Assembly: GCA_900315935.1 (NCBI GenBank)
Contig: ONBB01000017.1
Location: 25,010 to 89,009 of the forward strand
From: an uncultured Bacteroidales bacterium
GTDB lineage: Bacteria > Bacteroidota > Bacteroidia > Bacteroidales > P3
Reading direction: 5' to 3'
DNA: 64,000 nucleotides
The translations under genes were made by a program, and so were the position numbers. A model generated the notes under the pieces. That model had not been told where the DNA came from and ran no database searches. It saw only the letters and a program-made list of their open reading frames with translations. Shown here piece by piece: positions 1-64,000 of the stretch (positions are counted from its first letter, which is position 1; the number at the start of each line of letters is the position of its first letter).

Positions 1-329
1 CCATAAACACCCACCGACATTGGGATTGTTCTCACGATCCAGCCAGAACAAATAATACTTCCATCCAACGACCAATGTGCCGTTACGCGATATCTCGAGT
101 CTGTTTTTCCTAACAAATCGAAATATATGTAGTTTTCATTTATAGTATCCTCATATACTGTTGCAATTATATTGCTCCCAATGCTGTCTGCGTAAACATT
201 GACGAACAGATGTCGACCCAGTGTGTCAAACTCACGGTCAAAGATGGCCATGGCTGACTTCATCCCTTGAGCTGTCATGCAGAACGGAACTAACATAAAA
301 GAAGCGACGCACAATAATATTTTTTTCAT
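1..329 (-). CDS. Exported protein of unknown function, partial at left edge
   Basis: Reading on the minus strand from ATG at 329 the frame stays open to the window edge, about 109 codons. It begins with a lysine pair, a hydrophobic stretch and MTAQG, a good Sec signal peptide ending in a TAQ-type cleavage region. The start overlaps the stop of the upstream gene by four bases (ATGA, 326-329), so it is translationally coupled to it. I do not recognise the mature part. Codons before about 108 look natural (DREFDTLGRHLFVNVY). After a run of five T on the plus strand (104-108) the +1 frame (NGTLVVGWKYYLFWLDREN) looks more protein-like than the open frame, so a one-base deletion is possible. As an exported partner of a cytoplasm-made enzyme-like protein it could be an immunity protein; that is inference. 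Confidence 0.6.
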   Translation of the reverse strand, partial: MKKILLCVASFMLVPFCMTAQGMKSAMAIFDREFDTLGRHLFVNVYADSIGSNIIATVYEDTINENYIYFDLLGKTDSRYRVTAHWSLDGSIICSGWIVRTIPMSVGVY

Positions 330-1093
330 TTTGTCCTATTTAGTTTAACCATAAAGCACTTGACTGACTTCATTATCTCATTGAATTTATTCCAATCTTC
401 TCGAGTAAGCAGCAGACATCCTGTAGATACTCCGTTAAGTGGCGAGCCATCCTCAGATCTTTTCGTAATGCCAGCATAACCGCTTGCGTTAGCAGAATGT
501 ATAAAAATCCCATCTTTGTAAGGCGTACCTTTTTTTGCACCAGCTTGAGGGCTGTTATTCGGCCGCTGATCCATTTCCGGGACATTACCTCCGTTGTTTA
601 ATGCCCAGTGGGAAGATAACGCCCCTCGTTTTCCAGGAATTACATAATTCACCTTGTACTCCCCCTCATGGATTGCACCAAAAGTTGCGAAATCACTCCC
701 CATAGTATATCCCACCATACAATAGGTATGCCCATCCGGAGCATATAACCTTACTTCTGCATTTATTGCATCTTCTGCATCCAGATAACCATCATAGTGT
801 ACACCATCAAAAGGGGAACCGTCTTTTTTTGTTTTTCTCCCAAGATGTTCATTCCGACTTCCTCGAAAAACCATATATGCTGTTCCCTTGTATTCTCCTT
901 GTATGTTTTTCTCCTTTATTTCATCTTCAGACAACCACTCCAAGTTTCCAAACGATGTTTCGTACCATCCATTTTTTTCTGCAGCTTGGGGCGAATTTAT
1001 AGCTGTATTCAACACCACAGATGCAGAATCCGTCAGCACTGAAGTATCGGTAACAACAGACATCTGCTGTCGCCAGTATTCGATGGCATTCAT
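326..1093 (-). CDS. YkuD-like (L,D-transpeptidase-type) SxGC protein without signal peptide
   Basis: 255 aa. The C-terminal third holds IFIHSANASGYAG followed about 20 residues later by GVSTGCLLLTREDW. A His followed by SxGC is the catalytic layout of YkuD-type L,D-transpeptidases and related cysteine peptidases, so an activity on peptidoglycan peptides is plausible. There is no signal peptide or membrane segment, which is unlike housekeeping L,D-transpeptidases and is more like a phage- or secretion-delivered enzyme. The start overlaps the stop of the 560-aa gene (ATGA, 1090-1093), and its own stop overlaps the start of the exported protein gene (326-329). The region is AT-richer than the core of the window. 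The family assignment is by motif only. Confidence 0.55.
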   Translation of the reverse strand: MNAIEYWRQQMSVVTDTSVLTDSASVVLNTAINSPQAAEKNGWYETSFGNLEWLSEDEIKEKNIQGEYKGTAYMVFRGSRNEHLGRKTKKDGSPFDGVHYDGYLDAEDAINAEVRLYAPDGHTYCMVGYTMGSDFATFGAIHEGEYKVNYVIPGKRGALSSHWALNNGGNVPEMDQRPNNSPQAGAKKGTPYKDGIFIHSANASGYAGITKRSEDGSPLNGVSTGCLLLTREDWNKFNEIMKSVKCFMVKLNRTK

Positions 1094-2772
1094 GATTGGG
1101 AGCCTATAGTGTTAGCATGCGGAGTCTCAAACGACGTTCCGTATACGGACTTGATAAGTTCGGCTCGCAGAGCGGGGTCATCTATGCTGCGAATCAACTC
1201 TATCTTTTGAATCTGCTCTAGATTCTTGAGGTACTCGCCGATGGCTACCGCGTTTTGGGCTCGTTGGTTGAAGCAGTCAAGTGCCTCGCCCTGCCCCATC
1301 AGGGCATCCGCTATCACACTGTCGGTACGGAGTGTGTTGACTTGCACCTGGAGGATTACTCCGGGGACTACGAACTCCTTGTCGTCAACATGGATGTATT
1401 TGTCTGTCGCCCGACAGGTCCAAAACACATCCTTGTTTCCCGCAGGAGACTGTACCTCCTCCAAGAACTGGACACAATCCTCAGGTTTTTTCTTATAATT
1501 CATCACCTGTGCATAGTTCTCCCATATCTGGTTCTTGACCTCGTTCCGGAACTCGTCCTTGTCTATAACATCCGCCAGCAGGTTGTCAATATCCTCGATG
1601 TCCACAACCCGGGTGGACTCGGGATAGCCGTTGCTGTAGGCGATACGAATGTTGGCTAAATAGGTGATACTGACATACTCCTGCAACAATTGGCGGAAAA
1701 CGAAATTCAGCACCCGGCTCTTGTTGATATTTTCTATCTCGCGGACAGTGGTGTTCTCTTCGCCTTCTTCTACGGTCTCGGTGGACGAGGTGTTGATTTC
1801 CACATTGCGGGCGGAGTTGCTTTGCTCGCAGTGCTTTCCCAAAGCACGGTTCAGAGCTCGACTGTTGGAGGAGCGGCTCGAGGAATAGCCGCCGCTAACA
1901 CCTATTGAGAGAGGCAGGCAACTCAATACTCCTGACACGCTGGCGCTGACGCTGGCGGATTTTTCCGAGGATGCACTGTTTTCCTCCTCCATTAGGCTTT
2001 CCATCTCGTCCACGCTGCCTTGGCTGAAACTGTCAAGCAGATTCTCTGCCTGCGACCTCGTTGTGGTGCTGTTTTTGTAGGTCTTAACCGTGATGGTGGT
2101 CTTCTCTCCTGGCAGAAGAGAGAATGTCTGAAGTGCCTTTCCTGCTCCGTATTTACCAAGGAACGAGGTGGTTTTATATTCCTCTATAACAAACAGTCCA
2201 GGTATAGGATCGGTAGGCGGTGTTACCAGTCTAACTTCTGTGCCATAGCCATTCAGCTTCTTGACAGCGACAGGAATCCTTCTGCTCGCGAGCAACTGTT
2301 TCAACTGCACCTCGTTGAAGCAGGTCTCTTTCATGACAACCAGCGGTTGTCGTCCATCCTCCCCTTTGCCCTTGAGTTCCCCTTCCGGGACAGACAGGGT
2401 GGCCACCTGCATCAACTCCTCGGATCCTGTCTTCAGGCTGCGACGCAATCTTTTGGCATTCAGCGCGGGGACAAAGTCGTTGACTCCCAGCTGTACGCTC
2501 TCGCTGAACTGCTGCGCAACCAGTTCGGGCGACTGGCTCAGCACGCTGTTCTCCGGTACCTCAAAACACTTGGAAGAAAAGAAACTTTCAGGAACACTCA
2601 TCTTGATGCTACCGTAAGTGCTGAACGATGAACTTTGGGGAAGGTTGTAGTCCAGTCCCGGGGCTTCGCCCTCTCCCATGTCAACCAACGGCTTGTTCTT
2701 CAAGCAACTTTCGGAATTGAGATTCTCCTTGAGAATTTCCAAATTCCTGATACTGTCTATAAAATCATTCAT
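1090..2772 (-). CDS. Uncharacterised 560-aa protein heading an AT-rich three-gene operon
   Basis: I do not recognise this protein with certainty. It has no signal peptide. Visible parts are: an N-terminal region with no obvious repeats (1-150); a central stretch around 200-235 containing FLGKYGAGKALQTFSLLPGE and TTITVKTYKNS; a Ser/Ala-rich low-complexity part at about 255-320; a Glu/Asn/Thr-rich part; then a helical-looking segment NKSRVLNFVFRQLLQEYVS near 350 and a charged C-terminal half. The plain LPGE-type core followed by a large helical region suggests a structural or delivery component, but no catalytic motif is seen. It is the first gene of the ATGA-coupled operon with the SxGC protein and the exported protein. 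Confidence 0.5.
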   Translation of the reverse strand: MNDFIDSIRNLEILKENLNSESCLKNKPLVDMGEGEAPGLDYNLPQSSSFSTYGSIKMSVPESFFSSKCFEVPENSVLSQSPELVAQQFSESVQLGVNDFVPALNAKRLRRSLKTGSEELMQVATLSVPEGELKGKGEDGRQPLVVMKETCFNEVQLKQLLASRRIPVAVKKLNGYGTEVRLVTPPTDPIPGLFVIEEYKTTSFLGKYGAGKALQTFSLLPGEKTTITVKTYKNSTTTRSQAENLLDSFSQGSVDEMESLMEEENSASSEKSASVSASVSGVLSCLPLSIGVSGGYSSSRSSNSRALNRALGKHCEQSNSARNVEINTSSTETVEEGEENTTVREIENINKSRVLNFVFRQLLQEYVSITYLANIRIAYSNGYPESTRVVDIEDIDNLLADVIDKDEFRNEVKNQIWENYAQVMNYKKKPEDCVQFLEEVQSPAGNKDVFWTCRATDKYIHVDDKEFVVPGVILQVQVNTLRTDSVIADALMGQGEALDCFNQRAQNAVAIGEYLKNLEQIQKIELIRSIDDPALRAELIKSVYGTSFETPHANTIGSQS

Positions 2773-2989
2773 ATACAGTTACAAATTAGTTTATAAATAA
2801 CGCCCAACGGGGCGGTTTAGTATGCCGAGCGGAAGAAATATTTCCCCGAAAATTTTCCGACAAAAAGCCGAAAAAAGGCCATTTTTCGCCCATACACAAC
2901 AGCCTGATAAACAGTGGCGAAGAGACACCTTCTTCTTCCCCTCTTCTTCCTCTCTTAATCCACTGCAAGGGGGCACCCCGGGAGGGGGT
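2773..2989. other. Intergenic region upstream of the 560-aa gene
   Basis: About 220 nt without a convincing gene. Close to 2781-2788 the minus strand reads TAATTTGT, a weak match to the Bacteroidota -7 element for the 560-aa gene. The rest holds the AT-rich end of the accessory block followed by a sharp return to GC-rich sequence with polypyrimidine tracts near 2930-2960. Confidence 0.3.
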
Positions 2990-3028
2990 AAAAAGGGCCG
3001 AGGCTCCCGTGGAGGGGAGCCTCGGCCC
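2990..3028 (-). terminator. Intrinsic terminator of the T9SS protein gene
   Basis: Perfect 14-bp stem (2995-3008 with 3015-3028, GGGCCGAGGCTCCC arm) and a six-base loop, followed on the minus strand by TTTTTACC. It lies 20 nt past the stop codon at 3048. Confidence 0.85.
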
Positions 3029-3047
3029 GAAGAGTTGTCGTGCCGGA

Positions 3048-6000
3048 CTAGCGGACGACGGCGACGCGCTTGGCGGCGGCGTTGCCAACCTTGACGAGGT
3101 AGACACCGGCGGTGTTGACGGTGAATTCCACGGTGGCGGCAGCAGCCTGGCGGGCCAGGACACGGCCATTGACGTCATAGAGGTAGATGTCGCTTTCGGC
3201 GCCACGAACCACGATGCGGTTGTCGACGGCGATGACTTCAACCTCGGCCTGTTCGGCATCCTCGATACCGACGGGGACGGCCTCGAAGATAGCGGTAACG
3301 GTTACATCAGCGGTAACGATGATATCGCGGTAGGGCGTGGTGTTACCATCATCCCAGCGGACGAAGCGGTAGCCCTGGTTGGCCTGGGCGGTAAGGGTTG
3401 CGGTATCGCCGGCGGCATAGTAGCCACCGCCGAGGACGTAGCCCATGGCATCGTCGTTGGCAAGACCGGTAACGAGGAAGAGTTCCTCCTCGACGGTGGT
3501 CTCGGCGAAGACGGCGACGAGCGAGATGCTGGCGGTAACGGTGAAGGTGTAGGTAGCCTCGGTGCTCACGGTGTCGTTGCCGACCATCCAGGCGACGAAC
3601 TCGTAGCCTTCGTTGGCAGTAGCGGTAACGGTGAACTCATCGGCCTCCATCACGTTGTGGATGCCCATCGGGTCGACGGTGCCCATGACGGTGCTGCGGG
3701 TGCTCACGCTGACAACAAACTGGTTGGGCACAAAGAGCTCGAAGTTGGCGGTGAGAACGATGTCCTCGGTAACAGTGATGACGAGGGTGTCGGAGGTGGT
3801 GCCATTGCTCCAGCCGGTGAAGACATAGCCCTCAGCGGGGATGGCGACGAGAGTGATGACGCTGTCGGCCACAACCGGCTCGGTCGGCACACCGGCGACG
3901 GTGCCCATGGTGGCATCGTAGATTACGCTGACGGTGTAGGTGCCGGCGGCATTGGCCTCGAAGGTAGCGGTCAAGGTGGTGTCGCTCACCACAGTGATGA
4001 CGATAGTGGGCTCGGTGGCACCGTTGCTCCAGCTGACAAAGTGGAAGCCGGTGGCGGGCACAGCGGTGAGGCTGAGCTCGGTGCCGTGGTCGACGGCCTC
4101 GGCGGGCACGCCGCTGACAGAACCACTGGCATCGGGGGTAACCATGGCGGCAACGATGTACTGGTTGATGGCGAAGGTGGCGGTCAGGGAGGTGTCGCCC
4201 TCGACGGTAACCTCGATGGCCTCGGTGGTCTCGCCGGTGCTCCACTCAACGAAGTGGTAACCTTCGGCGGCCACAGCGGTGAGGGTAACGATGGAACCGT
4301 AGTCGACAGCCTCGGTGGGCACGCCTTCGACGGAGCCAGCCTCGGCAGGAGCGGCGATGGCGCTGACTGTGTGCTGGTCGATGGCGAAGAGGGCGGTCAG
4401 GGTGGTGTCGCTGACGACGGTAACGTTGATGGTGGCGGTGGTATCGCCAGTGCTCCACTCAACGAAGTGGTAGTGTTCGGCAGCCACGGCGGTCAGGGTA
4501 ACCACGCTGGCGGAGTCGACTGCATCGGTGGGGATGCCCTCGACGGTACCCATGGTGGCATCGAAGTCAACGCTGACGGTGAAGGTACCGGCGATGTTGG
4601 CCTCGAAGACGGCGGTCAGAGTAGTGTCGCTGATGGCGGTGAAGGTGAAGGGGTTCTCCATGCTGACGGTGTCGGTACCGGCGAGCCAGGCCAGGAAGTG
4701 GTAGCCAACCTCGGGCACAGCGGTGAGGGTTACCTCGGTGCCGTAGTCGACAGCCTCGGCAGGAACACCATTGACGGTGCCGGCCTCAGCGGGCATGGCG
4801 GTGGCGGCGACGGTGTACTGGTTGATGGCGAAGGTGGCGGTCAGCGTGGTGTCGGCGACGGCCACAATCTGGATGGTGTCAGTGGTTTCGCCGTTGCTCC
4901 AGGAGACAAAGTGGTGGCCGGTGGCCGGGGTGGCCACGAGGGTAACGGTGGTGCCGTCAGGCACGACGGTGTCGCCGGTTGCGGTGCCCATGGCGGCGTC
5001 ATTGACAGCGGTAGCCACGGTTACGTCGAAGTTCTCGAAGGGAGTGGTGAAGGGCCACTTGGTCCAGCGGCTCTGCTCGGTTTCGGAGCAGGCGGCGCGG
5101 AGGTAGAAGGTGTAGTTGGTGTCGCGCAGCAGCTCGGTCAGGGCGACGCTGTTGGTATTGACATTCTGCATCTGGGCCTCGAGCTCGCTGTCGGTGAGGG
5201 TGTCGCAGTTGCTGATGACATACTGCCAGGAGCTTTCCTGGTTGCCGGGAATCCAGGTGATGTCGGCGGTGAAGCCGGTAACGGAGGTCTGATAGACGGT
5301 GGTTACATCGTAGCAGGAGCTCTCGTCGGTGGTGTGGAAAGCGATGGCGGGCAGGAAGTTCTCGATGGTGCCGGCGGCGGTGGCATAGCTGTCGCCATGA
5401 ACTCTGCGGCTGGCGCTGGGTCTTTGCTCACCAGCGAAATTGCAGCTGCTGTAGCCGACTGCCACAGGCAGCTCGAAGGCTACCAGCAGGTTGCCGCCGG
5501 TGTAGGTGAAGGGAGCATCGAAGGTGATCCGCATACCGTCGGCCATCGAGGCGCAGAGGGTGCCGGTGTAGACGGTGGTGGTGGCGGTGAGGTCCCAGCC
5601 AGTGGCCAGGTCGGTGGCTTCCGTCATGGCGATGGAGACGGTGAACTGACCGTTCTCCCAGGTGCCAGAGGTGCCGGTGCTGCCGCCGTTAACCACGGTG
5701 TATTCAATACCGGTGATGGTCTTGCCTACAAGGTCGGTGAGCATGGAGGCGGGGTAGATGGACTGGCTGCGCTGCGGATCGTCGCAGTAGGTGCCATAGA
5801 CAGGTACATAGCTGTTATTTCCGTCACGCTCACCCACGGAGGTGGGGTTGCCCGGGTCGACGGCGGTGCGGACGCTGTCGAGGCGGACAGTGTCGCTGGT
5901 GAGGCCAGTGGCAGCGTCGAAAGCGCAGACGTAGATGTCGTAGGCAGTGTCAGCGAGGAGGCCGGTGAAGATGTTATAGCCCATGAGCGGGGCGCTGTTG

Positions 6001-8363
6001 CCGATGGTGGTCTCGACGGTGATCCATTCAGCAGGCTGTTCGCCGTGGAGGGCGATGGCGGCGCGCCAGGCGGTCTCGTCGGCAAAGTTGGCTTCGTCAC
6101 GGACCCAAGAGGCGGTCAGGGCATTGTGAGCCTCGTCGTTGGTGGCCAGCGAGACAGGAGCAGGCATGGCGACAGGCGTAATAACGCTGTCGACCGGGCT
6201 CCAAGGCGAGCTGCAGCTCTCGGTGGGGCAGACATTCTGCACATATATATAATAGGTAGTGGCGCTGGCCAGGTTGTCGAGGTCGATGACGGTGGTCTCG
6301 ATGCCGGTAGCGGTAGCTGTGGCGGAAGCGAGGTCAGCCTCGGAGAGGAGGGTGGTGCTGAGGATGTAGCTGAAATTGTCGGCCTGGCCGAGGTCGGCAC
6401 CGGTATTGGTGAGAACGACCTGGGCGGTGTGCTTGCCGGTAACGGTAACACTGACGATTTCAGGCACGCGGCAGGTGGGGAAGGTACGGAACTGATAGGT
6501 AGCCCAGCCGGAGGTGCCTTCGGGGTGCTCGTTGCCGTTGCAGAGGGTCTTGATGTAGACGTAGTAGTCCTGGTCGGGGGTGAGGCCGGTGGCGTTGTAG
6601 CTGACGGCATCGGCGGCGAGGGTCACGGAGGTGGCGGCGTCGAGGTCGGCGGCATCGATTTCAGTGGTGCTGACGATAATCTGGTTGCCCACGCAGTAGT
6701 CGGCATTGGCAGCGTTCCAGACAATCTTGGCACTGGTGTTGGTTATGGAGTCGGCCGAGATGGAAGTCACCTCGGGGCAGGCGTTGGCGGGATTGCAGTA
6801 GCCAAGGCTCATAACCACACGGCTTTGAACATAGTCCTTACTGCCTGTGTAGGAGGCGAGATCATTGATGTCGGGGTTCTGGGAATCGCTGTACCAGTAG
6901 AGTGACTTGTAGCCTGTGCAGGTGGAGGTGCGGAAGGTCTGAGACGATGTACCATCGCTTCCACTGTTGTCATCGATGATGATCATGAGGTTGGAGGTTC
7001 CATCGTAGGAATAGGGGGTGCTAAGGGTGAGCACATTCCAACCTTGGGTGAAGCTGGCGAAGCTACCGCTGTATACCATCACTGCGTTGGTAGCATCGAG
7101 CGGTTCGAAGTCGGAGTTGGAGGAGAAGGTCGACTTGGTGGTGGGTTGGATGTAGATGGTGATGTCGGTCTTGGTGGAAGGCGCACTCGTGGCGGCATAG
7201 TAGTAACTGAGGCTGGTGAAGGTGTGTGCTCCGTTCAATTCCGCTGCATCGATGATGGTCTCTGAGAACGAGTTTTTGTAGTAAGTAGCGACGGGGTAGT
7301 AATAGGAGGTGCCGCCGACGGTGGGGTTGCCGATGACCACCTCTTCGCAGGCGGAGAGGCCCAGGGTCATGACGGCTTGCTGGAGCCAAGTGGTGTCGCA
7401 GGCACCCTTTGCATAGATATAGTACTGGGTTTCGCGGGCGAGACCTTCGAAGGTGTACTCGCGAGCGTTGTTGACCACGGTATAGCTGGCGGCGGCCAGG
7501 GCTTCGGCATCAAGCTGGGTTTCGCTGATGAGGACGTGGAACTCGGTTACGAGGGTGTCGGGGCAGTCCCAAGTGGCAGTGATGCGGATGCGCTCGGGAG
7601 CAGTCTGGAGGTTGCGGGCGGCAACGCAGGCCTCGGTCTCGAGGGTGAGGATGTAGTCGGTGTAGATGGCACGGTCCTCGGCCTTGATGCGGAGGGTGGT
7701 CGGGGTGCTCATCTGGAGGTAGTTCTTGATGGAGTAGCTGGTGACCTGGCAGGTGAAGGAGCCGTCGGCGGCGGTGTCGATGAAGACGGCGGCGCCGGTG
7801 TTGACCGTCCAAGTGAGGGTCATGTCGGAGCTCACATTGTCGGTGTACCAGACTGGGGCGTTGATGAAGTAGGGCTCGGCGAGGGTGTCCATGACGGGGG
7901 CCTCGCGGCGAGCGTTGCCGGTGAGGTTGAAGGCGGTCATGCGGCAGCCGGAGCGGAGGGTGCGGCTGCTGACAGTGACGGCGCGGCTGCTGTCGGTGTC
8001 GGAGCAGAGGGCGCGGAGGGTGAAGTTGTAGGTGGTGTTTTCCGGAAGGGCGGAGAAGGTGTGGGTGGTGTCGGTGGTAGTGGTGTAGCTGAGGGTGTCG
8101 GAGCCCTGGATGCAGAGGATGCTGTAGGTGGCGCCGTTGTTGGTGGTGTCGCTCCAGTTCAGGGTGATGCTGCTGGTGGTGGCTTCGACAACCAGACCTC
8201 TAGGCTTGGCACAGGTGGGGGCGAGGGCTACACTGAAGTTATCCATGTAAGTGGCAGAGCCATACTTGCTCTCGCCGCGGAGAATGATGTAGCACGTGCC
8301 GCTGGTGATGGGGATAGGAAACTCGTAGGTGTACCATCCCGTGGCGCTTTCGGCCTGAACCAC
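3048..8363 (-). CDS. Giant T9SS-secreted protein, C-terminal part (frameshifted from 8228-9595)
   Basis: The frame carries several fibronectin type III-like modules (for example TSSITLNWSDTTNNGATYSI and the APVS..NAL.ASWVRDEANF block), a second adhesin-like module matching the N-terminal part (SIYPASMLTDLVGKTITG), then eight divergent InlB-type B-repeats, and ends with a type IX secretion sorting domain (IYLYDVNGRVLARQ ... VYLVKVGNAAAKRVAVVR). It starts on a GTG inside a sequence that continues the N-terminal ORF in another frame, so it is not an independent gene. Known members of this type are exported through the outer membrane by T9SS and then anchored or released; adhesion or glycan binding is the usual guess. 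About 1771 aa here, and roughly 2180 aa if joined to the upstream part. Confidence 0.85.
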   Translation of the reverse strand: MVQAESATGWYTYEFPIPITSGTCYIILRGESKYGSATYMDNFSVALAPTCAKPRGLVVEATTSSITLNWSDTTNNGATYSILCIQGSDTLSYTTTTDTTHTFSALPENTTYNFTLRALCSDTDSSRAVTVSSRTLRSGCRMTAFNLTGNARREAPVMDTLAEPYFINAPVWYTDNVSSDMTLTWTVNTGAAVFIDTAADGSFTCQVTSYSIKNYLQMSTPTTLRIKAEDRAIYTDYILTLETEACVAARNLQTAPERIRITATWDCPDTLVTEFHVLISETQLDAEALAAASYTVVNNAREYTFEGLARETQYYIYAKGACDTTWLQQAVMTLGLSACEEVVIGNPTVGGTSYYYPVATYYKNSFSETIIDAAELNGAHTFTSLSYYYAATSAPSTKTDITIYIQPTTKSTFSSNSDFEPLDATNAVMVYSGSFASFTQGWNVLTLSTPYSYDGTSNLMIIIDDNSGSDGTSSQTFRTSTCTGYKSLYWYSDSQNPDINDLASYTGSKDYVQSRVVMSLGYCNPANACPEVTSISADSITNTSAKIVWNAANADYCVGNQIIVSTTEIDAADLDAATSVTLAADAVSYNATGLTPDQDYYVYIKTLCNGNEHPEGTSGWATYQFRTFPTCRVPEIVSVTVTGKHTAQVVLTNTGADLGQADNFSYILSTTLLSEADLASATATATGIETTVIDLDNLASATTYYIYVQNVCPTESCSSPWSPVDSVITPVAMPAPVSLATNDEAHNALTASWVRDEANFADETAWRAAIALHGEQPAEWITVETTIGNSAPLMGYNIFTGLLADTAYDIYVCAFDAATGLTSDTVRLDSVRTAVDPGNPTSVGERDGNNSYVPVYGTYCDDPQRSQSIYPASMLTDLVGKTITGIEYTVVNGGSTGTSGTWENGQFTVSIAMTEATDLATGWDLTATTTVYTGTLCASMADGMRITFDAPFTYTGGNLLVAFELPVAVGYSSCNFAGEQRPSASRRVHGDSYATAAGTIENFLPAIAFHTTDESSCYDVTTVYQTSVTGFTADITWIPGNQESSWQYVISNCDTLTDSELEAQMQNVNTNSVALTELLRDTNYTFYLRAACSETEQSRWTKWPFTTPFENFDVTVATAVNDAAMGTATGDTVVPDGTTVTLVATPATGHHFVSWSNGETTDTIQIVAVADTTLTATFAINQYTVAATAMPAEAGTVNGVPAEAVDYGTEVTLTAVPEVGYHFLAWLAGTDTVSMENPFTFTAISDTTLTAVFEANIAGTFTVSVDFDATMGTVEGIPTDAVDSASVVTLTAVAAEHYHFVEWSTGDTTATINVTVVSDTTLTALFAIDQHTVSAIAAPAEAGSVEGVPTEAVDYGSIVTLTAVAAEGYHFVEWSTGETTEAIEVTVEGDTSLTATFAINQYIVAAMVTPDASGSVSGVPAEAVDHGTELSLTAVPATGFHFVSWSNGATEPTIVITVVSDTTLTATFEANAAGTYTVSVIYDATMGTVAGVPTEPVVADSVITLVAIPAEGYVFTGWSNGTTSDTLVITVTEDIVLTANFELFVPNQFVVSVSTRSTVMGTVDPMGIHNVMEADEFTVTATANEGYEFVAWMVGNDTVSTEATYTFTVTASISLVAVFAETTVEEELFLVTGLANDDAMGYVLGGGYYAAGDTATLTAQANQGYRFVRWDDGNTTPYRDIIVTADVTVTAIFEAVPVGIEDAEQAEVEVIAVDNRIVVRGAESDIYLYDVNGRVLARQAAAATVEFTVNTAGVYLVKVGNAAAKRVAVVR
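3270..5045 (-). repeat. Eight tandem divergent InlB-type B-repeats (about 70 codons each)
   Basis: Within the T9SS protein, eight modules share the pattern GTV-x-G-VP-x-(E/D)AV, VTLTA-P-GYHFVEW, TT-x-I-VTVVSDTTLTATF. The fourth and fifth end with an identical TFAINQ/TFEAN type link, and modules 3 and 4 are the closest pair. Such repeats form elongated stalks on surface proteins, and recombination between them could vary stalk length. Confidence 0.75.
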
Positions 8364-9595
8364 GCCGCCATCGGTCTGTGTGAGATGAAGCCCATCTCTG
8401 TGGCACCCTCAATATTGCCATCGGTGCTGGCGAATACGCGGATGCCTTCGCCGGGATAGCTGGCGCCGGAAGCATTGCGTAGCACATCAATGATGAATTC
8501 GTAGTTGCCGTTGAGGCTCATCTCGGGCAGCACCAACTTGGTCATGGTGCCGTTGCTCATGTCAGGCAGCATCAGCTTGTTTGTGGCGTTGCCCGACTGG
8601 GTGGTGGTATTCACGGTAAAGACTTGGGATTCGGGTCCTTCGATATGCTCGTTCAGCATGCAGGGAATTGCAGTGGTATTGGCGGCATACAATTCGAAGT
8701 CCTCGACCCATGGGAAAGCGGAAACCACACCGCAGGCGGTGCGGCCGTTGACGGTGCGCAGGACAGAGAGGCCGTCGGTAGCGCCGCAGTCGGCCTTCAC
8801 GCCGAAGGTATAGACGGTGTTGGCATCGAGGCCGGTGGCGGTGTAGGTCATGGCGGTGAGGCCAGACTGGAGGAGATTGGTGTCGGTGCCGTTGATGGCG
8901 TAGACGCTGTAGGTGGCAGCAGTGTTGACATCGTCAATCCAAGTGAAGGTCAGACTGCTGGTGGTGGTGAGAGAGGGGTCAATGGTCAGATTTTTCACCG
9001 CACCGCAGGTGATTGCATCAACCGTGTAGGTGAAGGTGGTCTTGGGGATGAAGTTTTTCACACTGCCGGTGATACTGGACCAGGCGGAGGAATTGTAGCC
9101 CTGCCAGCTGGCATCTGAAGCAGTAAGACCATAGAAAGATGCGCTCTTATAGTTGCCCTTGACGATATGGTTCACCTCTATCAGAAGGTTGCCACCATTG
9201 TATACGTAGGGGGTGGCAAGCGCTATTTCCAACTGCGAGGAGGTGCCGTCCAACGATCCGGTGTAGACCGTAGTGGCGGAGGAGACATCCTGCCAACCCG
9301 AAAGGGTGGTGGCGCTCACTTCCATCATCTTGATTTCCCATGTTCCAGTCCAGGCTTCCGAAGCCGGAGAGGAGAGGTAGTAGGTCAGTTGGCTGATGTT
9401 GGCAGCGGATATTCCCATGAGGCTGGCGGGATAGATAGTTTGGCAGCGCAAGTACGCATCGGCCCAGGTGCCATGGATGGGTACGTTACTGTTGGTTGCC
9501 GTACTTTCGGCTACTGTCAACGTGTTCTGCGCCTGCGCTGCGAACGGGAGCAGCATGGCTACCGCGAGCGCGAAAGAACGTAAACGTTTTAGCAT
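8228..9595 (-). CDS. Giant T9SS-secreted protein, N-terminal part (frameshifted)
   Basis: 455-aa ORF, of which only the first approximately 405 residues are genuine. It opens with a signal peptide (KRLRSFALAVAMLLPFAAQAQ), followed by an adhesin-type module (TIYPASLMGISAANISQLTYY), a fibronectin-like module and a MAM-like choice-of-anchor J module (FPWVEDFELYAANTTAIPCM ... ASGASYPGEGIRVFAS). After TEMGFIS at about 8384 the frame turns into basic nonsense, while the -1 frame continues QTDGGVVQAESATGW. The junction is TGTGTG on the plus strand (8377-8382), so one TG unit too many explains the shift. It may be a real frameshift, a slippage-switchable tract or a consensus error. Confidence 0.85.
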   Translation of the reverse strand: MLKRLRSFALAVAMLLPFAAQAQNTLTVAESTATNSNVPIHGTWADAYLRCQTIYPASLMGISAANISQLTYYLSSPASEAWTGTWEIKMMEVSATTLSGWQDVSSATTVYTGSLDGTSSQLEIALATPYVYNGGNLLIEVNHIVKGNYKSASFYGLTASDASWQGYNSSAWSSITGSVKNFIPKTTFTYTVDAITCGAVKNLTIDPSLTTTSSLTFTWIDDVNTAATYSVYAINGTDTNLLQSGLTAMTYTATGLDANTVYTFGVKADCGATDGLSVLRTVNGRTACGVVSAFPWVEDFELYAANTTAIPCMLNEHIEGPESQVFTVNTTTQSGNATNKLMLPDMSNGTMTKLVLPEMSLNGNYEFIIDVLRNASGASYPGEGIRVFASTDGNIEGATEMGFISHRPMAAWFRPKAPRDGTPTSFLSPSPAARATSFSAARASMALPLTWITSV

Positions 9596-9672
9596 AACAT
9601 TTGTTTTTAAGTGATTATTAATTAATAAATTATACTATTTCAGGCAAGTGTTTATATATATAATATTAAGTG

Positions 9673-9703
9673 CAAAGATACATCTTTTTCCGAATATACC
9701 AAA
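9673..9703 (-). promoter_or_regulatory. Promoter of the T9SS protein gene
   Basis: Minus strand TTTG (9703-9700), 19-nt spacer, TATCTTTG (9680-9673), matching the Bacteroidota sigma consensus. The leader to the ATG at 9595 is about 70 nt and AT-rich. Confidence 0.75.
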
Positions 9704-9784
9704 AAAAATGTGTCCCAACCGCCCAAAGGGAGGACTGAAGCATTCGGCACACCCCCGCACATTATTCGCCCGACATTCATGTAT

Positions 9785-9961
9785 GGGGGCGAATGATGAT
9801 TCGCCCCTACGAGGAGTTCCGGGACACACGCCCCCGTCCGCCCGGCGGCCACCCCCTCTGAAGGGGAGTTTAGGGGTGAAAATCTAGAGGAACGGTAGGG
9901 GAATGGTAGGGGAACGGTAGGGGAATACAAAGGCACTGGAAGGATATGGAAGCTTATGGTA
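9785..9961. repeat. Dispersed composite repeat, copy A
   Basis: Contains the palindrome GGGGCGAAT-gatg-ATTCGCCCC (9786-9807), a CCCCTCTGAAGGGGAG-type segment, three 11-nt GGTAGGGGAA(C/T) units and the tail ending AGCTTATGGTA that abuts the stop codon of the thioesterase gene. Copy D (39108-39295) has the same modules in inverted orientation; copy B (25800-25892) shares the unit array and tail. Confidence 0.75.
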
Positions 9962-10345
9962 CTATGCCAGCCGCTGGCGGACGTCGTCGGGGATGACGTC
10001 GGCCGTGCCGGTGGAGCGGCGGTAGCCGGCCATGACGGTGCGGCACTCGGCACAGACGACCTGCGTGTCGGTGTTCACAACTTGCTGGAACACAGTGAGG
10101 CTCTTGGTCCCGAAGCGCTCGACGGCGGTCTGGACGGCGATGTGGTCGGCCTTGTGGATTTGGCTGCGGAAGTCGACTTCGTAGTGCACCACCATGACGG
10201 TGAAGTCGCCCTCTTCGGGCGGCAGGCCGTGCGAGCGGAAGAAGTGGTCCTTGCCGAGGTCGAAAAATTCCATGATGATGGCGTTGTTGACATGGCCCAT
10301 GGCGTCGATGTCGTTGAAGCGGATTTGGAGGGGTACGGTATGCAT
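9962..10345 (-). CDS. Acyl-CoA thioesterase, 4HBT hotdog family
   Basis: 127 aa, the usual size of YbgC/4-hydroxybenzoyl-CoA thioesterase-like proteins. The N-terminal motif IRFNDIDAMGHVNNAIIMEFFD carries the catalytic Asp region and the typical GHVNN turn of the hotdog fold, which hydrolyses acyl-CoA thioesters as a homotetramer in the cytoplasm. The start ATG is three bases after the kinase stop, so it is probably the third gene of the response regulator-kinase-thioesterase transcript on the minus strand. Substrate cannot be inferred. The dispersed repeat A begins directly at its stop codon. Confidence 0.85.
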   Translation of the reverse strand: MHTVPLQIRFNDIDAMGHVNNAIIMEFFDLGKDHFFRSHGLPPEEGDFTVMVVHYEVDFRSQIHKADHIAVQTAVERFGTKSLTVFQQVVNTDTQVVCAECRTVMAGYRRSTGTADVIPDDVRQRLA

Positions 10346-10348
10346 AGT

Positions 10349-11179
10349 TTACTGTTTTTCAAACGAGAAGAAGAATTCCAGGCCGCCTTCCGGGCGGTTC
10401 TTGGCGTAGATTTCGCCGTGGTGGAAGAGGACGGCATGCTTGACGATGGAGAGGCCGAGGCCGGTGCCGCCGTCGGCGCGCGAGCGGCCCTCGCCGATGC
10501 GCACGAAGCGGTCGAAGAGGCGCGCCAGGTACTCGTCGGGCACACCGCAGCCGGTGTCGTAGTAGTGGATGAAGTAGTGGCCGGGGCTCTCCTTGTAGGT
10601 TTCGAGGACGATGTCGGCGCCATGCCCCGCGTAGGCGATGGAGTTCTCCACGAGGTTGCGGAACACGCTGTAGAGCAGCTCGGCGTTGCCCTGCAACGGC
10701 ATGGCAGGCAGGCGGTTGTGGATGGCGATGCCGGCGGCGGCGGCGCGGTCGGAGAGGTCGGCCACCACCTCGTCGGCCACCTGGCGCGCGTCCACCGCGG
10801 TGCGGGGGAAGAGGTCGGCGCTCTCCTCCAGCTTGTTGATGACCGAGACGTCCTGTATGAGGTCGGAGAGGCGGAGGGTCTGCTGGTAGGAGCGCTGGAG
10901 GAAGTGGCGGCGGCGGTCGTCGTCGACGGGGCGGTCGGAGAGCAGTATCTCGAGGTAGCCGCGGATGGAGCTGACGGGGGTCTTCAACTCGTGGGCGATG
11001 TTGGAGGTCATCTCCTGCTTGAGCTGGCAGTTGCGCTGTTCGGTGGCCTCGGCCTCGCGGCGCAGGCGGTTGGCCTCGTCGGCCATCTGGCGCAGATGGC
11101 GGTTCTGCCGCATCAGCCTCAGGTAGAGCACCAAAATGGCGGCCACCAGCACCAACAATATGACATCAGACCAGTCCAT
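10349..11179 (-). CDS. Membrane sensor histidine kinase (PhoR/VicK-like)
   Basis: 276 aa. A single N-terminal membrane segment (about 6-24, VILLVLVAAILVLYLRL) and a short coiled linker lead into the HisKA domain with SNIAHELKTPVSSIRGYLE (phospho-acceptor His near residue 63). The HATPase domain shows NLVENSIAYA (N box), DTGCGVPDEY (G1) and GGTGLGLSIVKHAV (G2). There is no periplasmic sensor domain, so the signal is probably sensed in or near the membrane or through a partner. It overlaps the response regulator gene by 14 nt and should phosphorylate that protein. Confidence 0.92.
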   Translation of the reverse strand: MDWSDVILLVLVAAILVLYLRLMRQNRHLRQMADEANRLRREAEATEQRNCQLKQEMTSNIAHELKTPVSSIRGYLEILLSDRPVDDDRRRHFLQRSYQQTLRLSDLIQDVSVINKLEESADLFPRTAVDARQVADEVVADLSDRAAAAGIAIHNRLPAMPLQGNAELLYSVFRNLVENSIAYAGHGADIVLETYKESPGHYFIHYYDTGCGVPDEYLARLFDRFVRIGEGRSRADGGTGLGLSIVKHAVLFHHGEIYAKNRPEGGLEFFFSFEKQ

Positions 11180-11816
11180 AGCCGAATCCTGTTTTGTTTA
11201 CAATACGCTGCCCCTCGGCACCCAGTTTCTTGCGCAGGCGGGCGATATGCACGTCGACCGAGCGCTCGCCGACCAGGGTGTCGTCGGGCCATACGGCATC
11301 CAGTATCTCCTCGCGGGAGAAGTAGCGGCCCGGGTGCTCCAAGAACAACTGCAAAATAAGATGTTCGCGACGGGTCAGATTGTTCTGATTATTCAGAATA
11401 TTCGGATTATTCTGAATACCCTGATTATTCTGATTATTCTGGCTTCTGCGGAGGACGGCTTTGACACGGGCCAGGACGGTGTCGAAGGAGAAGGGCTTGG
11501 CGATGTAGTCGTCGGCGCCGGCGTCGAAACCCTGCAGCTGGTCGTCGTGGCCGCCCAGGGCGGTGAGGAAAATGACGGGGGTCTGGTCGCCGCTCTCGCG
11601 AAGCCGGCGCGCCAGGTCGAAGCCCGACATGCCGCCCATCATCACATCGAGCAGCAGCAAGTCATAACCATCCACTCCACGCTTTCCACCTTCCACCTTC
11701 TCCAGCGCCTCCTCGGCGCTGGCGGCGGTGTCCACCTCGTAGTCCTCGGCCTCAAGGTTGAAGCGGAGTATCTCGCAGAGGTCCTGCTCGTCGTCTACTA
11801 CCAGTATGCGGGGCAT
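11166..11816 (-). CDS. OmpR/PhoB-type response regulator with repeat-filled linker
   Basis: 216 aa. Receiver domain with the acidic pair D8-D9, phospho-acceptor D57 in YDLLLLDVMM, and the conserved Thr and Lys (VIFLTALG, DDYIAKPFS). The C-terminal winged helix begins at LTRREHLILQLFLEHPG and includes DVHIARLRKKLG. Two places are odd. The linker at about residues 125-146 is almost entirely Asn/Gln/Ile, encoded by 9-nt CAGAATAAT-like tandem units. A short VEGGKRGVDG insert just before the phosphorylation strand is encoded by a TTCCACC-like array. Both look like DNA repeats inserted in frame. The gene is followed by its kinase with overlap. Confidence 0.92.
   Translation of the reverse strand: MPRILVVDDEQDLCEILRFNLEAEDYEVDTAASAEEALEKVEGGKRGVDGYDLLLLDVMMGGMSGFDLARRLRESGDQTPVIFLTALGGHDDQLQGFDAGADDYIAKPFSFDTVLARVKAVLRRSQNNQNNQGIQNNPNILNNQNNLTRREHLILQLFLEHPGRYFSREEILDAVWPDDTLVGERSVDVHIARLRKKLGAEGQRIVNKTGFGYGLV
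11380..11441. repeat. 9-nt tandem repeat inside the response regulator gene
   Basis: Minus strand units of CAGAATAAT type, about six to seven degenerate copies, encoding the Asn/Gln linker. AT-rich against a GC-rich gene. The same CAGAAnnnT unit is present in the SGNH gene at 37770-37859, read there in another frame. Confidence 0.8.
11671..11703. repeat. 7-nt TTCCACC-like array inside the receiver domain
   Basis: Plus strand reads TCCACTCCACGCTTTCCACC followed by TTCCACCTTC. The unit is related to the TTTCCAC heptamers in the TonB receptor gene but lies in the other orientation relative to the gene. Confidence 0.55.
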
Positions 11817-11823
11817 GGGTAAT

Positions 11824-11861
11824 GTTTATAAGTTGATAAGTTGATAGGTTTATAAGTTTAA
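11824..11861. repeat. 8-nt ATAAGTTG tandem repeat upstream of the response regulator
   Basis: Four units of ATAAGTTG/ATAGGTTT type lie just upstream of the regulator's start codon at 11816, in its promoter or leader region. A change in copy number would alter spacing there. Confidence 0.6.
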
Positions 11862-11904
11862 GGGTAACGGAATGGGGGATTTAATATTGTGTGGGGGCAG
11901 AAAC

Positions 11905-11933
11905 AAAAAGAGGAAGCTGTCTCTTGCTTCCTC
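11905..11933 (-). terminator. Terminator of tRNA-Phe
   Basis: Stem GAGGAAGC (11910-11917) with GCTTCCTC (11926-11933), loop of eight, followed on the minus strand by TTTTTG. It lies immediately 3' of the tRNA. Confidence 0.8.
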
Positions 11934-11938
11934 TTCTG

Positions 11939-12011
11939 TGGCATCGACTGGATTTGAACCAGTGACGCAAGGATTTTCAGTCCTTCGCTCTACCAACTGA
12001 GCTACGACGCC
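11939..12011 (-). tRNA. tRNA-Phe (GAA)
   Basis: Cloverleaf on the minus strand: acceptor GGCGTCG pairing with CGATGCC, discriminator A, D stem GCTC/GAGC, anticodon stem AAGGA/TCCTT around loop CTGAAAA (anticodon GAA), T arm with GGTTCAAATCC. CCA is not encoded. Promoter and terminator flank it closely, so it is a single-gene transcript. Confidence 0.95.
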
Positions 12012-12038
12012 ATCGAAATTCGCGCTTGAATTCGGGTG

Positions 12039-12070
12039 CAAAAGTACGAACATTTTGCAGACTGGCCAAA
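12039..12070 (-). promoter_or_regulatory. Promoter of tRNA-Phe
   Basis: Minus strand TTTG (12070-12067), 20-nt spacer, TACTTTTG (12046-12039), about 28 nt upstream of the mature tRNA 5' end. Confidence 0.8.
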
Positions 12071-12125
12071 TTTTTTTTTGCCCGAAAACCGAAAATGAAA
12101 ACTAAATCCTGATTTTCAACAAGTT

Positions 12126-12773
12126 CTATTCCTCATTTTTTTCACCCTCGGCGGTCTCTTTCTGCTTCGGAGCGAAGAAAAGTTGGTCCACCAGGAGCCA
12201 AATTACACCTATTGTGATGGCGGCGTCGGCGAAGTTGAAGATGGCACTGAAGAACTCGAAATGCTGTCCGCCGACGAAGGGCATCCACTGCGGCCAGTCG
12301 AGCTCGAAGAGGGGGAAGTAGAACATGTCGACCACCTTGCCCTGCAGCAGCGGCGCATAGCCTCCTTCGGGCGGGAAGAGGGTGGCGACGTTGTAGTAGC
12401 TCTCGTTGAATATCACGCCGTAGAAACAGCAGTCGATGAGGTTGCCCACGGCACCGGCGAGGATGAGCGTCAGGCTGTAGACCAGCGAGCGGCGCCCGCC
12501 CTGACAGATATGGCGCAGGATGAACCACACGATGAGGCCCGAGGCGGCGATGCGGAAGAGGGTAAGGACAATCTTGCCCACCTCGCCACCGAAGGCCATA
12601 CCGAAGGCGAAACCCTCGTTCTCGATGAAGTGCAGGCGGCACCAGGAGCCGATCAGCGGTATGTCCTCGCCGATATGCATGTTGGTCTTGACCAATATCT
12701 TGATTATCTGGTCAATCACGAGGATGGCGGCCACAATGATGGCCACGGTATAGGCTTGTTTGCGTTTATTCAT
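12126..12773 (-). CDS. lspA: Lipoprotein signal peptidase (signal peptidase II)
   Basis: 215 aa, four predicted membrane segments, with the family motifs FIENEGFAFGM, AGAVGNLIDCC and FNFADAAIT; the two catalytic aspartates are those in GNLID and FADA. The enzyme cleaves prolipoprotein signal peptides before the lipidated Cys in the inner membrane, and this window encodes several lipoprotein substrates. A loop between the third and fourth segments (YYNVATLFPPEGG ... GQHFEFF) is longer than in E. coli LspA, as is usual in Bacteroidota. The start overlaps the stop of the DUF3109 gene, so the two are co-transcribed on the minus strand. Confidence 0.95.
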   Translation of the reverse strand: MNKRKQAYTVAIIVAAILVIDQIIKILVKTNMHIGEDIPLIGSWCRLHFIENEGFAFGMAFGGEVGKIVLTLFRIAASGLIVWFILRHICQGGRRSLVYSLTLILAGAVGNLIDCCFYGVIFNESYYNVATLFPPEGGYAPLLQGKVVDMFYFPLFELDWPQWMPFVGGQHFEFFSAIFNFADAAITIGVIWLLVDQLFFAPKQKETAEGEKNEE

Positions 12774-13341
12774 GGCGGTTGGATATTTCTTGCAATAACT
12801 CGTCGTACCACTCCTGGCCGAAGCGGCGGACGAGGGGTTCCTTTAAATAGATGTACAGCGGGTCGCCGTGGGCGTGGGCGCAGCGGCAGATGTCCCAGCG
12901 GTGGTAGTTGACGGCGGTGAACTCGCCGTAATCCTCCACACGGATGGGATAGAGGTGGCAACTCACCGGCTTGGGGAATTGAGAATTGGAAATTGAAAAT
13001 TGAAAATTGTTGGCGCGGAAAGCCTTTTCAATGGCGCAGAGGGCCAGGTCGCCGTCGTAGGTGATATAGGCGCAGGCACCGCCGGCGATGAGGGGGGTGC
13101 CGAGGTCGCCGTCCTTGTCGCGCACGGCCACACCCTGCCGTTCCACAGTGGCGATTCCCTCGGCGGTCATGTAGGGCCTCACCTCGGGCAGGATGGCTTC
13201 CAATATGGGTACCTCCTCCTCGAGCAGGGGTGCACCGCTGTCGCCGTCGACGCAGCAGGCGCCGCGGCACTCCGTGCAGTCGCAGCAGAAGCGCTGGTCG
13301 GCCACGTCGTCGGAGACTATACTGTTCTTGACTACTATCAT
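12766..13341 (-). CDS. DUF3109 family cysteine-rich protein
   Basis: 191 aa. Conserved cysteines appear in FCCDCTECRGACCVDGDSG, GGACAYI, LCAIEKAF, VSCHLYP and WDICRCAHAH, the pattern of the DUF3109/YkgJ-like group thought to bind metal or an Fe-S cluster; function is not established. Residues NNFQFSISNSQFPKP near 110-124 are a low-complexity insertion encoded by a CAATTTT heptamer array (12975-13009) between two conserved cysteine motifs. The gene overlaps the dehydrogenase upstream and lspA downstream by four to eight bases, so it belongs to that minus-strand operon. Confidence 0.85.
   Translation of the reverse strand: MIVVKNSIVSDDVADQRFCCDCTECRGACCVDGDSGAPLLEEEVPILEAILPEVRPYMTAEGIATVERQGVAVRDKDGDLGTPLIAGGACAYITYDGDLALCAIEKAFRANNFQFSISNSQFPKPVSCHLYPIRVEDYGEFTAVNYHRWDICRCAHAHGDPLYIYLKEPLVRRFGQEWYDELLQEISNRHE
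12975..13009. repeat. 7-nt CAATTTT tandem repeat inside the DUF3109 gene
   Basis: Minus strand CAATTTT, CAATTTT, CAATTTC, CAATTCT, CAATTCC in a row. The same heptamer array lies in the DUF2723 gene at 45134-45164. Confidence 0.8.
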
Positions 13342-14306
13342 TTCAATGCTTCGATTATTTTGTCCGCCAGTACGGCAGAGAGTTTATAGTGCGACTCGAC
13401 ACTCCAGCCCGCCACATGGGGGGTGAGCACCGTCCGGGGCGACTGCATGAGGTAGCGCATGGACTCCGGCACGTCGCCAAGGGCGTCAGCCTGCATGTTC
13501 TCATATTCCAGCACATCGAGGGCGGCGCCGCGCACCTTGCCGCTTTCCAGGCCGGCGACGAGGGCCTCGGTGTCCACCACCGCACCGCGAGCGGTGTTAA
13601 TCAAGAAAAAGGGCTTGCGCATGGCAGCGATGAAGGCCGCATCGAGGTAATGGCGGGTCTCGTCGGTGAGGGGCACGTGGAAGGAGACCACGTCGGCCTC
13701 CTGCTGGAGGAGCGCCAGCGACTCCAATCTTTCTAGAAATTCTAGTTTTTCTAGAAATTCTAGATTTTCTAGAGATTCTAGATTTTCTAGGTACTTGTCA
13801 TAGTAGACCACGCGGCAGCCAAAGCCCGAAAGCCTTTTGGCGAAGGCGCGGCCCATGTTGCCAAGACCGATGATGCCCACAGTGAGGCTGCCCAGCTCCA
13901 GGCCACGGTTGGCCTCGCGCCGCCAAAGGCCGCGCCGCACCTCGGCATCGGCTCGGGCAATGTTGTTGAGCAGGGCAAGGAGGAGACCCACGGCATGCTC
14001 GCCCACGGCGTCGCGGTTGCCCTCGGGGCTGTTGAGGCAGCGTATGCCACGGCTTTCGGCATAAGCCACGTCGATAGTCTCCATGCCGGCCCCTACCCTG
14101 CCGATGCAGCGGAGCGAAGGACAGGCATCGATGAAGGCGCGGTCGACGATAACCTTGCTGCGCACCACCAAGCCGTCGCACCCCTGGGCGGCACGGAGGA
14201 GAGCCTCGCGGTCGAGGTCGGGCTCAAGAAGAACCTCAAAGCCAGCCTCGCGCAGGCGCTGGGGAAGCACCTCGTGGGTGCGGTCGGTGATAAGGATGCG
14301 GGTCAT
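13338..14306 (-). CDS. D-2-hydroxyacid dehydrogenase, phosphoglycerate dehydrogenase-like
   Basis: 322 aa. NAD-binding Rossmann motif VGIIGLGNMGRAFAKRL, substrate-domain motif VGAGMETIDVAYAESRGI, and the catalytic triad positions INTARGAVVD (Arg), DVLEYE (Glu) and LTPHVAGWS (His). This fits the SerA/hydroxypyruvate reductase superfamily; serC is not adjacent, so phosphoserine synthesis is only one option. After KYLE, the segment at about residues 172-196 consists of LEN/LES/LEF triplets encoded by at least seven CTAGAAnnn units (13723-13791). It replaces the short loop after the Rossmann Asp/Lys and looks like an inserted DNA repeat kept in frame. ATGA overlap with the neighbouring DUF4249 gene. 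Confidence 0.85.
   Translation of the reverse strand: MTRILITDRTHEVLPQRLREAGFEVLLEPDLDREALLRAAQGCDGLVVRSKVIVDRAFIDACPSLRCIGRVGAGMETIDVAYAESRGIRCLNSPEGNRDAVGEHAVGLLLALLNNIARADAEVRRGLWRREANRGLELGSLTVGIIGLGNMGRAFAKRLSGFGCRVVYYDKYLENLESLENLEFLEKLEFLERLESLALLQQEADVVSFHVPLTDETRHYLDAAFIAAMRKPFFLINTARGAVVDTEALVAGLESGKVRGAALDVLEYENMQADALGDVPESMRYLMQSPRTVLTPHVAGWSVESHYKLSAVLADKIIEALK
13723..13791. repeat. 9-nt CTAGAAnnn tandem repeat inside the dehydrogenase gene
   Basis: At least seven consecutive CTAGAA-starting nonamers on the minus strand, strongly AT-rich, encoding LEN/LES/LEF. The same CTAGAAATT-like unit occurs in the DUF6266 gene (50994-51044), where it is read as Ser-Arg-Asn. Confidence 0.85.
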
Positions 14307-15202
14307 TGCGAAACAGGGATTGGGACAAGGATTCGGTTGCGGGCACCAAAGATGCCGATGCCGCCATCGATATTGGTGTGCACCTGCACGGGTTCGGCAA
14401 AAAGATCTTCAAACGAGTCGCCATCCATGCTGGTGGTGAGTTCATAGAGGTAGCGGTCGCGCGAGTAGGAAGTGATTTCCAGCAGGGCCTCCGTATTTCT
14501 GTAGTGCAATTCCGGTGCAATCTCCACCACATGGCTCTGTCCGTTGAAATAGTCGTCGGTGAAATAGAGGACTTTGTCGAACACCTCGCCGGGATTGTCG
14601 CCATCAAGAATCGACCCCACATCCCCGGCACCAGTGAGCATGTAGTCGTTGCACGTGAAGTACCGATAACTATCCTCGCAATGCCGCACACCATCCCACT
14701 CATAGCACTCGCGCTCAATGACACGGACGACATAGAAGTTATCCTCGCCTGCAGGGTCGTTGAGCGTGAAGCGCACGGAGTAGGTACGGTCATTATCTTC
14801 GTTGGCAGTTAAAGTAGCCTGCATGTTGTCCACACTGGCCGGCGAGGGTACGGTGGTGGCAGAGGTTACGGTGCCGTGGTCCGGGACCTGCACCTGCAGG
14901 GCGAGGTGGTCGCCCACGCGGGGACGGTAGTCAAAAACATAGCGTCCATTGGCAGACGGGGTGGCAGTGGCTTCTGTGCTGCCGTTCACCAGGAGGGTTA
15001 CCACGGCGTTATCGATGGTACGGAACGGCTGCGATGAAAGGAAGAAGCGGCTAAACGAGAGGCGCAGCGAGAGGACGCTGTCGGGTTCCACACATGACAT
15101 GACCACCACATTGGGGTCCTGTTGCTCAAAATCTATATCAAGATCCTTGGTGCAGGCACCAAGCAGGAGCGCTATTGCGAATAGGGAAAGATATTTCTTC
15201 AT
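14303..15202 (-). CDS. DUF4249 lipoprotein partner of the TonB receptor
   Basis: 299 aa with signal peptide and lipobox LLLGACTKD. The mature part shows the DUF4249 pattern: PNVVVMSCVEPDSVLSLRLS, a run resembling a plug-like beta domain, NGRYVFDYRPRVGDHLALQV and FTLNDPAGEDNFYVV. DUF4249 proteins are outer-membrane-associated lipoproteins almost always encoded directly after a TonB-dependent receptor, as here (seven bases downstream), and are thought to help it. The transported substrate is unknown. Its stop overlaps the dehydrogenase start. Confidence 0.85.
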   Translation of the reverse strand: MKKYLSLFAIALLLGACTKDLDIDFEQQDPNVVVMSCVEPDSVLSLRLSFSRFFLSSQPFRTIDNAVVTLLVNGSTEATATPSANGRYVFDYRPRVGDHLALQVQVPDHGTVTSATTVPSPASVDNMQATLTANEDNDRTYSVRFTLNDPAGEDNFYVVRVIERECYEWDGVRHCEDSYRYFTCNDYMLTGAGDVGSILDGDNPGEVFDKVLYFTDDYFNGQSHVVEIAPELHYRNTEALLEITSYSRDRYLYELTTSMDGDSFEDLFAEPVQVHTNIDGGIGIFGARNRILVPIPVSQ

Positions 15203-15208
15203 AAGGCA

Positions 15209-17713
15209 CTAGAATTTATATATGTATGAAACCGAAGGTATGATGGGGAAAATCGAAAGCTGCTTGAGCACGGGCGTAGAGCGATAGCCCTCGCCTCCGC
15301 CACCATAAGTCTCCTTGTAGCCAGGATAGACGAAGAAGGGATTTTGGCGGTTGTAGAGGTTGTAGACGCTGATATTCCAGGTGCGCACACCACGCTTCTT
15401 CTGCTTGTGGAAGTTGACGCTGAGGTCCATGCGGTGGTAGGCAGGCATGCGGAAATTGTTGCGCGACTCTATATAGTCATAGGTGCGACCCACCGTCTGC
15501 CCAGGATGCCAGTCGCTCTCTTCCTCACCTTCAAACTGTTGCATGGCCAAGGTGGCGGTGTTGCCAGTGGCGAAGACCCACGTAAGGCCGCAGTCGAAGC
15601 GGTCGCTGGGCTTGTATTGCAAGGTGATGGAGATGTCATGGATGCGGTCGTACTTGGCGGGGAACTCGCGGCCGTCGTTGAGCTGGGGGAAGGTGCGGAG
15701 GGTGCGGCTCAGCGTGTAGCCCACCCAGCCACTGAACTTGCCCACCGTCTTCTGCGCCAGCAGCTCGACACCATAGGCACGGCCGTCGCCGAGGCATACC
15801 TTGTTCTCCCAGCCTGCGCTGGAGCCGAAGAAACTGCTGCCGGGCAGGTACTCCATGAGGTTGTGCATCCACTTGTAGTAGCCCTCCACGGAGAAGTCGA
15901 TACCCCAACGGGTGTAGAACAGCCCGGCGGCCACCTGGTGGCTACCCATCGGCGGGATGCGCTTGGTAACGGGCACCCACAGGTCGGTGGGGAGGCTGAT
16001 ATTGGAGGTGGAGAGGAGGTGGAGGTACTGGGTCATGTAAGCGTAGCCGGCCTTGAGCGAGAGGTCGTCGGTGAGCATGAAGCGGCCACTGAAGCGCGGC
16101 TGCAGCGAGGGATAGAAGGTGCCCTGCACCAGGAAGCCCGCTGCGGCGAGGCCGGCATTAAGCTTGAGGCTTTCGGTGAGGCTCCAGTCGTCCTCGGCAT
16201 AGAGGGTGAACTCCTGGGCGTGCACACGGCTTTCGCCCAGGGTAGTGTCGACAGACTGCATGCCGGTGGCCGACATCTTATAGCCGGCCACCTCGGGACG
16301 GAAGATGTGGTGGGTGGCCACGCCGCCGAAACGGATGTTGTGCTCGGGGCGTGGCGAATAGTCGAAGTCGGCACGCGCCGTGATATCGTGGATACCCGAG
16401 CGGAAGTTCACCTCAGCCTCTTCGTGTTCGCTGATGCCGGAAAAGTTGTTGTCCAACTCCATACCCATCGAGAGGCGGTTGCGGTAGCGGGTGTAGGCGC
16501 CCGTAACATTGAGGAAGAGCTGGGGGGTGAGCTCATAGTTCCAACGGACGGCGGCGGCCAGGTTACCCCAGGCGTAGCGCATTTTGATATACTCGTTGTA
16601 CTTGTAGCCGTCGTAGTTGCTCTCGCGATAGCGGATGCGCGCATAGACGGCATCGTCGCCCGAGTAGAGTGAGGCGTAGAGGCGGCTGCGGTCATTGAAC
16701 TTGTGCGTCAGCTTGGCGTTGAGGTCATAGAAGTAGTAGCCCGCATTGAATCTTTCGGCATCGGCCTCGCTGGCGGCCACAAGCAGAAGCGGCTGGAGGA
16801 GCAGGTCGCCATAGGTGCGGCGCAAGGAGAGGCTCATCGTGGTCTGTTCCTTCACTATCGGACCCTCGATGCTGAACTTGGCGGCAATGGCACCGATGGA
16901 GGCCGAGCCGTGCCACTCGCGGTCGTTGCCGTTGTTGGTGGCGATGTCGAGGACACTGGAGATGCGGCCCGAGAAGCGGGCGGGGAAGGAGCCCTTGTAG
17001 AGCGTTACGTTCTTGATGGCGTCGCTGTTGAAGGCGGAGAAGAAGCCGCCCAGGTGGTTGACGTTGTAGAGAGGTACGCCGTCGAGAAGGAACAGGTTCT
17101 CGTCGGGGCCGCCGCCACGGACATAGATGCCGCTGGTGCCTTCGGTGCCGCTCTGTACACCGGGCAGGAGCTGGATGGCCTTCAGCACGTCGGCCTCGCC
17201 GAAGAGCACAGGCACCAGCTTGATCTGCTCCACCGGCAGCTCTACGGCGCTCATTTGGCTCATGGTGGGGGCGGTAACGCGCTCGGCGGTGATGACCACC
17301 TCGTCGAGGTCGACGGCAGGTTCCAACCTCACGTTGAGGCGGGGATTGGCATTGAGCTCCACGGTGTGGTACTGCGCCTTGTAGCCGATGAAGCTGATGC
17401 GTAGCTGGGCCGAGGCGACGCCGGGGGTGAGCGAGTAGCGGCCGTGGGCGTCGGTAACGGTGCCCTTGCCGGTGGCGGTCTCCAGGACGGTGGCGCCAAT
17501 CAACGTCTCGCCGGTGCGGCTGTCGGTGATGGTGCCGGAGACGGTCTGGGCGTGGAGAGTGGAAAGTGGAAAGTGGAAAGTGGAAAGCAGAAACAGCAGT
17601 AGCCACACACTAGGCACTTTCAAGGCAAATCCTAGGGGTTCCCTAGGGCCGTTCTTCGTCTGTTCTTCGTCTGTTCTTCGTCTGTCCCTCGGTCGGGAGA
17701 CCCCTTCCGCCAT
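15209..17713 (-). CDS. TonB-dependent outer-membrane receptor with carboxypeptidase-like N-domain
   Basis: Roughly 835 aa. After the signal peptide comes a carboxypeptidase-regulatory-like domain (VSGTITDSRTGETLIGATV), then the plug (ELPVEQIKLVPVLFGEADVL, LLPGVQSGTEGTSGIYVRGG, FLLDGVPLYNVNHLGGFFS) and a beta barrel ending in an aromatic strand IIPSVSYIYKF. It imports an unidentified ligand using TonB energy. The start is uncertain: the promoter at 17727-17757 puts transcription at about 17720, so ATG 17713 would be nearly leaderless and adds an Arg-rich tail. TTG at 17623 would give KVPSVWLLLFLL and a normal signal peptide. The signal peptide itself is built from TTTCCAC heptamers. Confidence 0.88.
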   Translation of the reverse strand: MAEGVSRPRDRRRTDEEQTKNGPREPLGFALKVPSVWLLLFLLSTFHFPLSTLHAQTVSGTITDSRTGETLIGATVLETATGKGTVTDAHGRYSLTPGVASAQLRISFIGYKAQYHTVELNANPRLNVRLEPAVDLDEVVITAERVTAPTMSQMSAVELPVEQIKLVPVLFGEADVLKAIQLLPGVQSGTEGTSGIYVRGGGPDENLFLLDGVPLYNVNHLGGFFSAFNSDAIKNVTLYKGSFPARFSGRISSVLDIATNNGNDREWHGSASIGAIAAKFSIEGPIVKEQTTMSLSLRRTYGDLLLQPLLLVAASEADAERFNAGYYFYDLNAKLTHKFNDRSRLYASLYSGDDAVYARIRYRESNYDGYKYNEYIKMRYAWGNLAAAVRWNYELTPQLFLNVTGAYTRYRNRLSMGMELDNNFSGISEHEEAEVNFRSGIHDITARADFDYSPRPEHNIRFGGVATHHIFRPEVAGYKMSATGMQSVDTTLGESRVHAQEFTLYAEDDWSLTESLKLNAGLAAAGFLVQGTFYPSLQPRFSGRFMLTDDLSLKAGYAYMTQYLHLLSTSNISLPTDLWVPVTKRIPPMGSHQVAAGLFYTRWGIDFSVEGYYKWMHNLMEYLPGSSFFGSSAGWENKVCLGDGRAYGVELLAQKTVGKFSGWVGYTLSRTLRTFPQLNDGREFPAKYDRIHDISITLQYKPSDRFDCGLTWVFATGNTATLAMQQFEGEEESDWHPGQTVGRTYDYIESRNNFRMPAYHRMDLSVNFHKQKKRGVRTWNISVYNLYNRQNPFFVYPGYKETYGGGGEGYRSTPVLKQLSIFPIIPSVSYIYKF
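17552..17587. repeat. 7-nt TTTCCAC tandem repeat in the receptor signal peptide
   Basis: Minus strand: four TTTCCAC units and one TCTCCAC, encoding the STFHFPLSTLHA end of the signal peptide. Gain or loss of one unit would shift the frame before the mature protein. Confidence 0.8.
17651..17683. repeat. 11-nt GTTCTTCGTCT tandem repeat, three copies
   Basis: Three identical units in the 5' region of the receptor gene, next to a CTAGGGGTTCC/CTAGGG segment (17631-17648) related to the 11-nt array at 31636-31665. Confidence 0.8.
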
Positions 17714-17726
17714 CCGAATCGTGGTG

Positions 17727-17757
17727 CAAAGATACGGTTTTTTTCTGGATTGTGCAA
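17727..17757 (-). promoter_or_regulatory. Promoter of the TonB receptor operon
   Basis: Minus strand TTG (17757-17755), 20-nt spacer, TATCTTTG (17734-17727). It argues against the longer ORF start at 17773. Confidence 0.75.
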
Positions 17758-17801
17758 GGGAAAAAATCATCATGGTTATATCTTGGTGGTTTTCAGGTAG
17801 A

Positions 17802-18767
17802 TTAGTTTATGATAGCCTCGTTCTCCTCTTCGTATTGGCGGTCTAGATCGCTTTTGCGGCGACGGTTCTTCGGGTGCTGGTGCTCGCGGATGGTCTCGCC
17901 GGCCACGATGCCGGTGGGGACCGCAATGATGGAATAACCCAGCAGCATGACAATCACAGCCAGGAAGCGGCCGGCCGAGGTCATCGGCGTAACGTCGCCA
18001 TAGCCCACCGTGGTGATGGTTACCACCGCCCAGTAGATGCCGGCGGGGATACTCTTGAAGGCCGGATTCTCCTCGCCTTCAATCGAGTACATCAGCGCGC
18101 CCAATATGACCGCCGCCACCAGCACGAAGAGCATGAAGATGAATATCTTGATGGCGCTGGCACGCAGGGCGTTGAGCAGGTGGAAGGTCTCGCGCTGGAA
18201 GCGTTCGAGCTTGAAAATGCGGAAGATGCGCATCACACGCAGCAACCGCAGCACCGTCAGCGCCTGCATCGTGGGGAAGAAGAGGCTGAGATAAGCCGGG
18301 AAGATGGAGAGGAAGTCGATGATACCCCAGAAGGAGAGCGCGTATTTCATCGGCCGCTTGAGGCAGTAGATGCGTAGGTAGTACTCGAAGGTGAAGACGA
18401 TGGTGAAGCCCCACTCGAGGGTCTTGAAGATGACGAAACTCCACGTGCGGTGGGCGCCCGAGGTCATGGTGGAGGTGGTGCCGGTAACGCTGTCGACCAC
18501 CAACAGGATGATATTCAACACGATAAGCACCAGCAGCCATACATCGAACTTCTTGCCGGCCGGGGTGTCGGACTTGAAGATGATCTCGAAAATCTGCTTC
18601 TTGGTGAGCGAGCGGTACTTAGTGGGCATCAGCCACTCGAAGAGTATCTTGTGCATCACACGGCCGATGGCATCGACCACGCGGTTGGCCTTGCCGAGCC
18701 AGTCCACCGCAGCCAGCCGTTGTCCCACGCGGCGGAAGAAGTCGAATATGCTGTCTGTCAGTCTCAT
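17802..18767 (-). CDS. Voltage-gated-type potassium channel
   Basis: 321 aa, six membrane segments. S4-like segment LTVLRLLRVMRIFRIFKLERF with regularly spaced Arg/Lys, pore helix and selectivity filter AVVTITTVGYGDVTPMTSAGR, then a short basic C-terminal tail (ENRRRK-like). This is the KvAP/Kch ion-transport family forming a tetrameric K+ channel in the inner membrane. No RCK or cyclic-nucleotide domain is present. It is flanked by the M16 peptidase upstream (13 nt gap) and could be co-transcribed with it. Confidence 0.92.
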   Translation of the reverse strand: MRLTDSIFDFFRRVGQRLAAVDWLGKANRVVDAIGRVMHKILFEWLMPTKYRSLTKKQIFEIIFKSDTPAGKKFDVWLLVLIVLNIILLVVDSVTGTTSTMTSGAHRTWSFVIFKTLEWGFTIVFTFEYYLRIYCLKRPMKYALSFWGIIDFLSIFPAYLSLFFPTMQALTVLRLLRVMRIFRIFKLERFQRETFHLLNALRASAIKIFIFMLFVLVAAVILGALMYSIEGEENPAFKSIPAGIYWAVVTITTVGYGDVTPMTSAGRFLAVIVMLLGYSIIAVPTGIVAGETIREHQHPKNRRRKSDLDRQYEEENEAIIN

Positions 18768-18780
18768 GGCGGCAATATTC

Positions 18781-20043
18781 CTAGTTCTTAATAATCAAGA
18801 GATTCTCGTGCTGCGGGTCGAACAGGTGCTGTGCGGCACGCTGCAGCCGGGCGGGGCTGACGGCATGGTAGAGCGAGGGCTCGCTGTTGACCCACTCGGT
18901 GCAACCAAGCCATGTGTTGTAGGCGAGGGCGAAGGCGCGGTCGGCGGCCTTGTACTGCGAGTAGGCGTGCGTTACCTCGTACTTGCCCTGCACCTTGCGG
19001 AGCTCCTCCTCCCCCACCCCGTGGGCGGCCAGGCCGGCCACCTCGGCGCGGATGGCCTCGGCGGCATCTTCTATGTCGATGCCGTCGAGCAGTTTGGCGC
19101 TGACCAGCAGCAGCCCCGGGCCGGCGTCGCCGGTAATGAAGGCGTCGACCTCGGAGAAGAGGCGGTTGGGGCGTACCAGGCGGTTGTAGAAGCGGCTCGA
19201 CTTGCCGTTGCCGAGCAAGTCGGAGATGAGGTCGCAGGCGCGGAAGTCGTCGGATAAGCGGTCGCACATGGGCCACGCCATGTAAAGCGCCGTGGCGGGC
19301 ACCAGGCGCTGCGCTTCCTGCCGGCGCGCCGACTCCTGCACAGGCTCGGCGGCATAGGAGCGCTCGGCGGCATAGGGGCGGTCGCCCTCCCAGCGGCTTC
19401 CGGAACAGCGCCAGGCGCGTTCCACCTCGCGGATGATGGCCTCGTGGCTCATCGGCGCCGCGATGGCAAGCACCGCATTGTCAGCACGGTAGAAACGGCG
19501 GTGGAAGGCGGTAACATCCTCCAGGGTGGCCTCGCTGACGTGCCGTATGTCGGCTCCGATGGTGGGCCAGCGGTAGGGGTGCACCGTGTAGCACAAGGGG
19601 CGCATCATGAGCCACATGTCGCCATAGGGGCGGTTCATGTAGCGCTGGTTGTACTCCTCGGTAACCACATGCTGCTGGACCTCGAGAGCCTTCTGCGTGA
19701 GCGAGAGTCCCTCCATGCGGTCGGCCTCAAGCATCAGGGCCGTCGGCAGTCCCTGTGCGGGAAGGGTGATGTAGTAGTTGGTGATATCGTTATTGGTGGA
19801 GGCGTTGTTCTCGCCGCCGAGTGACGAGACCACGGCGTCGAAGTCGGGCACCCGCTCGGTACCGCCGAACATCAGGTGCTCGAACAGATGGGCGAAACCG
19901 GTGCGCGAAGGGTCCTCGTCGCGCGCACCCACGTTGTAGAGCAGGTTGACCGTGGCCAACGGTGTGTCCCACGCCTCGTGGGTCAACACCACCAAACCAT
20001 TGTCCAGTATATATTTCTGATACGTTATCATACCTAAAACCAA
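18781..20043 (-). CDS. M16 family zinc peptidase (processing protease-like)
   Basis: 420 aa, the size of single-repeat M16B peptidases. The inverted zinc motif HLFEHLMFGG (HxxEH) is near residue 48 with GGENNASTNNDITNYYITLP and a downstream Glu region (KALEVQQHVVTEEYNQRY). The C-terminal half is the non-catalytic M16 domain. There is no signal peptide, so it is cytoplasmic, as in related Bacteroidota proteins where the substrate is unknown. It has its own promoter (20048-20078). Confidence 0.88.
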   Translation of the reverse strand: MVLGMITYQKYILDNGLVVLTHEAWDTPLATVNLLYNVGARDEDPSRTGFAHLFEHLMFGGTERVPDFDAVVSSLGGENNASTNNDITNYYITLPAQGLPTALMLEADRMEGLSLTQKALEVQQHVVTEEYNQRYMNRPYGDMWLMMRPLCYTVHPYRWPTIGADIRHVSEATLEDVTAFHRRFYRADNAVLAIAAPMSHEAIIREVERAWRCSGSRWEGDRPYAAERSYAAEPVQESARRQEAQRLVPATALYMAWPMCDRLSDDFRACDLISDLLGNGKSSRFYNRLVRPNRLFSEVDAFITGDAGPGLLLVSAKLLDGIDIEDAAEAIRAEVAGLAAHGVGEEELRKVQGKYEVTHAYSQYKAADRAFALAYNTWLGCTEWVNSEPSLYHAVSPARLQRAAQHLFDPQHENLLIIKN

Positions 20044-20047
20044 ACTG

Positions 20048-20078
20048 CAAAGATACGCAAAAAAAACGATATGGCAAA
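20048..20078 (-). promoter_or_regulatory. Promoter of the M16 peptidase gene
   Basis: Minus strand TTTG (20078-20075), 19-nt spacer, TATCTTTG (20055-20048). Confidence 0.75.
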
Positions 20079-20171
20079 ATTTATTTCACCCACCACGCAA
20101 AACAACATCCGCGGCGATGCCCACACGGAGCCTGCCGGATGCCTTTCCATTATGGCACAATAGTGGACAAA

Positions 20172-21053
20172 CTACCCCTTGAGGGCTTCGGAGCCAGAGA
20201 CGATTTCGATGATTTCGTTGGTGATGGCTGCCTGGCGCGCCTTGTTGTAGCTGAGGGTAAGATCCTTGAGGAGTTCGGTGGCGTTGTCGGTGGCCTTCTG
20301 CATGGCGGTCATACGGGCACCGTGCTCGGAGGCCAGCGAGTCGAGGATGATGCGATAGAAGGTGGAGCGAAGCGTGAGCGGCACCATCTCGCGCAGGATT
20401 TCCTCCTTGGAGGGCTCGTAGATGTAGTCGTTGGCCATGGTACCCGCAGCGGTGTCTGCCTTTGCATCGCCAGCCACTGGCAGGAACTGCTCGGTGGAGA
20501 GTATCTGGGTGAGCGAGTTCTTGAACTGGTTGTAGATAACCTCGACACGGTCGATTTGCTTGTCAGTGAAGCGTTGCATGACGGTGTCGGCAAGGGAGGC
20601 GATGGCGTCGAACGAAGGGCTGTCGAGGAGGTCGTCGTGGGTGGTGAGAATAAGGTCCTTCTGGCGGACCAGGAGTTCGGAACTCTTCTTTCCGATGGAC
20701 ATCACGTGCAGCTGGCCGCCTTCAGGGAGCGCGGCGCGGTAGTGGTCGAGGCGCTGCTGGGCCTGCTTGAGGACATTGCTGTTGAAGGCACCGCAAAGGC
20801 CCTTGTTGGAGGTAACGACGACGACGAGCACGTTCTGCATCGGGCGCTGGTCGTGATAGGGGGTTACGAGGCCGTCGCCGGTGTCGATGTCGGCGATAAT
20901 CTCCTGCAGCTGATCGGCGTAGGGGCGCATACCGACAATGGCGTTCTGCGCCCGCCGGAACTTGGCGGCGGAGACCATCTTCATGGCAGAGGTGATCTGC
21001 TGCGTCGAGGAGACGGAGGCTATGCGCGTGCGTACTTCTTTGAGGTTGGCCAT
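20172..21053 (-). CDS. atpG: F1 ATP synthase gamma subunit
   Basis: 293 aa, normal length. N-terminal helix MANLKEVRTRIASVSSTQQITSAMKMVSAAKFRRAQ and C-terminal helix SEHGARMTAMQKATDNATELLKDL form the coiled rotor shaft; VVVVTSNKGLCGAFN is the conserved central domain motif. It is the last gene of the atpE-F-H-A-G order. A weak hairpin with CATCCG/CGGATG arms (20106-20141) downstream may end the transcript. Confidence 0.97.
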   Translation of the reverse strand: MANLKEVRTRIASVSSTQQITSAMKMVSAAKFRRAQNAIVGMRPYADQLQEIIADIDTGDGLVTPYHDQRPMQNVLVVVVTSNKGLCGAFNSNVLKQAQQRLDHYRAALPEGGQLHVMSIGKKSSELLVRQKDLILTTHDDLLDSPSFDAIASLADTVMQRFTDKQIDRVEVIYNQFKNSLTQILSTEQFLPVAGDAKADTAAGTMANDYIYEPSKEEILREMVPLTLRSTFYRIILDSLASEHGARMTAMQKATDNATELLKDLTLSYNKARQAAITNEIIEIVSGSEALKG

Positions 21054-21061
21054 AGGGCGTC

Positions 21062-22639
21062 TTATTTGTAGCGTTCAGCAAGGTCGAGGGCTACCTGGCG
21101 CATGGCGGCGAGGTCGTCGTCGATAAGCTTTCCGGCACGGAGATTGTCGAGAATGAGGCGGTGCTGGCTGTTCATTTGGAAGAGGAACTCCTTCTCGAAC
21201 TCGCCCACCTTGTCGACGGGCACCTGTTGCAACAGGCCGTTGGTGCCGCAGAAGATGATGGCAATCTGCTCTTCGACCGGCATGGGAGTGTACTGCGGCT
21301 GCTTGAGCACCTCCACGTTGCGGGCGCCCTTGTCGAGGACGGCCTTGGTGGCGGCGTCGAGGTCGGAGCCGAACTTGGAGAAGGCTTCCAGCTCGCGGTA
21401 CTGTGCCTGGTCCATCTTCAGCGTACCTGCGATTTTCTTCATGGACTTGATCTGCGCCTTGCCGCCGACGCGGGAGACGGAGATACCCACGTTGATGGCC
21501 GGACGGACGCCGGAGTTGAAGAGGCTGGTCTCAAGGAAAATCTGGCCGTCGGTGATGGAGATGACGTTGGTGGGGATATAAGCGGAGACGTCGCCGGCCT
21601 GGGTCTCGATGATGGGCAGGGCGGTGAGCGAACCGCCGCCGCGTACCTTGCCCTGCAGCGAGGCAGGCAGGTCGTTCATCTGGGCGGCAATCTGGTCGTT
21701 CTGTATGATACGGGCGGCACGCTCGAGAAGGCGGCTGTGGAGGTAGAACACATCGCCCGGGTAGGCTTCGCGTCCCGGCGGGCGGCGCAGCAGGAGCGAC
21801 ACCTCGCGGTAGGCCACGGCCTGCTTCGAAAGGTCGTCGTAGATGACGAGGGCATTGCGGCCCGTGTCGCGGAAGAACTCGCCGATGGCGGCACCGGCGA
21901 AGGGGGCGTAGAACTGCATGGCGGCAGGGTCGGAGGCCGTGGCGGCGACGACAATGGTGTAGTCCATGGCGCCCTTCTGCTCGAGGTTTTTCACCAGGTT
22001 GGCCACCGTGGAACCCTTCTGTCCGCAAGCGACATAGATGCAATAGACGGGGTCGCCGGCATCGTAGAAGGATTTCTGGTTGATGATGGTGTCGATGGCG
22101 ATGGCGGTCTTGCCGGTCTGGCGGTCGCCGATGATGAGCTCGCGCTGGCCACGGCCAATGGGAATCATCGAGTCGATGGCCTTGATGCCGGTCTGGAGGG
22201 GCTGCTCGACGGGCTGGCGGTAGATGACACCGGGGGCCTTGCGCTCGAGGGGCATCTCGAAAAGCTCGCCCTCGATGGGGCCACGGCCGTCGATGGGCTC
22301 GCCGATGGTGTTGATGACGCGGCCAAGCATGCCTTCGCCCACGCGGAGCGAGGCGATGCGGCGGGTGCGCTTGACGGTGTCGCCCTCGTTGATGGTGCTG
22401 ACCTCGCCGAGCATCACGATGCCGACATTGTCCTCCTCGAGGTTCTGCACGATGCCGTGGTCGCCGGTGTCGAACTCGACAAGCTCGCCGCTCTGGGCGT
22501 TGTCGAGGCCATAGACACGGGCGATGCCGTCGCCAACGGTGAGTACGGTGCCAACCTCCTCAAGCTCGACGCTGAGGTCGACGTTGGCCAGTTGCTGTTT
22601 CAAGATTGCCGATACCTCGGCAGGCTTTATGGTAGACAT
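21062..22639 (-). CDS. atpA: F1 ATP synthase alpha subunit
   Basis: 525 aa. P-loop [15 protein letters not shown], beta-barrel N-domain, the visible [43 protein letters not shown] stretch (catalytic Arg finger region near [13 protein letters not shown]) and a C-terminal helical bundle, all canonical. It forms the alpha3beta3 head with AtpD, which is not in this window. Spacing of 8 nt to atpG and 6 nt from atpH shows a single operon. Confidence 0.98.
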
Positions 22640-22645
22640 AATGTT

Positions 22646-23203
22646 CTATAATTTGCTTTCGTAAATATTCTTGGCAAACTCGATGCGGAGCTTGCGTATC
22701 TTGGTACGGACGCGGGCGTCGTACATCTTGCTGTCGAACTCCAGCTTGAAACTGCCGAGCATCTTGTGGTCGGTGCGGTCGTGGAGTTCCACCTTCTTTC
22801 CAGTGTAGGCTTCCACCATTTCGGTAACCATGCGGCGGGCGGTGTCGTCGATGGGCTGGTGGGTAACCAGGTCGCTCAGGACGATGCCGCGCACGTCGCG
22901 CCACATCTCTATGTAGGCGTTGCTGATGCCGCGGAAGTTGACCGATCGGTTCTTGCGCGAGGCGAAACGGAGGAAGGCCAGCGAGGTGCCGCAGACGCGG
23001 TCGGCGAAGAGGGCGTCGACGATGGCGGTTTTGCGGTCGACCTTGACCGTAGGGTTGCCGAAGACGACAGCGAGTTCGCGGTTTTCTGTCATGACATCGC
23101 GAACGAGTCGCATGTCTTCAGCCACGCGGTCGATGTCGCCGGTGTCGGTGGCCAGCAGGAGGAGCGCCTTGGCGTAGGTGGTATTGATGCGGTAGTCGTT
23201 CAT
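22646..23203 (-). CDS. atpH: F1 ATP synthase delta subunit
   Basis: 185 aa, usual size for OSCP/delta. Features include YRINTTYAKALLLLATDTG at the N-terminus and the conserved C-terminal KLELHDRTDHKMLGSFKLEFDSKMYDARV pattern (IDDKVIGGF equivalent degenerate). It connects the F1 head to the peripheral stalk b subunit encoded immediately upstream (6 nt). Confidence 0.93.
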   Translation of the reverse strand: MNDYRINTTYAKALLLLATDTGDIDRVAEDMRLVRDVMTENRELAVVFGNPTVKVDRKTAIVDALFADRVCGTSLAFLRFASRKNRSVNFRGISNAYIEMWRDVRGIVLSDLVTHQPIDDTARRMVTEMVEAYTGKKVELHDRTDHKMLGSFKLEFDSKMYDARVRTKIRKLRIEFAKNIYESKL

Positions 23204-23209
23204 GGCGCG

Positions 23210-23710
23210 CTAGTTGAGTTGCATCAGTTCGAGCTCCTTCTGGATGAGGGCATCGGCCTTGGACTTGTCGCTCAACTCGGCACGGATAAGCTTCTCGGCA
23301 ATCTCGATGCTGAGGTTGGCAATCTGGTTCTTGAGGTCGTGCATGGCCTTGAGCTTCTCGTAGGTGATGTTCTCGCGGGCATTGTCGACAATGCGGTCGG
23401 CCTCTTCCTGCGCCTTGGCGCGGGCCTCTTCAACAATCTGCTCGCTGGTGAGGCGTGCGGAGCGGAGCATCTCGTCGCGCTCGATCTTGGCCTGGCGGAG
23501 GAGTTCCTCGTTATGAGCCACGAGGGTCTTCATCTCCTCGCGGGCCTTGGCGGCCTCGCCGAGCGAGGCGTTGATGGCATCCTCACGGTTGTGGAGCGAC
23601 TTGAGGATGGCAGGCCAGCCCCATTTGATGAGGATGAAAGCCAGGATGCCAAACGAGAGGAGCATCCAGAAAAAGACACCCAGACCTGAATATATCAGAG
23701 GATTGTTCAT
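23210..23710 (-). CDS. atpF: FO ATP synthase subunit b
   Basis: Start chosen at ATG 23710 (MNNPLIYSGLGVFFWML), giving 166 aa. An upstream in-frame ATG at 23752 would lie inside the hairpin after atpE. One N-terminal membrane helix (about 8-27) is followed by a long charged heptad helix, the peripheral stalk, which dimerises and binds AtpH. Confidence 0.93.
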   Translation of the reverse strand: MNNPLIYSGLGVFFWMLLSFGILAFILIKWGWPAILKSLHNREDAINASLGEAAKAREEMKTLVAHNEELLRQAKIERDEMLRSARLTSEQIVEEARAKAQEEADRIVDNARENITYEKLKAMHDLKNQIANLSIEIAEKLIRAELSDKSKADALIQKELELMQLN

Positions 23711-23740
23711 GTATGCTGTGTTTTCATTTTCGGTAGAAAG

Positions 23741-23763
23741 GGGGCCGGCCAATCGCCGGCCCC
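23741..23763 (-). terminator. Hairpin between atpE and atpF (attenuator or stabiliser)
   Basis: Perfect 9-bp stem GGGGCCGGC/GCCGGCCCC with loop of five, then CTTTC on the minus strand. No strong T tract, so partial termination or 3'-end protection of atpE mRNA is more likely than full termination. Confidence 0.6.
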
Positions 23764-23786
23764 AGAGGGTTCATCGGCAGCCTCCA

Positions 23787-24077
<291 letters not shown>

Positions 24078-24096
24078 TCAATGCAAAAATCGGGTG

Positions 24097-24104
24097 CAAA
24101 GATA
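24097..24104 (-). promoter_or_regulatory. Promoter -7 element of the atpEFHAG operon
   Basis: Minus strand TATCTTTG, about 50 nt upstream of atpE, in an AT-rich stretch separating it from nadB. Confidence 0.65.
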
Positions 24105-24169
24105 GGTATTTTTCCTCAACTAAATGTTAAAATGAGAAACTTTTTTTGCAAAACAACCGAATTTGGGGG

Positions 24170-25735
24170 CTAATGTTGCAGTAAGTCAAGGCTATAGTGG
24201 AGCCCCACATTCTCGCGTCGGGCGCGCGCCATCTTGATTATCAAATAGGCACAGGCGATAAGGTTGCGCAGTTCGGAGAGGGGCTCGGTGAGTACCGAAC
24301 GGTTGTAGAGGTCCTCGGTCTCGCGGAAGATGAGGTTGAGGCGGTCGAAGGCGCGCTGCAGTCGGAGGTCGCTGCGGACGATGCCGACATAGTTGGACAT
24401 GATTTCCTGCAGTTCGCGCTTGGTCTGGGTGATGAGCACCATCTCCTCGTTGAGCACCATACCCTCGGCATTCCAATCGGGCACCGCAGCGTTGTATCCC
24501 AAATGTCTGACCTCTTCGATGGCTGCCATGGCGGCGTTGTGGGCATAGACCACAGCCTCCAGCAACGAGTTGGACGCCAAACGGTTGCCACCGTGAAGAC
24601 CCGTACAGGAACATTCGCCGGCGGCATAGAGGTGGCGGATGGAGCTTTCGCCGTTGAGGTCCACCTTGATACCGCCGCACTGGTAGTGGGCCGCGGGGCG
24701 GACGGGAATCATGTCGCGGGTGATGTCGATGCCGATGGAGAGGCACTTGGCGTAGATGGTGGGGAAGCCTTCGATGAGATGCTGCTTGCCGATGTGGCGA
24801 GCGTCGAGGTAGAGGTAGTCCTTACCGCTGATTTTCATCTCGTTGTCGATGGCGCGTGCCACGATGTCGCGCGGCGCTAGCGAGAGGCGGCTGTCGTATT
24901 TCTGCATGAACTCCTTGCCGTCGCGGTCCTTGAGGATGGCGCCGGCACCGCGCATGGCCTCGGTGATGAGGAAGGCTGGTTTCTCGGCGGGATTGTAGAG
25001 CGAGGTGGGGTGGAACTGCATGAATTCCAGGTCGGAGAGCACTCCCCGGGCACGGTGCACCATGGCCACACCGTCGCCGGTGGAGATGACCGGGGTGGTG
25101 GTGGTGGAGTAGACGTTGCCCATGCCGCCGGTGGCCAGGAGGGTAACCTTGGAGAGGTAGGTGTCGATGCGGTTGGTGTCGCAGTCGAGGGCATAGACGC
25201 CGTAGCACTCGATGCCGGGCGTGTGCTTGGTAACCCGCTGACCGAGATGGTGTTGCGTGATAATATCGATGGCGAACTGGCGTTCCTTTATCTCGATGTT
25301 GGGGTGCTGGCGGGCAGCCTCGAGGAGACCGCGCTCGATTTCCTCGCCGGTATTGTCCTTGTGGTGGAGGATGCGGAACTCGGAGTGTCCGCCTTCGCGG
25401 TGGAGGTCGAAGCGGTCGCCCTGCAGGTCGCGGTCGAAACCGACACCATACTGCACCAGCTCGCGGATGCGGTCGGGCGCCTGGCGGATGGTCATCTCGA
25501 CCACCTGGCGGTCGCAGATGCCGTCGCCGGCCACGAGGGTGTCGTGGATGTGCTTGTCGAACGAGTCGCTGTCGTACATCACAGCGGCGATGCCGCCCTG
25601 GGCATAGCGCGTCGAGCCCTCCTGGGCATCACCTTTGGTGAGGACACAGACACGACCGTGTTCTGCCACTTTGAGGGCAAAACTCAAGCCGGCAATACCC
25701 GATCCAACCACCAAGAAATCAACTTCATATCGCAT
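24170..25735 (-). CDS. nadB: L-aspartate oxidase
   Basis: 521 aa. FAD-binding N-terminus VDFLVVGSGIAGLSFALKVAEHG, STRYAQGGIAAV, the substrate/active-site region GGHSEFRILHHKDNTG and YQCGGIKVDLNGESSIRHLYAAGE, then the C-terminal helical domain. It oxidises L-aspartate to iminoaspartate, the first step of de novo NAD synthesis; nadA and nadC are not nearby. The upstream minus-strand segment GACAATGCAAATATACAAAT is shared with the promoter of the carboxyltransferase gene at about 59796. Confidence 0.96.
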   Translation of the reverse strand: MRYEVDFLVVGSGIAGLSFALKVAEHGRVCVLTKGDAQEGSTRYAQGGIAAVMYDSDSFDKHIHDTLVAGDGICDRQVVEMTIRQAPDRIRELVQYGVGFDRDLQGDRFDLHREGGHSEFRILHHKDNTGEEIERGLLEAARQHPNIEIKERQFAIDIITQHHLGQRVTKHTPGIECYGVYALDCDTNRIDTYLSKVTLLATGGMGNVYSTTTTPVISTGDGVAMVHRARGVLSDLEFMQFHPTSLYNPAEKPAFLITEAMRGAGAILKDRDGKEFMQKYDSRLSLAPRDIVARAIDNEMKISGKDYLYLDARHIGKQHLIEGFPTIYAKCLSIGIDITRDMIPVRPAAHYQCGGIKVDLNGESSIRHLYAAGECSCTGLHGGNRLASNSLLEAVVYAHNAAMAAIEEVRHLGYNAAVPDWNAEGMVLNEEMVLITQTKRELQEIMSNYVGIVRSDLRLQRAFDRLNLIFRETEDLYNRSVLTEPLSELRNLIACAYLIIKMARARRENVGLHYSLDLLQH

Positions 25736-25759
25736 ATTTTCGTCTTATTGATGACAATG

Positions 25760-25767
25760 CAAATATA
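25760..25767 (-). promoter_or_regulatory. Promoter -7 element of nadB
   Basis: TATATTTG on the minus strand, about 25 nt upstream of the start codon. The -33 match is poor. Confidence 0.5.
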
Positions 25768-25799
25768 CAAATATTATTTTAATTCGGCACACAATGGCA

Positions 25800-25892
25800 G
25801 AACGGCAGGGGGACGGTAGGGGAATGGTAGGGGAACGGTAGGGGAATACAAAGGCACTGGAAGGATATGGAAGCTTATGGTACCATAAGCTA
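25800..25892. repeat. Dispersed repeat, copy B, ending in a 20-nt palindrome
   Basis: GGGGACGG and GGTAGGGGAA(T/C) 11-nt units, then the tail shared with copies A and D, ending in AGCTTATGGTACCATAAGCT (25872-25891), which abuts the stop codon of the Sel1 gene. More than 60 nt match copy A almost base for base. Confidence 0.8.
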
Positions 25893-26264
25893 TTCGGCTC
25901 CGAAAATTCCCATCAAAGCGTTGGCCGTGTAGACCTTCATGGTGTCCAGTTTTCCCGTGGCAATGGCCTTGCGGAGGTAGGCGCGGGCCTTGGCGAGATC
26001 CTCGGGCACGCCGATGGCGTAGTAGTAGCAGAGACCGAGGCTGTACATGGCGTCGGCATCGCCTTGTTCGGCGGCACGGGTGTACCACTGGACGGCCTGG
26101 ACCGAGTCGACGGCGGTGCCGAGGCCCTTCTCATAACATTGACCCAACTGGTACTGGGCCTGGGCGTCGCCCTGCTCGGCGGCGGCGCGGAAGTCGGCGG
26201 CACTCTGTGCCATGGCAACGGCTCCGGCAAGGAGCAGCAGTGCGAGGGTAAGGATTTTCTTCAT
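25890..26264 (-). CDS. Exported Sel1-repeat protein
   Basis: 124 aa. Signal peptide KKILTLALLLLAGAVAMAQ, then two to three Sel1-type TPR-like repeats: FRAAAEQGDAQAQYQLGQCY, YTRAAEQGDADAMYSLGLCYYYAIG and ARAYLRKAIATGK. These mediate protein contacts in the periplasm; no enzyme function is evident. It lies 20 nt downstream of the response regulator/kinase pair and may share its transcript. Confidence 0.8.
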   Translation of the reverse strand: MKKILTLALLLLAGAVAMAQSAADFRAAAEQGDAQAQYQLGQCYEKGLGTAVDSVQAVQWYTRAAEQGDADAMYSLGLCYYYAIGVPEDLAKARAYLRKAIATGKLDTMKVYTANALMGIFGAE

Positions 26265-26284
26265 TTGTACTGTATTTTAATGGT

Positions 26285-27091
26285 TTAACTTCTTGGCAGG
26301 AACTTGATGTCCTTGGGATTGATGAGTCCCAGCGAGAGGGCTTTGGCCACGCGTGCGGCCGACTTGTTGACGATGTCGAGTCGGCGCGAGAGGTCCTTTT
26401 GGCGCTCCTGCACAGCCTTGTCGCTCTCATCCAGCCGGTTGGCTATTTCGCTGGCGGTGCAGCCTGCGGCCTCGAGCAGCAGCAGGGTGCGCTCGGCATC
26501 GGTAAGCTCGACAAAGTCGCTGACACCCACAAGGTTGAAGTAGTGCTCGGCGGCCTCCTTGAGGGTTATCATGACGGGGTAGTTGAAGTAGCACTGCTCG
26601 CCCCGTTCGAGGCAGGCGATGGCGCGGAGGATATTTTCGATAGAGAAACCGCCGGCGGCATTCTTGCTGACGAAAGCACTTGCTCCCAGGCGCAAAGCCT
26701 CCATCACCACACGGCCAATCTCGATAACGCGCTGCGGACGGCGTTCCTCGGAAGGCTGCGGATTGTCGAAACGGCCGGAGAAGATGATGATACGCACCCC
26801 GGGGTACTGCTCGTGGACGCGGCGCGCGATGAGCAGGCCGCCTGTGGGCTCGCCCTGGAACTCCATGTCAACCAGCAGGTAGTCTGGCTTCTCTGCCGTC
26901 TCCAGCGCCGCCATAAGGCTGGGGCCCGAAGCGAAGGTGTCGACCATCTCGACGCGCCGCATCTCGGTGCCGAGGTCGTCGCCCGAATGGCATTCCACCT
27001 CCACGGAGCGGCTGTTCATCTCCATCTTGACGGCCTTCCTGATTAGCGGCTCGTCGTCGACCATCATTACGCGTATACTTCTCATATTCAT
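26285..27091 (-). CDS. Response regulator of the NarL/LuxR type (receiver plus HTH-like region)
   Basis: Start chosen at ATG 27091, whose ATGA overlaps the kinase stop; about 268 aa. Receiver motifs VMMVDDEPLIRKAV, LLVDMEFQGEPTG (phospho-Asp in DM), IIIFSGRF and FVSKNAAGGF. Between strand 3 and the rest is a long non-standard insert (VECHSGDDLGTEMRRVEMVD), and the C-terminal region LTDAERTLLLLEAAGCTASEIANRLDESDKAVQERQ reads as a LuxR-type helix-turn-helix. Partner is the kinase encoded immediately upstream. Confidence 0.85.
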   Translation of the reverse strand: MNMRSIRVMMVDDEPLIRKAVKMEMNSRSVEVECHSGDDLGTEMRRVEMVDTFASGPSLMAALETAEKPDYLLVDMEFQGEPTGGLLIARRVHEQYPGVRIIIFSGRFDNPQPSEERRPQRVIEIGRVVMEALRLGASAFVSKNAAGGFSIENILRAIACLERGEQCYFNYPVMITLKEAAEHYFNLVGVSDFVELTDAERTLLLLEAAGCTASEIANRLDESDKAVQERQKDLSRRLDIVNKSAARVAKALSLGLINPKDIKFLPRS

Positions 27092-29025
27092 TGCGTTTTC
27101 GAAGCTAATAAAACATGCATCCGAGTGCCTTCGCCGGCGGTGCTTTCGGCCCATATCTTGCAGCCGCGGCGGGTATGGTCGTCATGCTTCTTGACGATGT
27201 AGCGGCAGAGGATGAGGCCAAAACCGTGGTCGCCGTCGGGCCGGTCGGCACGGAAGAGCGAGTCGAGCTGCTCCTGCGACATGCCGCTGCCGGTGTCGGC
27301 CACGGTGAGGCACACCATGCCCTCCTCTTCTGTTGCCGAGACAGTTACACTTCCCACAGCGGTATGTTGGAGGGCATTGTTGACCAGGTTGCGCAGCAGG
27401 ATGGTTACCAGCAGACGGTCGCCCCAAAGGACAAGGCCGGTAGGCTCCATGCGCAAGGCGACGCCCTCGGAGGGTGTGATGACCTGGCGGCTGACATCGT
27501 CGAACACCTCCTGCAACGGGAAGGTGGAGGCGCTGAATGCCAAGCCGCTGGGAATGGACAGCGAGGTCCAGCTCTTGATATTGTCGAAGGTGCGCAGCAA
27601 TTGCTCCAGCACCTCGGACCGCAACTCGGGCGTGAGGTTGGGGTTGCGGAGGTAGCCGATGAAGGGGCTCACGTCGTGGCGCATCACGCTGAGACAGGTC
27701 TCCACGTTGGCTATGCGCTCCACGTCGCGCCGCTTGGCCTCCTCCAATTGACGCTTCTCATTGCGGAGACGCATGATACTGAACCACAGGAGCACCGTCA
27801 ACACCGCCAGCACCAGCATCAAAGCGCTGACCACCATGGCGGTGCGGGTCATCCAGTGGCTGCGGCGCGAGAGGCTCTCTATATTCTGCTGCAGGGCGAA
27901 GTCTTCCTGCTCGTTCTGCTTGATATAGTCCTGTAGTTCGGCATAGTGTTCGTACCAGCGGCGCGCCTCGTCGGGATTCTGTGCCACGCGGCTGCGGAGC
28001 AACACGTCGAAGAGGCCGACTTCCATCTTGGGAGCCGAGAATGGAGTCCAGGTGCCACGCATGGAAAGCCATTCGCGCAAGACACTGTGGGCCAAGGCGG
28101 TATCGCTGACCAGCAGGGCATAGCGGGCGGTGGAGGTAACGCCGCCGAGCATCTGGTAGGGGTCGCCGTACTCGAAGAAGGTGCGGCGAGCCTCGTCGTA
28201 GAGGGCCAGCACGGTGTCGGGCGGTACCTCGCCGGGGGTGCTGCGCAGGGCGTAGGCTTCCATCTGCAAGGTATTGGCCAGGTGGTAGAGGTCGCGCTCC
28301 GTGCGGTCGAGGATGGCATAGTTGAGGTCGCAGTAATCGAGGGCGGTGAGGCTCTCGCCGGCGCTCTGCCAACCATAGGCCAGGGCGTAGTTGAGTGCCA
28401 TGTCCTGCGCATAGTCCACCTTGAGCTGCGGACGCCGTTCCTCCACCTCGGCCAGCAGCGACCGTACGTCGGCCTCCTTGCCGTCGCGGTAGTGGAACTG
28501 GAGCGTCAACAGGGTGATGTAGTATTCCGTCTGCGCATAACTATATAGAATATTGTCGCGGTTATGCTCGAGGATGCCGCTGCGTCCGATATTGTAGAGC
28601 AGGCGGTAGGAGTCGGCAATATGGCATCCACGCTGCAGCAGACGGGCACGCAGCAGGTTGGCGATGACCTGCTCGATGTCGCCATTGCGCATCGAGGGGT
28701 GTTGCCGGGCGACAAGTTTGTCCACCTGTCCGAGCATCTGCTCGGCACGTGCGTAGTCGAAAGTAAGGAAGTGGGAGAAAGCCTTGTTGTTGCAGGCGCG
28801 TAGAAGCCCGTCGACATAAGCCGGGAGCGAATCCTGGATATAGCGCAAGGCGCTGTCGGAGAGCGCCACACATCGCTGCGGGTCCTTGTAGCGGCAGAGG
28901 AAGGCTTCGCGGTTGAGGCCGTCGGCACGCGACCGTCCGAGGGGGTCGATGTCGACCCCCTGGCGGCAACCAGCCAGGAGCATGGCTGCCAAGAGCAGAA
29001 TTGCAACTATACGGTTCACACCCAT
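27088..29025 (-). CDS. TPR-containing sensor histidine kinase with lipoprotein-like N-terminus
   Basis: 645 aa. N-terminal signal/lipobox LLAAMLLAGCRQG, a long helical TPR-like sensor region (about 30-370), one membrane segment near 395 (AMVVSALMLVLAVLTVLLW), a coiled linker, a HisKA-like box VMRHDVSPFIGYLRNP with the phospho-His, and an HATPase domain (NLVNNALQHT, ADTGSGMSQEQL, GFGLILCRYIVKKH). Periplasmic TPR kinases of this layout are common in Bacteroidota. The lipobox followed by a membrane segment is unusual, so the N-terminal segment may simply be a membrane anchor. Confidence 0.88.
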   Translation of the reverse strand: MGVNRIVAILLLAAMLLAGCRQGVDIDPLGRSRADGLNREAFLCRYKDPQRCVALSDSALRYIQDSLPAYVDGLLRACNNKAFSHFLTFDYARAEQMLGQVDKLVARQHPSMRNGDIEQVIANLLRARLLQRGCHIADSYRLLYNIGRSGILEHNRDNILYSYAQTEYYITLLTLQFHYRDGKEADVRSLLAEVEERRPQLKVDYAQDMALNYALAYGWQSAGESLTALDYCDLNYAILDRTERDLYHLANTLQMEAYALRSTPGEVPPDTVLALYDEARRTFFEYGDPYQMLGGVTSTARYALLVSDTALAHSVLREWLSMRGTWTPFSAPKMEVGLFDVLLRSRVAQNPDEARRWYEHYAELQDYIKQNEQEDFALQQNIESLSRRSHWMTRTAMVVSALMLVLAVLTVLLWFSIMRLRNEKRQLEEAKRRDVERIANVETCLSVMRHDVSPFIGYLRNPNLTPELRSEVLEQLLRTFDNIKSWTSLSIPSGLAFSASTFPLQEVFDDVSRQVITPSEGVALRMEPTGLVLWGDRLLVTILLRNLVNNALQHTAVGSVTVSATEEEGMVCLTVADTGSGMSQEQLDSLFRADRPDGDHGFGLILCRYIVKKHDDHTRRGCKIWAESTAGEGTRMHVLLASKTQ

Positions 29026-29066
29026 GTCAAGAATAACGCGACACGGACGGAATTATTGTATGGTGG

Positions 29067-30026
29067 CTATGGAATATTGATTTCGAGCGTGATGAAGGGC
29101 GCCAGGCAGCGCAGGAACGGCAGGCGGCGCAGGAACGGGTTGATGCACCGTGCAAGAATCGCCTTTAGGGTGCGGCCGTAGGGGTTGTAGTAGCCGTTGG
29201 CCACACGGAGCGATGCACTGTGCGGAGCGAGGAAGGCGTGGTACTCGTCGATGGTGAGCAGCCGTTCGGTCCAGTTGCCTGTCCGAGGATCACAGGTATT
29301 AGCCTCTTTATCCATCTTATATCTTTTCGTTCTGACGGCCTCGGGAATGTCGTCGTACGTAAGTCCCCGTGTATGTACAACATTGATGAAGAGATCACCT
29401 TCCGTGAGCTCGGGGAAATGCTCACGTATAAACCTGCGACGCAGCTCGCTGTACCCATCGTCGCCGGAATAGCCATACTCGTCTTCGCTTATCCATTGGC
29501 GAATACGCCTGACTACAAACGGATTGGAGGCGTTGGAGCCCGTGGTGAGCATCACCGGCATGGCGGGGTCGATGGCAAAGATGTCGGCAAAAAAGGCATC
29601 GAGGCGGTAGATGTGTTCCACCACGTCCATGCCCACCAGGGCATCGGGACGCGCGCCGGTATCGGAGCACCACTGGCGCAGGGTGGCTGCATCGCCTGTG
29701 ATGACCACGTCGGGGCCGAAGCCCACGGCGCGGCTCACGGCCTGCACAGCTTCGGCGGCCTGTGGGTTGATGTCGACGTATACCACGCGGCCCACACCCC
29801 TCTTTTTGGCGGCGAGGCTGAAGAAACCGTGGCCACCGCCATAGTCGACCAGGGTGAGTTCCGACGGCTCGCGCCCCAAGGCGGAGAGCAGGCGGTCGAG
29901 TGTGCGGTTATAGATGAGCAGGTAGTAGTCCAGCACGGGCAGCATACGATGGATATACTGCCGGCTGTAATTGCTCAGAGGCAATGCCCGATAGTCGAGG
30001 CTGCGGAGGGTGTCGAGGAGTGTCAT
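29067..30026 (-). CDS. Class I SAM-dependent methyltransferase
   Basis: About 319 aa from ATG 30026; a GTG at 30041 would add five residues. Motif I LTLVDYGGGHGFFSLAAKK binds SAM, with VVYVDINPQAAEAV (acidic loop) and DALVGMDVVEHIYRLD following. The C-terminal half has a tyrosine-rich YNPYGRTLKA section with no known substrate signature. It is divergently transcribed from the glycosyltransferase gene, so a role in glycan or lipid modification is a weak guess. Confidence 0.82.
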   Translation of the reverse strand: MTLLDTLRSLDYRALPLSNYSRQYIHRMLPVLDYYLLIYNRTLDRLLSALGREPSELTLVDYGGGHGFFSLAAKKRGVGRVVYVDINPQAAEAVQAVSRAVGFGPDVVITGDAATLRQWCSDTGARPDALVGMDVVEHIYRLDAFFADIFAIDPAMPVMLTTGSNASNPFVVRRIRQWISEDEYGYSGDDGYSELRRRFIREHFPELTEGDLFINVVHTRGLTYDDIPEAVRTKRYKMDKEANTCDPRTGNWTERLLTIDEYHAFLAPHSASLRVANGYYNPYGRTLKAILARCINPFLRRLPFLRCLAPFITLEINIP

Positions 30027-30083
30027 AGTGATATAACGCACAGAGGAATAATATTATTGTGTCGCCGCACTGCGAAAAAACAT

Positions 30084-30114
30084 TTTGCCAAGTGGGGGAA
30101 TTTGCGTACCTTTG
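30084..30114 (+). promoter_or_regulatory. Promoter of the glycosyltransferase gene
   Basis: TTTG (30084-30087), 19-nt spacer, TACCTTTG (30107-30114), 57 nt before the ATG. Confidence 0.75.
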
Positions 30115-30170
30115 CGAAACCAAAGCGCCCCCGCCATAGGAGGCAACCCACAGAGAAACAAACCAATAGC

Positions 30171-31289
30171 ATGAACCCGCACCTGCATATAGTGTCGTTC
30201 AACGTGCCGCTGCCGGCCAACTATGGCGGCGTAATCGATGTGTATTACCGTATGAAAGCGCTGGCGGCGGCAGGGGTACAGATACACCTGCACTGCTTCG
30301 CCTACGGGCGGGCAGAGGCGCCCGAGCTAGAACGCCACTGCGTGGAGGTGCGCTACTACCGGCGCGACATGTCGCCCCTGCGCATGCTCGACCGCAGGCC
30401 CTTCATCGTGGCCTCGCGCGATTGCAAAGAATTGAAGGCAAGACTGATGCAGGACCGGCACCCCATCCTGCTCGAGGGGCTGCACTGCTGTGCGCTGCTG
30501 GAGGAAGAAGCCCTCTGCAAGGGTCGTACCATAATGGTGCGCGCGCACAATGTGGAGGGTGAATACTATCGCCGGCTGGCGACAAGCGAGCGGCGATGGG
30601 GCAAACGGCTCTACCTGAAGATGGACGCCCGGAAGATAGCACGCTACGAACCCACCCTGGCACGCGCCACGGCGGTGCTGGCGGTGAGCGAGGGCGAGCG
30701 GCGCGCATTCGAGGCGATGGGTTGCCGCAATGTGCACACCATGTCCTCGTGCCACCCCTACGACGAGGTGGCATCGCGCAGCGGCCAGGGCACCTATGCC
30801 CTCTACCACGGCGCGCTGGACGTGGCCGAAAACGAACGCGCAGCCGAATGGCTGATAGACAACATCGTGGGCGGAACCGACGTGCCAATGGTCATTGCCG
30901 GTGCCAACCCGCCGGAGCGGCTGCGCACCAAGGCGGCAGCGCACGCCAATGTGCGCCTCATTGCCAACCCAAGCGATGCAGAGATGCAGCGGCTGATTGG
31001 CGACGCGCAGGTGTGCCTGCTGGTAACCGACCAGCCTACAGGATTGAAGCTGAAGCTATTGAACTCGCTGTTCGCTGGCCGCCACTGCCTGGTGAACCCA
31101 GAGATGGTGGCAGGCACACAGTTGGGCGACCTGTGCACCGTAGCCGATGGAGCCGAGGCGCTGCGCAATGCGCTGCGCACGCTGATGCAGACACCCTTCA
31201 GCGATAGCCTGCTGGCCTCGCGGCGCGAACGGCTGCACCCCCTGACTCCGGCCGAAGCGGTGAAACCCGTACTAGACTTGCTCAAATAA
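30171..31289 (+). CDS. Glycosyltransferase, GT-B fold
   Basis: 372 aa from ATG 30171; the much longer open frame from 29220 is only absence of stops. N-terminal HIVSFNVPLPANYGGVIDVYYRMKALAAAGV is the Gly-rich acceptor-side motif of GT-B enzymes. The C-terminal half has YALYHGALDVAENERAAEW, VMVIAGANPPERL-like and a donor-site region GLKLKLLNSLFAGRHCLVNPEMV with the conserved Lys and Glu. Cytoplasmic or membrane-associated; sugar and acceptor unknown. A divergent methyltransferase neighbour and tRNA-Cys downstream give no pathway clue. Confidence 0.82.
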   Translation: MNPHLHIVSFNVPLPANYGGVIDVYYRMKALAAAGVQIHLHCFAYGRAEAPELERHCVEVRYYRRDMSPLRMLDRRPFIVASRDCKELKARLMQDRHPILLEGLHCCALLEEEALCKGRTIMVRAHNVEGEYYRRLATSERRWGKRLYLKMDARKIARYEPTLARATAVLAVSEGERRAFEAMGCRNVHTMSSCHPYDEVASRSGQGTYALYHGALDVAENERAAEWLIDNIVGGTDVPMVIAGANPPERLRTKAAAHANVRLIANPSDAEMQRLIGDAQVCLLVTDQPTGLKLKLLNSLFAGRHCLVNPEMVAGTQLGDLCTVADGAEALRNALRTLMQTPFSDSLLASRRERLHPLTPAEAVKPVLDLLK

Positions 31290-31291
31290 GG

Positions 31292-31319
31292 AGAGGGAAC
31301 CCTTGGTGGGATTCCCTCT
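31292..31319. terminator. Convergent hairpin between glycosyltransferase and tRNA-Cys
   Basis: AGAGGGAA (31292-31299) pairs with TTCCCTCT (31312-31319), inner CCC/GGG, loop of five. It lies 3 nt after the glycosyltransferase stop and 4 nt from the tRNA 3' end, so it probably serves both strands; no long T tract. Confidence 0.55.
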
Positions 31320-31322
31320 GAT

Positions 31323-31396
31323 TGGAGGTCGCTTCCGGATTTGAACCGGAGTAGCAGGTTTTGCAGACCTGTGCCTAGCCCCTCGGCCAAACGACC
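31323..31396 (-). tRNA. tRNA-Cys (GCA), CCA encoded
   Basis: Minus strand cloverleaf: acceptor GGTCGTT pairs with AGCGACC (one G-U), discriminator T then CCA, D stem GCC/GGC, anticodon stem AGGT(C)/ACCT around loop CTGCAAA (anticodon GCA), T arm GGTTCAAATCC. U73 is the expected tRNA-Cys identity base. Confidence 0.95.
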
Positions 31397-31419
31397 CTTT
31401 TTCGCTTGAAAAGCGACTG

Positions 31420-31451
31420 CAAAAGTACACACTTTTTCCGACATGGCCAAA
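31420..31451 (-). promoter_or_regulatory. Promoter of tRNA-Cys
   Basis: Minus strand TTTG (31451-31448), 20-nt spacer, TACTTTTG (31427-31420). Layout matches the tRNA-Phe promoter almost base for base, including GGCCA after TTTG. Confidence 0.8.
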
Positions 31452-31610
31452 TATTTTTGCAATATTTTTCCCAACGCACTGAACCACAACACCCTAAAAA
31501 ATACGCATAATTCCCTCGACCCGATGTTTTTTCCGTAATTCTTCGATGCAAAAAGAGACATAAGGCATACCTCAATGATAAAAATACAACGATGAAAAAC
31601 ACAGCGGACG

Positions 31611-31680
31611 GGAGGGGACATTCCAGGGGAACGGTAGGGGTTCTCTAGGGGTTCTCTAGGGGAATACATAGGCCATTTCC
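31611..31680. repeat. Dispersed repeat, copy C (variant)
   Basis: GGGGAACGGTAGGGG followed by two or three CTAGGGGTTCT 11-nt units and GGGGAATACATAGGCC. It keeps the unit array and a degenerate tail of copies A and B. The intergenic region 31452-31871 otherwise shows no gene. Confidence 0.6.
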
Positions 31681-31871
31681 CATTATTTCCCATCTTGGGA
31701 AAATTTGGATACTTTTTTCTAGTGGCATAAAATACTCGTATCTTTACACCTGAAAACACAGGGTAAAAGTACAGCCTAAATGAGCGCACACCCCTGGCCA
31801 CCGACCTCTTTCGAGGGTGAATGCGGAATAATATTTCGCACGTGCGCGCTACCATATTGAAAAAATTGTGT

Positions 31872-31879
31872 AAATTTGC
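31872..31879 (+). promoter_or_regulatory. Possible promoter of pth
   Basis: TAAATTTG, consistent with the TAnnTTTG consensus; a clear -33 element is not seen. An upstream ATG at 31897 may or may not be part of the gene. Confidence 0.4.
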
Positions 31880-31965
31880 ACTTTGATTTCCGCGTCATGA
31901 AACTAACGGAATGGATTATATCTATTTGTAGACCAACAAAATACAAAGAAACAAAGAACAACGCT

Positions 31966-32562
31966 GTGGCTAAATTTCTCATAGTGGGACTGGGCAACGT
32001 GGGCTCCGAGTACGAGGGCACGCGACACAATGCCGGCTTTATGGTGGTTGACGCGCTGGCCCGCGAGGGCGAGGCACGGTGGACCCTGGAGCGGCACGCC
32101 TACCGCTCCGAGGTGCGCCACAAGGGCCGCCAGCTTATCCTCATCAAGCCCACCACCTACATGAACCTCAGCGGCAAGGCGGTCAACTACTGGCTGCAGG
32201 CCGAGAAGGTGGAGCTGGCCAACCTGCTGGTGGTGGTGGACGACCTGGCGCTCGACCCCGGCATCATACGCATCAAGAAGCAGGGCGCCGCCGGCGGCCA
32301 CAACGGGCTGACCGACATCGAAGAGGCGCTCAAGACGCAGAACTACAACCGGCTGCGCGTCGGTGTGGGCAGCAGTTTCAGCCGCGGCAAGCAGATTGAC
32401 TACGTGCTCGGCCAGTTCACGGCCAACGAGCTGCCGGCGGTGGAAGCCTCGGTCAAGGTGGCCTGCGACGCCGTGCGCTGCTACGCCACACAGGGCATCG
32501 ACCGCACCATGAACCTGTACAACAAGAAGGGCAATGCCCACGGGGAGAGAACCGAGAACTAA
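31966..32562 (+). CDS. pth: Peptidyl-tRNA hydrolase
   Basis: 198 aa from GTG 31966, chosen because homologues start at the KFLIVGLGN motif; an ATG at 31897 would add a 23-residue tail. Motifs FLIVGLGNVGSEYEGTRHNAGF with the catalytic His, KPTTYMNLSGKAV and DDLALDPGIIRIKKQGAAGGHNG are all present. It releases peptides from stalled peptidyl-tRNA in the cytoplasm. It leads the envelope gene block and is separated from coaX by 12 nt. Confidence 0.95.
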   Translation: MAKFLIVGLGNVGSEYEGTRHNAGFMVVDALAREGEARWTLERHAYRSEVRHKGRQLILIKPTTYMNLSGKAVNYWLQAEKVELANLLVVVDDLALDPGIIRIKKQGAAGGHNGLTDIEEALKTQNYNRLRVGVGSSFSRGKQIDYVLGQFTANELPAVEASVKVACDAVRCYATQGIDRTMNLYNKKGNAHGERTEN

Positions 32563-32574
32563 GAAGAAAGAGGT

Positions 32575-33258
32575 ATGCAACTGGCGATTGACATAGGGAA
32601 CACGGCGGTGAAGTGGGGCGCCTTCGAAGGGCGCACGCTGCTGGAGAGCGGACACGGGATGCCCGGCGAACTGCTGCAGCATGCCCGACGGACACTGCTG
32701 TGCGCCAGCGGCGAGGTGCCCGCCGAACTGGCGGAACTGCCGCGCCTGACGGCTGACACCCCACTGCCCATCCGCCTGAACTACAAGACCCCGGCCACGC
32801 TGGGACCCGACCGCATCGCGGCGGCCTGCGGCGCCTGGAGCCTCCACCCGGGCGAACCGACGCTGGTGGTCGACTGCGGCACCTGCATCACCCTGGAATA
32901 CGTCAGCGCCGACGGCACCTACCACGGCGGCGCCATCATGCCGGGCCTCGGAATGAAATTACAGGCCCTGCATACTTTTACGGCGAAACTGCCGTTATTG
33001 GATATTGCGTCGGTGCAGAAGGCGCCGGTGCTGGGTCGCTCGACCGAGGAGTGCATCGCGGCCGGCACGCTGGGTGCGGCGCAGATGGCCGTGGCGGCCT
33101 ATGTGGCCACCCTCCGCGGCGTGGCGCCCGGACTGAACGTGCTGCTGACCGGCGGCGACGCCGAGCGCATCGCGCCCACCGGCACCGAAGGCCGCGAGCA
33201 CCAACCGCAACTGACATTGATAGGACTAAACGAGATAATGATACACCATGAGAAATAA
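32575..33258 (+). CDS. coaX: Type III pantothenate kinase
   Basis: 227 aa. P-loop-like phosphate motif LAIDIGNTAVKWGAFEG, TLGPDRIAAACGA, VVDCGTCITLEYVSADGTYHGGAIMPGLGMKLQAL with the catalytic Asp, and LLTGGDAERI near the C-terminus. It makes 4'-phosphopantothenate in CoA synthesis and is the ATP/K+-dependent CoaX type, not CoaA. Its stop overlaps the OMP start, and the coaX-OMP-TPR-lptC order is one I associate with Bacteroidales. Confidence 0.95.
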   Translation: MQLAIDIGNTAVKWGAFEGRTLLESGHGMPGELLQHARRTLLCASGEVPAELAELPRLTADTPLPIRLNYKTPATLGPDRIAAACGAWSLHPGEPTLVVDCGTCITLEYVSADGTYHGGAIMPGLGMKLQALHTFTAKLPLLDIASVQKAPVLGRSTEECIAAGTLGAAQMAVAAYVATLRGVAPGLNVLLTGGDAERIAPTGTEGREHQPQLTLIGLNEIMIHHEK

Positions 33259-34585
33259 GAGAATCATAGTGGCACTGATGGGCCTGATGGGTCTGATGGG
33301 CATCGCCCAGGCCCAGAACGGATTCAACCTGCCCTATTCGCAATTCGGCGTCGGCATCAGCGAACTGCCGAACAACATGCCGATGGCCAACCGCATGGGC
33401 GGCGTGGCCTACACCCGCTCGGGCAGCAACTACATCAACCCCTTCAACCCCGCCTCCTACGCCGCCATCGGCATGGAGAGCTTCGTGTTCGACATGGGTG
33501 CCGGCATCCAGCTGACCACCCTGCGCGACGAGAAGAACAGCGTCCGCGACGCCGACGGCAATATCGGCTACCTGCTGGTGGGCATGCCCGTAACGCGGTG
33601 GTGGAAACTGGCCGGCGGCCTGATGCCCTACACCAATGCCGACTACTCGTCGATACAGGCCATGGAGGGCGACGGCTACGTTACGATGAAGAACATCAAC
33701 GACGGCACCGGCGGCACCAACCTGGCCTTCCTCGGATCGGCCTTCAACATCCTGGGCAACGGCACCGAAGGGCGCCGCCTGCAGGCGGGCTTCAACGTGG
33801 GCTACCTCGTGGGGCGCATCCAGCGGGCCATATCCTACTCCTTCCAGGGCACCGACACGACCCACTACATGAACTCGCGCCGGTACAAAGAGACCAAGGT
33901 GGGCAACCTGATGTTCGACCTCGGCCTGCAGTACTTCGAGCCGCTGGGCGAGCGCTACACGCTGGGCGTGGGCCTCACCTACAAGCCGCGCCGCGAGATG
34001 GACGTCCGCGACCAAGCCCTCATCTACACCTACCACACCTCGGACCAGAGCCTGGTGGACACCATCTTCCCCCTGCCCGGCAACTCGGCACGCTTCACCA
34101 GCACCCTCTCGCAGGACCACACCTTCGGCATCGGCCTGAACCTGGAGCGTAACGGCCGCTGGATGGTGGCCGCCGACGCCACCTTCGCCGGATGGGCGGG
34201 ACTGTACTACAAAGAGGGTCGCGAGCCCTCCATCTTCGGCGAGGACGCCCTGCGCCAGGGACCCTACAGCCGCTACGCACTCGGATTCGAGAAAATGGGC
34301 TCCATGGACGCCTCCACCTACTGGGGCCGCATCAGCTGGAGCGCCGGCGCGCACATCGAACAGGGCAAGATGCGCCTCAACATCGGCGGCATGGACCACG
34401 TCGTCAACGAGTGGGGCGTCGGCCTCGGCGCCACCCTCCCCATGCGCAAGGGCAGCTCGCTGCTCACCCTCTCGGTGGGCTACAGCAGCCTGGGCGACAA
34501 AGCACTGCTGCAGCGCGACTGCATCACCTTCGGCATCGCCGTCAGCAGCTGCGAACGCTGGTTCGTCAAACGCAAATACAACTAG
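33248..34585 (+). CDS. Outer-membrane beta-barrel protein
   Basis: 445 aa. Signal peptide ending GIAQAQN, followed by SQFGVGISELPNNMPMANRMGGVAYTRSGSNYINPFNPASYAAIG, the Bacteroidota OmpP1/FadL-like opening. Alternating hydrophobic strands and aromatic-rich turns continue to the end. It begins inside the coaX 3' end (11 nt overlap). Function is not known; the block suggests envelope biogenesis. Confidence 0.75.
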   Translation: MRNKRIIVALMGLMGLMGIAQAQNGFNLPYSQFGVGISELPNNMPMANRMGGVAYTRSGSNYINPFNPASYAAIGMESFVFDMGAGIQLTTLRDEKNSVRDADGNIGYLLVGMPVTRWWKLAGGLMPYTNADYSSIQAMEGDGYVTMKNINDGTGGTNLAFLGSAFNILGNGTEGRRLQAGFNVGYLVGRIQRAISYSFQGTDTTHYMNSRRYKETKVGNLMFDLGLQYFEPLGERYTLGVGLTYKPRREMDVRDQALIYTYHTSDQSLVDTIFPLPGNSARFTSTLSQDHTFGIGLNLERNGRWMVAADATFAGWAGLYYKEGREPSIFGEDALRQGPYSRYALGFEKMGSMDASTYWGRISWSAGAHIEQGKMRLNIGGMDHVVNEWGVGLGATLPMRKGSSLLTLSVGYSSLGDKALLQRDCITFGIAVSSCERWFVKRKYN

Positions 34586-34651
34586 CAGATGCAATAAACC
34601 ACAAGCAAAAAATACTAAACCATAAAGAAAACAACAAAAACAGATACAGAG

Positions 34652-36007
34652 ATGAAAGCAATCAAGAAACTGACGATGGGACTCTTCCTGACCGCAACTG
34701 CCATGGCTGCCACCGCCCAGCAGCTTCCGCCCAACTGGAACTGCGTCGAGGGCGTGAACGAACAAGAAATGATGGAGGCCGTGTCGCTCTACCAGGAGGA
34801 TGTCAAACAGTTCAAGACCACCAAGGACACCCGCTACCTGGACGACGCCTACCAGTTCTGGACCAAAATCGTGGCCCAGTGCCCCAAGCAAAGCAAGAAC
34901 CTCTACACCAACGGTGCCAACATCATGAAGGTGAAAATCGCCGCTGCCAAGACCACCGAGGAGCGCGACGCCTACATCGACGAGCTGCTGCGCATGTACG
35001 ACACCCGCATAGCCAACTACGGCGAGGCCGCCAAGGTAACCGCCATGAAGGCCATGGACATCGAGCTGCTGCTCAAAGAGGAAGGTCTTGAGCGCTACTA
35101 TGCCCTCTACGACCAGGCCGCCAAGATGGAAGGCGAGCTGGAAGCCGCCTACCTGGTCAAGTACATGGAAGCCACCATCAACTACGTCCGCGCCGGCAAA
35201 GCCGAGCCCACCCTGGTGGTCGACAACTACGACCTCGCCAGCGAGCGCCTCGAATCCGAGCTGGAGAAGAACATCGACGACAGCGTCAAGGCCAACACCA
35301 TCCGCGGCTACATCGCCGGCGTCGAGGCCGCCTTCTCGCCCTACGCCACCTGCGACCAGCTGGTGGAAATCTACGGCAAGAAATTCGAGGCCGACCCCGA
35401 GAACGTGGACCTGCTGAAGAAAATCACCTCCATCATGATGCGCAAACGCTGCACCGACCAGCCCCTCTTCTTCTCGGCCACCGAGAACCTCTACCGCCTC
35501 GAGCCCAGCCCCACCACCGCCATGCGCATGGGCCAGATGTGCCTCTCGAAGCAGCAGTACAGCAAGGCCGTCGAGTACCTGAGCGATGCCGCCAAGGGGG
35601 TCGAGGGCAAGGACAAATACATGGCCTACCTCTATCTTGGCCACGCCTACAACGGCATGAAGAGCTACAGCGCCGCCCGCAACGCCTACAACAGCGCCGC
35701 CGAGGCCGACCGCACCAAGGGTGAGCCCTACCGCATGATTGCCCAGCTCTACGCCGGCAGCACCAGCAGCGCACAGGAAGACAACGTCGGTGGCCGCAGC
35801 GTCTACTGGGCCGCAGTCGACAAGCTGCAGAAGTCCAAGAGCGTGGACTCCTCCGAGGAGAACGTCAACGCCTGCAACCAGCTCATCAGCCGCTACAGCG
35901 CCCACTTCCCCAAGCAGACCGACGCCTTCATGGCCGGCCTCGAGAATGGCAACCGCTTCACCGTCCCCGGCTGGATCAGCGAGTCCACCACCGTCAGAAC
36001 CCGCTAA
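34652..36007 (+). CDS. Exported TPR-repeat protein
   Basis: 451 aa. Signal peptide LTMGLFLTATAMAATAQQ, then helical repeats of TPR type, clearest at about 285-345 (TTAMRMGQMCLSKQQYSKAVEYL and DKYMAYLYLGHAYNGMKSYSAARNAYNSAAEADRTKGEPY). Periplasmic and probably a protein-interaction scaffold. It is encoded directly before lptC, with 5 nt between them, which hints at LPS transport or envelope assembly. Confidence 0.78.
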   Translation: MKAIKKLTMGLFLTATAMAATAQQLPPNWNCVEGVNEQEMMEAVSLYQEDVKQFKTTKDTRYLDDAYQFWTKIVAQCPKQSKNLYTNGANIMKVKIAAAKTTEERDAYIDELLRMYDTRIANYGEAAKVTAMKAMDIELLLKEEGLERYYALYDQAAKMEGELEAAYLVKYMEATINYVRAGKAEPTLVVDNYDLASERLESELEKNIDDSVKANTIRGYIAGVEAAFSPYATCDQLVEIYGKKFEADPENVDLLKKITSIMMRKRCTDQPLFFSATENLYRLEPSPTTAMRMGQMCLSKQQYSKAVEYLSDAAKGVEGKDKYMAYLYLGHAYNGMKSYSAARNAYNSAAEADRTKGEPYRMIAQLYAGSTSSAQEDNVGGRSVYWAAVDKLQKSKSVDSSEENVNACNQLISRYSAHFPKQTDAFMAGLENGNRFTVPGWISESTTVRTR

Positions 36008-36012
36008 ACGGC

Positions 36013-36585
36013 TTGACCCATAAACACATCAAACTGCGGAGCGTAGAGACGTGGAAAACCACGTCTCTATGTTCCGTTTTGCTACTGCTGGCTGTCGGCT
36101 GCACCAACGACATGAAGGACATCAGCCGCTTCGACCGCAAGGACCCGCCCTCGCAGACGCTCCGCGACGCCCGCGTGTGGCGCAGCGAGTACGGCCGCCT
36201 GCAGATGGAAATGGAGGCTCCGCTCATCGTCCAGTACCGCCAGCTCGACACCCGCACCCACTACCCCCAGGGCGTGAACCTGCGCTTCTTCGACAGCCAG
36301 CGCCGGCTGCAGACCGCTGTCAGCGCCCGGAAAGCCATCTCCTACGACGACCAGGACATCCTCTACGCCCGCGACAGCGTGGTCATCATCGACTACTCCA
36401 ACGGCGACACCATCTACCTCGAAGACATCACCTGGAAGTCCAAGGAGGATGTCATATACTCCAACCGCCCCGTGCGTGCCGTCAACGGCGCACGCCTCAC
36501 CTTCGGCGACGGCTTCATCAGCGACGCCAACCTCACCAACCTGCGCGTCAAACGGCAGCGCGGCACCATCGAATTTGAAGAATAG
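36013..36585 (+). CDS. lptC: LptC-like LPS transport lipoprotein
   Basis: 190 aa. Start is TTG 36013, the only in-frame start before the lipobox LLLLAVGCTND (next ATG lies after it). The LptC-type beta fold follows: DARVWRSEYGRLQMEMEAPLI, LDTRTHYPQGVNLRFFDSQ and the pattern SYDDQDILYARDSVVII. LptC carries LPS from LptB2FG towards LptA in the periplasm. The N-terminal segment SVETWKTTSLC is encoded by a 26-nt perfect palindrome (36044-36069), apparently a repeat inserted at the start of the gene. Confidence 0.85.
   Translation: MTHKHIKLRSVETWKTTSLCSVLLLLAVGCTNDMKDISRFDRKDPPSQTLRDARVWRSEYGRLQMEMEAPLIVQYRQLDTRTHYPQGVNLRFFDSQRRLQTAVSARKAISYDDQDILYARDSVVIIDYSNGDTIYLEDITWKSKEDVIYSNRPVRAVNGARLTFGDGFISDANLTNLRVKRQRGTIEFEE
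36044..36069. repeat. Palindrome TAGAGACGTGG-aaaa-CCACGTCTCTA inside lptC
   Basis: Perfect 11-bp arms with a four-base loop. This sequence type is a known sort of mobile palindromic repeat in many bacteria; here it is read through in the signal peptide region of lptC. Confidence 0.75.
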
Positions 36586-36591
36586 AACCCC

Positions 36592-37608
36592 ATGCAATAT
36601 ACAGCCAAAGAGATAGCCCGCCTGGTGAAAGGCACTGTGGAGGGCGACGAAAACACCCGCGTGTGGCAGCCCTGCAAGATTGAAGAGGGCTGTGAAGGCG
36701 GCATCACCTTCCTGGGCAATCCCAAGTATACCCATTATATATATGAAAAGCAGTCGTCGATAGTCATCGTGCGGCACGACTTCCAGCCCGAGCAGCCCGT
36801 GGGCTCCACCCTCATCCGCGTGGACAACCCCTACATGGCCGTGGCCAAGTTGCTCCACATCTTCAACCAGCGCAGCAAACCGCCCAAGGGACGCTCGTGG
36901 CGCAGCAGCGTGGGGCGCGGCTCCAAGCTGGGCAAGGGATGCTACATGGGCCCCTACGCCGTGGTGGGCCGCCACTGCCGCATCGGCAACGACGTGAAAA
37001 TCTACCCCAACGCCACCATCGGCGACAATGTTACCATCGGCGACGGCACCATCGTCTACGCCGGCGCCAAGGTGTATGAGGGCGTCGAGATAGGCCGCAA
37101 CTGCATCCTCCATGCCGGCTGCGTCATCGGCGCCGACGGCTTCGGCTTTGCCCCCGACGGCAACGGCGGCTGGGACAAAATCGACCAAATCGGAAACGTC
37201 ATCCTCGAGGACAATGTCGAGGTGGGCGCCAACACCTGCATCGACCGCGCAACCATGGGCTCCACCATCCTGCACGCCAACGTCAAGGTGGACAACCTCT
37301 GCCAGCTGGCCCACAACGTGGTGGTCGGCGCCGGCACCGCCATGGCCTCGCAGGTGGGCATCGCCGGCAGCAGCAAGGTGGGCGAAGGCTGCATCATCGC
37401 CGGCCAGGCCGGCATCGTGGGCCACATCACCGTGGGCGACCACGTAACCATCGGTGCCCAAAGCGGTGTAACCAACTCCGTCAGCTCCAACCAGACCATC
37501 TTCGGCAGCCCCGCCATGGAGGCATCGAAGCGCCGCAAGGTGGAGGTGCTGGTGCGCAACATCGAGAAACTGGCCGACCGCATCTCCAAGCTTGAGAAGA
37601 AACAATGA
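36592..37608 (+). CDS. lpxD: UDP-3-O-acylglucosamine N-acyltransferase
   Basis: 338 aa. N-terminal uridine-binding domain (MQYTAKEIARLVKGTVEGD, ITFLGNPKYTHYI), then the left-handed beta-helix hexapeptide repeats (IGRNCILHAGCVIGADGFGFAPDG) and the catalytic His region NIVGHITVGDHVTIGAQSGVT type, ending with a trimer coiled coil. It adds the second acyl chain in lipid A synthesis. Six bases follow lptC; its stop overlaps the next start (ATGA). Confidence 0.95.
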   Translation: MQYTAKEIARLVKGTVEGDENTRVWQPCKIEEGCEGGITFLGNPKYTHYIYEKQSSIVIVRHDFQPEQPVGSTLIRVDNPYMAVAKLLHIFNQRSKPPKGRSWRSSVGRGSKLGKGCYMGPYAVVGRHCRIGNDVKIYPNATIGDNVTIGDGTIVYAGAKVYEGVEIGRNCILHAGCVIGADGFGFAPDGNGGWDKIDQIGNVILEDNVEVGANTCIDRATMGSTILHANVKVDNLCQLAHNVVVGAGTAMASQVGIAGSSKVGEGCIIAGQAGIVGHITVGDHVTIGAQSGVTNSVSSNQTIFGSPAMEASKRRKVEVLVRNIEKLADRISKLEKKQ

Positions 37609-39035
37609 AGCCCGGTCGCATAGCGCTTTTCTTCGCCGCCGTCATCGCCGCATTGGCGGCCGCCTGCGCCCTCTTCCCCCGCGACGGGGTCGAGGTGGCA
37701 GGCCACGAGCTCTACCTCCCGCCCGTCCCTCCCCCCCAACACACTGCCCCAATCACCACCCTCGCCGAGATTTCGGATAATTCAGAAATTTCAGAATATT
37801 CGGAATTTTCAGAAATTTCCGAAAAATCAGAATACTCCGAATTATCAGAATTTTCAGACACCTCCGCATTCCTCTCCGACACCACCGACCTCCGCTTCTG
37901 GCTGCCGGACAGCGCTTTCTTCGACGCGTTCTGGGCGGCTGCCGGGCGGGCACAGGAAGAAGGGCGCATCCTGCGAGTGATGCACTACGGCGACTCGCAA
38001 ATCGAGATGGACCGCATCAGCTGCCGCCTGCGTTCCTACATGCAGCGCACCTTCGGTGGCGGCGGTCCCGGCATGCTGCCCTTCCGCACCATCATACCCA
38101 CCTACGCCGTCCGCCAGTACGCCACCGGCGACCTGACCCACCTCTCCTCCTTCGGCGACAGCACCGTCAGCCGCTCGCCCGGCAACTACGGCCCCATGAT
38201 GCAGTGCTTCCGCCTCGGCGGCAGCGCCAACGTAACCCTCCGCGAGACCCAGAAGAAGGGTGCCGACGACCGCATCAAACGCTTCTCCGACGTGCGCCTG
38301 GTCTACAATAACCGCGGCACCGCCCTCCGCGCCACCCTCACCGACCGCACCACCAAGCAACAATTCGCCCTCGAAGAAGGCAACACGGGCATCGGCAGCC
38401 TCCGCTGGGCGCTCGACTCGGCCTCGTCCAACCTGGCACTCAGCGTCTCCGGCAGCGCCGAACTCTATGCCCTCACCCTCGACAACGGCCCCGGCGTGGC
38501 CGTCGACAACATTCCCATGCGTGGCTGCTCGGGACAGCAGTTCACCCTCGTGCCGCTCGACCGCCTGACGCAGGCTTACGCCCAGCTCGACGTCGGCCTC
38601 ATCATCCTGCAGTTCGGCGGCAACTCCATGCCCTACCTGCGCGACGAGAAGGCCATCTCGAAATACTGCACTTCCATCGGCCGCCAGATTGACCACGTGC
38701 GCCGCGCCTGCCCGCAGGCCAAGGTGCTCTTCATCGGCCCTTCGGACATGAGTACACGCGTCCGCGGCCAGCTGCAGACCTACCCCCAGCTGCCGGCCGT
38801 GGTCGACAGCCTGGCCGCCACCGCCGTCCGCCACGGCGCCGCCTACTGGAGCATTTACCACGCCATGGGCGGACTCAACTCCATGATACAGTGGAAGAAA
38901 GAGGGACTGGCCGGCGAGGACTACATCCACTTCACCACCCGCGGCGCCGAACTCATGGGCGACCGCCTGGCCGAAGCCCTTGCCACCAGCTACCGCCGCT
39001 ACCTCCTCCGCAACCGTTTCGCCGAGGCGCAATAA
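37605..39035 (+). CDS. SGNH/GDSL hydrolase with Ser/Glu-rich repeat linker
   Basis: 476 aa. N-terminal hydrophobic segment (IALFFAAVIAALAAACALF, single anchor or signal), a Pro-rich stretch, then a Ser/Glu low-complexity linker at residues 56-85 encoded by 9-nt TCAGAAnnT units. The catalytic domain shows VMHYGDSQIEMD (block I), LQFGGNSMPYL (block III) and YIHFTTRGAELMGDRL (block V His), which fits SGNH acyl-esterases of the envelope. The substrate is unknown; its lpxD neighbour and the second SGNH protein downstream of the GT4 gene suggest glycan O-acetyl modification. Confidence 0.82.
   Translation: MKPGRIALFFAAVIAALAAACALFPRDGVEVAGHELYLPPVPPPQHTAPITTLAEISDNSEISEYSEFSEISEKSEYSELSEFSDTSAFLSDTTDLRFWLPDSAFFDAFWAAAGRAQEEGRILRVMHYGDSQIEMDRISCRLRSYMQRTFGGGGPGMLPFRTIIPTYAVRQYATGDLTHLSSFGDSTVSRSPGNYGPMMQCFRLGGSANVTLRETQKKGADDRIKRFSDVRLVYNNRGTALRATLTDRTTKQQFALEEGNTGIGSLRWALDSASSNLALSVSGSAELYALTLDNGPGVAVDNIPMRGCSGQQFTLVPLDRLTQAYAQLDVGLIILQFGGNSMPYLRDEKAISKYCTSIGRQIDHVRRACPQAKVLFIGPSDMSTRVRGQLQTYPQLPAVVDSLAATAVRHGAAYWSIYHAMGGLNSMIQWKKEGLAGEDYIHFTTRGAELMGDRLAEALATSYRRYLLRNRFAEAQ
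37770..37859. repeat. 9-nt TCAGAAnnT tandem repeat inside the SGNH gene
   Basis: About ten degenerate nonamers, AT-rich, encoding SE(I/Y/F/K/L). The same CAGAA unit family is in the response regulator at 11380-11441, read in another frame. Confidence 0.85.
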
Positions 39036-39107
39036 CTGCTACGCGGCACACCTCGCCAGCCAACAATTGGCAAAATCCTCATTGTTAGCATCTTACAACA
39101 CTAACCT
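39036..39107. other. Intergenic stretch 3' of the SGNH gene
   Basis: 72 nt between the stop codon and repeat copy D. It contains a CCAACAATTGG palindrome at about 39059-39069; no gene is seen. Confidence 0.3.
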
Positions 39108-39295
39108 ACCATAAGCTTCCATATCCTACCAGTGCCCTTGTATTCCCCTACCATTCCCCTACCATTCCCCTACCGTCCCCCTAGAGCCTCATCCCTAAAC
39201 TCCCCCTCTAAGCTAGAGGGGGTGGCCGCCGCCAGGCGGACGGGGGCGTGCGTCCAGGCATCCCGCGTAGGGGCGAATCATCATTCGCCCCCACC
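39108..39295. repeat. Dispersed composite repeat, copy D (inverted relative to A)
   Basis: Tail TACCATAAGCTTCCATATCC, three TTCCCCTACC(A/G) units, a CCCCTCTAAGCTAGAGGGGG hairpin, then GGGGCGAAT-catc-ATTCGCCCC (39269-39290). Relative to its upstream gene it has the same orientation as copies A and B. Confidence 0.8.
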
Positions 39296-39346
39296 AAACC
39301 CACAACTCCGAACTAATGTTTTTTTCATCCGTTACGAAAAAAGTTG

Positions 39347-39354
39347 TATCTTTG
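39347..39354 (+). promoter_or_regulatory. Promoter -7 element of the GT4 gene
   Basis: TATCTTTG 25 nt before the chosen ATG. It supports the start at 39379 rather than ATG 39316, which lies upstream of the promoter. Confidence 0.7.
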
Positions 39355-39378
39355 CAGCCGAAAACATGGCGCAATGCG

Positions 39379-40479
39379 ATGGAGAAGTGCGTGATACACA
39401 TAGTGTCCAACAAGGCGTGGGGTGGCGGCGAGCAGTATGTCTACGACCTCGCGCGGCGGCAGCTGGCCGACGGCTACCACGTGCTGGCGGTGTGCCGCCC
39501 CGTGGAAGCCGTCGTCTCCAGGTTTCGCGCCCTGGGCGTGCTGGCCGGCACCCTGCCGCTCCGTGGCATGGCCGACCTGCAGAGTGCCTGCCGGCTGGCC
39601 TCGATGCTCAGGAAGATACAAGGCTTCTGTCTGGTACACGTGCATAATTTCAAGGATGCCTTCACCGCCGCCTATGCCCGCCGCCTGGCTGGCCGGCCTG
39701 ACGTGCGGCTGGTGATGACGCGCCACCTGGTGCGCCCCGGCAAGACCTCGCCGCCCTACCGCTGGCTCTACCGCCAGCTGGATGCCGTGGTGTTTGTCTC
39801 CGACCTGGCGCGCACCGAGTTCTACTCCACCCGCCCTGCGCTGCCCATGGGGTGCACTGCGGTCATCCGCCCCGCAGTCGTGGTGCCCGACGGCGTGGAG
39901 CCTGCCGACCTACGTGGCCGCTATGGCATCCCGCTCTCCGACCTCATCGCCATGTACCACGGCCGCCTCGACCCCGAGAAGGGGCTCGACCCGCTGCTGG
40001 AAGCCATGGCCACGCTGCACGGCCGGCCGCTGCAGTTGCTGCTCGTGGGGCGCGGTTCCGATGCATACACTGCCCAGCTGAAACAGAAGGCACAGGCGCT
40101 CGGCATCGCCGACCGCATCCATTTCGCAGGCTTCCAGTCCGAGGTGCTCCCCTACGTGGCGGCGGCCGACTTCGGTGTGCTGCCCTCCACCGTGCGGGAA
40201 GCCTGTCCGCTGTCTCCGCAAGAGTATATGTCGCAAGGGGTGCCCCTGGTGGCTACCGACAACGGTGGCCAGCGCGAGTACTTGCGCCACGGCGAAAACA
40301 GCCTCCTCGTCCCGCCCGCCGACCCCACGGCCCTGGCCGAAGCCATGGGTCGCCTAGCCGACGACGCCGACCTGCGCCGTCGCCTGGGACGCCAGGCTCG
40401 GGCCGACTTCGACAGCACCCTCGCCTACGACCACTTCTACTGCGCTATGCGCTCCCTTTACCAATCCCTTAAATACTAG
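39379..40479 (+). CDS. Family 4-type glycosyltransferase
   Basis: 366 aa. GT-B N-terminus IHIVSNKAWGGGEQYVYDLARRQLADG, linker, then the GT4 C-terminal signature AMYHGRLDPEKGLDPLLEAM, LLLVGRGSDAY, GFQSEVLPYVAAADFGVLPSTVREACPLSPQEYMSQGVPLVATDNGG with the EX7E-like pair. Cytoplasmic face of the inner membrane is expected; donor and acceptor are unknown. Nine bases before the second SGNH gene, so probably a two-gene transcript. Confidence 0.9.
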   Translation: MEKCVIHIVSNKAWGGGEQYVYDLARRQLADGYHVLAVCRPVEAVVSRFRALGVLAGTLPLRGMADLQSACRLASMLRKIQGFCLVHVHNFKDAFTAAYARRLAGRPDVRLVMTRHLVRPGKTSPPYRWLYRQLDAVVFVSDLARTEFYSTRPALPMGCTAVIRPAVVVPDGVEPADLRGRYGIPLSDLIAMYHGRLDPEKGLDPLLEAMATLHGRPLQLLLVGRGSDAYTAQLKQKAQALGIADRIHFAGFQSEVLPYVAAADFGVLPSTVREACPLSPQEYMSQGVPLVATDNGGQREYLRHGENSLLVPPADPTALAEAMGRLADDADLRRRLGRQARADFDSTLAYDHFYCAMRSLYQSLKY

Positions 40480-40488
40480 ATTCCTGCC

Positions 40489-41688
40489 ATGCGAAAATAC
40501 ATCCTCATACCGCTTCTATTCTTTGCCACCTCGCTCCAGGCACAGACCTACCCCTTCATCCGCTACAAGGAGAACCGCCTGCAGTACGCCGACCGCTCGG
40601 AGAGCCTTGCCCGCTTCTTCGACCGCTGGCAGCGCATGGAGGCCACCGGCCAGGGCAACATCAACATCGTGCATATCGGCGGCTCGCACGTGCAGGCCGG
40701 CACCATGAGCAACACCATCCGCCAGCGCCTGATGCACAACCATCCGCGGCTGGTCTCCGGCCGCGGCATGCTCTTCCCCTACTCCGCCGCCGCCCGCTGC
40801 AACAACCCTGCCGACTACCGTGTGCACTGCCCGCAGAAGGTCGCCCTCACGCGTAACATATATAAAGAGTACCCCCATCCGCTGGGTCTCTGCGGCATCA
40901 GCGTTACGGCCTCCGACTCGCTCACCGAGGTGGGCATCGTGCTGCGCGACAGCACGGTCAACTACGCCACGCGCCGCATCATCGTCCTCGGCCACTCGGA
41001 ACAGGGCGTAGTGCCGCTGCTCAACCTCGGCGGCCGCATGGTCTACCCTTCCTACGTCGACCGTGGCACCGACCGCCATGTCTTCAACCTCGCCGGCGCG
41101 GTCGACTCGTTCGTCGTGCTGCTCCCTTGCCGCACGGGCGAACAGTTCACCCTCACCGGCATCCACCTCGACAACCTGCGCCCGGGATTTTCGTTCCACT
41201 CCATCGGCGTCAACGGTGCCTCGGTGCCCGACTACCTGCGCTGCCGGCACCTCACCCGCGACCTGCGCCTGCTGCGGCCCGACATGGTCATCTTCGGCCT
41301 CGGCATCAACGACGCCAGCAAGTCCGACTTCGACACCGCCGACTTCCGCCGCAACTACCTGGAGCTTGTCGACTCCGTCCTCCGCGTCAACCCCGACTGC
41401 GCCCTGGTGTTCATCACCAACAACGACAGCTTCACCAAGATTGGCCGCCGCAAATACCGCGTCAACAAGAACGGCGCCCTGGCCCGCGAGGTGTTCCACC
41501 GCCTGGCCCGCGAGACGGGCGGCGTGGTGTGGGACCAGTTCCAACTGATGGGTGGCCTGAAGTCCATGGAGCAGTGGCAGAAAGCCAAGCTCGCCCAGTC
41601 CGACCGCGTCCACTTCACCCGCGCCGGCTACCAGCTCCTCGGCGACCTCTTCTACGAGGCACTGATGGAGGCTAGACGTTCCAGGTGA
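40489..41688 (+). CDS. Exported SGNH/GDSL hydrolase
   Basis: 399 aa. Signal peptide ILIPLLFFATSLQAQ. Block I VHIGGSHVQAGT has Gly-Gly-Ser in place of GDS, block III FGLGINDASKS and block V DRVHFTRAGYQLL match the SGNH fold. The nucleophile Ser and catalytic Asp/His are in place. It is a paralogue in layout of the SGNH protein at 37605-39035, with the GT4 gene between them. Its 3' end overlaps the converging prsW gene by 17 nt. Confidence 0.85.
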   Translation: MRKYILIPLLFFATSLQAQTYPFIRYKENRLQYADRSESLARFFDRWQRMEATGQGNINIVHIGGSHVQAGTMSNTIRQRLMHNHPRLVSGRGMLFPYSAAARCNNPADYRVHCPQKVALTRNIYKEYPHPLGLCGISVTASDSLTEVGIVLRDSTVNYATRRIIVLGHSEQGVVPLLNLGGRMVYPSYVDRGTDRHVFNLAGAVDSFVVLLPCRTGEQFTLTGIHLDNLRPGFSFHSIGVNGASVPDYLRCRHLTRDLRLLRPDMVIFGLGINDASKSDFDTADFRRNYLELVDSVLRVNPDCALVFITNNDSFTKIGRRKYRVNKNGALAREVFHRLARETGGVVWDQFQLMGGLKSMEQWQKAKLAQSDRVHFTRAGYQLLGDLFYEALMEARRSR

Positions 41689-42421
41689 AGCCGTCGAAGG
41701 GGTTCGTGCGGTCGAAGTCTTGCTCGCGGGAGCGTTCCTGCATGCGCTTGATGCGCCGCATGCCCCAGCGCCACATCATCACGTCGAACACGATGAACGC
41801 CACCATCAGCACACCGCTCACGGCCATGCCCAACCCGCTGTCGCCCAGATTGTCGCTGACCATCAGCAGGGCGTCGTAGGTGCCGTGGAGCAGCACGGGA
41901 TAGAGCAGCGCGTGGAGGAGGTGGCGCCGCTGGTTCGAGGGGTCGAACTTGGCCAGCGACAGGTGGTAGCCCATCGTTACGGCAAACAGGAAATGCGCCG
42001 GCACCGCCAGCAGGCCGCGCATCAGCGCCACGCCCAGCGCGTCGGGGCTCCCCGTTACATACATCACGTTCTCCACGCAGGCGAAGCCCAGCGAGAGGAA
42101 CACCGCGTAGACAATGCCGTCGAAGTACTCGTCGAAATGGGGGCTGCGCCAGATGACCAGCATCAGCAGCACCAGCTTGCACAGCTCCTCGCTCAGACCG
42201 GCCACCACGAAACCGTTGTACAGCCCGCCCAGCACCGGCGTGGAGGGCATCCCGACGCTCAATATCAGCTCCATCACCATGGCCGGCACCACACTGAAGC
42301 ACCCCACCACAAAGGTCCACACCAGTTTCTTCACCGGCTCGGGGTTGAGCTTGTCTTTCCTATAGATGAACCACAGCAGCACCGCCACCGGCAGCACGGC
42401 CGAGATAAAGGCTATGTTCAT
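41672..42421 (-). CDS. PrsW-family intramembrane metalloprotease
   Basis: 249 aa from ATG 42421 (the longer frame from 42559 is basic and proline-rich). About seven membrane helices. Glutamate motif VAGLSEELCKLVLL near residue 88 (EExxK), then FDEYFDGIVYAVFLSLGFACVENVMY with the second Glu/Asn pair, and YHLSLAKF followed by HGTYDALLMV with the late His. These are the zinc-site positions of PrsW. In Bacillus PrsW cuts an anti-sigma factor; the substrate here is unknown. Confidence 0.88.
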   Translation of the reverse strand: MNIAFISAVLPVAVLLWFIYRKDKLNPEPVKKLVWTFVVGCFSVVPAMVMELILSVGMPSTPVLGGLYNGFVVAGLSEELCKLVLLMLVIWRSPHFDEYFDGIVYAVFLSLGFACVENVMYVTGSPDALGVALMRGLLAVPAHFLFAVTMGYHLSLAKFDPSNQRRHLLHALLYPVLLHGTYDALLMVSDNLGDSGLGMAVSGVLMVAFIVFDVMMWRWGMRRIKRMQERSREQDFDRTNPFDGFTWNV

Positions 42422-42753
42422 GTCGTACTCCTTTCTGAAACTTTTTGCAAAAGTACGAAAAAAAATCCACCCGCCACCGAAAACCCCTTCCCTACCCCTT
42501 CCCGCCCCCCTCCCCACCCACTCCGCCCCCAAGGCCGAAGAGAGGCCGAAGAGAGGCAAAACCTATAGCCTATTACACACTGTGTATCAGTCAGTTGCAA
42601 ACCTGCCATTTCGCCCCCTTTTCCAACTTTTTTGCGAAAAACGAGCGTATACGTATCTCTGTGATTTCCATCGCTTTGCATCGAAATTGCCATCGATGTA
42701 CAATAATTGCCCCCCGGGGGCGTTAATGGGGTAAAAACTGCAAACACACACTC
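42422..42753. other. Divergent intergenic region between prsW and the arginase-like gene
   Basis: 332 nt. Contains the prsW promoter (42448-42455), a 25-nt sequence beginning CGAAGAGAGG (42547-42571) that recurs at 51483-51507, and CGTATACGTATCTCTG near 42650, a weak plus-strand promoter for the next gene. A GC-poor run from 42640 to 42740 carries no ORF. Confidence 0.4.
42448..42455 (-). promoter_or_regulatory. Promoter -7 element of prsW
   Basis: Minus strand TACTTTTG, 27 nt upstream of the ATG; the -33 element is not clear. Confidence 0.6.
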
Positions 42754-43932
42754 ATGGAACTGAGCTCCTATTTCGCCCCCATCGACCCATCGGTGGTCGA
42801 CTTCCACCGGCGCGAGTTCTCCTCGCAGCTGGGCGACGACCTGGCTGCCCATACGGCGCAGGGCGGTTTCCCCAGCCTCGACGGTGTCGACCTGGTGCTG
42901 CTCGGCGTGCCCGAGGACCGTGGCGCGGTCGACACCCCCGGCTGTGCCGCCGCCCCCGACCACATCCGCCGCTACCTCTACCGCCTGGCCAAACCCCATG
43001 CCGAACTGCGCATGGCCGACCTCGGCAACCTCATCCCCGGCGCCACCCAGCGCGACACCTACTTCGCCCTCATCGAAGCCCTCCACCCCCTGCTCGACCG
43101 CGGCATCACCGTCCTTATCCTCGGTGGCTCCGACGACCTCGTCTTCCCCGTCTACAAAGCCTACGAGGTGCTCGGCCGCGTCATCAACATCTGCTCCGTC
43201 GACTCGCGTTTCAACCTCGAGGGCGGCGACACGCTCAACGCCTCCAACTACCTCCAACACATCATCCTCCAGCAGCCCAACTACCTCTTCGACTATGTGG
43301 CCATGGCCTACCAGTCCTACTTCGTCGGCCCCGAGATGGTAAAGCTTATGGAAGAGCTCAAATTCAGCCTACGCCGCCTCGGCGAGGTGCAGGCCGCCAT
43401 GTCCGACAACGAACCCCTGATACGCTACAGCGACGTGGTGGCCGTCGACATCGGTGCCCTGCGCCAAAGCGACGCACCGGCCAACCCCAACCCCTCGCCC
43501 CACGGCCTCTATGGCGAGCAGCTGTGCCAGCTGGCGCGCTTCGCCGGCATGAGCGACAAGACCTCCACCTTCGGCCTCTTCGGCATGGTGCCCTCGCTCG
43601 ACCGCGACGGCCAGACGGCCCACATGCTGGCCCACGCGCTGTGGTACTTCATCGAGGGCTTCTACTACCGCCTCGGCGACTTCCCCCACCGCGACCCGCA
43701 GCACTACAAGCGCTTCACCGTCGAACTGCCCGACCACGGCCTCAGCATCGTCTTCCACAAGAGCCTCAAGAGCGACCGCTGGTGGATGGAGGTGCCCTGC
43801 GACGACGCCGACCGCCGCCAGCGCTACGGACGCCACACCCTCGTCCCCTGCGCCTACGCCGACTACCAACACGCCATGCAGAACGAGATACCCGAACTCT
43901 GGTGGCACTATTATAACAGGATTAACAGCTAG
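42754..43932 (+). CDS. Arginase/formimidoylglutamase-fold protein with degenerate metal site
   Basis: 392 aa. Ureohydrolase fold marks are visible: DLVLLGVPEDRGAVDTPGCAAAPDHIRRYLYRL, VLILGGSDDLVF (GGDHS position), ICSVDSRFNLEGG (DAHxD position) and VVAVDIGALRQSDAP (SxDxD position). Three of the usual manganese ligands are replaced, so catalysis of the arginase type is unlikely. This is a Bacteroidota-type long variant of unknown role. It begins a plus-strand run with the 56-aa gene and lptE. Confidence 0.75.
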   Translation: MELSSYFAPIDPSVVDFHRREFSSQLGDDLAAHTAQGGFPSLDGVDLVLLGVPEDRGAVDTPGCAAAPDHIRRYLYRLAKPHAELRMADLGNLIPGATQRDTYFALIEALHPLLDRGITVLILGGSDDLVFPVYKAYEVLGRVINICSVDSRFNLEGGDTLNASNYLQHIILQQPNYLFDYVAMAYQSYFVGPEMVKLMEELKFSLRRLGEVQAAMSDNEPLIRYSDVVAVDIGALRQSDAPANPNPSPHGLYGEQLCQLARFAGMSDKTSTFGLFGMVPSLDRDGQTAHMLAHALWYFIEGFYYRLGDFPHRDPQHYKRFTVELPDHGLSIVFHKSLKSDRWWMEVPCDDADRRQRYGRHTLVPCAYADYQHAMQNEIPELWWHYYNRINS

Positions 43933-43938
43933 ACAGTT

Positions 43939-44109
43939 ATGGATGTAAAATTCAAGGAAAAAATCGATGGCCTCATCGCCGAGGTGTCGGCCATCACCGA
44001 CCTCACCACCAAGGTGGCCGTGCTCAACTACATTCAGCAGGAGTCGGGCTTCCTCCTTTGGCAGCTCGAAGATGAACAGCGCATCGATGAGGACTCGCGC
44101 GATTACTAG
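43939..44109 (+). CDS. Small 56-aa protein of unknown function
   Basis: ATG 43939 to TAG 44107-44109: MDVKFKEKIDGLIAEVSAIT and onward, ending DEQRIDEDSRDY. Acidic, mostly helical, no signal peptide. Six bases after the arginase-like stop, and it overlaps the lptE start by 23 nt, so it is coupled to lptE. It is too short for the usual cutoff. I do not recognise it. Confidence 0.6.
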   Translation: MDVKFKEKIDGLIAEVSAITDLTTKVAVLNYIQQESGFLLWQLEDEQRIDEDSRDY

Positions 44110-44593
44110 CCTGCTGGCGCTATGCCTGCTGCTGGCTGCCTGCACGGGTGGCTACTCCTTCACCGGCGCCTCCATACCGCCGGACGCCAAGACCATCTCC
44201 GTGGCCACCTTCCCCAACTATGCCGCCACGGTCAATCCGCAGCTCAGCCAGCAGATTACCGACGCGCTGATCCAGATGTTCTCCTCGCAGACCACGCTCA
44301 ACGTCATCTCCGACGACGGCGACCTGCAGCTCAGCGGCCAAATCACAGGCTACGACACCCGCGCCTCGGCCCTCAGCAGCAGCGACGAGGTCTCCATGAA
44401 CCGCCTCACCGTTACCGTCAAGGTCAAGTTCGTCAACCAGAAAGACCCCGAGGCCGACTTCGAGCAGTCGTTCTCGCGCTACCGCGACTATGCCGCCTCG
44501 CTCGACTTCTCCTCGGTCGAGAGCGGCCTGGTGGCCGAGATTCTCAATGAACTATGCGAGGACATCTTCAACAAGGCCGTCGTGAACTGGTAG
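44087..44593 (+). CDS. lptE: LptE-like LPS-assembly lipoprotein
   Basis: 168 aa from ATG 44087 (an ATG at 44072 is possible). Signal and lipobox SLLALCLLLAACTGGYSF, then YSFTGASIPPDAKTISVATFPNYAATVNPQLSQQITDALIQMF, the LptE opening, with ITGYDTRASALSS and DFEQSFSRYRDYAASL later. LptE plugs and guides the LptD barrel in the outer membrane; lptD is not in the window. The upstream ORF start at 43967 is out of line with the family. Confidence 0.85.
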   Translation: MRTRAITSLLALCLLLAACTGGYSFTGASIPPDAKTISVATFPNYAATVNPQLSQQITDALIQMFSSQTTLNVISDDGDLQLSGQITGYDTRASALSSSDEVSMNRLTVTVKVKFVNQKDPEADFEQSFSRYRDYAASLDFSSVESGLVAEILNELCEDIFNKAVVNW

Positions 44594-46227
44594 CGGGATG
44601 GCTGCTGGCCGCCGTGGCCACAGCTGTCTACCTGCTCACCATGAGCCGCACCGTCGACTGGTGGGACTGCGGCGAGTTCATCGCCACCTCGTACCTTCTC
44701 CAAGTGGGGCATCCGCCTGGCGCGCCGCTCTACCAGCTGCTGGCGCGCTGCATGATGATGCTCTCTTTCGGCAATCCCCTGTGGGTGGCTCCGCTCTCCA
44801 ACGCCCTCTCCGCCCTCTGCGGCGGCCTGACCGTCATGGTGCTCTTCCGTACCCTCCGCGAGCTCCGCACTTCCTGCCTGGGTGCCGCCGTCGGCGCCCT
44901 CTGCTACCTCTTCTGCGACACGGTGTGGTTCTCCGCCGTCGAGAGCGAGGTCTACGCCATGGCCATGCTCTTCTGCTCGCTCGACGTGTGGCTCATGCTC
45001 CGCTGGCGTCGCACAGGCAACCTGCGCCTGCTGCTGCTCGTGGCATTGCTGCTCGGCCTGGGTGTATGCGTCCACCTGATGACACTCCTAGTGGTACCAG
45101 CCCTCCTCTGGATATTCTTCCGCAACGCCAAGCTTTCAATTTTCAATTCTCAATTTTCAATTCTCCTCCTGTTCTGCCTCTTCCTCGGTCTCACCCCCTA
45201 CGCCATCGTACCCATCCGCGCGGCAGCCAACCCACCCATCAACCAGATGGGCGACGGTTTTGCCTCCTACATCAAGCGCGATGCCTACGCCAAGGCGCCT
45301 CTCTACCCCCGCCTGTGGCGCGAGCGCGACACGGCAAACTGGCAGCAGTGGGATGTCAGCGACCCCGCCTCGCTGTGGGACAACACCAAGTACTATGCCA
45401 CCTACCAGCTCGGCTACATGTACCTGCGCTATTTCATGTACAACTTCATCGGCCGCGAAAATCTTCGCTCCGGCAATATAGTTCTTCTTATCCTACCATT
45501 TTTGTTAGGACTTTGGGGCATGGTGGCGCAGTGGAAGCGGCGACGGCGCGACTTTGTGGCCATTCTGCTATTGTTCCTCTTCGGCGGCATCATCCTGAAT
45601 TTCTACCTCAACCACCCCTGCTACGAACCGCGTGAGCGCGACTACGCCTACGTGCTCTCCTTCTACGCCTTCGCCCTGTGGATCGGCATCGGTGCCAGCA
45701 GCATCGGCCTTCGCAGGTGGCGCTGGTTGGTGCTGCTCGCACCGGCCACCCTGGCCTTCGGCAACTGGGCCGACCACGACCGCAGCGGCAGCCATGCTGT
45801 CCACGACATCGCCTTTAACCACCTCCAGTCCTGCGCCTCCGACGCCATCCTCATCACCTACGGCGACAACGACACCTTCCCCCTCTGGTACCTCCAGCAG
45901 GTGGAAGGGCACCGCCCCGACATCGAAGTCCACAACATCAACCTCGAGGGCTACCGCAACGTGCTCGGCCTGCTGCGCGACAATGACGGCCGCCGACCCG
46001 TCTACCTCACACAGTACACCTACGATGCCGTGGGCCGCCTCTTCGGCGACGACTTCCACTGCTCCAGCTTCTGCTGGCGCCTGGGCGGCGAGGCAACGGA
46101 AGATTGCCTCGACTCCATTCGCTGGCATATCACATCCACCGAATACCTCGACCCTGTCTCGCGTCGCTTCCTCCAAACATGGGAAACCAACACACGGCAA
46201 TCCGTAAGACTTTTGACGGGGGAGTGA
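44554..46227 (+). CDS. DUF2723 polytopic membrane protein, probable GT-C-type glycosyltransferase
   Basis: 557 aa, about ten membrane helices. The DUF2723 opening MSRTVDWWDCGEFIATSYLLQVGHPPGAPLYQL is complete, with the acidic DWWDCGE turn expected at a GT-C active site. The eukaryotic relative TMEM260 is a protein O-mannosyltransferase, so transfer of a lipid-linked sugar to protein is a fair guess. It is shorter than the 1000-aa members. LSIFNSQFSILLL (about residue 193) is a CAATTTT heptamer insertion (45134-45164) within a membrane helix. It overlaps lptE by 40 nt. Confidence 0.82.
   Translation: MRGHLQQGRRELVAGWLLAAVATAVYLLTMSRTVDWWDCGEFIATSYLLQVGHPPGAPLYQLLARCMMMLSFGNPLWVAPLSNALSALCGGLTVMVLFRTLRELRTSCLGAAVGALCYLFCDTVWFSAVESEVYAMAMLFCSLDVWLMLRWRRTGNLRLLLLVALLLGLGVCVHLMTLLVVPALLWIFFRNAKLSIFNSQFSILLLFCLFLGLTPYAIVPIRAAANPPINQMGDGFASYIKRDAYAKAPLYPRLWRERDTANWQQWDVSDPASLWDNTKYYATYQLGYMYLRYFMYNFIGRENLRSGNIVLLILPFLLGLWGMVAQWKRRRRDFVAILLLFLFGGIILNFYLNHPCYEPRERDYAYVLSFYAFALWIGIGASSIGLRRWRWLVLLAPATLAFGNWADHDRSGSHAVHDIAFNHLQSCASDAILITYGDNDTFPLWYLQQVEGHRPDIEVHNINLEGYRNVLGLLRDNDGRRPVYLTQYTYDAVGRLFGDDFHCSSFCWRLGGEATEDCLDSIRWHITSTEYLDPVSRRFLQTWETNTRQSVRLLTGE
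45134..45164. repeat. 7-nt CAATTTT/CAATTCT tandem repeat inside the DUF2723 gene
   Basis: Four heptamers on the plus strand; the same unit family is in the DUF3109 gene (12975-13009). Confidence 0.8.
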
Positions 46228-46236
46228 AAAAAAGAT

Positions 46237-46267
46237 TTTGCCAGTCCGATTCTTTTTTGTACTTTTG
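46237..46267 (+). promoter_or_regulatory. Promoter of kbl
   Basis: TTTG (46237-46240), 19-nt spacer, TACTTTTG (46260-46267), 56 nt before the ATG. Confidence 0.75.
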
Positions 46268-46322
46268 TAGGTCGATTATTCATCCCCAGAATTAAGAAAT
46301 AATAACATAAAATATTGTAAAC

Positions 46323-46787
46323 ATGTATACTAAATTCCAACAGCATCTTCAGAAAGAGCTGGCCGACATCGAAGCCGCCGGCCTCTACAAGCACGAGCGC
46401 ATCATCGAGAGCCCCCAGGGCGCCGAGATCATGGTCAAGGGCAAGAAGTGCCTCAACTTCTGCGCCAACAACTACCTCGGCCTGGCCGACAACCCCGAGC
46501 TCATCGAGGCCGCCAAGCGCGGCATGTGCCCGCGGCTACGGCATGGCCAGCGTCCGCTTCATCTGCGGCTGCCAGGACCTCCACAAGCAGCTCGAGCAGA
46601 AGATCTCCGACTTCTTCGGCACCGAGGACACCATCCTCTACGCCGCCTGCTTCGACGCCAACGGCGGTGTGTTCGAGCCCCTGCTCACCGAGGAGGACGC
46701 CATCATCAGCGACGCGCTGAACCATGCCTCCATCATCGACGGCGTGCGTCTCTGCAAGGCCCAGCGCTACCGCTACGCCAACGCTGA
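46323..46787 (+). CDS. kbl: 2-amino-3-ketobutyrate CoA ligase, N-terminal fragment (frameshifted)
   Basis: The true part is residues 1-68: [50 protein letters not shown]. After GM at 46526 the frame turns into [10 protein letters not shown], while [15 protein letters not shown] continues in another frame. E. coli Kbl reads [21 protein letters not shown] here, so two bases (the first two of the Asp codon) are missing between 46526 and 46527. Either a real disruption or a sequencing error. Terminal part of this ORF is not protein. Confidence 0.85.
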
Positions 46788-47505
46788 CATGGAAGACCTT
46801 GAGCGTCAGCTCCAAGCCGCCCAACAGCAGCGCTTCCGCGTCATCGTTACCGACGGTGTCTTCTCGATGGACGGCAACGTCTGCCCGCTGGACAAGATCT
46901 ACGAGCTGGCCCAGAAGTACGACGCCATGGTGATGGTGGACGAGAGCCACTCCGCCGGCGTGGTCGGCAAGACCGGCCGCGGCGTTACCGAGCGCTACAA
47001 CCTGCGTGGCCAGATCGAAATCCTCACCGGCACATTAGGAAAAGCTTTCGGCGGCGCCATGGGTGGTTTCACTACCGGCCGCAAGGAAATCATCGACATG
47101 CTGCGCCAGCGCAGCCGCCCCTACCTCTTCTCCAACTCGATGGCTCCCGGCCTCGTGGCCGCCGGCATCCGCATGTTCGAGCTCATGAGCGAGACCAACG
47201 CCCTGCAGGACAAGCTGCACGAGAACACCGACTACTTCCTGCGCCGCATGAAGGAGGAGGGCTTCGACTGCAAGCCCAGCGAGAGCGCCATCTGCGCCGT
47301 GATGATCTACGATGCCGCCAAGAGCCAGCAGTATGCCGCCAAGATGCAGGAAGAGGGCATCTTCGTTACCGGTTTCTACTATCCCGTCGTACCCAAGGGC
47401 CAGGCCCGCATCCGCGTGCAGATCAGCGCCGCCCACGAGCACGAGCACCTCGACAAGTGCATCGAAGCCTTCAAGAAAGTCCGCAAGGAAATCGAAGGCA
47501 AATAA
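46543..47505 (+). CDS. kbl: 2-amino-3-ketobutyrate CoA ligase, C-terminal fragment
   Basis: 320 aa. PLP enzyme of the alpha-oxoamine synthase group: [80 protein letters not shown] (Asp and His of the PLP site), [20 protein letters not shown] with the Schiff-base Lys, and [15 protein letters not shown]. With the N-terminal part the product would be 393 aa, the normal length. It cleaves 2-amino-3-ketobutyrate to glycine and acetyl-CoA in threonine catabolism; tdh is not adjacent. Confidence 0.92.
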
Positions 47506-47522
47506 AAGATTGCACCAATAAC

Positions 47523-47561
47523 AACAAGAACGGGAGCCCGCATTGGCTCCCGTTCCTTGTT
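47523..47561 (+). terminator. Terminator of kbl
   Basis: ACGGGAGCC (47530-47538) pairs with GGCTCCCGT (47545-47553), extended by AACAAG/CTTGTT, with T-rich TTCCTTGTT after the stem. Confidence 0.75.
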
Positions 47562-47603
47562 CCCAATATTCCCACGTTTTTCATACGGCAAATATACGGA
47601 TTA

Positions 47604-47641
47604 TTCTCCGCCCATCCGTATTGATGTCTTATTGGTGGGTT
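47604..47641. repeat. Left imperfect direct repeat flanking the HipBST-type cassette
   Basis: 38 nt, TTCTCC-nnn-CATCCGTATTGATG then CTTnTTGGTGG; 33 of 38 match the right copy at 49385-49422. A second shared block (GAATCATCACCA / GAATCACCACA) follows each copy within about 80 nt. Confidence 0.6.
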
Positions 47642-47741
47642 GTCGGCCAAGCCGATGGCATACCAATATGCGCCTTCATGGAGAGCCCTTTGCGTCTATA
47701 CGAATCATCACCATAGAACCCCCAACAAGCATTATATTATA

Positions 47742-47781
47742 TCGCATATAAAAACATTAAATTTTATTAAATTATATGCGA
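47742..47781 (+). promoter_or_regulatory. Inverted repeat TCGCATATAA-N20-TTATATGCGA, probable HipB operator
   Basis: Perfect 10-bp arms (47742-47751 and 47772-47781), directly upstream of the hipB promoter (TATTTTTG, 47808-47815). HipB-type regulators autorepress through palindromes of this sort. Confidence 0.6.
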
Positions 47782-47807
47782 AACAATGTAATGTTAGTTT
47801 TTTTTTG

Positions 47808-47815
47808 TATTTTTG
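47808..47815 (+). promoter_or_regulatory. Promoter -7 element of the hipBST-type operon
   Basis: TATTTTTG 25 nt before the ATG of the XRE gene; no good -33, as expected for a regulated promoter. Confidence 0.55.
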
Positions 47816-47839
47816 CAGCCGAAATGATATAATCAAACT

Positions 47840-48043
47840 ATGGCTAAAACAAAGTTATCGGCGGTGGTGAAGTCGTTGCGCAAAGAATATGGCCTCACCC
47901 AAGAGGAACTCGCAATGAAGTCCGGAGTAGGTCTTTGTTTCGTGCGCAATCTGGAACAGGGCAAAACTTCATTGAGGATGGACAAGGTGAACCAACTCCT
48001 CGACCTTTTTAACTACGAACTGACAGCAACCAAACGGATATGA
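47840..48043 (+). CDS. HipB-like XRE-family regulator
   Basis: 67 aa, a single helix-turn-helix domain: KLSAVVKSLRKEYGLTQEELAMKSGVGLCFVRNLEQGKTS. It has the size and position of HipB and is followed with 4-nt overlap by the HipS-like gene. HipB binds the kinase or its companion and represses the operon. The 10-bp inverted repeat upstream is the likely binding site. Confidence 0.88.
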   Translation: MAKTKLSAVVKSLRKEYGLTQEELAMKSGVGLCFVRNLEQGKTSLRMDKVNQLLDLFNYELTATKRI

Positions 48044-48375
48044 GACAGGCGGAAATATACAGAAAAGGCATCCTGGCAGGCATCCTTACAGAAGATGGAG
48101 GAGAATACCGATTCTGCTATGACGAGGCATATCTCAAAAATGAGGATGCACAACCAGTAAGCCTGACACTTCCTTTGCAGACGGAAGCGTATGTCAGCCC
48201 GGTATTGTTTCCTTTCTTTGACGGACTGATACCGGAGGGCTGGCTGCTTGACGCAGCACTACGCAACACCGATATCAGCATACTCGACCGTATGTCGCTA
48301 TTGCTGCTGTGTTGCAAAGAGTGCATAGGTTCTATAAGTGTTGTATCAATAACCAATAATGGAGGTGATGCATAA
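48040..48375 (+). CDS. HipS-like protein (HipA N-terminal subdomain, stand-alone)
   Basis: 111 aa matching only the N-terminal subdomain of HipA: EIYRKGILAGILTEDGGEYRFCYDEAYL, LTLPLQTEAYVSPVLFPFFDGLIPEGWLLDAALR. In E. coli O127 the same domain, encoded as HipS, is the antitoxin of the split kinase HipT. The reading order HipB-HipS-HipT is the same here. Overlaps: ATGA with hipB, TAATG with the kinase gene. Confidence 0.82.
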   Translation: MRQAEIYRKGILAGILTEDGGEYRFCYDEAYLKNEDAQPVSLTLPLQTEAYVSPVLFPFFDGLIPEGWLLDAALRNTDISILDRMSLLLLCCKECIGSISVVSITNNGGDA

Positions 48376-49310
48376 TGTGTAAGTGCCTGTATTGTTATCA
48401 AGATCTGGAGGAAGGACAGGTTGACTTTCATCCAAATTGTGCAAAAAAGATCTTTGGCACGAAGGAAGCTCCATTGTTGGAATACCGCCACGAAGACCTT
48501 GACCGGCTGGCCGAACAAATTATCCGTGCCCAGACATCGCTGACCGGCGTGCAGCCCAAGCTGTCATTGAACCTCACCAGGCACGACGGCAACAGTCGGC
48601 TGACTATTGTGGGACTTTGGGGCGACTATATCTTCAAGCCACAGACGGAGAGTTACGTACAGCTACCCGAGAACGAGGACTTGACCATGCATCTGGCCGA
48701 AGCTGCAAAAATAAAGGTGGTTCCCCATTCCCTCATACGTCTTGCTGACGGTCGCCTGGGGTATATCACCAAGCGCATCGACCGTACAGAGAATGGCGAG
48801 AAGTTAGACATGGAAGATATGTGCCAGCTTACGCTGCACCCGACGGAATATAAGTACAAAGGATCATACGAGCAGGTTGCCAAAGCCATCGCCATGTATA
48901 GCGACACCCCGAAGCTTGACCTTGCGAACTACATGCAGCAGCTGCTGTTCTGCTTTGTTACAGGGAACAACGACATGCACTTGAAGAATTTCTCGCTTTA
49001 TCGTCCTGCGAAGGAATATCGGTTGACCCCAGCATACGACCTTCTTAACGTGGCCATCGCCAATCCCCATGACAAAGAGGAATTGGCACTTACACTATCT
49101 GGTCGCAAGACAAAACTACAATTAGATGATTTTGTGAACGCTGCAAAGACCATGGGGCTGGAAGAAAACTTGATCTATAACCTCATTGGGAGTTTTCAAA
49201 AGGCCCTTCCCAAATGGCAAATGCTGATACACAACTCCTTCCTGTCCAATGAGATGAAAAAAGAGTATGAAGAGTTAGTAATGTCCAGATTGTATCGTTT
49301 GCAGAATTAG
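48375..49310 (+). CDS. HipT-like Ser/Thr kinase toxin with N-terminal Cys motif
   Basis: 311 aa. HipA kinase core: glycine-rich loop AQTSLTGVQPKLSL, ATP-binding IFKPQ, catalytic loop CFVTGNNDMHLKNFSLY (Asp, His, Asn) and the metal region YRLTPAYDLLNVAI. The N-terminal 30 residues MCKCLYCYQDLEEGQVDFHP with NCAKKIFG form a CxxC-x12-HxxxC pattern, probably zinc binding, which E. coli HipT lacks. In known HipT the loop Ser residues are phosphorylated; here the pattern is TSLT. Substrate of HipT is tryptophanyl-tRNA synthetase in E. coli, not testable here. Terminator follows at 49474-49513. Confidence 0.85.
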   Translation: MCKCLYCYQDLEEGQVDFHPNCAKKIFGTKEAPLLEYRHEDLDRLAEQIIRAQTSLTGVQPKLSLNLTRHDGNSRLTIVGLWGDYIFKPQTESYVQLPENEDLTMHLAEAAKIKVVPHSLIRLADGRLGYITKRIDRTENGEKLDMEDMCQLTLHPTEYKYKGSYEQVAKAIAMYSDTPKLDLANYMQQLLFCFVTGNNDMHLKNFSLYRPAKEYRLTPAYDLLNVAIANPHDKEELALTLSGRKTKLQLDDFVNAAKTMGLEENLIYNLIGSFQKALPKWQMLIHNSFLSNEMKKEYEELVMSRLYRLQN

Positions 49311-49384
49311 GTATTGACGTTTAATTTAAAATGCGTCAAATAGACGAATTGTTCTCCGCATTTTTCGGAGAATAATTATTTTTT

Positions 49385-49422
49385 TTCTCCACACATCCGT
49401 ATTGATGCCTTCTTGGTGGATT
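49385..49422. repeat. Right imperfect direct repeat flanking the HipBST-type cassette
   Basis: Right copy of the 38-nt flank, five mismatches to 47604-47641. The stretch 49311-49384 in front of it is AT-rich and shows no gene. Confidence 0.6.
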
Positions 49423-49473
49423 TTTTGTGCCTTCCTTGTGGGCTCTTTGTGACATATACCAGAATCACCACAA

Positions 49474-49513
49474 AAAGAGGGGAGTAAAGCCTTACTGGTT
49501 TTGCTCCCCTTTT
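49474..49513. terminator. Bidirectional terminator between hipT and fic
   Basis: GAGGGGAG (49477-49484) with CTCCCCTTTT (49504-49513), loop about 19. T tract on both strands, so it can end hipT on plus and fic on minus. Confidence 0.7.
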
Positions 49514-49592
49514 ACCTTCCTTTGTTTTGCCTAGTGCCTTGGTATATGGTGATACCGAGGATCCTTCGGTGATGTCTCGACGGTCTTATTAT

Positions 49593-50510
49593 TTATTTCA
49601 CACTACCCAGCAATGACAACATCGACGTCATTCGCTCTTTGAGGTATTCTGCTACAAGATTAGTCATCGCCTGCGGTGAGCTCGTGGCGGCATAGTCTTC
49701 GAACGCCTCGTAGTATCGCTTGCGGTCGGCGAACTTGACGTTGATGGGCGGGTAGCCGGCCTGCATCAGGTGCATGTTGAGCAACAGGCGTCCCGTGCGG
49801 CCGTTGCCGTCGACAAAGGGATGGATGCCCTCGAAGCGCAAGTGGAACAATGATATACGCTCCACCGGGTGCAACCGAGCCATCACCGTGGAACAGTCGT
49901 TCAGCAGTTCCTCGACCATAGGCTCTATCAGGTACGGTTGCGGAGGGGCGACACTTGCACCCATAATCCTAACCGGCACCCTGCGCCAACGGCCGCGGTC
50001 TTCCGGCCTGTCGGCAAGCACCAGCGAATGGATGGAACATATCTCGTAGGCCGACAGCGGTTTCTGCTCCTTTACAAGCCGCTCTACATACTCGTATGCC
50101 TCCTTGTATCCCACAGCCTCAAGGTGGTCCTTCAACGGCTTGCGGTCTATGGTGATGCCTTGCAGCACAAGCGCCGTCTCCTTCAGGGTCAGCGTGTTGC
50201 CCTCGATGGCAGTGCTTTGGTGCGTGTGCTCGACGATAAACTCTTCACGCAAAGCCTCCACCTCGCCCTGCGAGAGGGGCCGCATTGCAGACAGCCGTTC
50301 CTTGAGTTGGTCCACCTCGGCCAGCAGCGGCGAAACTCCGTGCCTGGCCAGCGAACGCGCGTCGGCAGGCTGCACCGCATGCTCGGGGATGAGGTAAAGA
50401 TTGCCCCTGCGTATCACACCGCTGATTCTTCCCTCGGCGCAGAGCCTGCGCACACGCCTGTCGCTGATGCCCCATTTGGCGGCGACCTCGCTCACCTTCA
50501 GATATGCCAT
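49593..50510 (-). CDS. Class II Fic protein with N-terminal HTH-like domain
   Basis: 305 aa from ATG 50510. Residues 1-60 form a MerR/excisionase-like helix-turn-helix (LKVSEVAAKWGISDRRVRRLC). Fic core: catalytic motif GIHPFVDGNGRTGRLLLNMHLM near residue 210 with all key residues, and the inhibitory motif STAIEGN before it, the class II arrangement in which the inhibitor is in the same chain. Activity is likely AMP transfer to a protein, switched by the inhibitory helix. The HTH suggests self-control; the repeats around the start (50514-50582) are candidate operators. Confidence 0.88.
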   Translation of the reverse strand: MAYLKVSEVAAKWGISDRRVRRLCAEGRISGVIRRGNLYLIPEHAVQPADARSLARHGVSPLLAEVDQLKERLSAMRPLSQGEVEALREEFIVEHTHQSTAIEGNTLTLKETALVLQGITIDRKPLKDHLEAVGYKEAYEYVERLVKEQKPLSAYEICSIHSLVLADRPEDRGRWRRVPVRIMGASVAPPQPYLIEPMVEELLNDCSTVMARLHPVERISLFHLRFEGIHPFVDGNGRTGRLLLNMHLMQAGYPPINVKFADRKRYYEAFEDYAATSSPQAMTNLVAEYLKERMTSMLSLLGSVK

Positions 50511-50513
50511 ATT

Positions 50514-50582
50514 GTTCCGATTTTTGCCCGTATAACGCAAAATTCCCGGTTATATTGTTCCGACTTTACCCGAAATCGGAAC
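50514..50582 (-). promoter_or_regulatory. Candidate operator of fic: GTTCCGA repeats
   Basis: GTTCCGA at 50514-50520 (reaching almost to the fic start codon) and at 50557-50563, the latter facing an inverted copy TCGGAAC at 50576-50582. Extended match on the minus strand is CGGGnAAAnTCGGAACAATA in two direct copies. Likely binding sites for the Fic N-terminal HTH. Confidence 0.5.
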
Positions 50583-51324
50583 AAAAGGCCCACCTTCCGG
50601 CTGTGAGTTCGGGCGGGGCGGGGGCTGTGGTGTGGGATGGGGTGGGAAGTGGAGTGGCGGAAAGTTCGGCGGCCGGCTGTGCCATCGCTGTGCCGTAGAC
50701 GGTGGCGGAGACGTTGCCCTGGCCGCTGGCGGCGAAGGCCCAGAGGTGCAGCTCGCCGCCGGCAAACTCTTCGGGTAGAAGGAGTTGCACAGCCCTGCGT
50801 CCGCGTTCCGCCACGGCCGTGAGGCCGCGGCCCGCCGCGGGGCTGTATATATAAATATGTATGTCGTCCGCGAGGCCACCCCCGTCGGCGACCCAGCGCA
50901 CAGCGAGCACACCGCGCTCGTCCACAGCGTATTGCAAGCCTTTGGGCACCGCCAGGGTGCCCTGCGAGAACTGCAGGCTGGGATAGTCAATGGCTCTAGA
51001 ATTTCTAGATTCTCTAGAATTTCTAGTATTTCTAGATCCTCTAGGAAAACACTCCTTGTTGATTTTCAGGAAGGCGTTGCCTTCGGTAATCTGCCAGTCG
51101 GCGGCCAACCTCCGCAGCCCCACGCGCAGCACGGGCGTGGCAGGCGAGGCGAACTGTATCATCGCTTTGAAGCGGCTGCGCTGTTGCAGCTGGGCCTCTG
51201 ATTTGCGGTCCTTTATATGCGGCTGGTAGGCACGCACGAACCAGGCCCCGCGGCGGTGGTACCCCACCACGGTGCCCACGCGGCCACTGAAGCCGCCCAG
51301 TATGCCCATATCCAACTTCGCCAT
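50566..51324 (-). CDS. DUF6266 family protein
   Basis: 252 aa. N-terminus MGILGGFSGRVGTVVGYHRRGAWFVRAYQP is the DUF6266 signature; the family is Bacteroidota-specific and uncharacterised. The middle contains SRNTRNSRESRNSRAID, encoded by a CTAGAAATT nonamer array (50994-51044). The C-terminus is Pro/Ala-rich and its last codons overlap the fic operator region. It has no signal peptide. Confidence 0.8.
   Translation of the reverse strand: MAKLDMGILGGFSGRVGTVVGYHRRGAWFVRAYQPHIKDRKSEAQLQQRSRFKAMIQFASPATPVLRVGLRRLAADWQITEGNAFLKINKECFPRGSRNTRNSRESRNSRAIDYPSLQFSQGTLAVPKGLQYAVDERGVLAVRWVADGGGLADDIHIYIYSPAAGRGLTAVAERGRRAVQLLLPEEFAGGELHLWAFAASGQGNVSATVYGTAMAQPAAELSATPLPTPSHTTAPAPPELTAGRWAFCSDFG
50994..51044. 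repeat. 9-nt CTAGAAATT tandem repeat inside the DUF6266 gene
   Basis: Five units on the minus strand, read as SRN/TRN/SRE, while the identical unit in the dehydrogenase (13723-13791) is read as LEN/LEF. Confidence 0.85.
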
Positions 51325-51344
51325 CTTACTGCTTATTTTTTTCT

Positions 51345-51427
51345 GTCGGCGAATTATGCGAATTATGCGAATTGGTCTAATTTACTGCAAGTTAGATTAA
51401 TTCGTAAAATTCGCATAATTCGCCGAC
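51345..51427. repeat. Long imperfect hairpin built of GAATTATGC units
   Basis: Left arm 51345-51380 and right arm 51392-51427, 36 bases each with about four mismatches, loop TTTACTGCAAG. It starts and ends with GTCGGCGAATTATGC/GCATAATTCGCCGAC, and the left arm holds three GAATTATGC units. It lies between DUF6266 and the S41 gene, upstream of both, so it is not a terminator. Confidence 0.75.
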
Positions 51428-51632
51428 CAAAAAGAATAACGCCGACATCGGCAGAATATTGCATCAGTCCCCCTGCAGGGTACGAAGAGAGGCAAAACCT
51501 ATAGCCTTCCGATTGCTGGCTGCCAGCCTGTTGCGTCCCTGCGCAGGGGGCGTTTTTTCTCGAAAAAAATGCAGGAAAACATTTTTTCTGCCCCTGCATA
51601 CGATAAACACCATCTCGGCGTTACTCCCTATT
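51428..51632. other. Region upstream of the S41 protease gene
   Basis: Holds the second copy of the 25-nt CGAAGAGAGG-type sequence (51483-51507), GC-rich CCTGCGCAGGGGG near 51540 and AT-rich TTTTTTCTCGAAAAAAAT. No clear TAnnTTTG element was found. Confidence 0.35.
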
Positions 51633-53243
51633 ATGACCCCCGAACGCAAGTCCACACAGATAGGCAACTTCGTGCTCATCCTCATCGCCATGGTGCTGGG
51701 TGTGCTCATCGGCCTTATGTTTGCCTCGCACAGTCGCCAGGATGCCTACCAGCACTCGCTGCTGCAGGGCAAGATGGCCGAGGTGCTCGACCTGGTGGAG
51801 ACCGAATATGTAGACCCGATCGACGCCGACTCGCTCTCGGAGAGCCTCCTCTCGGTGATGCTCTCCAAGCTGGACCCCCACAGCTCCTACCTCTCGGCCG
51901 TCGCCGCAGCGGAGTCCGACGAGAAGCTGCGTGGCAACTTCGAGGGTGTGGGCCTGCTGCTGCGCGCCGAGGGCGACAGCACCTATATCGGCCAGGTGAT
52001 GGCCGACGGTCCCTCGGCTGGGTCGGGGCTCCTGCCGGGCGACCTCATCGTCAGTGTCGACGGCTACCGCGTTTGCGGACGGAACCTGCCGGCCGACAGC
52101 ATCGTGGCGCGCCTGCGCGGCCCGCGCCGTTCGCAGGTAGCCATCGAGGTCTACCGCCAGTGCGCCTCCCCGGCACCGTGCCAGCTGACCTTCACCATAC
52201 GCCGCGGCGTGGTCAACCACCTCACCGTGCCCTACAGCGGCATGCTCGACGACACGACGGGCTACCTGCTGCTCACCTCCTTCGCCTCCACCAGCCACAG
52301 CGAATTCCGCTCCGCCCTCCGCTCCCTCCTCAGCCAAGGCATGAAGCACCTCGTGCTCGACCTGCGCGGCAACGGAGGAGGGTCGCTCAACGCCGCCACC
52401 GACATCGCCGGCGAACTGCTGCCGGCCGGCTCGCTCATCGTCTACATCCAGGGCGCCCACCACGCCCGCCAGAACAGCTACTCGTACCCGGGCGGCCTCT
52501 TCACCCGTGGCGGCCTCACGGTGCTCATCGACGAAGGGTCCGCCTCGGCCTCCGAGGTGCTGGCCGGTGCCCTGCAGGACAACGACCGCGCCCTCATCGT
52601 AGGCCGCCGCACCTTCGGCAAGGGCTTGGTGCAGCGCGAGTTCCCGCTGGAGGACGGCTCGTCGGTGATGCTCACCACCGCCCGCTACTACACCCCCTCC
52701 GGCCGCTCCATACAGCGCCCCTACAGCGCCGGCACCGACGAGTACTACCGCGACTACATCAACCAGCTCATCGAAGAGTCCTACGCCGACAACCCCACGC
52801 TGCACGTTACCGACTCGACGCCCTACCACACCGTCGGCGGACGCGTCGTCTACGGCGGTGGCGGCATCTTCCCCGACCGCCTCATCGCCTACCGGCGCGA
52901 CAGCTCGCTGGTCTACTACAACCGCCTGGCCTCGGCCGGCCTCATCACCCGCACCGCCTTCGCCGAAGTCAGGCTCCACGCCGACGCCCTGCTGCGGCGC
53001 TACGCCGACGCCGACGACTTCCGCCGACGCTACACCGTGCCCGACAGCACCATAGCCCGCCTCACCGCCCTCGGCCAGCAGCGCGGCATACCGCTCGACC
53101 CCAAGGGCCTCAACGCGCAACGACGCCTCATCACCACCATGCTCAAGGCATACATCGGCGACCACCTCTTCGGCCACGACGCCTTCTATCCCCTCATCCT
53201 GCGCGAAGACAACGACCTGATGCAAGCAATGCAGAAGAAATGA
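51633..53243 (+). CDS. S41 family (CtpA-like) periplasmic protease
   Basis: 536 aa from ATG 51633; the earlier in-frame start at 51459 reads low-complexity sequence. One N-terminal membrane segment (NFVLILIAMVLGVLIGLMF), PDZ domain (VGLLLRAEGDSTYIGQVMADGPSAGSGLLPGDLIVSVDG), then the S41 core: KHLVLDLRGNGGGSLNAATDIAGE, VLIDEGSASASEVLAGALQDN (catalytic Ser) and VGRRTFGKGLVQREFPL (catalytic Lys). It cleaves unfolded C-termini in the periplasm. Followed by tlpA-like gene after 21 nt. Confidence 0.93.
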   Translation: MTPERKSTQIGNFVLILIAMVLGVLIGLMFASHSRQDAYQHSLLQGKMAEVLDLVETEYVDPIDADSLSESLLSVMLSKLDPHSSYLSAVAAAESDEKLRGNFEGVGLLLRAEGDSTYIGQVMADGPSAGSGLLPGDLIVSVDGYRVCGRNLPADSIVARLRGPRRSQVAIEVYRQCASPAPCQLTFTIRRGVVNHLTVPYSGMLDDTTGYLLLTSFASTSHSEFRSALRSLLSQGMKHLVLDLRGNGGGSLNAATDIAGELLPAGSLIVYIQGAHHARQNSYSYPGGLFTRGGLTVLIDEGSASASEVLAGALQDNDRALIVGRRTFGKGLVQREFPLEDGSSVMLTTARYYTPSGRSIQRPYSAGTDEYYRDYINQLIEESYADNPTLHVTDSTPYHTVGGRVVYGGGGIFPDRLIAYRRDSSLVYYNRLASAGLITRTAFAEVRLHADALLRRYADADDFRRRYTVPDSTIARLTALGQQRGIPLDPKGLNAQRRLITTMLKAYIGDHLFGHDAFYPLILREDNDLMQAMQKK

Positions 53244-53264
53244 TACATATATAGAAACGCCTCT

Positions 53265-54299
53265 ATGAAACGACACCTCGCAATAGCCCTCGGCCTCCTG
53301 CTCGCCCTCGGCGCCACGGCCCAGAAAAGCACCGTTACCTGCACCTTCGACGGCCTGCCGGCCGGCACGCGCCTCCTCCTCAACGAGCCCCATGGCGGAC
53401 GCCTTGTCCCCACGGACACCCTCGTGCCCGACGCCAAAGGGCGCGTCAAACTGGAACGCTACTCCACACAGCCCGAGTTCCTCGTCCTGAGCCTCGACCA
53501 GAAGCAGCCCCCGATGCTCCACCTCATCACACTCCCCAAGGAGCGCATCACGCTCGAAGCCACCTACATGCCCGCCCTCAACCACATCGATATCACCTCC
53601 GCCAAGGGCTCCGACAACATGGACCTCTACCGCCGCTTCTCCAACCTCACCACCCGCTCGTTCCTCAACCAAGACCCCAACCGCGTCAGCGACAGCCTCG
53701 AAGTGCTCCTCTCCGGCACCCCCGGCACCCTCATGAGCGCCTTCCTGGTTACCTTCTACGAGCAGTACTTCGAGCAATACGCGCCGCTCTACAAGAAGAT
53801 TCGCGACGCCCTCGTCGGCCAGTATGCCGACAACGACTTCGTGCGCCACATCGACTCGCGCCTGCGGTCGGCCCTTATCGCCGGCATGGAGGCTCCCGAC
53901 ATCGCCCTGCCCAACCCCCAAGGCGACACCCTCCGCCTCTCCTCCCTGCGCGGCAAGGTGGTGCTCATCGACTTCTGGGCCTCGTGGTGCGGCCCCTGCC
54001 GCAGGGAGAACCCCCACGTGGTGCGCCTCTACGAGCGCTTCCGCGACAAGGGCTTCGAGGTATTCAGCGTCTCGCTCGACCAGAGCCACGACAAGTGGGT
54101 CGACGCCATCGCCAAGGACAACCTCAGCTGGCCCTACCACGTCAGCGACCTGCGCGGCTGGAACTCCGCCGCCGGCCGCCTCTACGGCATACAGTCCATC
54201 CCCGCCACCGTCCTCGTCGACCGCGAGGGCAACATCGTGGCACGCAATTTGCGGGGTTCGGATTTGGATAAGAAACTAAACGAATTGCTAGCACAATGA
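53265..54299 (+). CDS. TlpA-like thiol-disulfide oxidoreductase with DUF4369-type N-domain
   Basis: 344 aa. Signal peptide LAIALGLLLALGATAQK, then a beta-rich domain (VTCTFDGLPAGTRLLLNE, DTLVPDAKGRVKL) resembling DUF4369 and a C-terminal thioredoxin fold with IDFWASWCGPCRRENPHVV (CGPC active site) and cis-Pro region YGIQSIPATVLVDREG. It reduces disulfides in the periplasm, often in cytochrome c or cofactor pathways. ATGA overlap with mrp. Confidence 0.9.
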   Translation: MKRHLAIALGLLLALGATAQKSTVTCTFDGLPAGTRLLLNEPHGGRLVPTDTLVPDAKGRVKLERYSTQPEFLVLSLDQKQPPMLHLITLPKERITLEATYMPALNHIDITSAKGSDNMDLYRRFSNLTTRSFLNQDPNRVSDSLEVLLSGTPGTLMSAFLVTFYEQYFEQYAPLYKKIRDALVGQYADNDFVRHIDSRLRSALIAGMEAPDIALPNPQGDTLRLSSLRGKVVLIDFWASWCGPCRRENPHVVRLYERFRDKGFEVFSVSLDQSHDKWVDAIAKDNLSWPYHVSDLRGWNSAAGRLYGIQSIPATVLVDREGNIVARNLRGSDLDKKLNELLAQ

Positions 54300-55375
54300 T
54301 AACCACCACACAGATAGAGATGGCCCTCGGCCATGTCAACGACCCCGCCACCGAGCGCACTGTAACCGAGCTCGGCTGGCTGTCCAACATCCAAATCGAC
54401 GGCCTCGACGTCAGCTTCGACCTCGCCTCGGGCGACGCCTCCCTGGTGCAGCCCTGCGTCGACGCCATCCACGAGTACGTGGACCGCAACGCCTCGGTCA
54501 GCGTCAACGTTACCAATCGCCTCGAACCCGCCGCTCCAGCCGCACAGCCTGCCGCCGAAAGCGACAATGCCATGCCTGGCCTGGCCGGCGTCAAGCACAT
54601 CATCGCCGTCGCCTCCGGCAAGGGCGGTGTGGGCAAAAGCACCGTGGCCGCCAACCTGGCTGTGTCGCTCGCCAAGAGCGGTGCCAGGGTGGCCCTCGTC
54701 GATGCCGACATATACGGCCCCTCGATGCCCATCATGTTCGACGTCAGCGGCGAGCAGGTCTTCGGCCACCAGGTGGGCGACAAGACCTATATGCTGCCCG
54801 TGGAGAAGTACGGCATCAAGCTGATGTCGGTCGGCTTCTTCGTCGACCCCGAGAAAGCCCTCATCTGGCGCGGCCCCATGGCCAGCAGCGCCCTCAAGCA
54901 ACTGCTGGGCGACACCTGGTGGGGCGACATCGACTACATGGTGGTCGACATGCCTCCCGGAACCGGCGACGTGCAGCTCACCCTCGCACAGACCATCCCC
55001 GTTACCGGCGCCATCATCGTCAGCACCCCCCAGCAGGTGGCGTTGGCCGACGTGGTGCGCGGCGTGCAGATGTTCCGTGCCGAGGCCATCGACATCCCCG
55101 TGCTGGGATTTGTCGAGAATATGGCCTACTTCACCCCCGCCGAGCTGCCCAACAACCGCTACTACATCTTCGGGCAGGGCGGCTGCCGCAAGCTGGCCTC
55201 CGAAATGGGCATCCCCCTGCTGGGCGAGATACCCCTGGTGCAGCGCATTGCCGAGAGCGGCGATGCTGGCAAGCCCGTGGCCCTATACACGCCCGACATG
55301 TCCCAGAGCCCCGAGCGCGACGCCTTCGACGCCCTGGCGCAGAATACCATCAACGCCATCAATAACCTGAAATAA
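54296..55375 (+). CDS. mrp: Mrp/NBP35 family Fe-S cluster carrier ATPase
   Basis: 359 aa. N-terminal MIP18-like domain (DUF59; ALGHVNDPATERTVTELGWLSNIQ), linker, then deviant Walker A IIAVASGKGGVGKSTVAANLAVSLAKSG and switch DYMVVDMPPGTGDVQLTLAQTI. The Cys pair of ApbC (CxxC) near the C-terminus is not in its usual place: FGQGGCRKLASEMG has a single Cys. Assembles Fe-S clusters; the next gene is a NifU-type scaffold. Confidence 0.9.
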   Translation: MITTTQIEMALGHVNDPATERTVTELGWLSNIQIDGLDVSFDLASGDASLVQPCVDAIHEYVDRNASVSVNVTNRLEPAAPAAQPAAESDNAMPGLAGVKHIIAVASGKGGVGKSTVAANLAVSLAKSGARVALVDADIYGPSMPIMFDVSGEQVFGHQVGDKTYMLPVEKYGIKLMSVGFFVDPEKALIWRGPMASSALKQLLGDTWWGDIDYMVVDMPPGTGDVQLTLAQTIPVTGAIIVSTPQQVALADVVRGVQMFRAEAIDIPVLGFVENMAYFTPAELPNNRYYIFGQGGCRKLASEMGIPLLGEIPLVQRIAESGDAGKPVALYTPDMSQSPERDAFDALAQNTINAINNLK

Positions 55376-55383
55376 CACACAGT

Positions 55384-55629
55384 ATGACCGACCAAGAGAA
55401 AGCCACCCTAGAGGTGAAAGTAAAGAACGCCCTCCAGCAGATACGCCCCTACCTCCAGCAGGACGGCGGCGATGTGGAATATGTCGACATGACCAACGAG
55501 GGCGTGGTCATGGTGCGCCTGCAGGGCCACTGCGGCTCCTGCCCCCACGCCATGATGACCCTCAAACAAGGTATCGAGCAGGCCATCAAGCGCGTCCTGC
55601 CCGAGGTGAAAAGCGTCGAGCGCGTATGA
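55384..55629 (+). CDS. NifU-type Fe-S scaffold (C-terminal domain only)
   Basis: 81 aa: QQIRPYLQQDGGDVEYVDMTNEG, then VMVRLQGHCGSCPHAMMTLKQGIEQAIKRVLPEV with the CxxC cluster site CGSC. Length and motif match stand-alone Nfu domains. Nine bases after mrp and overlapping the cobalamin adenosyltransferase start. Together with Mrp it forms an Fe-S assembly pair. Confidence 0.93.
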   Translation: MTDQEKATLEVKVKNALQQIRPYLQQDGGDVEYVDMTNEGVVMVRLQGHCGSCPHAMMTLKQGIEQAIKRVLPEVKSVERV

Positions 55630-56171
55630 TATACACCAAGACAGGCGACGGCGGCACTACCAGCCTCGTAGGCGGCAGCCGCGTCAGCAAGGACGACCAC
55701 CGCGTCGAGGCATACGGCACCGTCGACGAGCTCAACTCGCACATCGGCCTCCTGGCCGAGCTCTTCCGCCCGGAGCCCGGCGGCTACTGCGACGAGCTCA
55801 AGGCTGTACAGCGCAACCTCTTCACCCTGCAGACCCTGCTGGCCACCGAGGATGCCGACCTCTATGCACGTCTGCCCCAGCTGCCGCTGGAAGAGGTGGA
55901 AATACTGGAACGCCAGATAGACACCATCAGCGACCAGCTGCCCAAACTGCGCAGTTTCGTCATCGCCGGCGGCAATGTAATCGGCGCCCAATGCCATGTC
56001 TGCCGCACCGTCTGCCGTCGCGCCGAGCGCCGCGTCGTTACCCTCGCCCGCGAGGTGCACATCGACGAGACCATCCAGCGCTACCTGAACCGTCTTTCCG
56101 ACTACCTGTTCGTCCTCGGACGCCATGCCGTGGTGGCGAAAGGCCAGGTGGAAGACCTGTATACCAACTGA
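55626..56171 (+). CDS. PduO-type cob(I)alamin adenosyltransferase
   Basis: 181 aa. IYTKTGDGGTTSLVGGSRVSKDDHRVEAYGTVDELNSHIGLL is the N-terminal ATP site signature; FVIAGGNVIGAQCHVCRTVCRRAERRV includes the base-on/ATP helix and Arg residues. It makes adenosylcobalamin from cob(I)alamin and ATP. ATGA-type overlap with the NifU gene, and a separate promoter follows it for the next gene. Confidence 0.93.
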   Translation: MIYTKTGDGGTTSLVGGSRVSKDDHRVEAYGTVDELNSHIGLLAELFRPEPGGYCDELKAVQRNLFTLQTLLATEDADLYARLPQLPLEEVEILERQIDTISDQLPKLRSFVIAGGNVIGAQCHVCRTVCRRAERRVVTLAREVHIDETIQRYLNRLSDYLFVLGRHAVVAKGQVEDLYTN

Positions 56172-56183
56172 TTGCAAAAACAA

Positions 56184-56214
56184 TTTGCCAGTATGGGAAA
56201 AAGATGTACTTTTG
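56184..56214 (+). promoter_or_regulatory. Promoter of the DUF2795-DUF2520-tatD genes
   Basis: TTTG (56184-56187), 19-nt spacer, TACTTTTG (56207-56214), about 24 nt before the ATG. Confidence 0.75.
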
Positions 56215-56237
56215 CAAAAATTTTTTAGACACGAGAT

Positions 56238-56459
56238 ATGTATTGGACACTTGAATTAGCATCAAAACTGGAAGACGCCCCTTGGCCCGCTACCAAGGAC
56301 GAACTGATTGACTATGCACAGCGTACGGGAGCCCCCATGGAAGTCATCGAGAACCTGATGGAAATCGAGGACGAGGGCGACCCCTACGACAGCATCGAGG
56401 ATATTTGGCCCGACTATCCGACCAAGGAGGACTTTTTCTTTGAGGAAGACGAGTATTAA
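56238..56459 (+). CDS. DUF2795 small acidic protein
   Basis: 73 aa: MYWTLELASKLEDAPWPATK, then DELIDYAQRTGAPMEVIENLMEIEDEG and an acidic tail. This is the DUF2795 pattern, 65-75 aa proteins of unknown function. It overlaps the DUF2520 gene start by 20 nt. Confidence 0.8.
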   Translation: MYWTLELASKLEDAPWPATKDELIDYAQRTGAPMEVIENLMEIEDEGDPYDSIEDIWPDYPTKEDFFFEEDEY

Positions 56460-57216
56460 AGACGTTACCTTCATCGGTTCGGGCAACGTGGCCACCCACC
56501 TCGCCCTAGCGCTCCATAGCACCGGCGTAGCCATACGTCAGGTGCTTTCTCGCGAATATGACCATGCCGCGCTCCTCGCCTCGCGCGTGGGAGCACAGCC
56601 CATCAACCGCCCCGAGCTGCTGAAAAACAATGCCGATGCCTACATCCTGGCCGTCAACGACGATGCCCTATACGACCTGGCCCTCGACCTGCGGCTGCCC
56701 GACGCCCTGGTGCTCCACACCTCGGGCAGCACGCCGATGGCGGTGCTGAAACCCATATCGCGCTGCCATGGCGTGGTGTGGTCGCCTCAGACTTTCGTTC
56801 GCGACTTCGCCATGGACTACGCCCGCCTGCCCCTCTGCATCGAGGCCGACTCGCTGCAGTCGGAGGAACTTATCGTCGGGCTCTTCGGACGCATCACCCA
56901 CAACATACACCGCCTCGATTTCGAGCAGCGCCGCTGGGCGCACCTGGCCGCCGTGATGGTCAACAATTTCAGCAACGCCATCAACGCCTTGGCGCAAGAC
57001 CTCATGCTGCAGCGGGGGCTTGACTTCTCCATGCTGCAGCCCCTGGCCGAGGCCACGACCAAGAAGATCAACCTCGGCCCCCTGTGGCCGCAGCAGACGG
57101 GTCCCGCCGCACGCCACGATGAGAAGACCCTCGATGCCCAGCGCCGCCTGCTGGCCGACCAGCCGCAGCTGCTCGAGCTCTATAACCTCCTCACCGATAT
57201 CATTCAGCAGCGATGA
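56440..57216 (+). CDS. DUF2520 Rossmann-fold oxidoreductase-like protein
   Basis: 258 aa from TTG 56440 (inside the DUF2795 3' end). A real Shine-Dalgarno-like AAGGAGG lies at 56424-56430, rare for this phylum, and supports this start. NAD(P)-binding motif VTFIGSGNVATHLALALH, then VVWSPQTF and a C-terminal all-helical domain (HLAAVMVNNFSNAINALAQDLMLQ) as in F420-dependent oxidoreductases and DUF2520. Substrate unknown. Its stop overlaps the tatD start. Confidence 0.85.
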   Translation: MRKTSIKDVTFIGSGNVATHLALALHSTGVAIRQVLSREYDHAALLASRVGAQPINRPELLKNNADAYILAVNDDALYDLALDLRLPDALVLHTSGSTPMAVLKPISRCHGVVWSPQTFVRDFAMDYARLPLCIEADSLQSEELIVGLFGRITHNIHRLDFEQRRWAHLAAVMVNNFSNAINALAQDLMLQRGLDFSMLQPLAEATTKKINLGPLWPQQTGPAARHDEKTLDAQRRLLADQPQLLELYNLLTDIIQQR

Positions 57217-57992
57217 CCTTCATCGACACCCACAGCCACCTCTACGACGAGGCGTTCGACGCCGACCGCGAGCAGGCATTGCAGCGCGCCCTGGATGCCG
57301 GCGTGTCCACACTGCTGCTTCCCGACATCGACAGCAGCAGCCGTCCGCACCAGCAGGCGTTGGCTGCAGCCCATCCCGGATGCACATACGAGATGGCCGG
57401 CCTGCATCCCACCTCGGTCAAAGAAGACTATGAAGAGGAGCTTCGCCTAGTGCACGACCTGCTTTTCTCCGGACATCACTATATCGCCGTGGGTGAGGTT
57501 GGTATGGACCTCTACTGGGACCGCACCTTTGAAGTCCAGCAGCGCGAGGCGTTGAAACGCCAGCTGAGATGGGCGTTGGAACTGAACCTGCCCGTATGCC
57601 TCCACATCCGCAAGGCACACAACGAGGTTTTCGGCCTGCTGCGCGAAATGAACCGCCCCGCCTGGCGCGGCGTGATGCACTGCTTCGGCGGCAGCCTGCA
57701 GGAGGCGCGCCGCGCGGTGGAGATGGGGTTCCACCTCGGTATCGGCGGCGTGGTTACATTCAAGAATGCCGGCTTGGCGGAAATTGTGAAAGAGATACCG
57801 CTGGAGCACCTCCTGCTGGAGACCGACGCGCCCTACCTCGCGCCGGCACCCCACAGAGGAAAGCGCAACGAGAGCTGCTATATTCCTCTCGTTGCGCAAA
57901 AGATTGCCGAGCTTAAAGGCATCGGCGTGGAGGAGGTGGCCGATGTAACCACCGCCTCGGCACGCGCCCTGTTTACTCTACCCAGCCTATAA
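57213..57992 (+). CDS. TatD-type metal-dependent hydrolase
   Basis: 259 aa. FIDTHSHLYDEAFDAD (metal HxH), GEVGMDLYW, LPVCLHIRKAHNEVF, GVMHCFGGSLQEA, LLLETDAPYLAPAPHRGKRNE with the metal Asp. This is the TIM-barrel TatD family, 3'-5' DNA/RNA exonuclease or D-amino acid deacylase-like. It ends convergent with the carboxyltransferase gene, overlapping by 20 nt. Confidence 0.93.
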   Translation: MTFIDTHSHLYDEAFDADREQALQRALDAGVSTLLLPDIDSSSRPHQQALAAAHPGCTYEMAGLHPTSVKEDYEEELRLVHDLLFSGHHYIAVGEVGMDLYWDRTFEVQQREALKRQLRWALELNLPVCLHIRKAHNEVFGLLREMNRPAWRGVMHCFGGSLQEARRAVEMGFHLGIGGVVTFKNAGLAEIVKEIPLEHLLLETDAPYLAPAPHRGKRNESCYIPLVAQKIAELKGIGVEEVADVTTASARALFTLPSL

Positions 57993-59742
57993 CATCGCCT
58001 TTCTTGACCATCTGGCCCTGCTTGGCACAGGTGTCGATGATTTTGCCGCCCTTGAGCGAGGGCTGCGGCATGAGTGCGTAGGGGGCTTCGATGTGGGCCA
58101 GGGTGGCGCCCTCCTTCACCTCGGTGCCGGGGGCGGGGGCGGTGCTGCGGTCGTCGAAGTTGACCTCCCACAGCAGGCGACCCGTGGCGGCGGCCACGAT
58201 AGGGGTGGCATTGGGGTATTTCTGCGAGATGTAGTTGAGTGCCGCCTCGCCGCCGGCTTCCTGCTGGTTGCCGCCCGACTTCTCGGCACGCAGCTGCGCC
58301 ACCTCCTTGTGGAAGCGTTCTTTGGCAATGCCGCTCTTGTAGTCGCGGTACTGGCGGTCGTGCATGGCCAGCTCGAAGAGCTCCTCGTCGTCCTCGCCAC
58401 GCTCCCAGCCGTTCTGCTCCATTTCCTTGATGTATTCAGGCAGGGCGTCGGGATAGGCTTCCTGCGGCACGCCAGTGTAGAACTCCATGCCCTGCTTCTT
58501 GGCCAGCTCGACGATTTCGGGAGCCAGGGGCCCCGGCAGCTGGCCGGCGCGGCCGAGAATCATGCTCCACGAGTCCTTGTCAATCTGGCTGAAGCGCGGC
58601 TTGCCCTGCGCCATCGAGAGCAGGTTCATGACGGCTATATTCTTGGTATACTGGCTGAAGGGGGTTACCAGCGGTGGATAGCCCAGCAAGGGCCAGATGT
58701 GCTCCACCTCCTGGAAGAGCTGCACGGTAAGCTCTTCGAACGAGACCTCAGGCTTGCCGCTCTTCTTGAGGGCCATGTTGATGGCGCCGTGCACTCCCTT
58801 GAGGTCGCTCATCATCGAACCCATCATGCCGCCCGGCAGACCGCAGCCTACCAGCAGCGAGCTGCTGATGCGATTGCCCGGGTTGATGTAGAGGCCGAGG
58901 AAGTCGTCGATGAACTCCTGTGTCAGGCGGCGCGCCTCCATGTAGGCGTCCATGTTGATGTCCTTGACGCTGAAGCCGGCATCCTTGAGCATGGCCTGCA
59001 CCGAAATGACGTCGGGGTGCACCATGCCCCAGGAGAGGGGCTCCATGGCGCAGTCGATAACGTCGGCTCCGGCCTGGGCCACCATGAGGGTGGAGGCCAT
59101 CGAGAGGCCCGGACCCGTGTGGCCGTGGTACTGCACCACGATGTGGGGGTATTTGGTCTTGATTTCATGCACGAGGCGACCCAGCGTGGCGGGACGCCCC
59201 ACACCGGCCATGTCCTTGAGGCATATCTCGTCGGCACCGAAAGCCACCAGCTTGTCCACGATGCCCATGTAGTACTCAACAGTGTGAATGGGCGAATGGG
59301 TGATGCTCAAGGCGGCCTGGCTGATCATGCCGGCCTCCTTGGCGGCCGTAACGCTCAGCTCGAGGTTGCGCGGGTCGTTCAGTCCGCAGAACGAGCGCAT
59401 GATGTCCACACCCTGCGCCTTCTTCACCTTGGGCATCAGGCGGCGCACGTCGGCCGGCACGCCGTACATACGCAGGCCGTTCAGCGCGCGCTCCAGCATG
59501 TGGGTCTGGATGCCAGCCTGGTTGAAAGGCTTAGTCCAGGCACGGACGGCCTTGTTGGGGTTCTCGCCGTACATGAGGTTCACCTGCTCGAAGGCGCCGC
59601 CGTTGGTCTCGATGCGGTCGAAGCAGCCCATCGCGACAATCACGGGCGCAATCTTCTCCAACTGGTCCACACGGGGCTGGTACTTGCCGCTGCTCTGCCA
59701 CATGTCGCGGTACACTAAACTGAATTTTATTTCTCTTGCCAT
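57973..59742 (-). CDS. Oxaloacetate decarboxylase/pyruvate carboxylase-like carboxyltransferase with altered biotinyl domain
   Basis: 589 aa. Carboxyltransferase TIM barrel with SLVYRDMWQSS (RDGHQS position), IVAMGCFDRIETNGGAFE, EICLKDMAGVGRP (carbamylated Lys) and QYHGHTGPGLSMAS (metal His pair). The C-terminal 80 residues are a barrel-sandwich domain: in EGATLAHIEAPYALMPQPS the position of the biotin-carrying lysine of EAMKM is occupied by Tyr, so the domain cannot be biotinylated at the usual site. It may use a separate carrier protein. A single-gene transcript with promoter at 59801-59808. Confidence 0.88.
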   Translation of the reverse strand: MAREIKFSLVYRDMWQSSGKYQPRVDQLEKIAPVIVAMGCFDRIETNGGAFEQVNLMYGENPNKAVRAWTKPFNQAGIQTHMLERALNGLRMYGVPADVRRLMPKVKKAQGVDIMRSFCGLNDPRNLELSVTAAKEAGMISQAALSITHSPIHTVEYYMGIVDKLVAFGADEICLKDMAGVGRPATLGRLVHEIKTKYPHIVVQYHGHTGPGLSMASTLMVAQAGADVIDCAMEPLSWGMVHPDVISVQAMLKDAGFSVKDINMDAYMEARRLTQEFIDDFLGLYINPGNRISSSLLVGCGLPGGMMGSMMSDLKGVHGAINMALKKSGKPEVSFEELTVQLFQEVEHIWPLLGYPPLVTPFSQYTKNIAVMNLLSMAQGKPRFSQIDKDSWSMILGRAGQLPGPLAPEIVELAKKQGMEFYTGVPQEAYPDALPEYIKEMEQNGWERGEDDEELFELAMHDRQYRDYKSGIAKERFHKEVAQLRAEKSGGNQQEAGGEAALNYISQKYPNATPIVAAATGRLLWEVNFDDRSTAPAPGTEVKEGATLAHIEAPYALMPQPSLKGGKIIDTCAKQGQMVKKGDVIGWVE

Positions 59743-59770
59743 AGCGTAATGGTTTGATTAAAAAAACATT

Positions 59771-59808
59771 ACCCCAATTTAACAATAATTGGGGACAATG
59801 CAAATATA
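59771..59808 (-). promoter_or_regulatory. Promoter and leader hairpin of the carboxyltransferase gene
   Basis: TATATTTG on minus (59808-59801) in the segment GACAATGCAAATATACAAAT also found at nadB. The leader contains the hairpin CCCCAATT/AATTGGGG (59772-59779 with 59787-59794). No -33 is evident. Confidence 0.55.
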
Positions 59809-59874
59809 CAAATTTTATTTGAACTGCAGAAATAAAGATTTTCCGCAGGCGAGATTTAGGATTCGCAGCAGTAC

Positions 59875-59902
59875 ACAAAAAAGGCCACAACCAAGTGTGG
59901 CC
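59875..59902 (-). terminator. Terminator of rnfA
   Basis: GGCCACA (59883-59889) with TGTGGCC (59896-59902), followed on the minus strand by a T run (59882-59877). It lies 35 nt past the rnfA stop. Confidence 0.85.
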
Positions 59903-59937
59903 AGTAAAAGAAGGGGCAAGCCCCTAGCCTATGTTTC

Positions 59938-60525
59938 TTACGGCAGGGGAACCAGGTTGGAGAAGCCCATGAAGGCCATGGCCAGGATGCCGGCGGCGAC
60001 GAGGGCGATGGGTACACCCTTCATGCCGCGGGGCGTGCCGGTGAGGTCGAGCTGCTCGCGGATGCCGGCGAAGATGACCAGCGCCAGCGTGAAGCCCACG
60101 GCGGTGGAGGCCGAGTAGACAACGCTCTGCAGGAAGTCCATGTTCTTCTGCATCACCAGGATGGCCACGCCGAGCACGGCGCAGTTGGTGGTAATCAGCG
60201 GCAGGAAGACGCCCAGCGCCTGGTAGAGCGGAGGGGCGATTTTCTTCAGCACGATTTCGACCATCTGCACCAGCGCCGCAATGACGAGGATGTAGGCGAT
60301 GGTCTGCAGGTAGCGCAGGTCGAGCGGGATGAGCACATACTGCATGATGAGGTAGGTAACCATGGTGGCCAGCAGCATCACAAAAAGCACCGCGCCGCCC
60401 ATGCCGAGCGAACTTTTCACATCTTTCGACACCCCGAGGAAGGGGCAGATGCCGAGGAATTGAGCCAACACAACATTGTTGACAAAGATGGCTCCGATGA
60501 TGAGTGCGAATATCGAGATGGTCAT
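59938..60525 (-). CDS. rnfA: Rnf complex subunit A, isolated
   Basis: 195 aa, six membrane helices. FALIIGAIFVNNVVLAQFLGICPFLGVSKDV and FLPLITTNCAVLGVAILV are RnfA/NqrE motifs; the Cys residues for the inner-membrane iron-sulfur cluster (GICPF, TTNCAV) are there. RnfA belongs to the ferredoxin:NAD+ oxidoreductase, usually encoded rnfB-C-D-G-E-A. None of the other subunits is near, and this gene has its own promoter and terminator, so it is detached from the Rnf operon. Confidence 0.93.
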   Translation of the reverse strand: MTISIFALIIGAIFVNNVVLAQFLGICPFLGVSKDVKSSLGMGGAVLFVMLLATMVTYLIMQYVLIPLDLRYLQTIAYILVIAALVQMVEIVLKKIAPPLYQALGVFLPLITTNCAVLGVAILVMQKNMDFLQSVVYSASTAVGFTLALVIFAGIREQLDLTGTPRGMKGVPIALVAAGILAMAFMGFSNLVPLP

Positions 60526-60559
60526 TTCGTGGGGTGTTTTAGTCCAACATTTGAAAGTG

Positions 60560-60590
60560 CAAAATTACAACCTTTTTTCCACATGGCAAA
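60560..60590 (-). promoter_or_regulatory. Promoter of rnfA
   Basis: Minus strand TTTTG near 60590-60587, 19-nt spacer, TAATTTTG (60567-60560). The -33 is again followed by CCA. Confidence 0.7.
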
Positions 60591-60662
60591 ATTTTTTTTT
60601 CTTCCACCCCCTAAAAGTGCCCCTATGACCCTGTTATGGACCATAGAAGTCCAGAGTCGAAC

Positions 60663-60704
60663 AATTCCCCTACCGATCCCCTACCATTCCCCTACCGTCC
60701 CCCT
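60663..60704. repeat. Dispersed repeat, copy E (unit array only)
   Basis: TTCCCCTACC(G/A) units, three to four copies, same orientation as copy D, without the tail. Confidence 0.6.
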
Positions 60705-60824
60705 GCTGCACCTCACCCGGCCTCGAAATGCACGCTCATGGTTATCAGATTGATTATTAATATACTAACGATTATTTTAAGAAAATTTATAACTTTAATA
60801 TGTACACGTATGGGAAAAGAGTTG

Positions 60825-60832
60825 TACTTTTG
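60825..60832 (+). promoter_or_regulatory. Promoter -7 element of the 73-aa lipoprotein gene
   Basis: TACTTTTG, 71 nt before the ATG. Confidence 0.65.
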
Positions 60833-60902
60833 CACCTTGTATCGCCTGCGATACAGCAATATAACAGAATGAAAATAAACAACTTAAACAAAATTTAACA
60901 AG

Positions 60903-61124
60903 ATGAAGAAAGTATTTTTTGCCGCTGCCGTCGCCGCCATGTTCGGCCTGGCCGCCTGCAACAACGCCAGCAAAACCGCTGAAGAGGCCACCGACTCCGT
61001 GATGGAGACCGTCGAGGCCGCCGCCTGCGACGCCACCGAGGCTGCCGCCGACTCCACCATGACCCTCGCCGAGGAACTCGTCGACGCTGCCAGCGACGCT
61101 GTCCAGGAAGTGGTCGCCGAATAA
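60903..61124 (+). CDS. Small Ala-rich lipoprotein
   Basis: 73 aa. Lipobox AMFGLAACNNASK; the mature part is Ala/Glu/Asp/Thr-rich with an 11-residue-like helical pattern (EEATDSVMETVEAA, EELVDAASDAVQEVV). Similar short acidic lipoproteins are common in Bacteroidota and unassigned. It has its own promoter and terminator, so it is monocistronic and probably abundant. Confidence 0.75.
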   Translation: MKKVFFAAAVAAMFGLAACNNASKTAEEATDSVMETVEAAACDATEAAADSTMTLAEELVDAASDAVQEVVAE

Positions 61125-61151
61125 CCTCCGGCTACACCTTAGCAACACACC

Positions 61152-61192
61152 GCGAGGTGCCGCCCCACTACGGACGGCACCTCGCTATTTTT
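61152..61192 (+). terminator. Terminator of the 73-aa lipoprotein gene
   Basis: GCGAGGTGCCG (61152-61162) with CGGCACCTCGC (61175-61185), followed by TATTTTTG. The last bases also fit a TAnnTTTG promoter for the next gene. Confidence 0.8.
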
Positions 61193-61238
61193 GTACCCCG
61201 GCATACAATAAAACGCCACGCCGCGCGTTATCCGAAAC

Positions 61239-61370
61239 ATGAAAAAGAACCGCACCACAATCCTGCGCGCCCTGGTCCTGTTGCTGGTGGCCGGGTGTCT
61301 GGTCTGCGCCTCGTGCAGCAGCAGTCCCCAGATGTACAAGCACAAACGCAACACCGACTGCGGCTGCTAG
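61239..61370 (+). CDS. Small 43-aa lipoprotein
   Basis: ATG 61239 to TAG 61368-61370. Hydrophobic leader (ILRALVLLLVAGCLVCASCSSS) with a lipobox-like VCASC and Lys/Asn/Cys-rich tail ending NTDCGC. Its stop overlaps the GTG start of the SprT-like gene by one base (TAGTG). Too short for the usual cutoff; I do not recognise it. Confidence 0.6.
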   Translation: MKKNRTTILRALVLLLVAGCLVCASCSSSPQMYKHKRNTDCGC

Positions 61371-61993
61371 TGGAAAACACTGCCGACAAATACCGCGCCA
61401 TCCTCGGCCGCTACCTGCCCGGAGCGGCGGTCGAGTGGGTCTACGGCTACCTCAACCTCCACCGCATTCACCTCCACATCGCCCGCGAGCGCCGCACCAA
61501 GCTCGGCGACTACCGCCGTCCCTATCCTGGGCATGAGCGCCACGAAATCTCCGTCAACGGCGACCTCTCCAAGCCCCTCTTCCTCTGGGTCTTCCTCCAC
61601 GAGGCCGCCCATCTCGAGACACGCCTCACCCATCCCCACGCACAGCCCCACGGCCACGAGTGGCAGGCACACTACGCCCGTCTGCTGGCCGACCATATCG
61701 ACTGGTTCCCCACCGACACACAGCCGCTTATCGCCCGCTACATCCGCCGCATACCCCTCAACCGCGTCCTCTGCCGCCAGATTGAGACCGCCCTGCGTGG
61801 CCAGGCTCCCGGCCAACAGCCCTCCCCCACCCTCGACCAGCAGCCAGTCGGCATCCGCTTCCGCCTGAAAAACAGCCCCGAACGCCTCTTCGAGGCGCTC
61901 GGCAAGCGCCGCACCCGATGGCTCTGCCGTTGCCTCGACGACGGGCGCCAGTACCTCGTCAGCGGCGCGGCGGAAATCATCCCCGAATGTTAA
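61370..61993 (+). CDS. SprT-like metalloprotease-fold protein
   Basis: 207 aa from GTG 61370, the start that keeps the family N-terminus (ADKYRAILGRYLPGAAVEW). KLGDYRRPYPGHERHEISVNGDLSKPLFLWVFLHEAAHLE with HEAAH as the zinc HExxH motif, HGHEWQAHY as the third ligand region, then a C-terminal zinc-ribbon-like part RTRWLCRCLDDGRQYLV. Role in Bacteroidota unknown. The upstream frame from 61157 contains no credible start. Confidence 0.82.
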   Translation: MENTADKYRAILGRYLPGAAVEWVYGYLNLHRIHLHIARERRTKLGDYRRPYPGHERHEISVNGDLSKPLFLWVFLHEAAHLETRLTHPHAQPHGHEWQAHYARLLADHIDWFPTDTQPLIARYIRRIPLNRVLCRQIETALRGQAPGQQPSPTLDQQPVGIRFRLKNSPERLFEALGKRRTRWLCRCLDDGRQYLVSGAAEIIPEC

Positions 61994-61997
61994 AAAA

Positions 61998-62028
61998 TTT
62001 GGCAATTTAATTTTTTTTCGTACCTTTG
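61998..62028 (+). promoter_or_regulatory. Promoter of ackA
   Basis: TTTG (61998-62001), 19-nt spacer, TACCTTTG (62021-62028); leader of about 60 nt, AT-rich. Confidence 0.8.
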
Positions 62029-62090
62029 ACCTCGGAGAACACACCTGTAAATTAACAAAACATAATATAAATTAAATAGTTACACAAAAT

Positions 62091-63284
62091 ATGAAAGTAT
62101 TAGTTTTAAACTGCGGAAGTTCATCCATCAAGTATCAGCTGGTCGACATGGCCAACAACGCCCAGGTGATGGCCAAGGGCCTCCTGGAACGTATCGGCCT
62201 GGAAATGGGCGAGTTCACCCATAAGTGGAACGGCCAGAAACACTACGAGCAGCAGCCCATCCCCAACCACACCGAGGGTATCAAGATGGTGCTCAAGGCG
62301 CTGACCGACCCCCAGATTGGCGTCATCGGCGACCTGAAGGAAATCGGTGCCGTCGGCAACCGCGTGGCCCACGGCGGCGAGCTGTTCAAGGAGAGCGTCC
62401 TGGTGGACGACAAGGTCATCGAGCAAATCAAGAGCCTCGAGCATCTGGCCCCACTGCACACTCCCGGCAACCTGGCCGGCATCTACGCCATGCGCGAAGT
62501 GCTCCCCGGCGTGCCCCAGACCGCTGTCTTCGACACCGCCTTCCACTCCACCCTGCCCCCCAAGAGCTTCCTCTACGGCCTGCCCTACGAGATGTATGAG
62601 AAATACGGCATCCGCCGCTACGGCTTCCACGGCACCAGCCACAAGTTCGTCGCCGAGAAGGCCGCCAAGATGATTGGCCGCGACTGGAATGACCTCAAAA
62701 TCATCTCCTGCCACCTCGGCAGCGGCGCCTCCATCGCCGCCATCGACCACGGAAAGAGTTTCGACACCACCATGGGCCTCACCGCCCTCGAGGGCCTCGT
62801 CATGGGCTCGCGCTGCGGCGACGTCGACCCCGGCGTCATCCTCTACCTCCTCGACCAGGGCTTCACCTCCAAGGACCTCACCAAGATGCTCTACAAGCAG
62901 AGCGGCCTGCTCGGCATCAGCGGCGACAAGCAGGACATGCGCGACATACGTGCCGGCCGCGACGCGGGCGACGAGCGCGCCACCTACGCCTTCGACATGT
63001 TCGCCCAGCGCGTCAAGCGCTACATCGGCGGCTACATGGCCGAGATGGGCGGCTGCGACCTGCTCCTCTTCACCGGCGGCATCGGCGAGAACGCCTGGTT
63101 CATGCGCCGCCCCATACTGGAGAACATGGAGTGCCTCGGCATCAAAATCGACTTCTCGAAGAACGACAACGTGATGGGCGAGGACATCATCCTCTCCACC
63201 CCCGATTCGAAAGTCGCCACCGTGGTCTGCACCACCGACGAGGAGTTCGTCATCGCCAGCGACACCTTCAAGCTCGTCAGCTGA
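62091..63284 (+). CDS. ackA: Acetate kinase
   Basis: 397 aa. MKVLVLNCGSSSIKYQLVDM, VAHGGELFKESVLV, QTAVFDTAFHSTLPPKSFLYGLPYEMYEKYGIRRYGFHGTSHKFV, and DLKIISCHLGSGASIAAIDHGKSFDTTMG are canonical AckA motifs. It interconverts acetyl phosphate and acetate with ATP. Usually paired with pta; here the gene is alone with its own promoter and hairpin. Confidence 0.97.
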   Translation: MKVLVLNCGSSSIKYQLVDMANNAQVMAKGLLERIGLEMGEFTHKWNGQKHYEQQPIPNHTEGIKMVLKALTDPQIGVIGDLKEIGAVGNRVAHGGELFKESVLVDDKVIEQIKSLEHLAPLHTPGNLAGIYAMREVLPGVPQTAVFDTAFHSTLPPKSFLYGLPYEMYEKYGIRRYGFHGTSHKFVAEKAAKMIGRDWNDLKIISCHLGSGASIAAIDHGKSFDTTMGLTALEGLVMGSRCGDVDPGVILYLLDQGFTSKDLTKMLYKQSGLLGISGDKQDMRDIRAGRDAGDERATYAFDMFAQRVKRYIGGYMAEMGGCDLLLFTGGIGENAWFMRRPILENMECLGIKIDFSKNDNVMGEDIILSTPDSKVATVVCTTDEEFVIASDTFKLVS

Positions 63285-63305
63285 TTCACCTACACCATTT
63301 TATAG

Positions 63306-63341
63306 TTGAGCGGGCCGTGCCATGAGGCACGGCCCGCTCAA
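63306..63341. terminator. Hairpin after ackA
   Basis: Perfect 16-bp stem TTGAGCGGGCCGTGCC/GGCACGGCCCGCTCAA, loop atga. No T tract follows on either strand, so it may stabilise the 3' end or stop transcription only partly. Confidence 0.65.
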
Positions 63342-63415
63342 CTTATGAAATAGGTGGTGCAGACGGTGGTAGCGCCGTTTTTCAGCACCGATTTCTCGCG
63401 TTGCAGGCCATGTGG
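63338..63415 (-). pseudogene. Possible GC-rich gene remnant
   Basis: Directly after the lipoprotein stop, same frame, 25 codons read PHGLQREKSVLKNGATTVCTTYFIS before a TGA inside the ackA hairpin. Its base composition and codons match the core of the window and not the AT-rich lipoprotein. It may be the leftover 3' end of a gene replaced by the AT-rich pair. A resemblance to YD/RHS-type sequence is a guess. Confidence 0.3.
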
Positions 63416-63817
63416 CTATTGGACAAGATGTCCTAATGAATCGTAAGTTCCATAGGGCGGCCACATCTTGATGTTGCGCATAGCCTCCGTGGGGGGGAAG
63501 GCAAAGCAGTCCTTGTCGTATACATGCTTTGCATCTGCAAGGCTCATGTCATAAAAAATTGTGTCGGTATTGTATTTTGCATATAACCTGTCCAGATAGT
63601 CATTATACTCATCGCCGTATACAAAGCTCCAGTCGTGGGCTTTGATGACAATCTCTTGGATTAGTATAAAAGAATTGTCGCGTGAGAGCGTTGACGAGAC
63701 GGACACTTCAACGTCAGAATTGTTATAGAATCGGAGATCGAAACTTTTATCCATGGCCAGATGACTACATCCAGCCAGCATTAGTGCTGCTATTGAAATG
63801 CAAATTATTTTCTTCAT
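63416..63817 (-). CDS. Lipoprotein of unknown function, ATGA-coupled to the partial gene
   Basis: 133 aa. Lipobox ALMLAGCSHLAMDK, mature part rich in Asp/Tyr/Ser (LRFYNNSDVEVSVSS, HDWSFVYGDEYNDYLDRLYAKYNTDTI). No known motif. It starts within the stop codon of the partial gene (63814-63817, ATGA), so it is translated from the same message. AT-rich like the 1-2.8 kb block. As a surface lipoprotein next to a possible toxin end it could be immunity; inference. Confidence 0.6.
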   Translation of the reverse strand: MKKIICISIAALMLAGCSHLAMDKSFDLRFYNNSDVEVSVSSTLSRDNSFILIQEIVIKAHDWSFVYGDEYNDYLDRLYAKYNTDTIFYDMSLADAKHVYDKDCFAFPPTEAMRNIKMWPPYGTYDSLGHLVQ

Positions 63818-64000
63818 TTTATTGTCAAATTAAGTACGTTTGAAATAAATCCATAGTAGAATGGGACTGGATACTTTGTGTGATTCCAAGCAATATCATA
63901 AATACGCTCAAAATAAAGTGCACCCCAAAAGTTTGCCAACTTCTCGGAAAAGAAAGTAGCGTGAGCATGACTGGAAGATATTTTGAATAGAGCCATCATG
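63814..64000 (-). CDS. C-terminal part of an uncharacterised protein, cut by the right edge
   Basis: 62 codons open to the window edge, ending KYPVPFYYGFISNVLNLTIK. Aromatic-rich, possibly ISSSHAHATFFSEKL as a preceding helix. No motif recognised. The neighbour is coupled by ATGA, the same arrangement as at the left end of the window. Confidence 0.5.
   Translation of the reverse strand, partial: MMALFKISSSHAHATFFSEKLANFWGALYFERIYDIAWNHTKYPVPFYYGFISNVLNLTIK

Follow-up and report, generated by a model that had tools for sequence, protein, structure and literature searches.

The STRR of heterocystous cyanobacteria comprise several families of short arrays with uniform 7-bp units at many, mostly intergenic, loci, and the palindromic elements of Rickettsia are palindromic DNA inserted in frame within ordinary genes. 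Long simple sequence repeats (LSSR) have units of 5-11 nt, heptanucleotides being the commonest, and slippage has been proposed for them (Mrazek et al. 2007, cited in PMC4679880). TAACTGA heptamer arrays are described from marine Beggiatoaceae, Cyanobacteria and five Bacteroidetes (PMC4679880); the same account places them, in one genome, mostly immediately upstream of start codons and gives one exact unit, related heptamers being seldom repeated. Among RHH proteins, the Arc and CopG complexes are described with a 5-nt sequence between half-sites (PMC3325190), and Omega as occupying 7-10 consecutive 7-bp repeats, with a minimum of four (PMC9499535). Interspersed heptamer arrays are an already described kind of repeat, and the statement in the initial annotation that no such family is known from Bacteroidota was too strong in view of the TAACTGA arrays reported in PMC4679880, though their unit is different. 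The TAACTGA unit (MacGregor 2015) was absent among the period-7 units listed for 757 kb of the genome analysed here. Searches of an open-access library found no description of arrays with fixed cores and free spacers, such as CTAG-N5.

The window, which is the whole 64-kb stretch of DNA that was analysed, carries the following arrays.

11375..11441, minus strand: TCNGA-every-9-bp array in the linker (Response_reg / Trans_reg_C) of a response regulator (TRF 11378-11441)
11671..11703, minus strand: TTTCCAC/CTTCCAC stretch in the response regulator, weak, with two to three imperfect units
11824..11860, no strand assigned: 8-bp array (GTTTATAA) ending 7 bp upstream of the response regulator start codon
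12975..13009, minus strand: heptamer array of the CAATTTT family (AATT every 7 bp) in DUF3109 (TRF 12977-13009)
13733..13790, minus strand: CTAG-N5 array of 7 cores, read L-E-x, in a 2-hydroxyacid dehydrogenase (TRF 13731-13790)
17552..17587, minus strand: heptamer array (TTTCCAC) close to the N-terminus of a TonB-dependent receptor (found by TRF)
37773..37858, plus strand: TCNGA-every-9-bp array of 10 cores, read S-E-x, in a GDSL/SGNH protein (TRF 37770-37858)
45134..45165, plus strand: heptamer array (CAATTTT/CAATTCT) in a DUF2723/TMEM260-like protein (found by TRF)
50996..51044, minus strand: CTAG-N5 array of 6 cores, read S/T-R-x, in DUF6266 (TRF 50994-51044)

The initial annotation had picked out eight stretches in seven genes. 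TRF recovered seven of them within about 10 bases, with sequences that agree with their first description, and reported no array at the weak stretch, 11671-11703. The TCNGA array of the regulator has five perfect cores (11375-11415), is degenerate further on and is read Q/P/L-N-N/I. Contig C17 has two more DUF6266-like frames, in which the identical site holds 10 and 9 cores.

The 9-base arrays consist of palindromic cores in phase and are distinct from ordinary tandem repeats. A core recurs at an exact 9-bp register, while the spacer letters vary, and it is either CTAG with five free bases (CTAG-N5) or TCNGA with four. Cores with free spacers thus take the place of the single repeated unit first described. 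TCAGAAnnT and CAGAATAAT, initially written as two sequences, belong to one family, in which TCNGA recurs at 9 bp and is read in either of two frames. The middle base of TCNGA is variable both as wobble and as second codon position. Heptamer arrays accompany the 9-bp cores, and many of them repeat AATT or TTAA at 7-bp intervals; the frequent heptamers TTTCCAC and ACTCCTC are not palindromic. The 11-bp arrays, most of which are part of a separate intergenic element, were left aside.

The families extend across the genome and exceed chance, in line with the initial annotation. In the 2.29-Mb source genome (G000), three TTCTAGANN units with at most two mismatches gave 94+108 matches, which overlap and are not counts of separate arrays; with the pattern reversed there were 1+3. 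Over 757,529 bp of G000, TRF, with rows merged by our own rule, gave 338 arrays, 64 with period 7, 48 with period 9 and 61 with period 11, and eight units cover 54 of the 64 period-7 arrays (hand count). This sample consists of the window and long stretches of contigs C8, C29, C17, C14 and C20, which were chosen non-blind as known array bearers, the stretches within them not being centred on arrays. It contains 17 four-core runs of CTAG and 10 of TCNGA at 9 bp, and none of the reversed cores GATC and AGNCT at 9 bp or of TCNGA at 8 or 10 bp. A single TCNGA run at 8 bp was found in another genome, G070. Scaling from 17 in 757 kb gives about fifty CTAG arrays per genome, dispersed and mostly genic.

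Within the genus, 57 of 99 genomes, including G000, have four-core CTAG runs and none has the reversed control. CTAG arrays also occur at several loci in three other lineages belonging to the order, and a phylum sample of 296 genomes added one further genome. GATC at 9-bp spacing, the reversed control, matched 7 of 295 order-wide genomes and, phylum-wide, 28 of 296 against 2 of 296 for CTAG (hand count from the listing). Its matches outside the genus indicate that some 9-bp phased palindromes have another origin.

Genes were called with a simple hexamer caller. In 854 kb (the 757-kb sample plus a further 97 kb picked on arrays), 14 CTAG arrays are in called genes; the CTA-GNN frame (L-E-x) accounts for 2 of them and the NCT-AGN frame (S/T-R/S-x) for 12. 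Ten TCNGA arrays divide equally between S-E-x (5) and N-Q-N (5) types. These counts uphold the earlier suggestion, made from a shared unit translated in different frames, that the constraint lies at the DNA level; the CTAG core is kept whichever of two reading frames it falls in, and outside genes as well, and the constraint therefore acts on nucleic acid. CTA makes up 2.6% of Leu codons genome-wide, and the Leu codon of the arrays is always CTA by search design, so that it provides no independent evidence. By the caller, 35 of 64 period-7 and 32 of 48 period-9 arrays in the 757-kb sample are genic, the latter count including ordinary GC-rich coding repeats. The 17 CTAG arrays comprise 10 in genes, 2 in frames missed by the caller and 5 in gaps between co-directional genes. 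The 2 in missed frames, first labelled intergenic, lie inside DUF6266-like sequence, and two further arrays, in L066 and L070, stretches picked around arrays, are labelled intergenic by the caller. The arrays are thus present in genes, as first noted, but not confined to them, many lying in co-directional gaps. Of 29 non-genic period-7 arrays, one had no neighbour on one side and was left out; 23 of the other 28 lie between co-directional genes, and 16 of these 23 begin -20 to +11 nt relative to the upstream gene end.

Five window genes (regulator, DUF3109, dehydrogenase, SGNH and DUF2723) were compared with their orthologues. In these five, the array is at a variable loop or linker and is missing from many orthologues, in line with the placement initially described. 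The regulator linker has a CTAG array in G001 and a TCNGA-like array in G004. The DUF3109 heptamer is also present in L071 (G001), L072 (G004) and L073, and the remaining orthologues shown mostly have a shorter loop without it. At the dehydrogenase site, orthologous CTAG arrays have 5 cores in G001 and 7 in G004, and some other species have CCTTAAGG- or TATA-type 9-mers. The SGNH array is found in G000 alone among 24 loci, the 23 other orthologous loci being without it. The DUF2723 loop contains CTAG 9-mers in G012, TAAGG 9-mers in G022 and partly in G009, a different heptamer in G024 and a GGAGTG-rich stretch in G036, and is array-free in other species. The rpmI-rplT gap was found both occupied and empty. 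Few array gains separate the sister pair G021/G027, whose main alignments are about 91-94% identical.

Once present, the CTAG core hardly changes. Adjacent units within G000 diverge at 0.003 per site (0.3%) in the core and 0.348 (35%) in the spacer. Where a position is flanked by pairs of intact cores on either side, the core between them reads CTAG in 88 cases and is broken in 1 in G000, with 44 and 1 in relatives (the windows overlap, and a core in that position with over two mismatches is not scored as broken). In 21 array alignments among the three species G000, G001 and G004, which were admitted if the query had an intact run and the other genome three or more CTAG, and which reuse loci and include DUF6266 paralogues, the core differs at 10 of 502 sites (2.0%), the spacer at 79 of 526 (15.0%) and the flank at 1986 of 13128 (15.1%; core versus spacer, Fisher 5e-15). 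Spacers diverge like flanks and CTAG does not, showing that cores are kept without turnover of units. TCNGA cores are looser, with 28 intact and 6 broken in all sequence examined.

We infer that this conservation reflects selection. The reading we favour, while giving it somewhat less than an even chance, is that these are families of phased arrays whose core is held by selection on nucleic acid and read by a symmetric DNA-binding protein. Arrays would be gained, lost and swapped where insertion harms little, that is, in variable protein linkers and right behind stop codons in operons; an established CTAG core would then be held while its spacers drift as the flanks do. With variable spacers and a fixed core, the DNA itself, not the encoded protein, appears to be read, and by analogy with RHH repressors and partition proteins on their repeats the reader may be a dimeric factor bound to neighbouring cores, which might organise, mark or regulate the DNA. 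Counting against this reading are the reversed-control matches outside the genus, the non-palindromic common heptamers and the looser TCNGA cores. Array number also rises with how often CTAG occurs outside arrays (Spearman 0.50), a correlation equally expected from mutation or restriction.

No reader protein was found. RHH_1 (CopG-type, PF01402, E <= 0.001) had no match in G000 and matched 3 of the 99 genus genomes, all three without CTAG arrays, whereas the identical search was positive in 8 of 14 control genomes; the search covered this one RHH family, with a model of 39 positions and limited reach. An RHH_1 protein as reader was rejected, this search having detected none in any array-bearing genome.

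The strongest competitor, which we consider somewhat unlikely, holds that the repeats are neutral and self-perpetuating, palindromes driving slippage or template switching and units that keep the core being recopied, with no function and no reader; arrays would persist solely at harmless places. In its favour, CTAG unit number shifts between species by whole 9- or 18-bp units with the frame kept, unrelated families occupy one loop in different species, and the arrays resemble described short tandem repeats. CTAG arrays also show stronger folding than their dinucleotide shuffles (mean z -3.6, 17/17 negative), as to a lesser extent do TCNGA arrays (mean z -2.2, 1/10 positive); AATT heptamers show no such excess (mean z -0.1). 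With cores fixed, however, shuffling spacer order or columns left folding unchanged (mean z 0.05 and 0.01, 45 arrays), which makes folding a by-product of the core, and structure was rejected as the selected property. Only shuffling letters inside each spacer, cores kept, weakened folding (z -1.49), which fits A/T bases extending the core palindrome. Adjacent spacers that are reverse complements, as self-templated copying would leave, were not seen by eye in a few arrays. Recopying also sits poorly with orthologous unit positions, where spacers vary like flanks and CTAG does not.

A broader version of the selective reading, less likely again, is a hitherto undescribed genome-wide DNA code in which hundreds of CTAG or TCNGA sites, set at 9-bp register where operons tolerate them and with lineage-specific cores at shared gene positions, would be maintained by selection for cooperative binding of a fast-evolving chromosomal factor acting in the nucleoid, segregation or self-marking.

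It is improbable that the cores act in RNA, with CUAG or UCNGA every 9 nt of mRNA serving an RNA-binding protein or RNase as a binding or cleavage site, which would account for their position within operons. All 17 CTAG arrays in 757 kb are in genes or co-directional gaps, and 23 of 28 non-genic period-7 arrays are in such gaps, 16 of them near the upstream gene end. Co-directional gaps, however, make up 66% of intergenic bases, which leaves 23 of 28 a weak excess; by length, some 2 of the 17 CTAG arrays should fall in the remaining intergenic DNA, too few for their absence from it to be significant. The palindromic form of the cores points to double-stranded DNA, and there is no RNA structure at the level of the spacers.

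Protein-level selection for soluble low-complexity linkers that reuse cheap DNA repeats is more doubtful still. The coding arrays compared with orthologues do sit in variable linkers, several of their peptides are hydrophilic, and one S/T-rich linker, whose peptide is similar in G000 and G004, has CCAG in most units of the former and CTAG in the latter. But one core in two frames gives different peptides, the DUF2723 loop peptides are dissimilar among species, and intercistronic DNA carries arrays of identical grammar. Chance, assembly or composition, which might be suspected from AT-rich patches in a GC-rich genome and draft, metagenome-derived assemblies, is already refuted within the genus by the reversed-pattern controls and by the recurrence of orthologous arrays in independently assembled genomes.

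The arrays appear to represent selection on DNA within coding sequence, independent of frame, at many loci in one bacterial genus. They may explain odd low-complexity linkers (SRN, LEN, SEY, QNN, FNFQFS) in predicted proteins, and a loop occupied by different families is a natural experiment. They raise the question of which factor reads CTAG at nine-base spacing.

In comparison with known systems, STRR and LSSR likewise consist of tandem units 5-11 bp long at many loci; their uniform unit is unlike the CTAG class, although several heptamer families here are roughly uniform (TRF percent matches). STRR are mostly intergenic, whereas here there are also 9-bp free-spacer cores, placed in operon gaps and, in frame, within genes. 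The Rickettsia palindromic elements are longer single elements and not phased arrays. LSSR as described match in class of unit length, but the arrays here keep the core and vary the spacer. Phase-variable simple repeats are marked by rapid change of unit number that alters the frame of contingency genes; the changes seen between species in the CTAG arrays keep frame. The TAACTGA arrays are alike in being interspersed heptamers with patchy presence across phyla, and their description includes no free-spacer cores like those of the 9-bp arrays. RHH operators and centromere repeats (Arc, CopG, Omega) are alike in their short side-by-side sites at a fixed 7-11 bp register, but those systems have few regulatory or centromere sites, whereas the CTAG arrays number about fifty per genome by scaling, dispersed and mostly within genes.

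The nonamer arrays of G000, the genome holding the window, are phased cores: CTAG recurs every 9 bp with five free spacer bases between, and TCNGA recurs at the same interval. Across aligned units CTAG was altered in 1 of 88, adjacent positions being variable, and its constancy extended to both reading frames and outside called genes. Scoring the middle core where the two cores before it and the two after it were intact, which avoids selecting for the property measured, gave 88 intact CTAG cores and one broken in G000 (44 and one in relatives), with differences per site of 0.3% in G000 cores and 35% in neighbouring spacers. TCNGA cores are looser (28 intact, six broken across all the sequence analysed). 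Four-core runs at 9 bp numbered 17 for CTAG and 10 for TCNGA in the G000 sample. There the reversed cores GATC and AGNCT formed none at 9 bp, nor did TCNGA when spaced 8 or 10 bp apart; in G070, a compared genome, TCNGA has a single run with 8-bp spacing. Heptamer cores at 7 bp formed 11 AATT and eight TTAA runs, ATAT and TATA were absent from this run search, and non-palindromic heptamers are likewise common.

The initial annotation placed eight array stretches in window genes for a response regulator, DUF3109, 2-hydroxyacid dehydrogenase, TonB-dependent receptor, GDSL/SGNH, TMEM260-like (DUF2723) and DUF6266 proteins. These identities held, and TRF called seven of the stretches where they had been placed; the eighth is listed here with other repeats of the window.

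11671-11703: inverted TTTCCAC stretch (the eighth), weak, no TRF call
4157-4546: tandem duplication in a long open frame, 1.8 copies of a 213-bp unit
near 9885-9975, 25800-25900, 31632-31700, 39141-39180 and 60663-60704: a distinct intergenic element in which GGTAGGGGAAC/T occurs three to four times and is typically followed by TACAAAGGCACT and a pair of 10-bp units, GGAAGGATAT/GGAAGCTTAT
51349-51373: element that contains GCGAATTATGCGAATT units and has inverted ends, also at C29:72087, C29:182597 and C17:17896 on G000 contigs

About 44 of 47 clusters in 757 kb are the GGTAGGGGAAC-type element or its variants. The GCGAATTATGCGAATT element adjoins DUF6266 sequences in the window and on C17, possibly as a dispersed module; DUF6266 sequences exist in multiple copies, with CTAG arrays at a single site. 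The uncultured Bacteroidetes MAGs RUG10805 (89%) and RUG13023 (87%) are the nearest named records to DUF3109; next come records whose titles give Bacteroidales, several of them of ruminant origin.

The units exceed chance genome-wide: with up to two mismatches allowed and overlapping matches counted, three-unit TTCTAGANN gave 94+108 matches in G000 (2.29 Mb, 31 contigs) against 1+3 for its reversed control. TRF found 338 arrays (64 of period 7, 48 of period 9, 61 of period 11) in 757,529 bp of G000, a sample not blind to arrays, consisting of the window and long segments from five contigs already listed as array-bearing. By our count eight heptamers (AAAATTG, AAAATTC, AACTCTT, AACTCAT, AAACCTT, ACTCCTC, AATGAGG and AAAGTGG) make up 54 of the 64 period-7 arrays there, and most AT-rich nonamers contain CTAG or TCNGA.

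The suggestion that constraint acts on DNA rather than protein is borne out, CTAG and TCNGA each being translated in two frames. In 854 kb, 14 CTAG arrays fall in called genes: two use the L-E-x frame, 12 the NCT-AGN frame and none the frame exposing TAG. The presence of CTA codons in the arrays is no separate evidence, since that argument is circular. Two further arrays, called intergenic by the gene caller, actually lie within DUF6266-like frames. TCNGA arrays divide equally between S-E-x and N-Q-N type frames (five each), the middle base being free even as a second codon position, where Q becomes P or L. The 17 CTAG arrays of the 757-kb sample fall in called genes (10), DUF6266-like frames (two) and co-directional gaps (five); such gaps shorter than 150 bp total 10,187 bp. 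Non-genic period-7 arrays lie between co-directional genes in 23 of 28 cases, a class of gap that accounts for 66% of intergenic sequence; in 16 of these 23 the start falls no more than 20 nt before or 11 nt after the upstream gene end.

Different arrays occupy the same site in different species. The regulator linker carries TCNGA in G000, a TCNGA-like array in G004 and CTAG in G001; some other species have CTAG-type 9-mers or a heptamer there. Among 24 loci, the DUF2723 loop carries CAATTTT heptamers in G000 (degenerate in G001 and G004), another heptamer in G024, a GGAGTG-rich stretch without a clean heptamer in G036, and 9-mers with CTAG in G012 or TAAGG in G022 and partly G009; the remaining cases have no evident array. 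Homologue comparison found the SGNH linker array in G000 only among 24 loci, and the DUF3109 heptamer also at loci L071-L073. Thirty rpmI-rplT loci were compared (rpmI readable in 24, the rplT start too in 23 of these): a CTAG array of ~54 bp directly follows the rpmI stop in G000, none does in G024, G029, G047 and others, and in G001 the leader carries an AATT-N3 array instead. In one S/T-rich linker (C29:184945 in G000, L298 in G004), most G000 units have CCAG and all G004 units CTAG, a difference that we read as falling at wobble positions.

Neutral slippage, the main rival, would generate the arrays and explains their birth and changes in unit number, but it leaves unexplained that orthologous cores are held while spacers drift. 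In 21 alignments among G000, G001 and G004, differences affected 10 of 502 core sites (2.0%), 79 of 526 spacer sites (15.0%) and 1986 of 13,128 flank sites (15.1%); at least three CTAG were required on the other side, queries were conditioned on intact runs and some loci were reused. Two alignments to a single locus (L285) gave seven of the ten core differences. In three further alignments (two loci) the array was replaced, with 16 of 50 core sites differing. Intramolecular folding was rejected as the selected property, being a by-product only.

Four-core CTAG runs occur in 57 of 99 genus genomes including G000 (0 to 251 matches per strand), and the reversed control in none of the 99. Order-wide, 11 of 295 genomes including G000 have them and seven the control; G309, G343 and G287 carry several loci with free spacers, G209 two loci. 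Phylum-wide the figures are 2 of 296, including G000, against 28 (our count, mostly one family), so that CTAG is the less common of the two cores outside the group. That family, f136 (e.g. G541, G549, G444), outside the class, has GATC every 9 bp in 21 genomes by our count (1 to 26 matches), which could reflect either another phased core or a single repetitive gene family. CTAG itself is underrepresented in G000 (O/E 0.31, arrays masked) and likewise avoided in the relatives examined. Across the genus, genomes richer in non-array CTAG, measured as SSCTAGSS per Mb, tend to have more arrays (Spearman 0.50, P 1e-7, uncorrected for relatedness; GATC control -0.02). G009 (L192, L193) has no CTAG arrays and nearly lacks CTAG (O/E 0.02 over 40 kb; eleven relatives give 0.19-0.33), which suggests strong CTAG-directed pressure in some lineages.

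A kept CTAG, free spacers, frame independence, fixed register and symmetric cores form the pattern that a dimeric protein binding in tandem along the array would leave. RHH repressors and partition proteins are the nearest known readers of such a grammar (PMC3325190, PMC9499535, PMC5016525). RHH_1 (PF01402) was found in just three of the 99 genus genomes, none of which has arrays; the arrays are therefore not classed as an RHH system. The free-spacer core arrays, of which we found no description in the open-access literature, lack the uniform unit of STRR-type repeats, the short repeats of cyanobacteria. Interspersed heptamer arrays have been described in Beggiatoaceae, Cyanobacteria and five Bacteroidetes (PMC4679880). 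The heptamers of G000 belong to this type, but their units differ and they often lie in frame.
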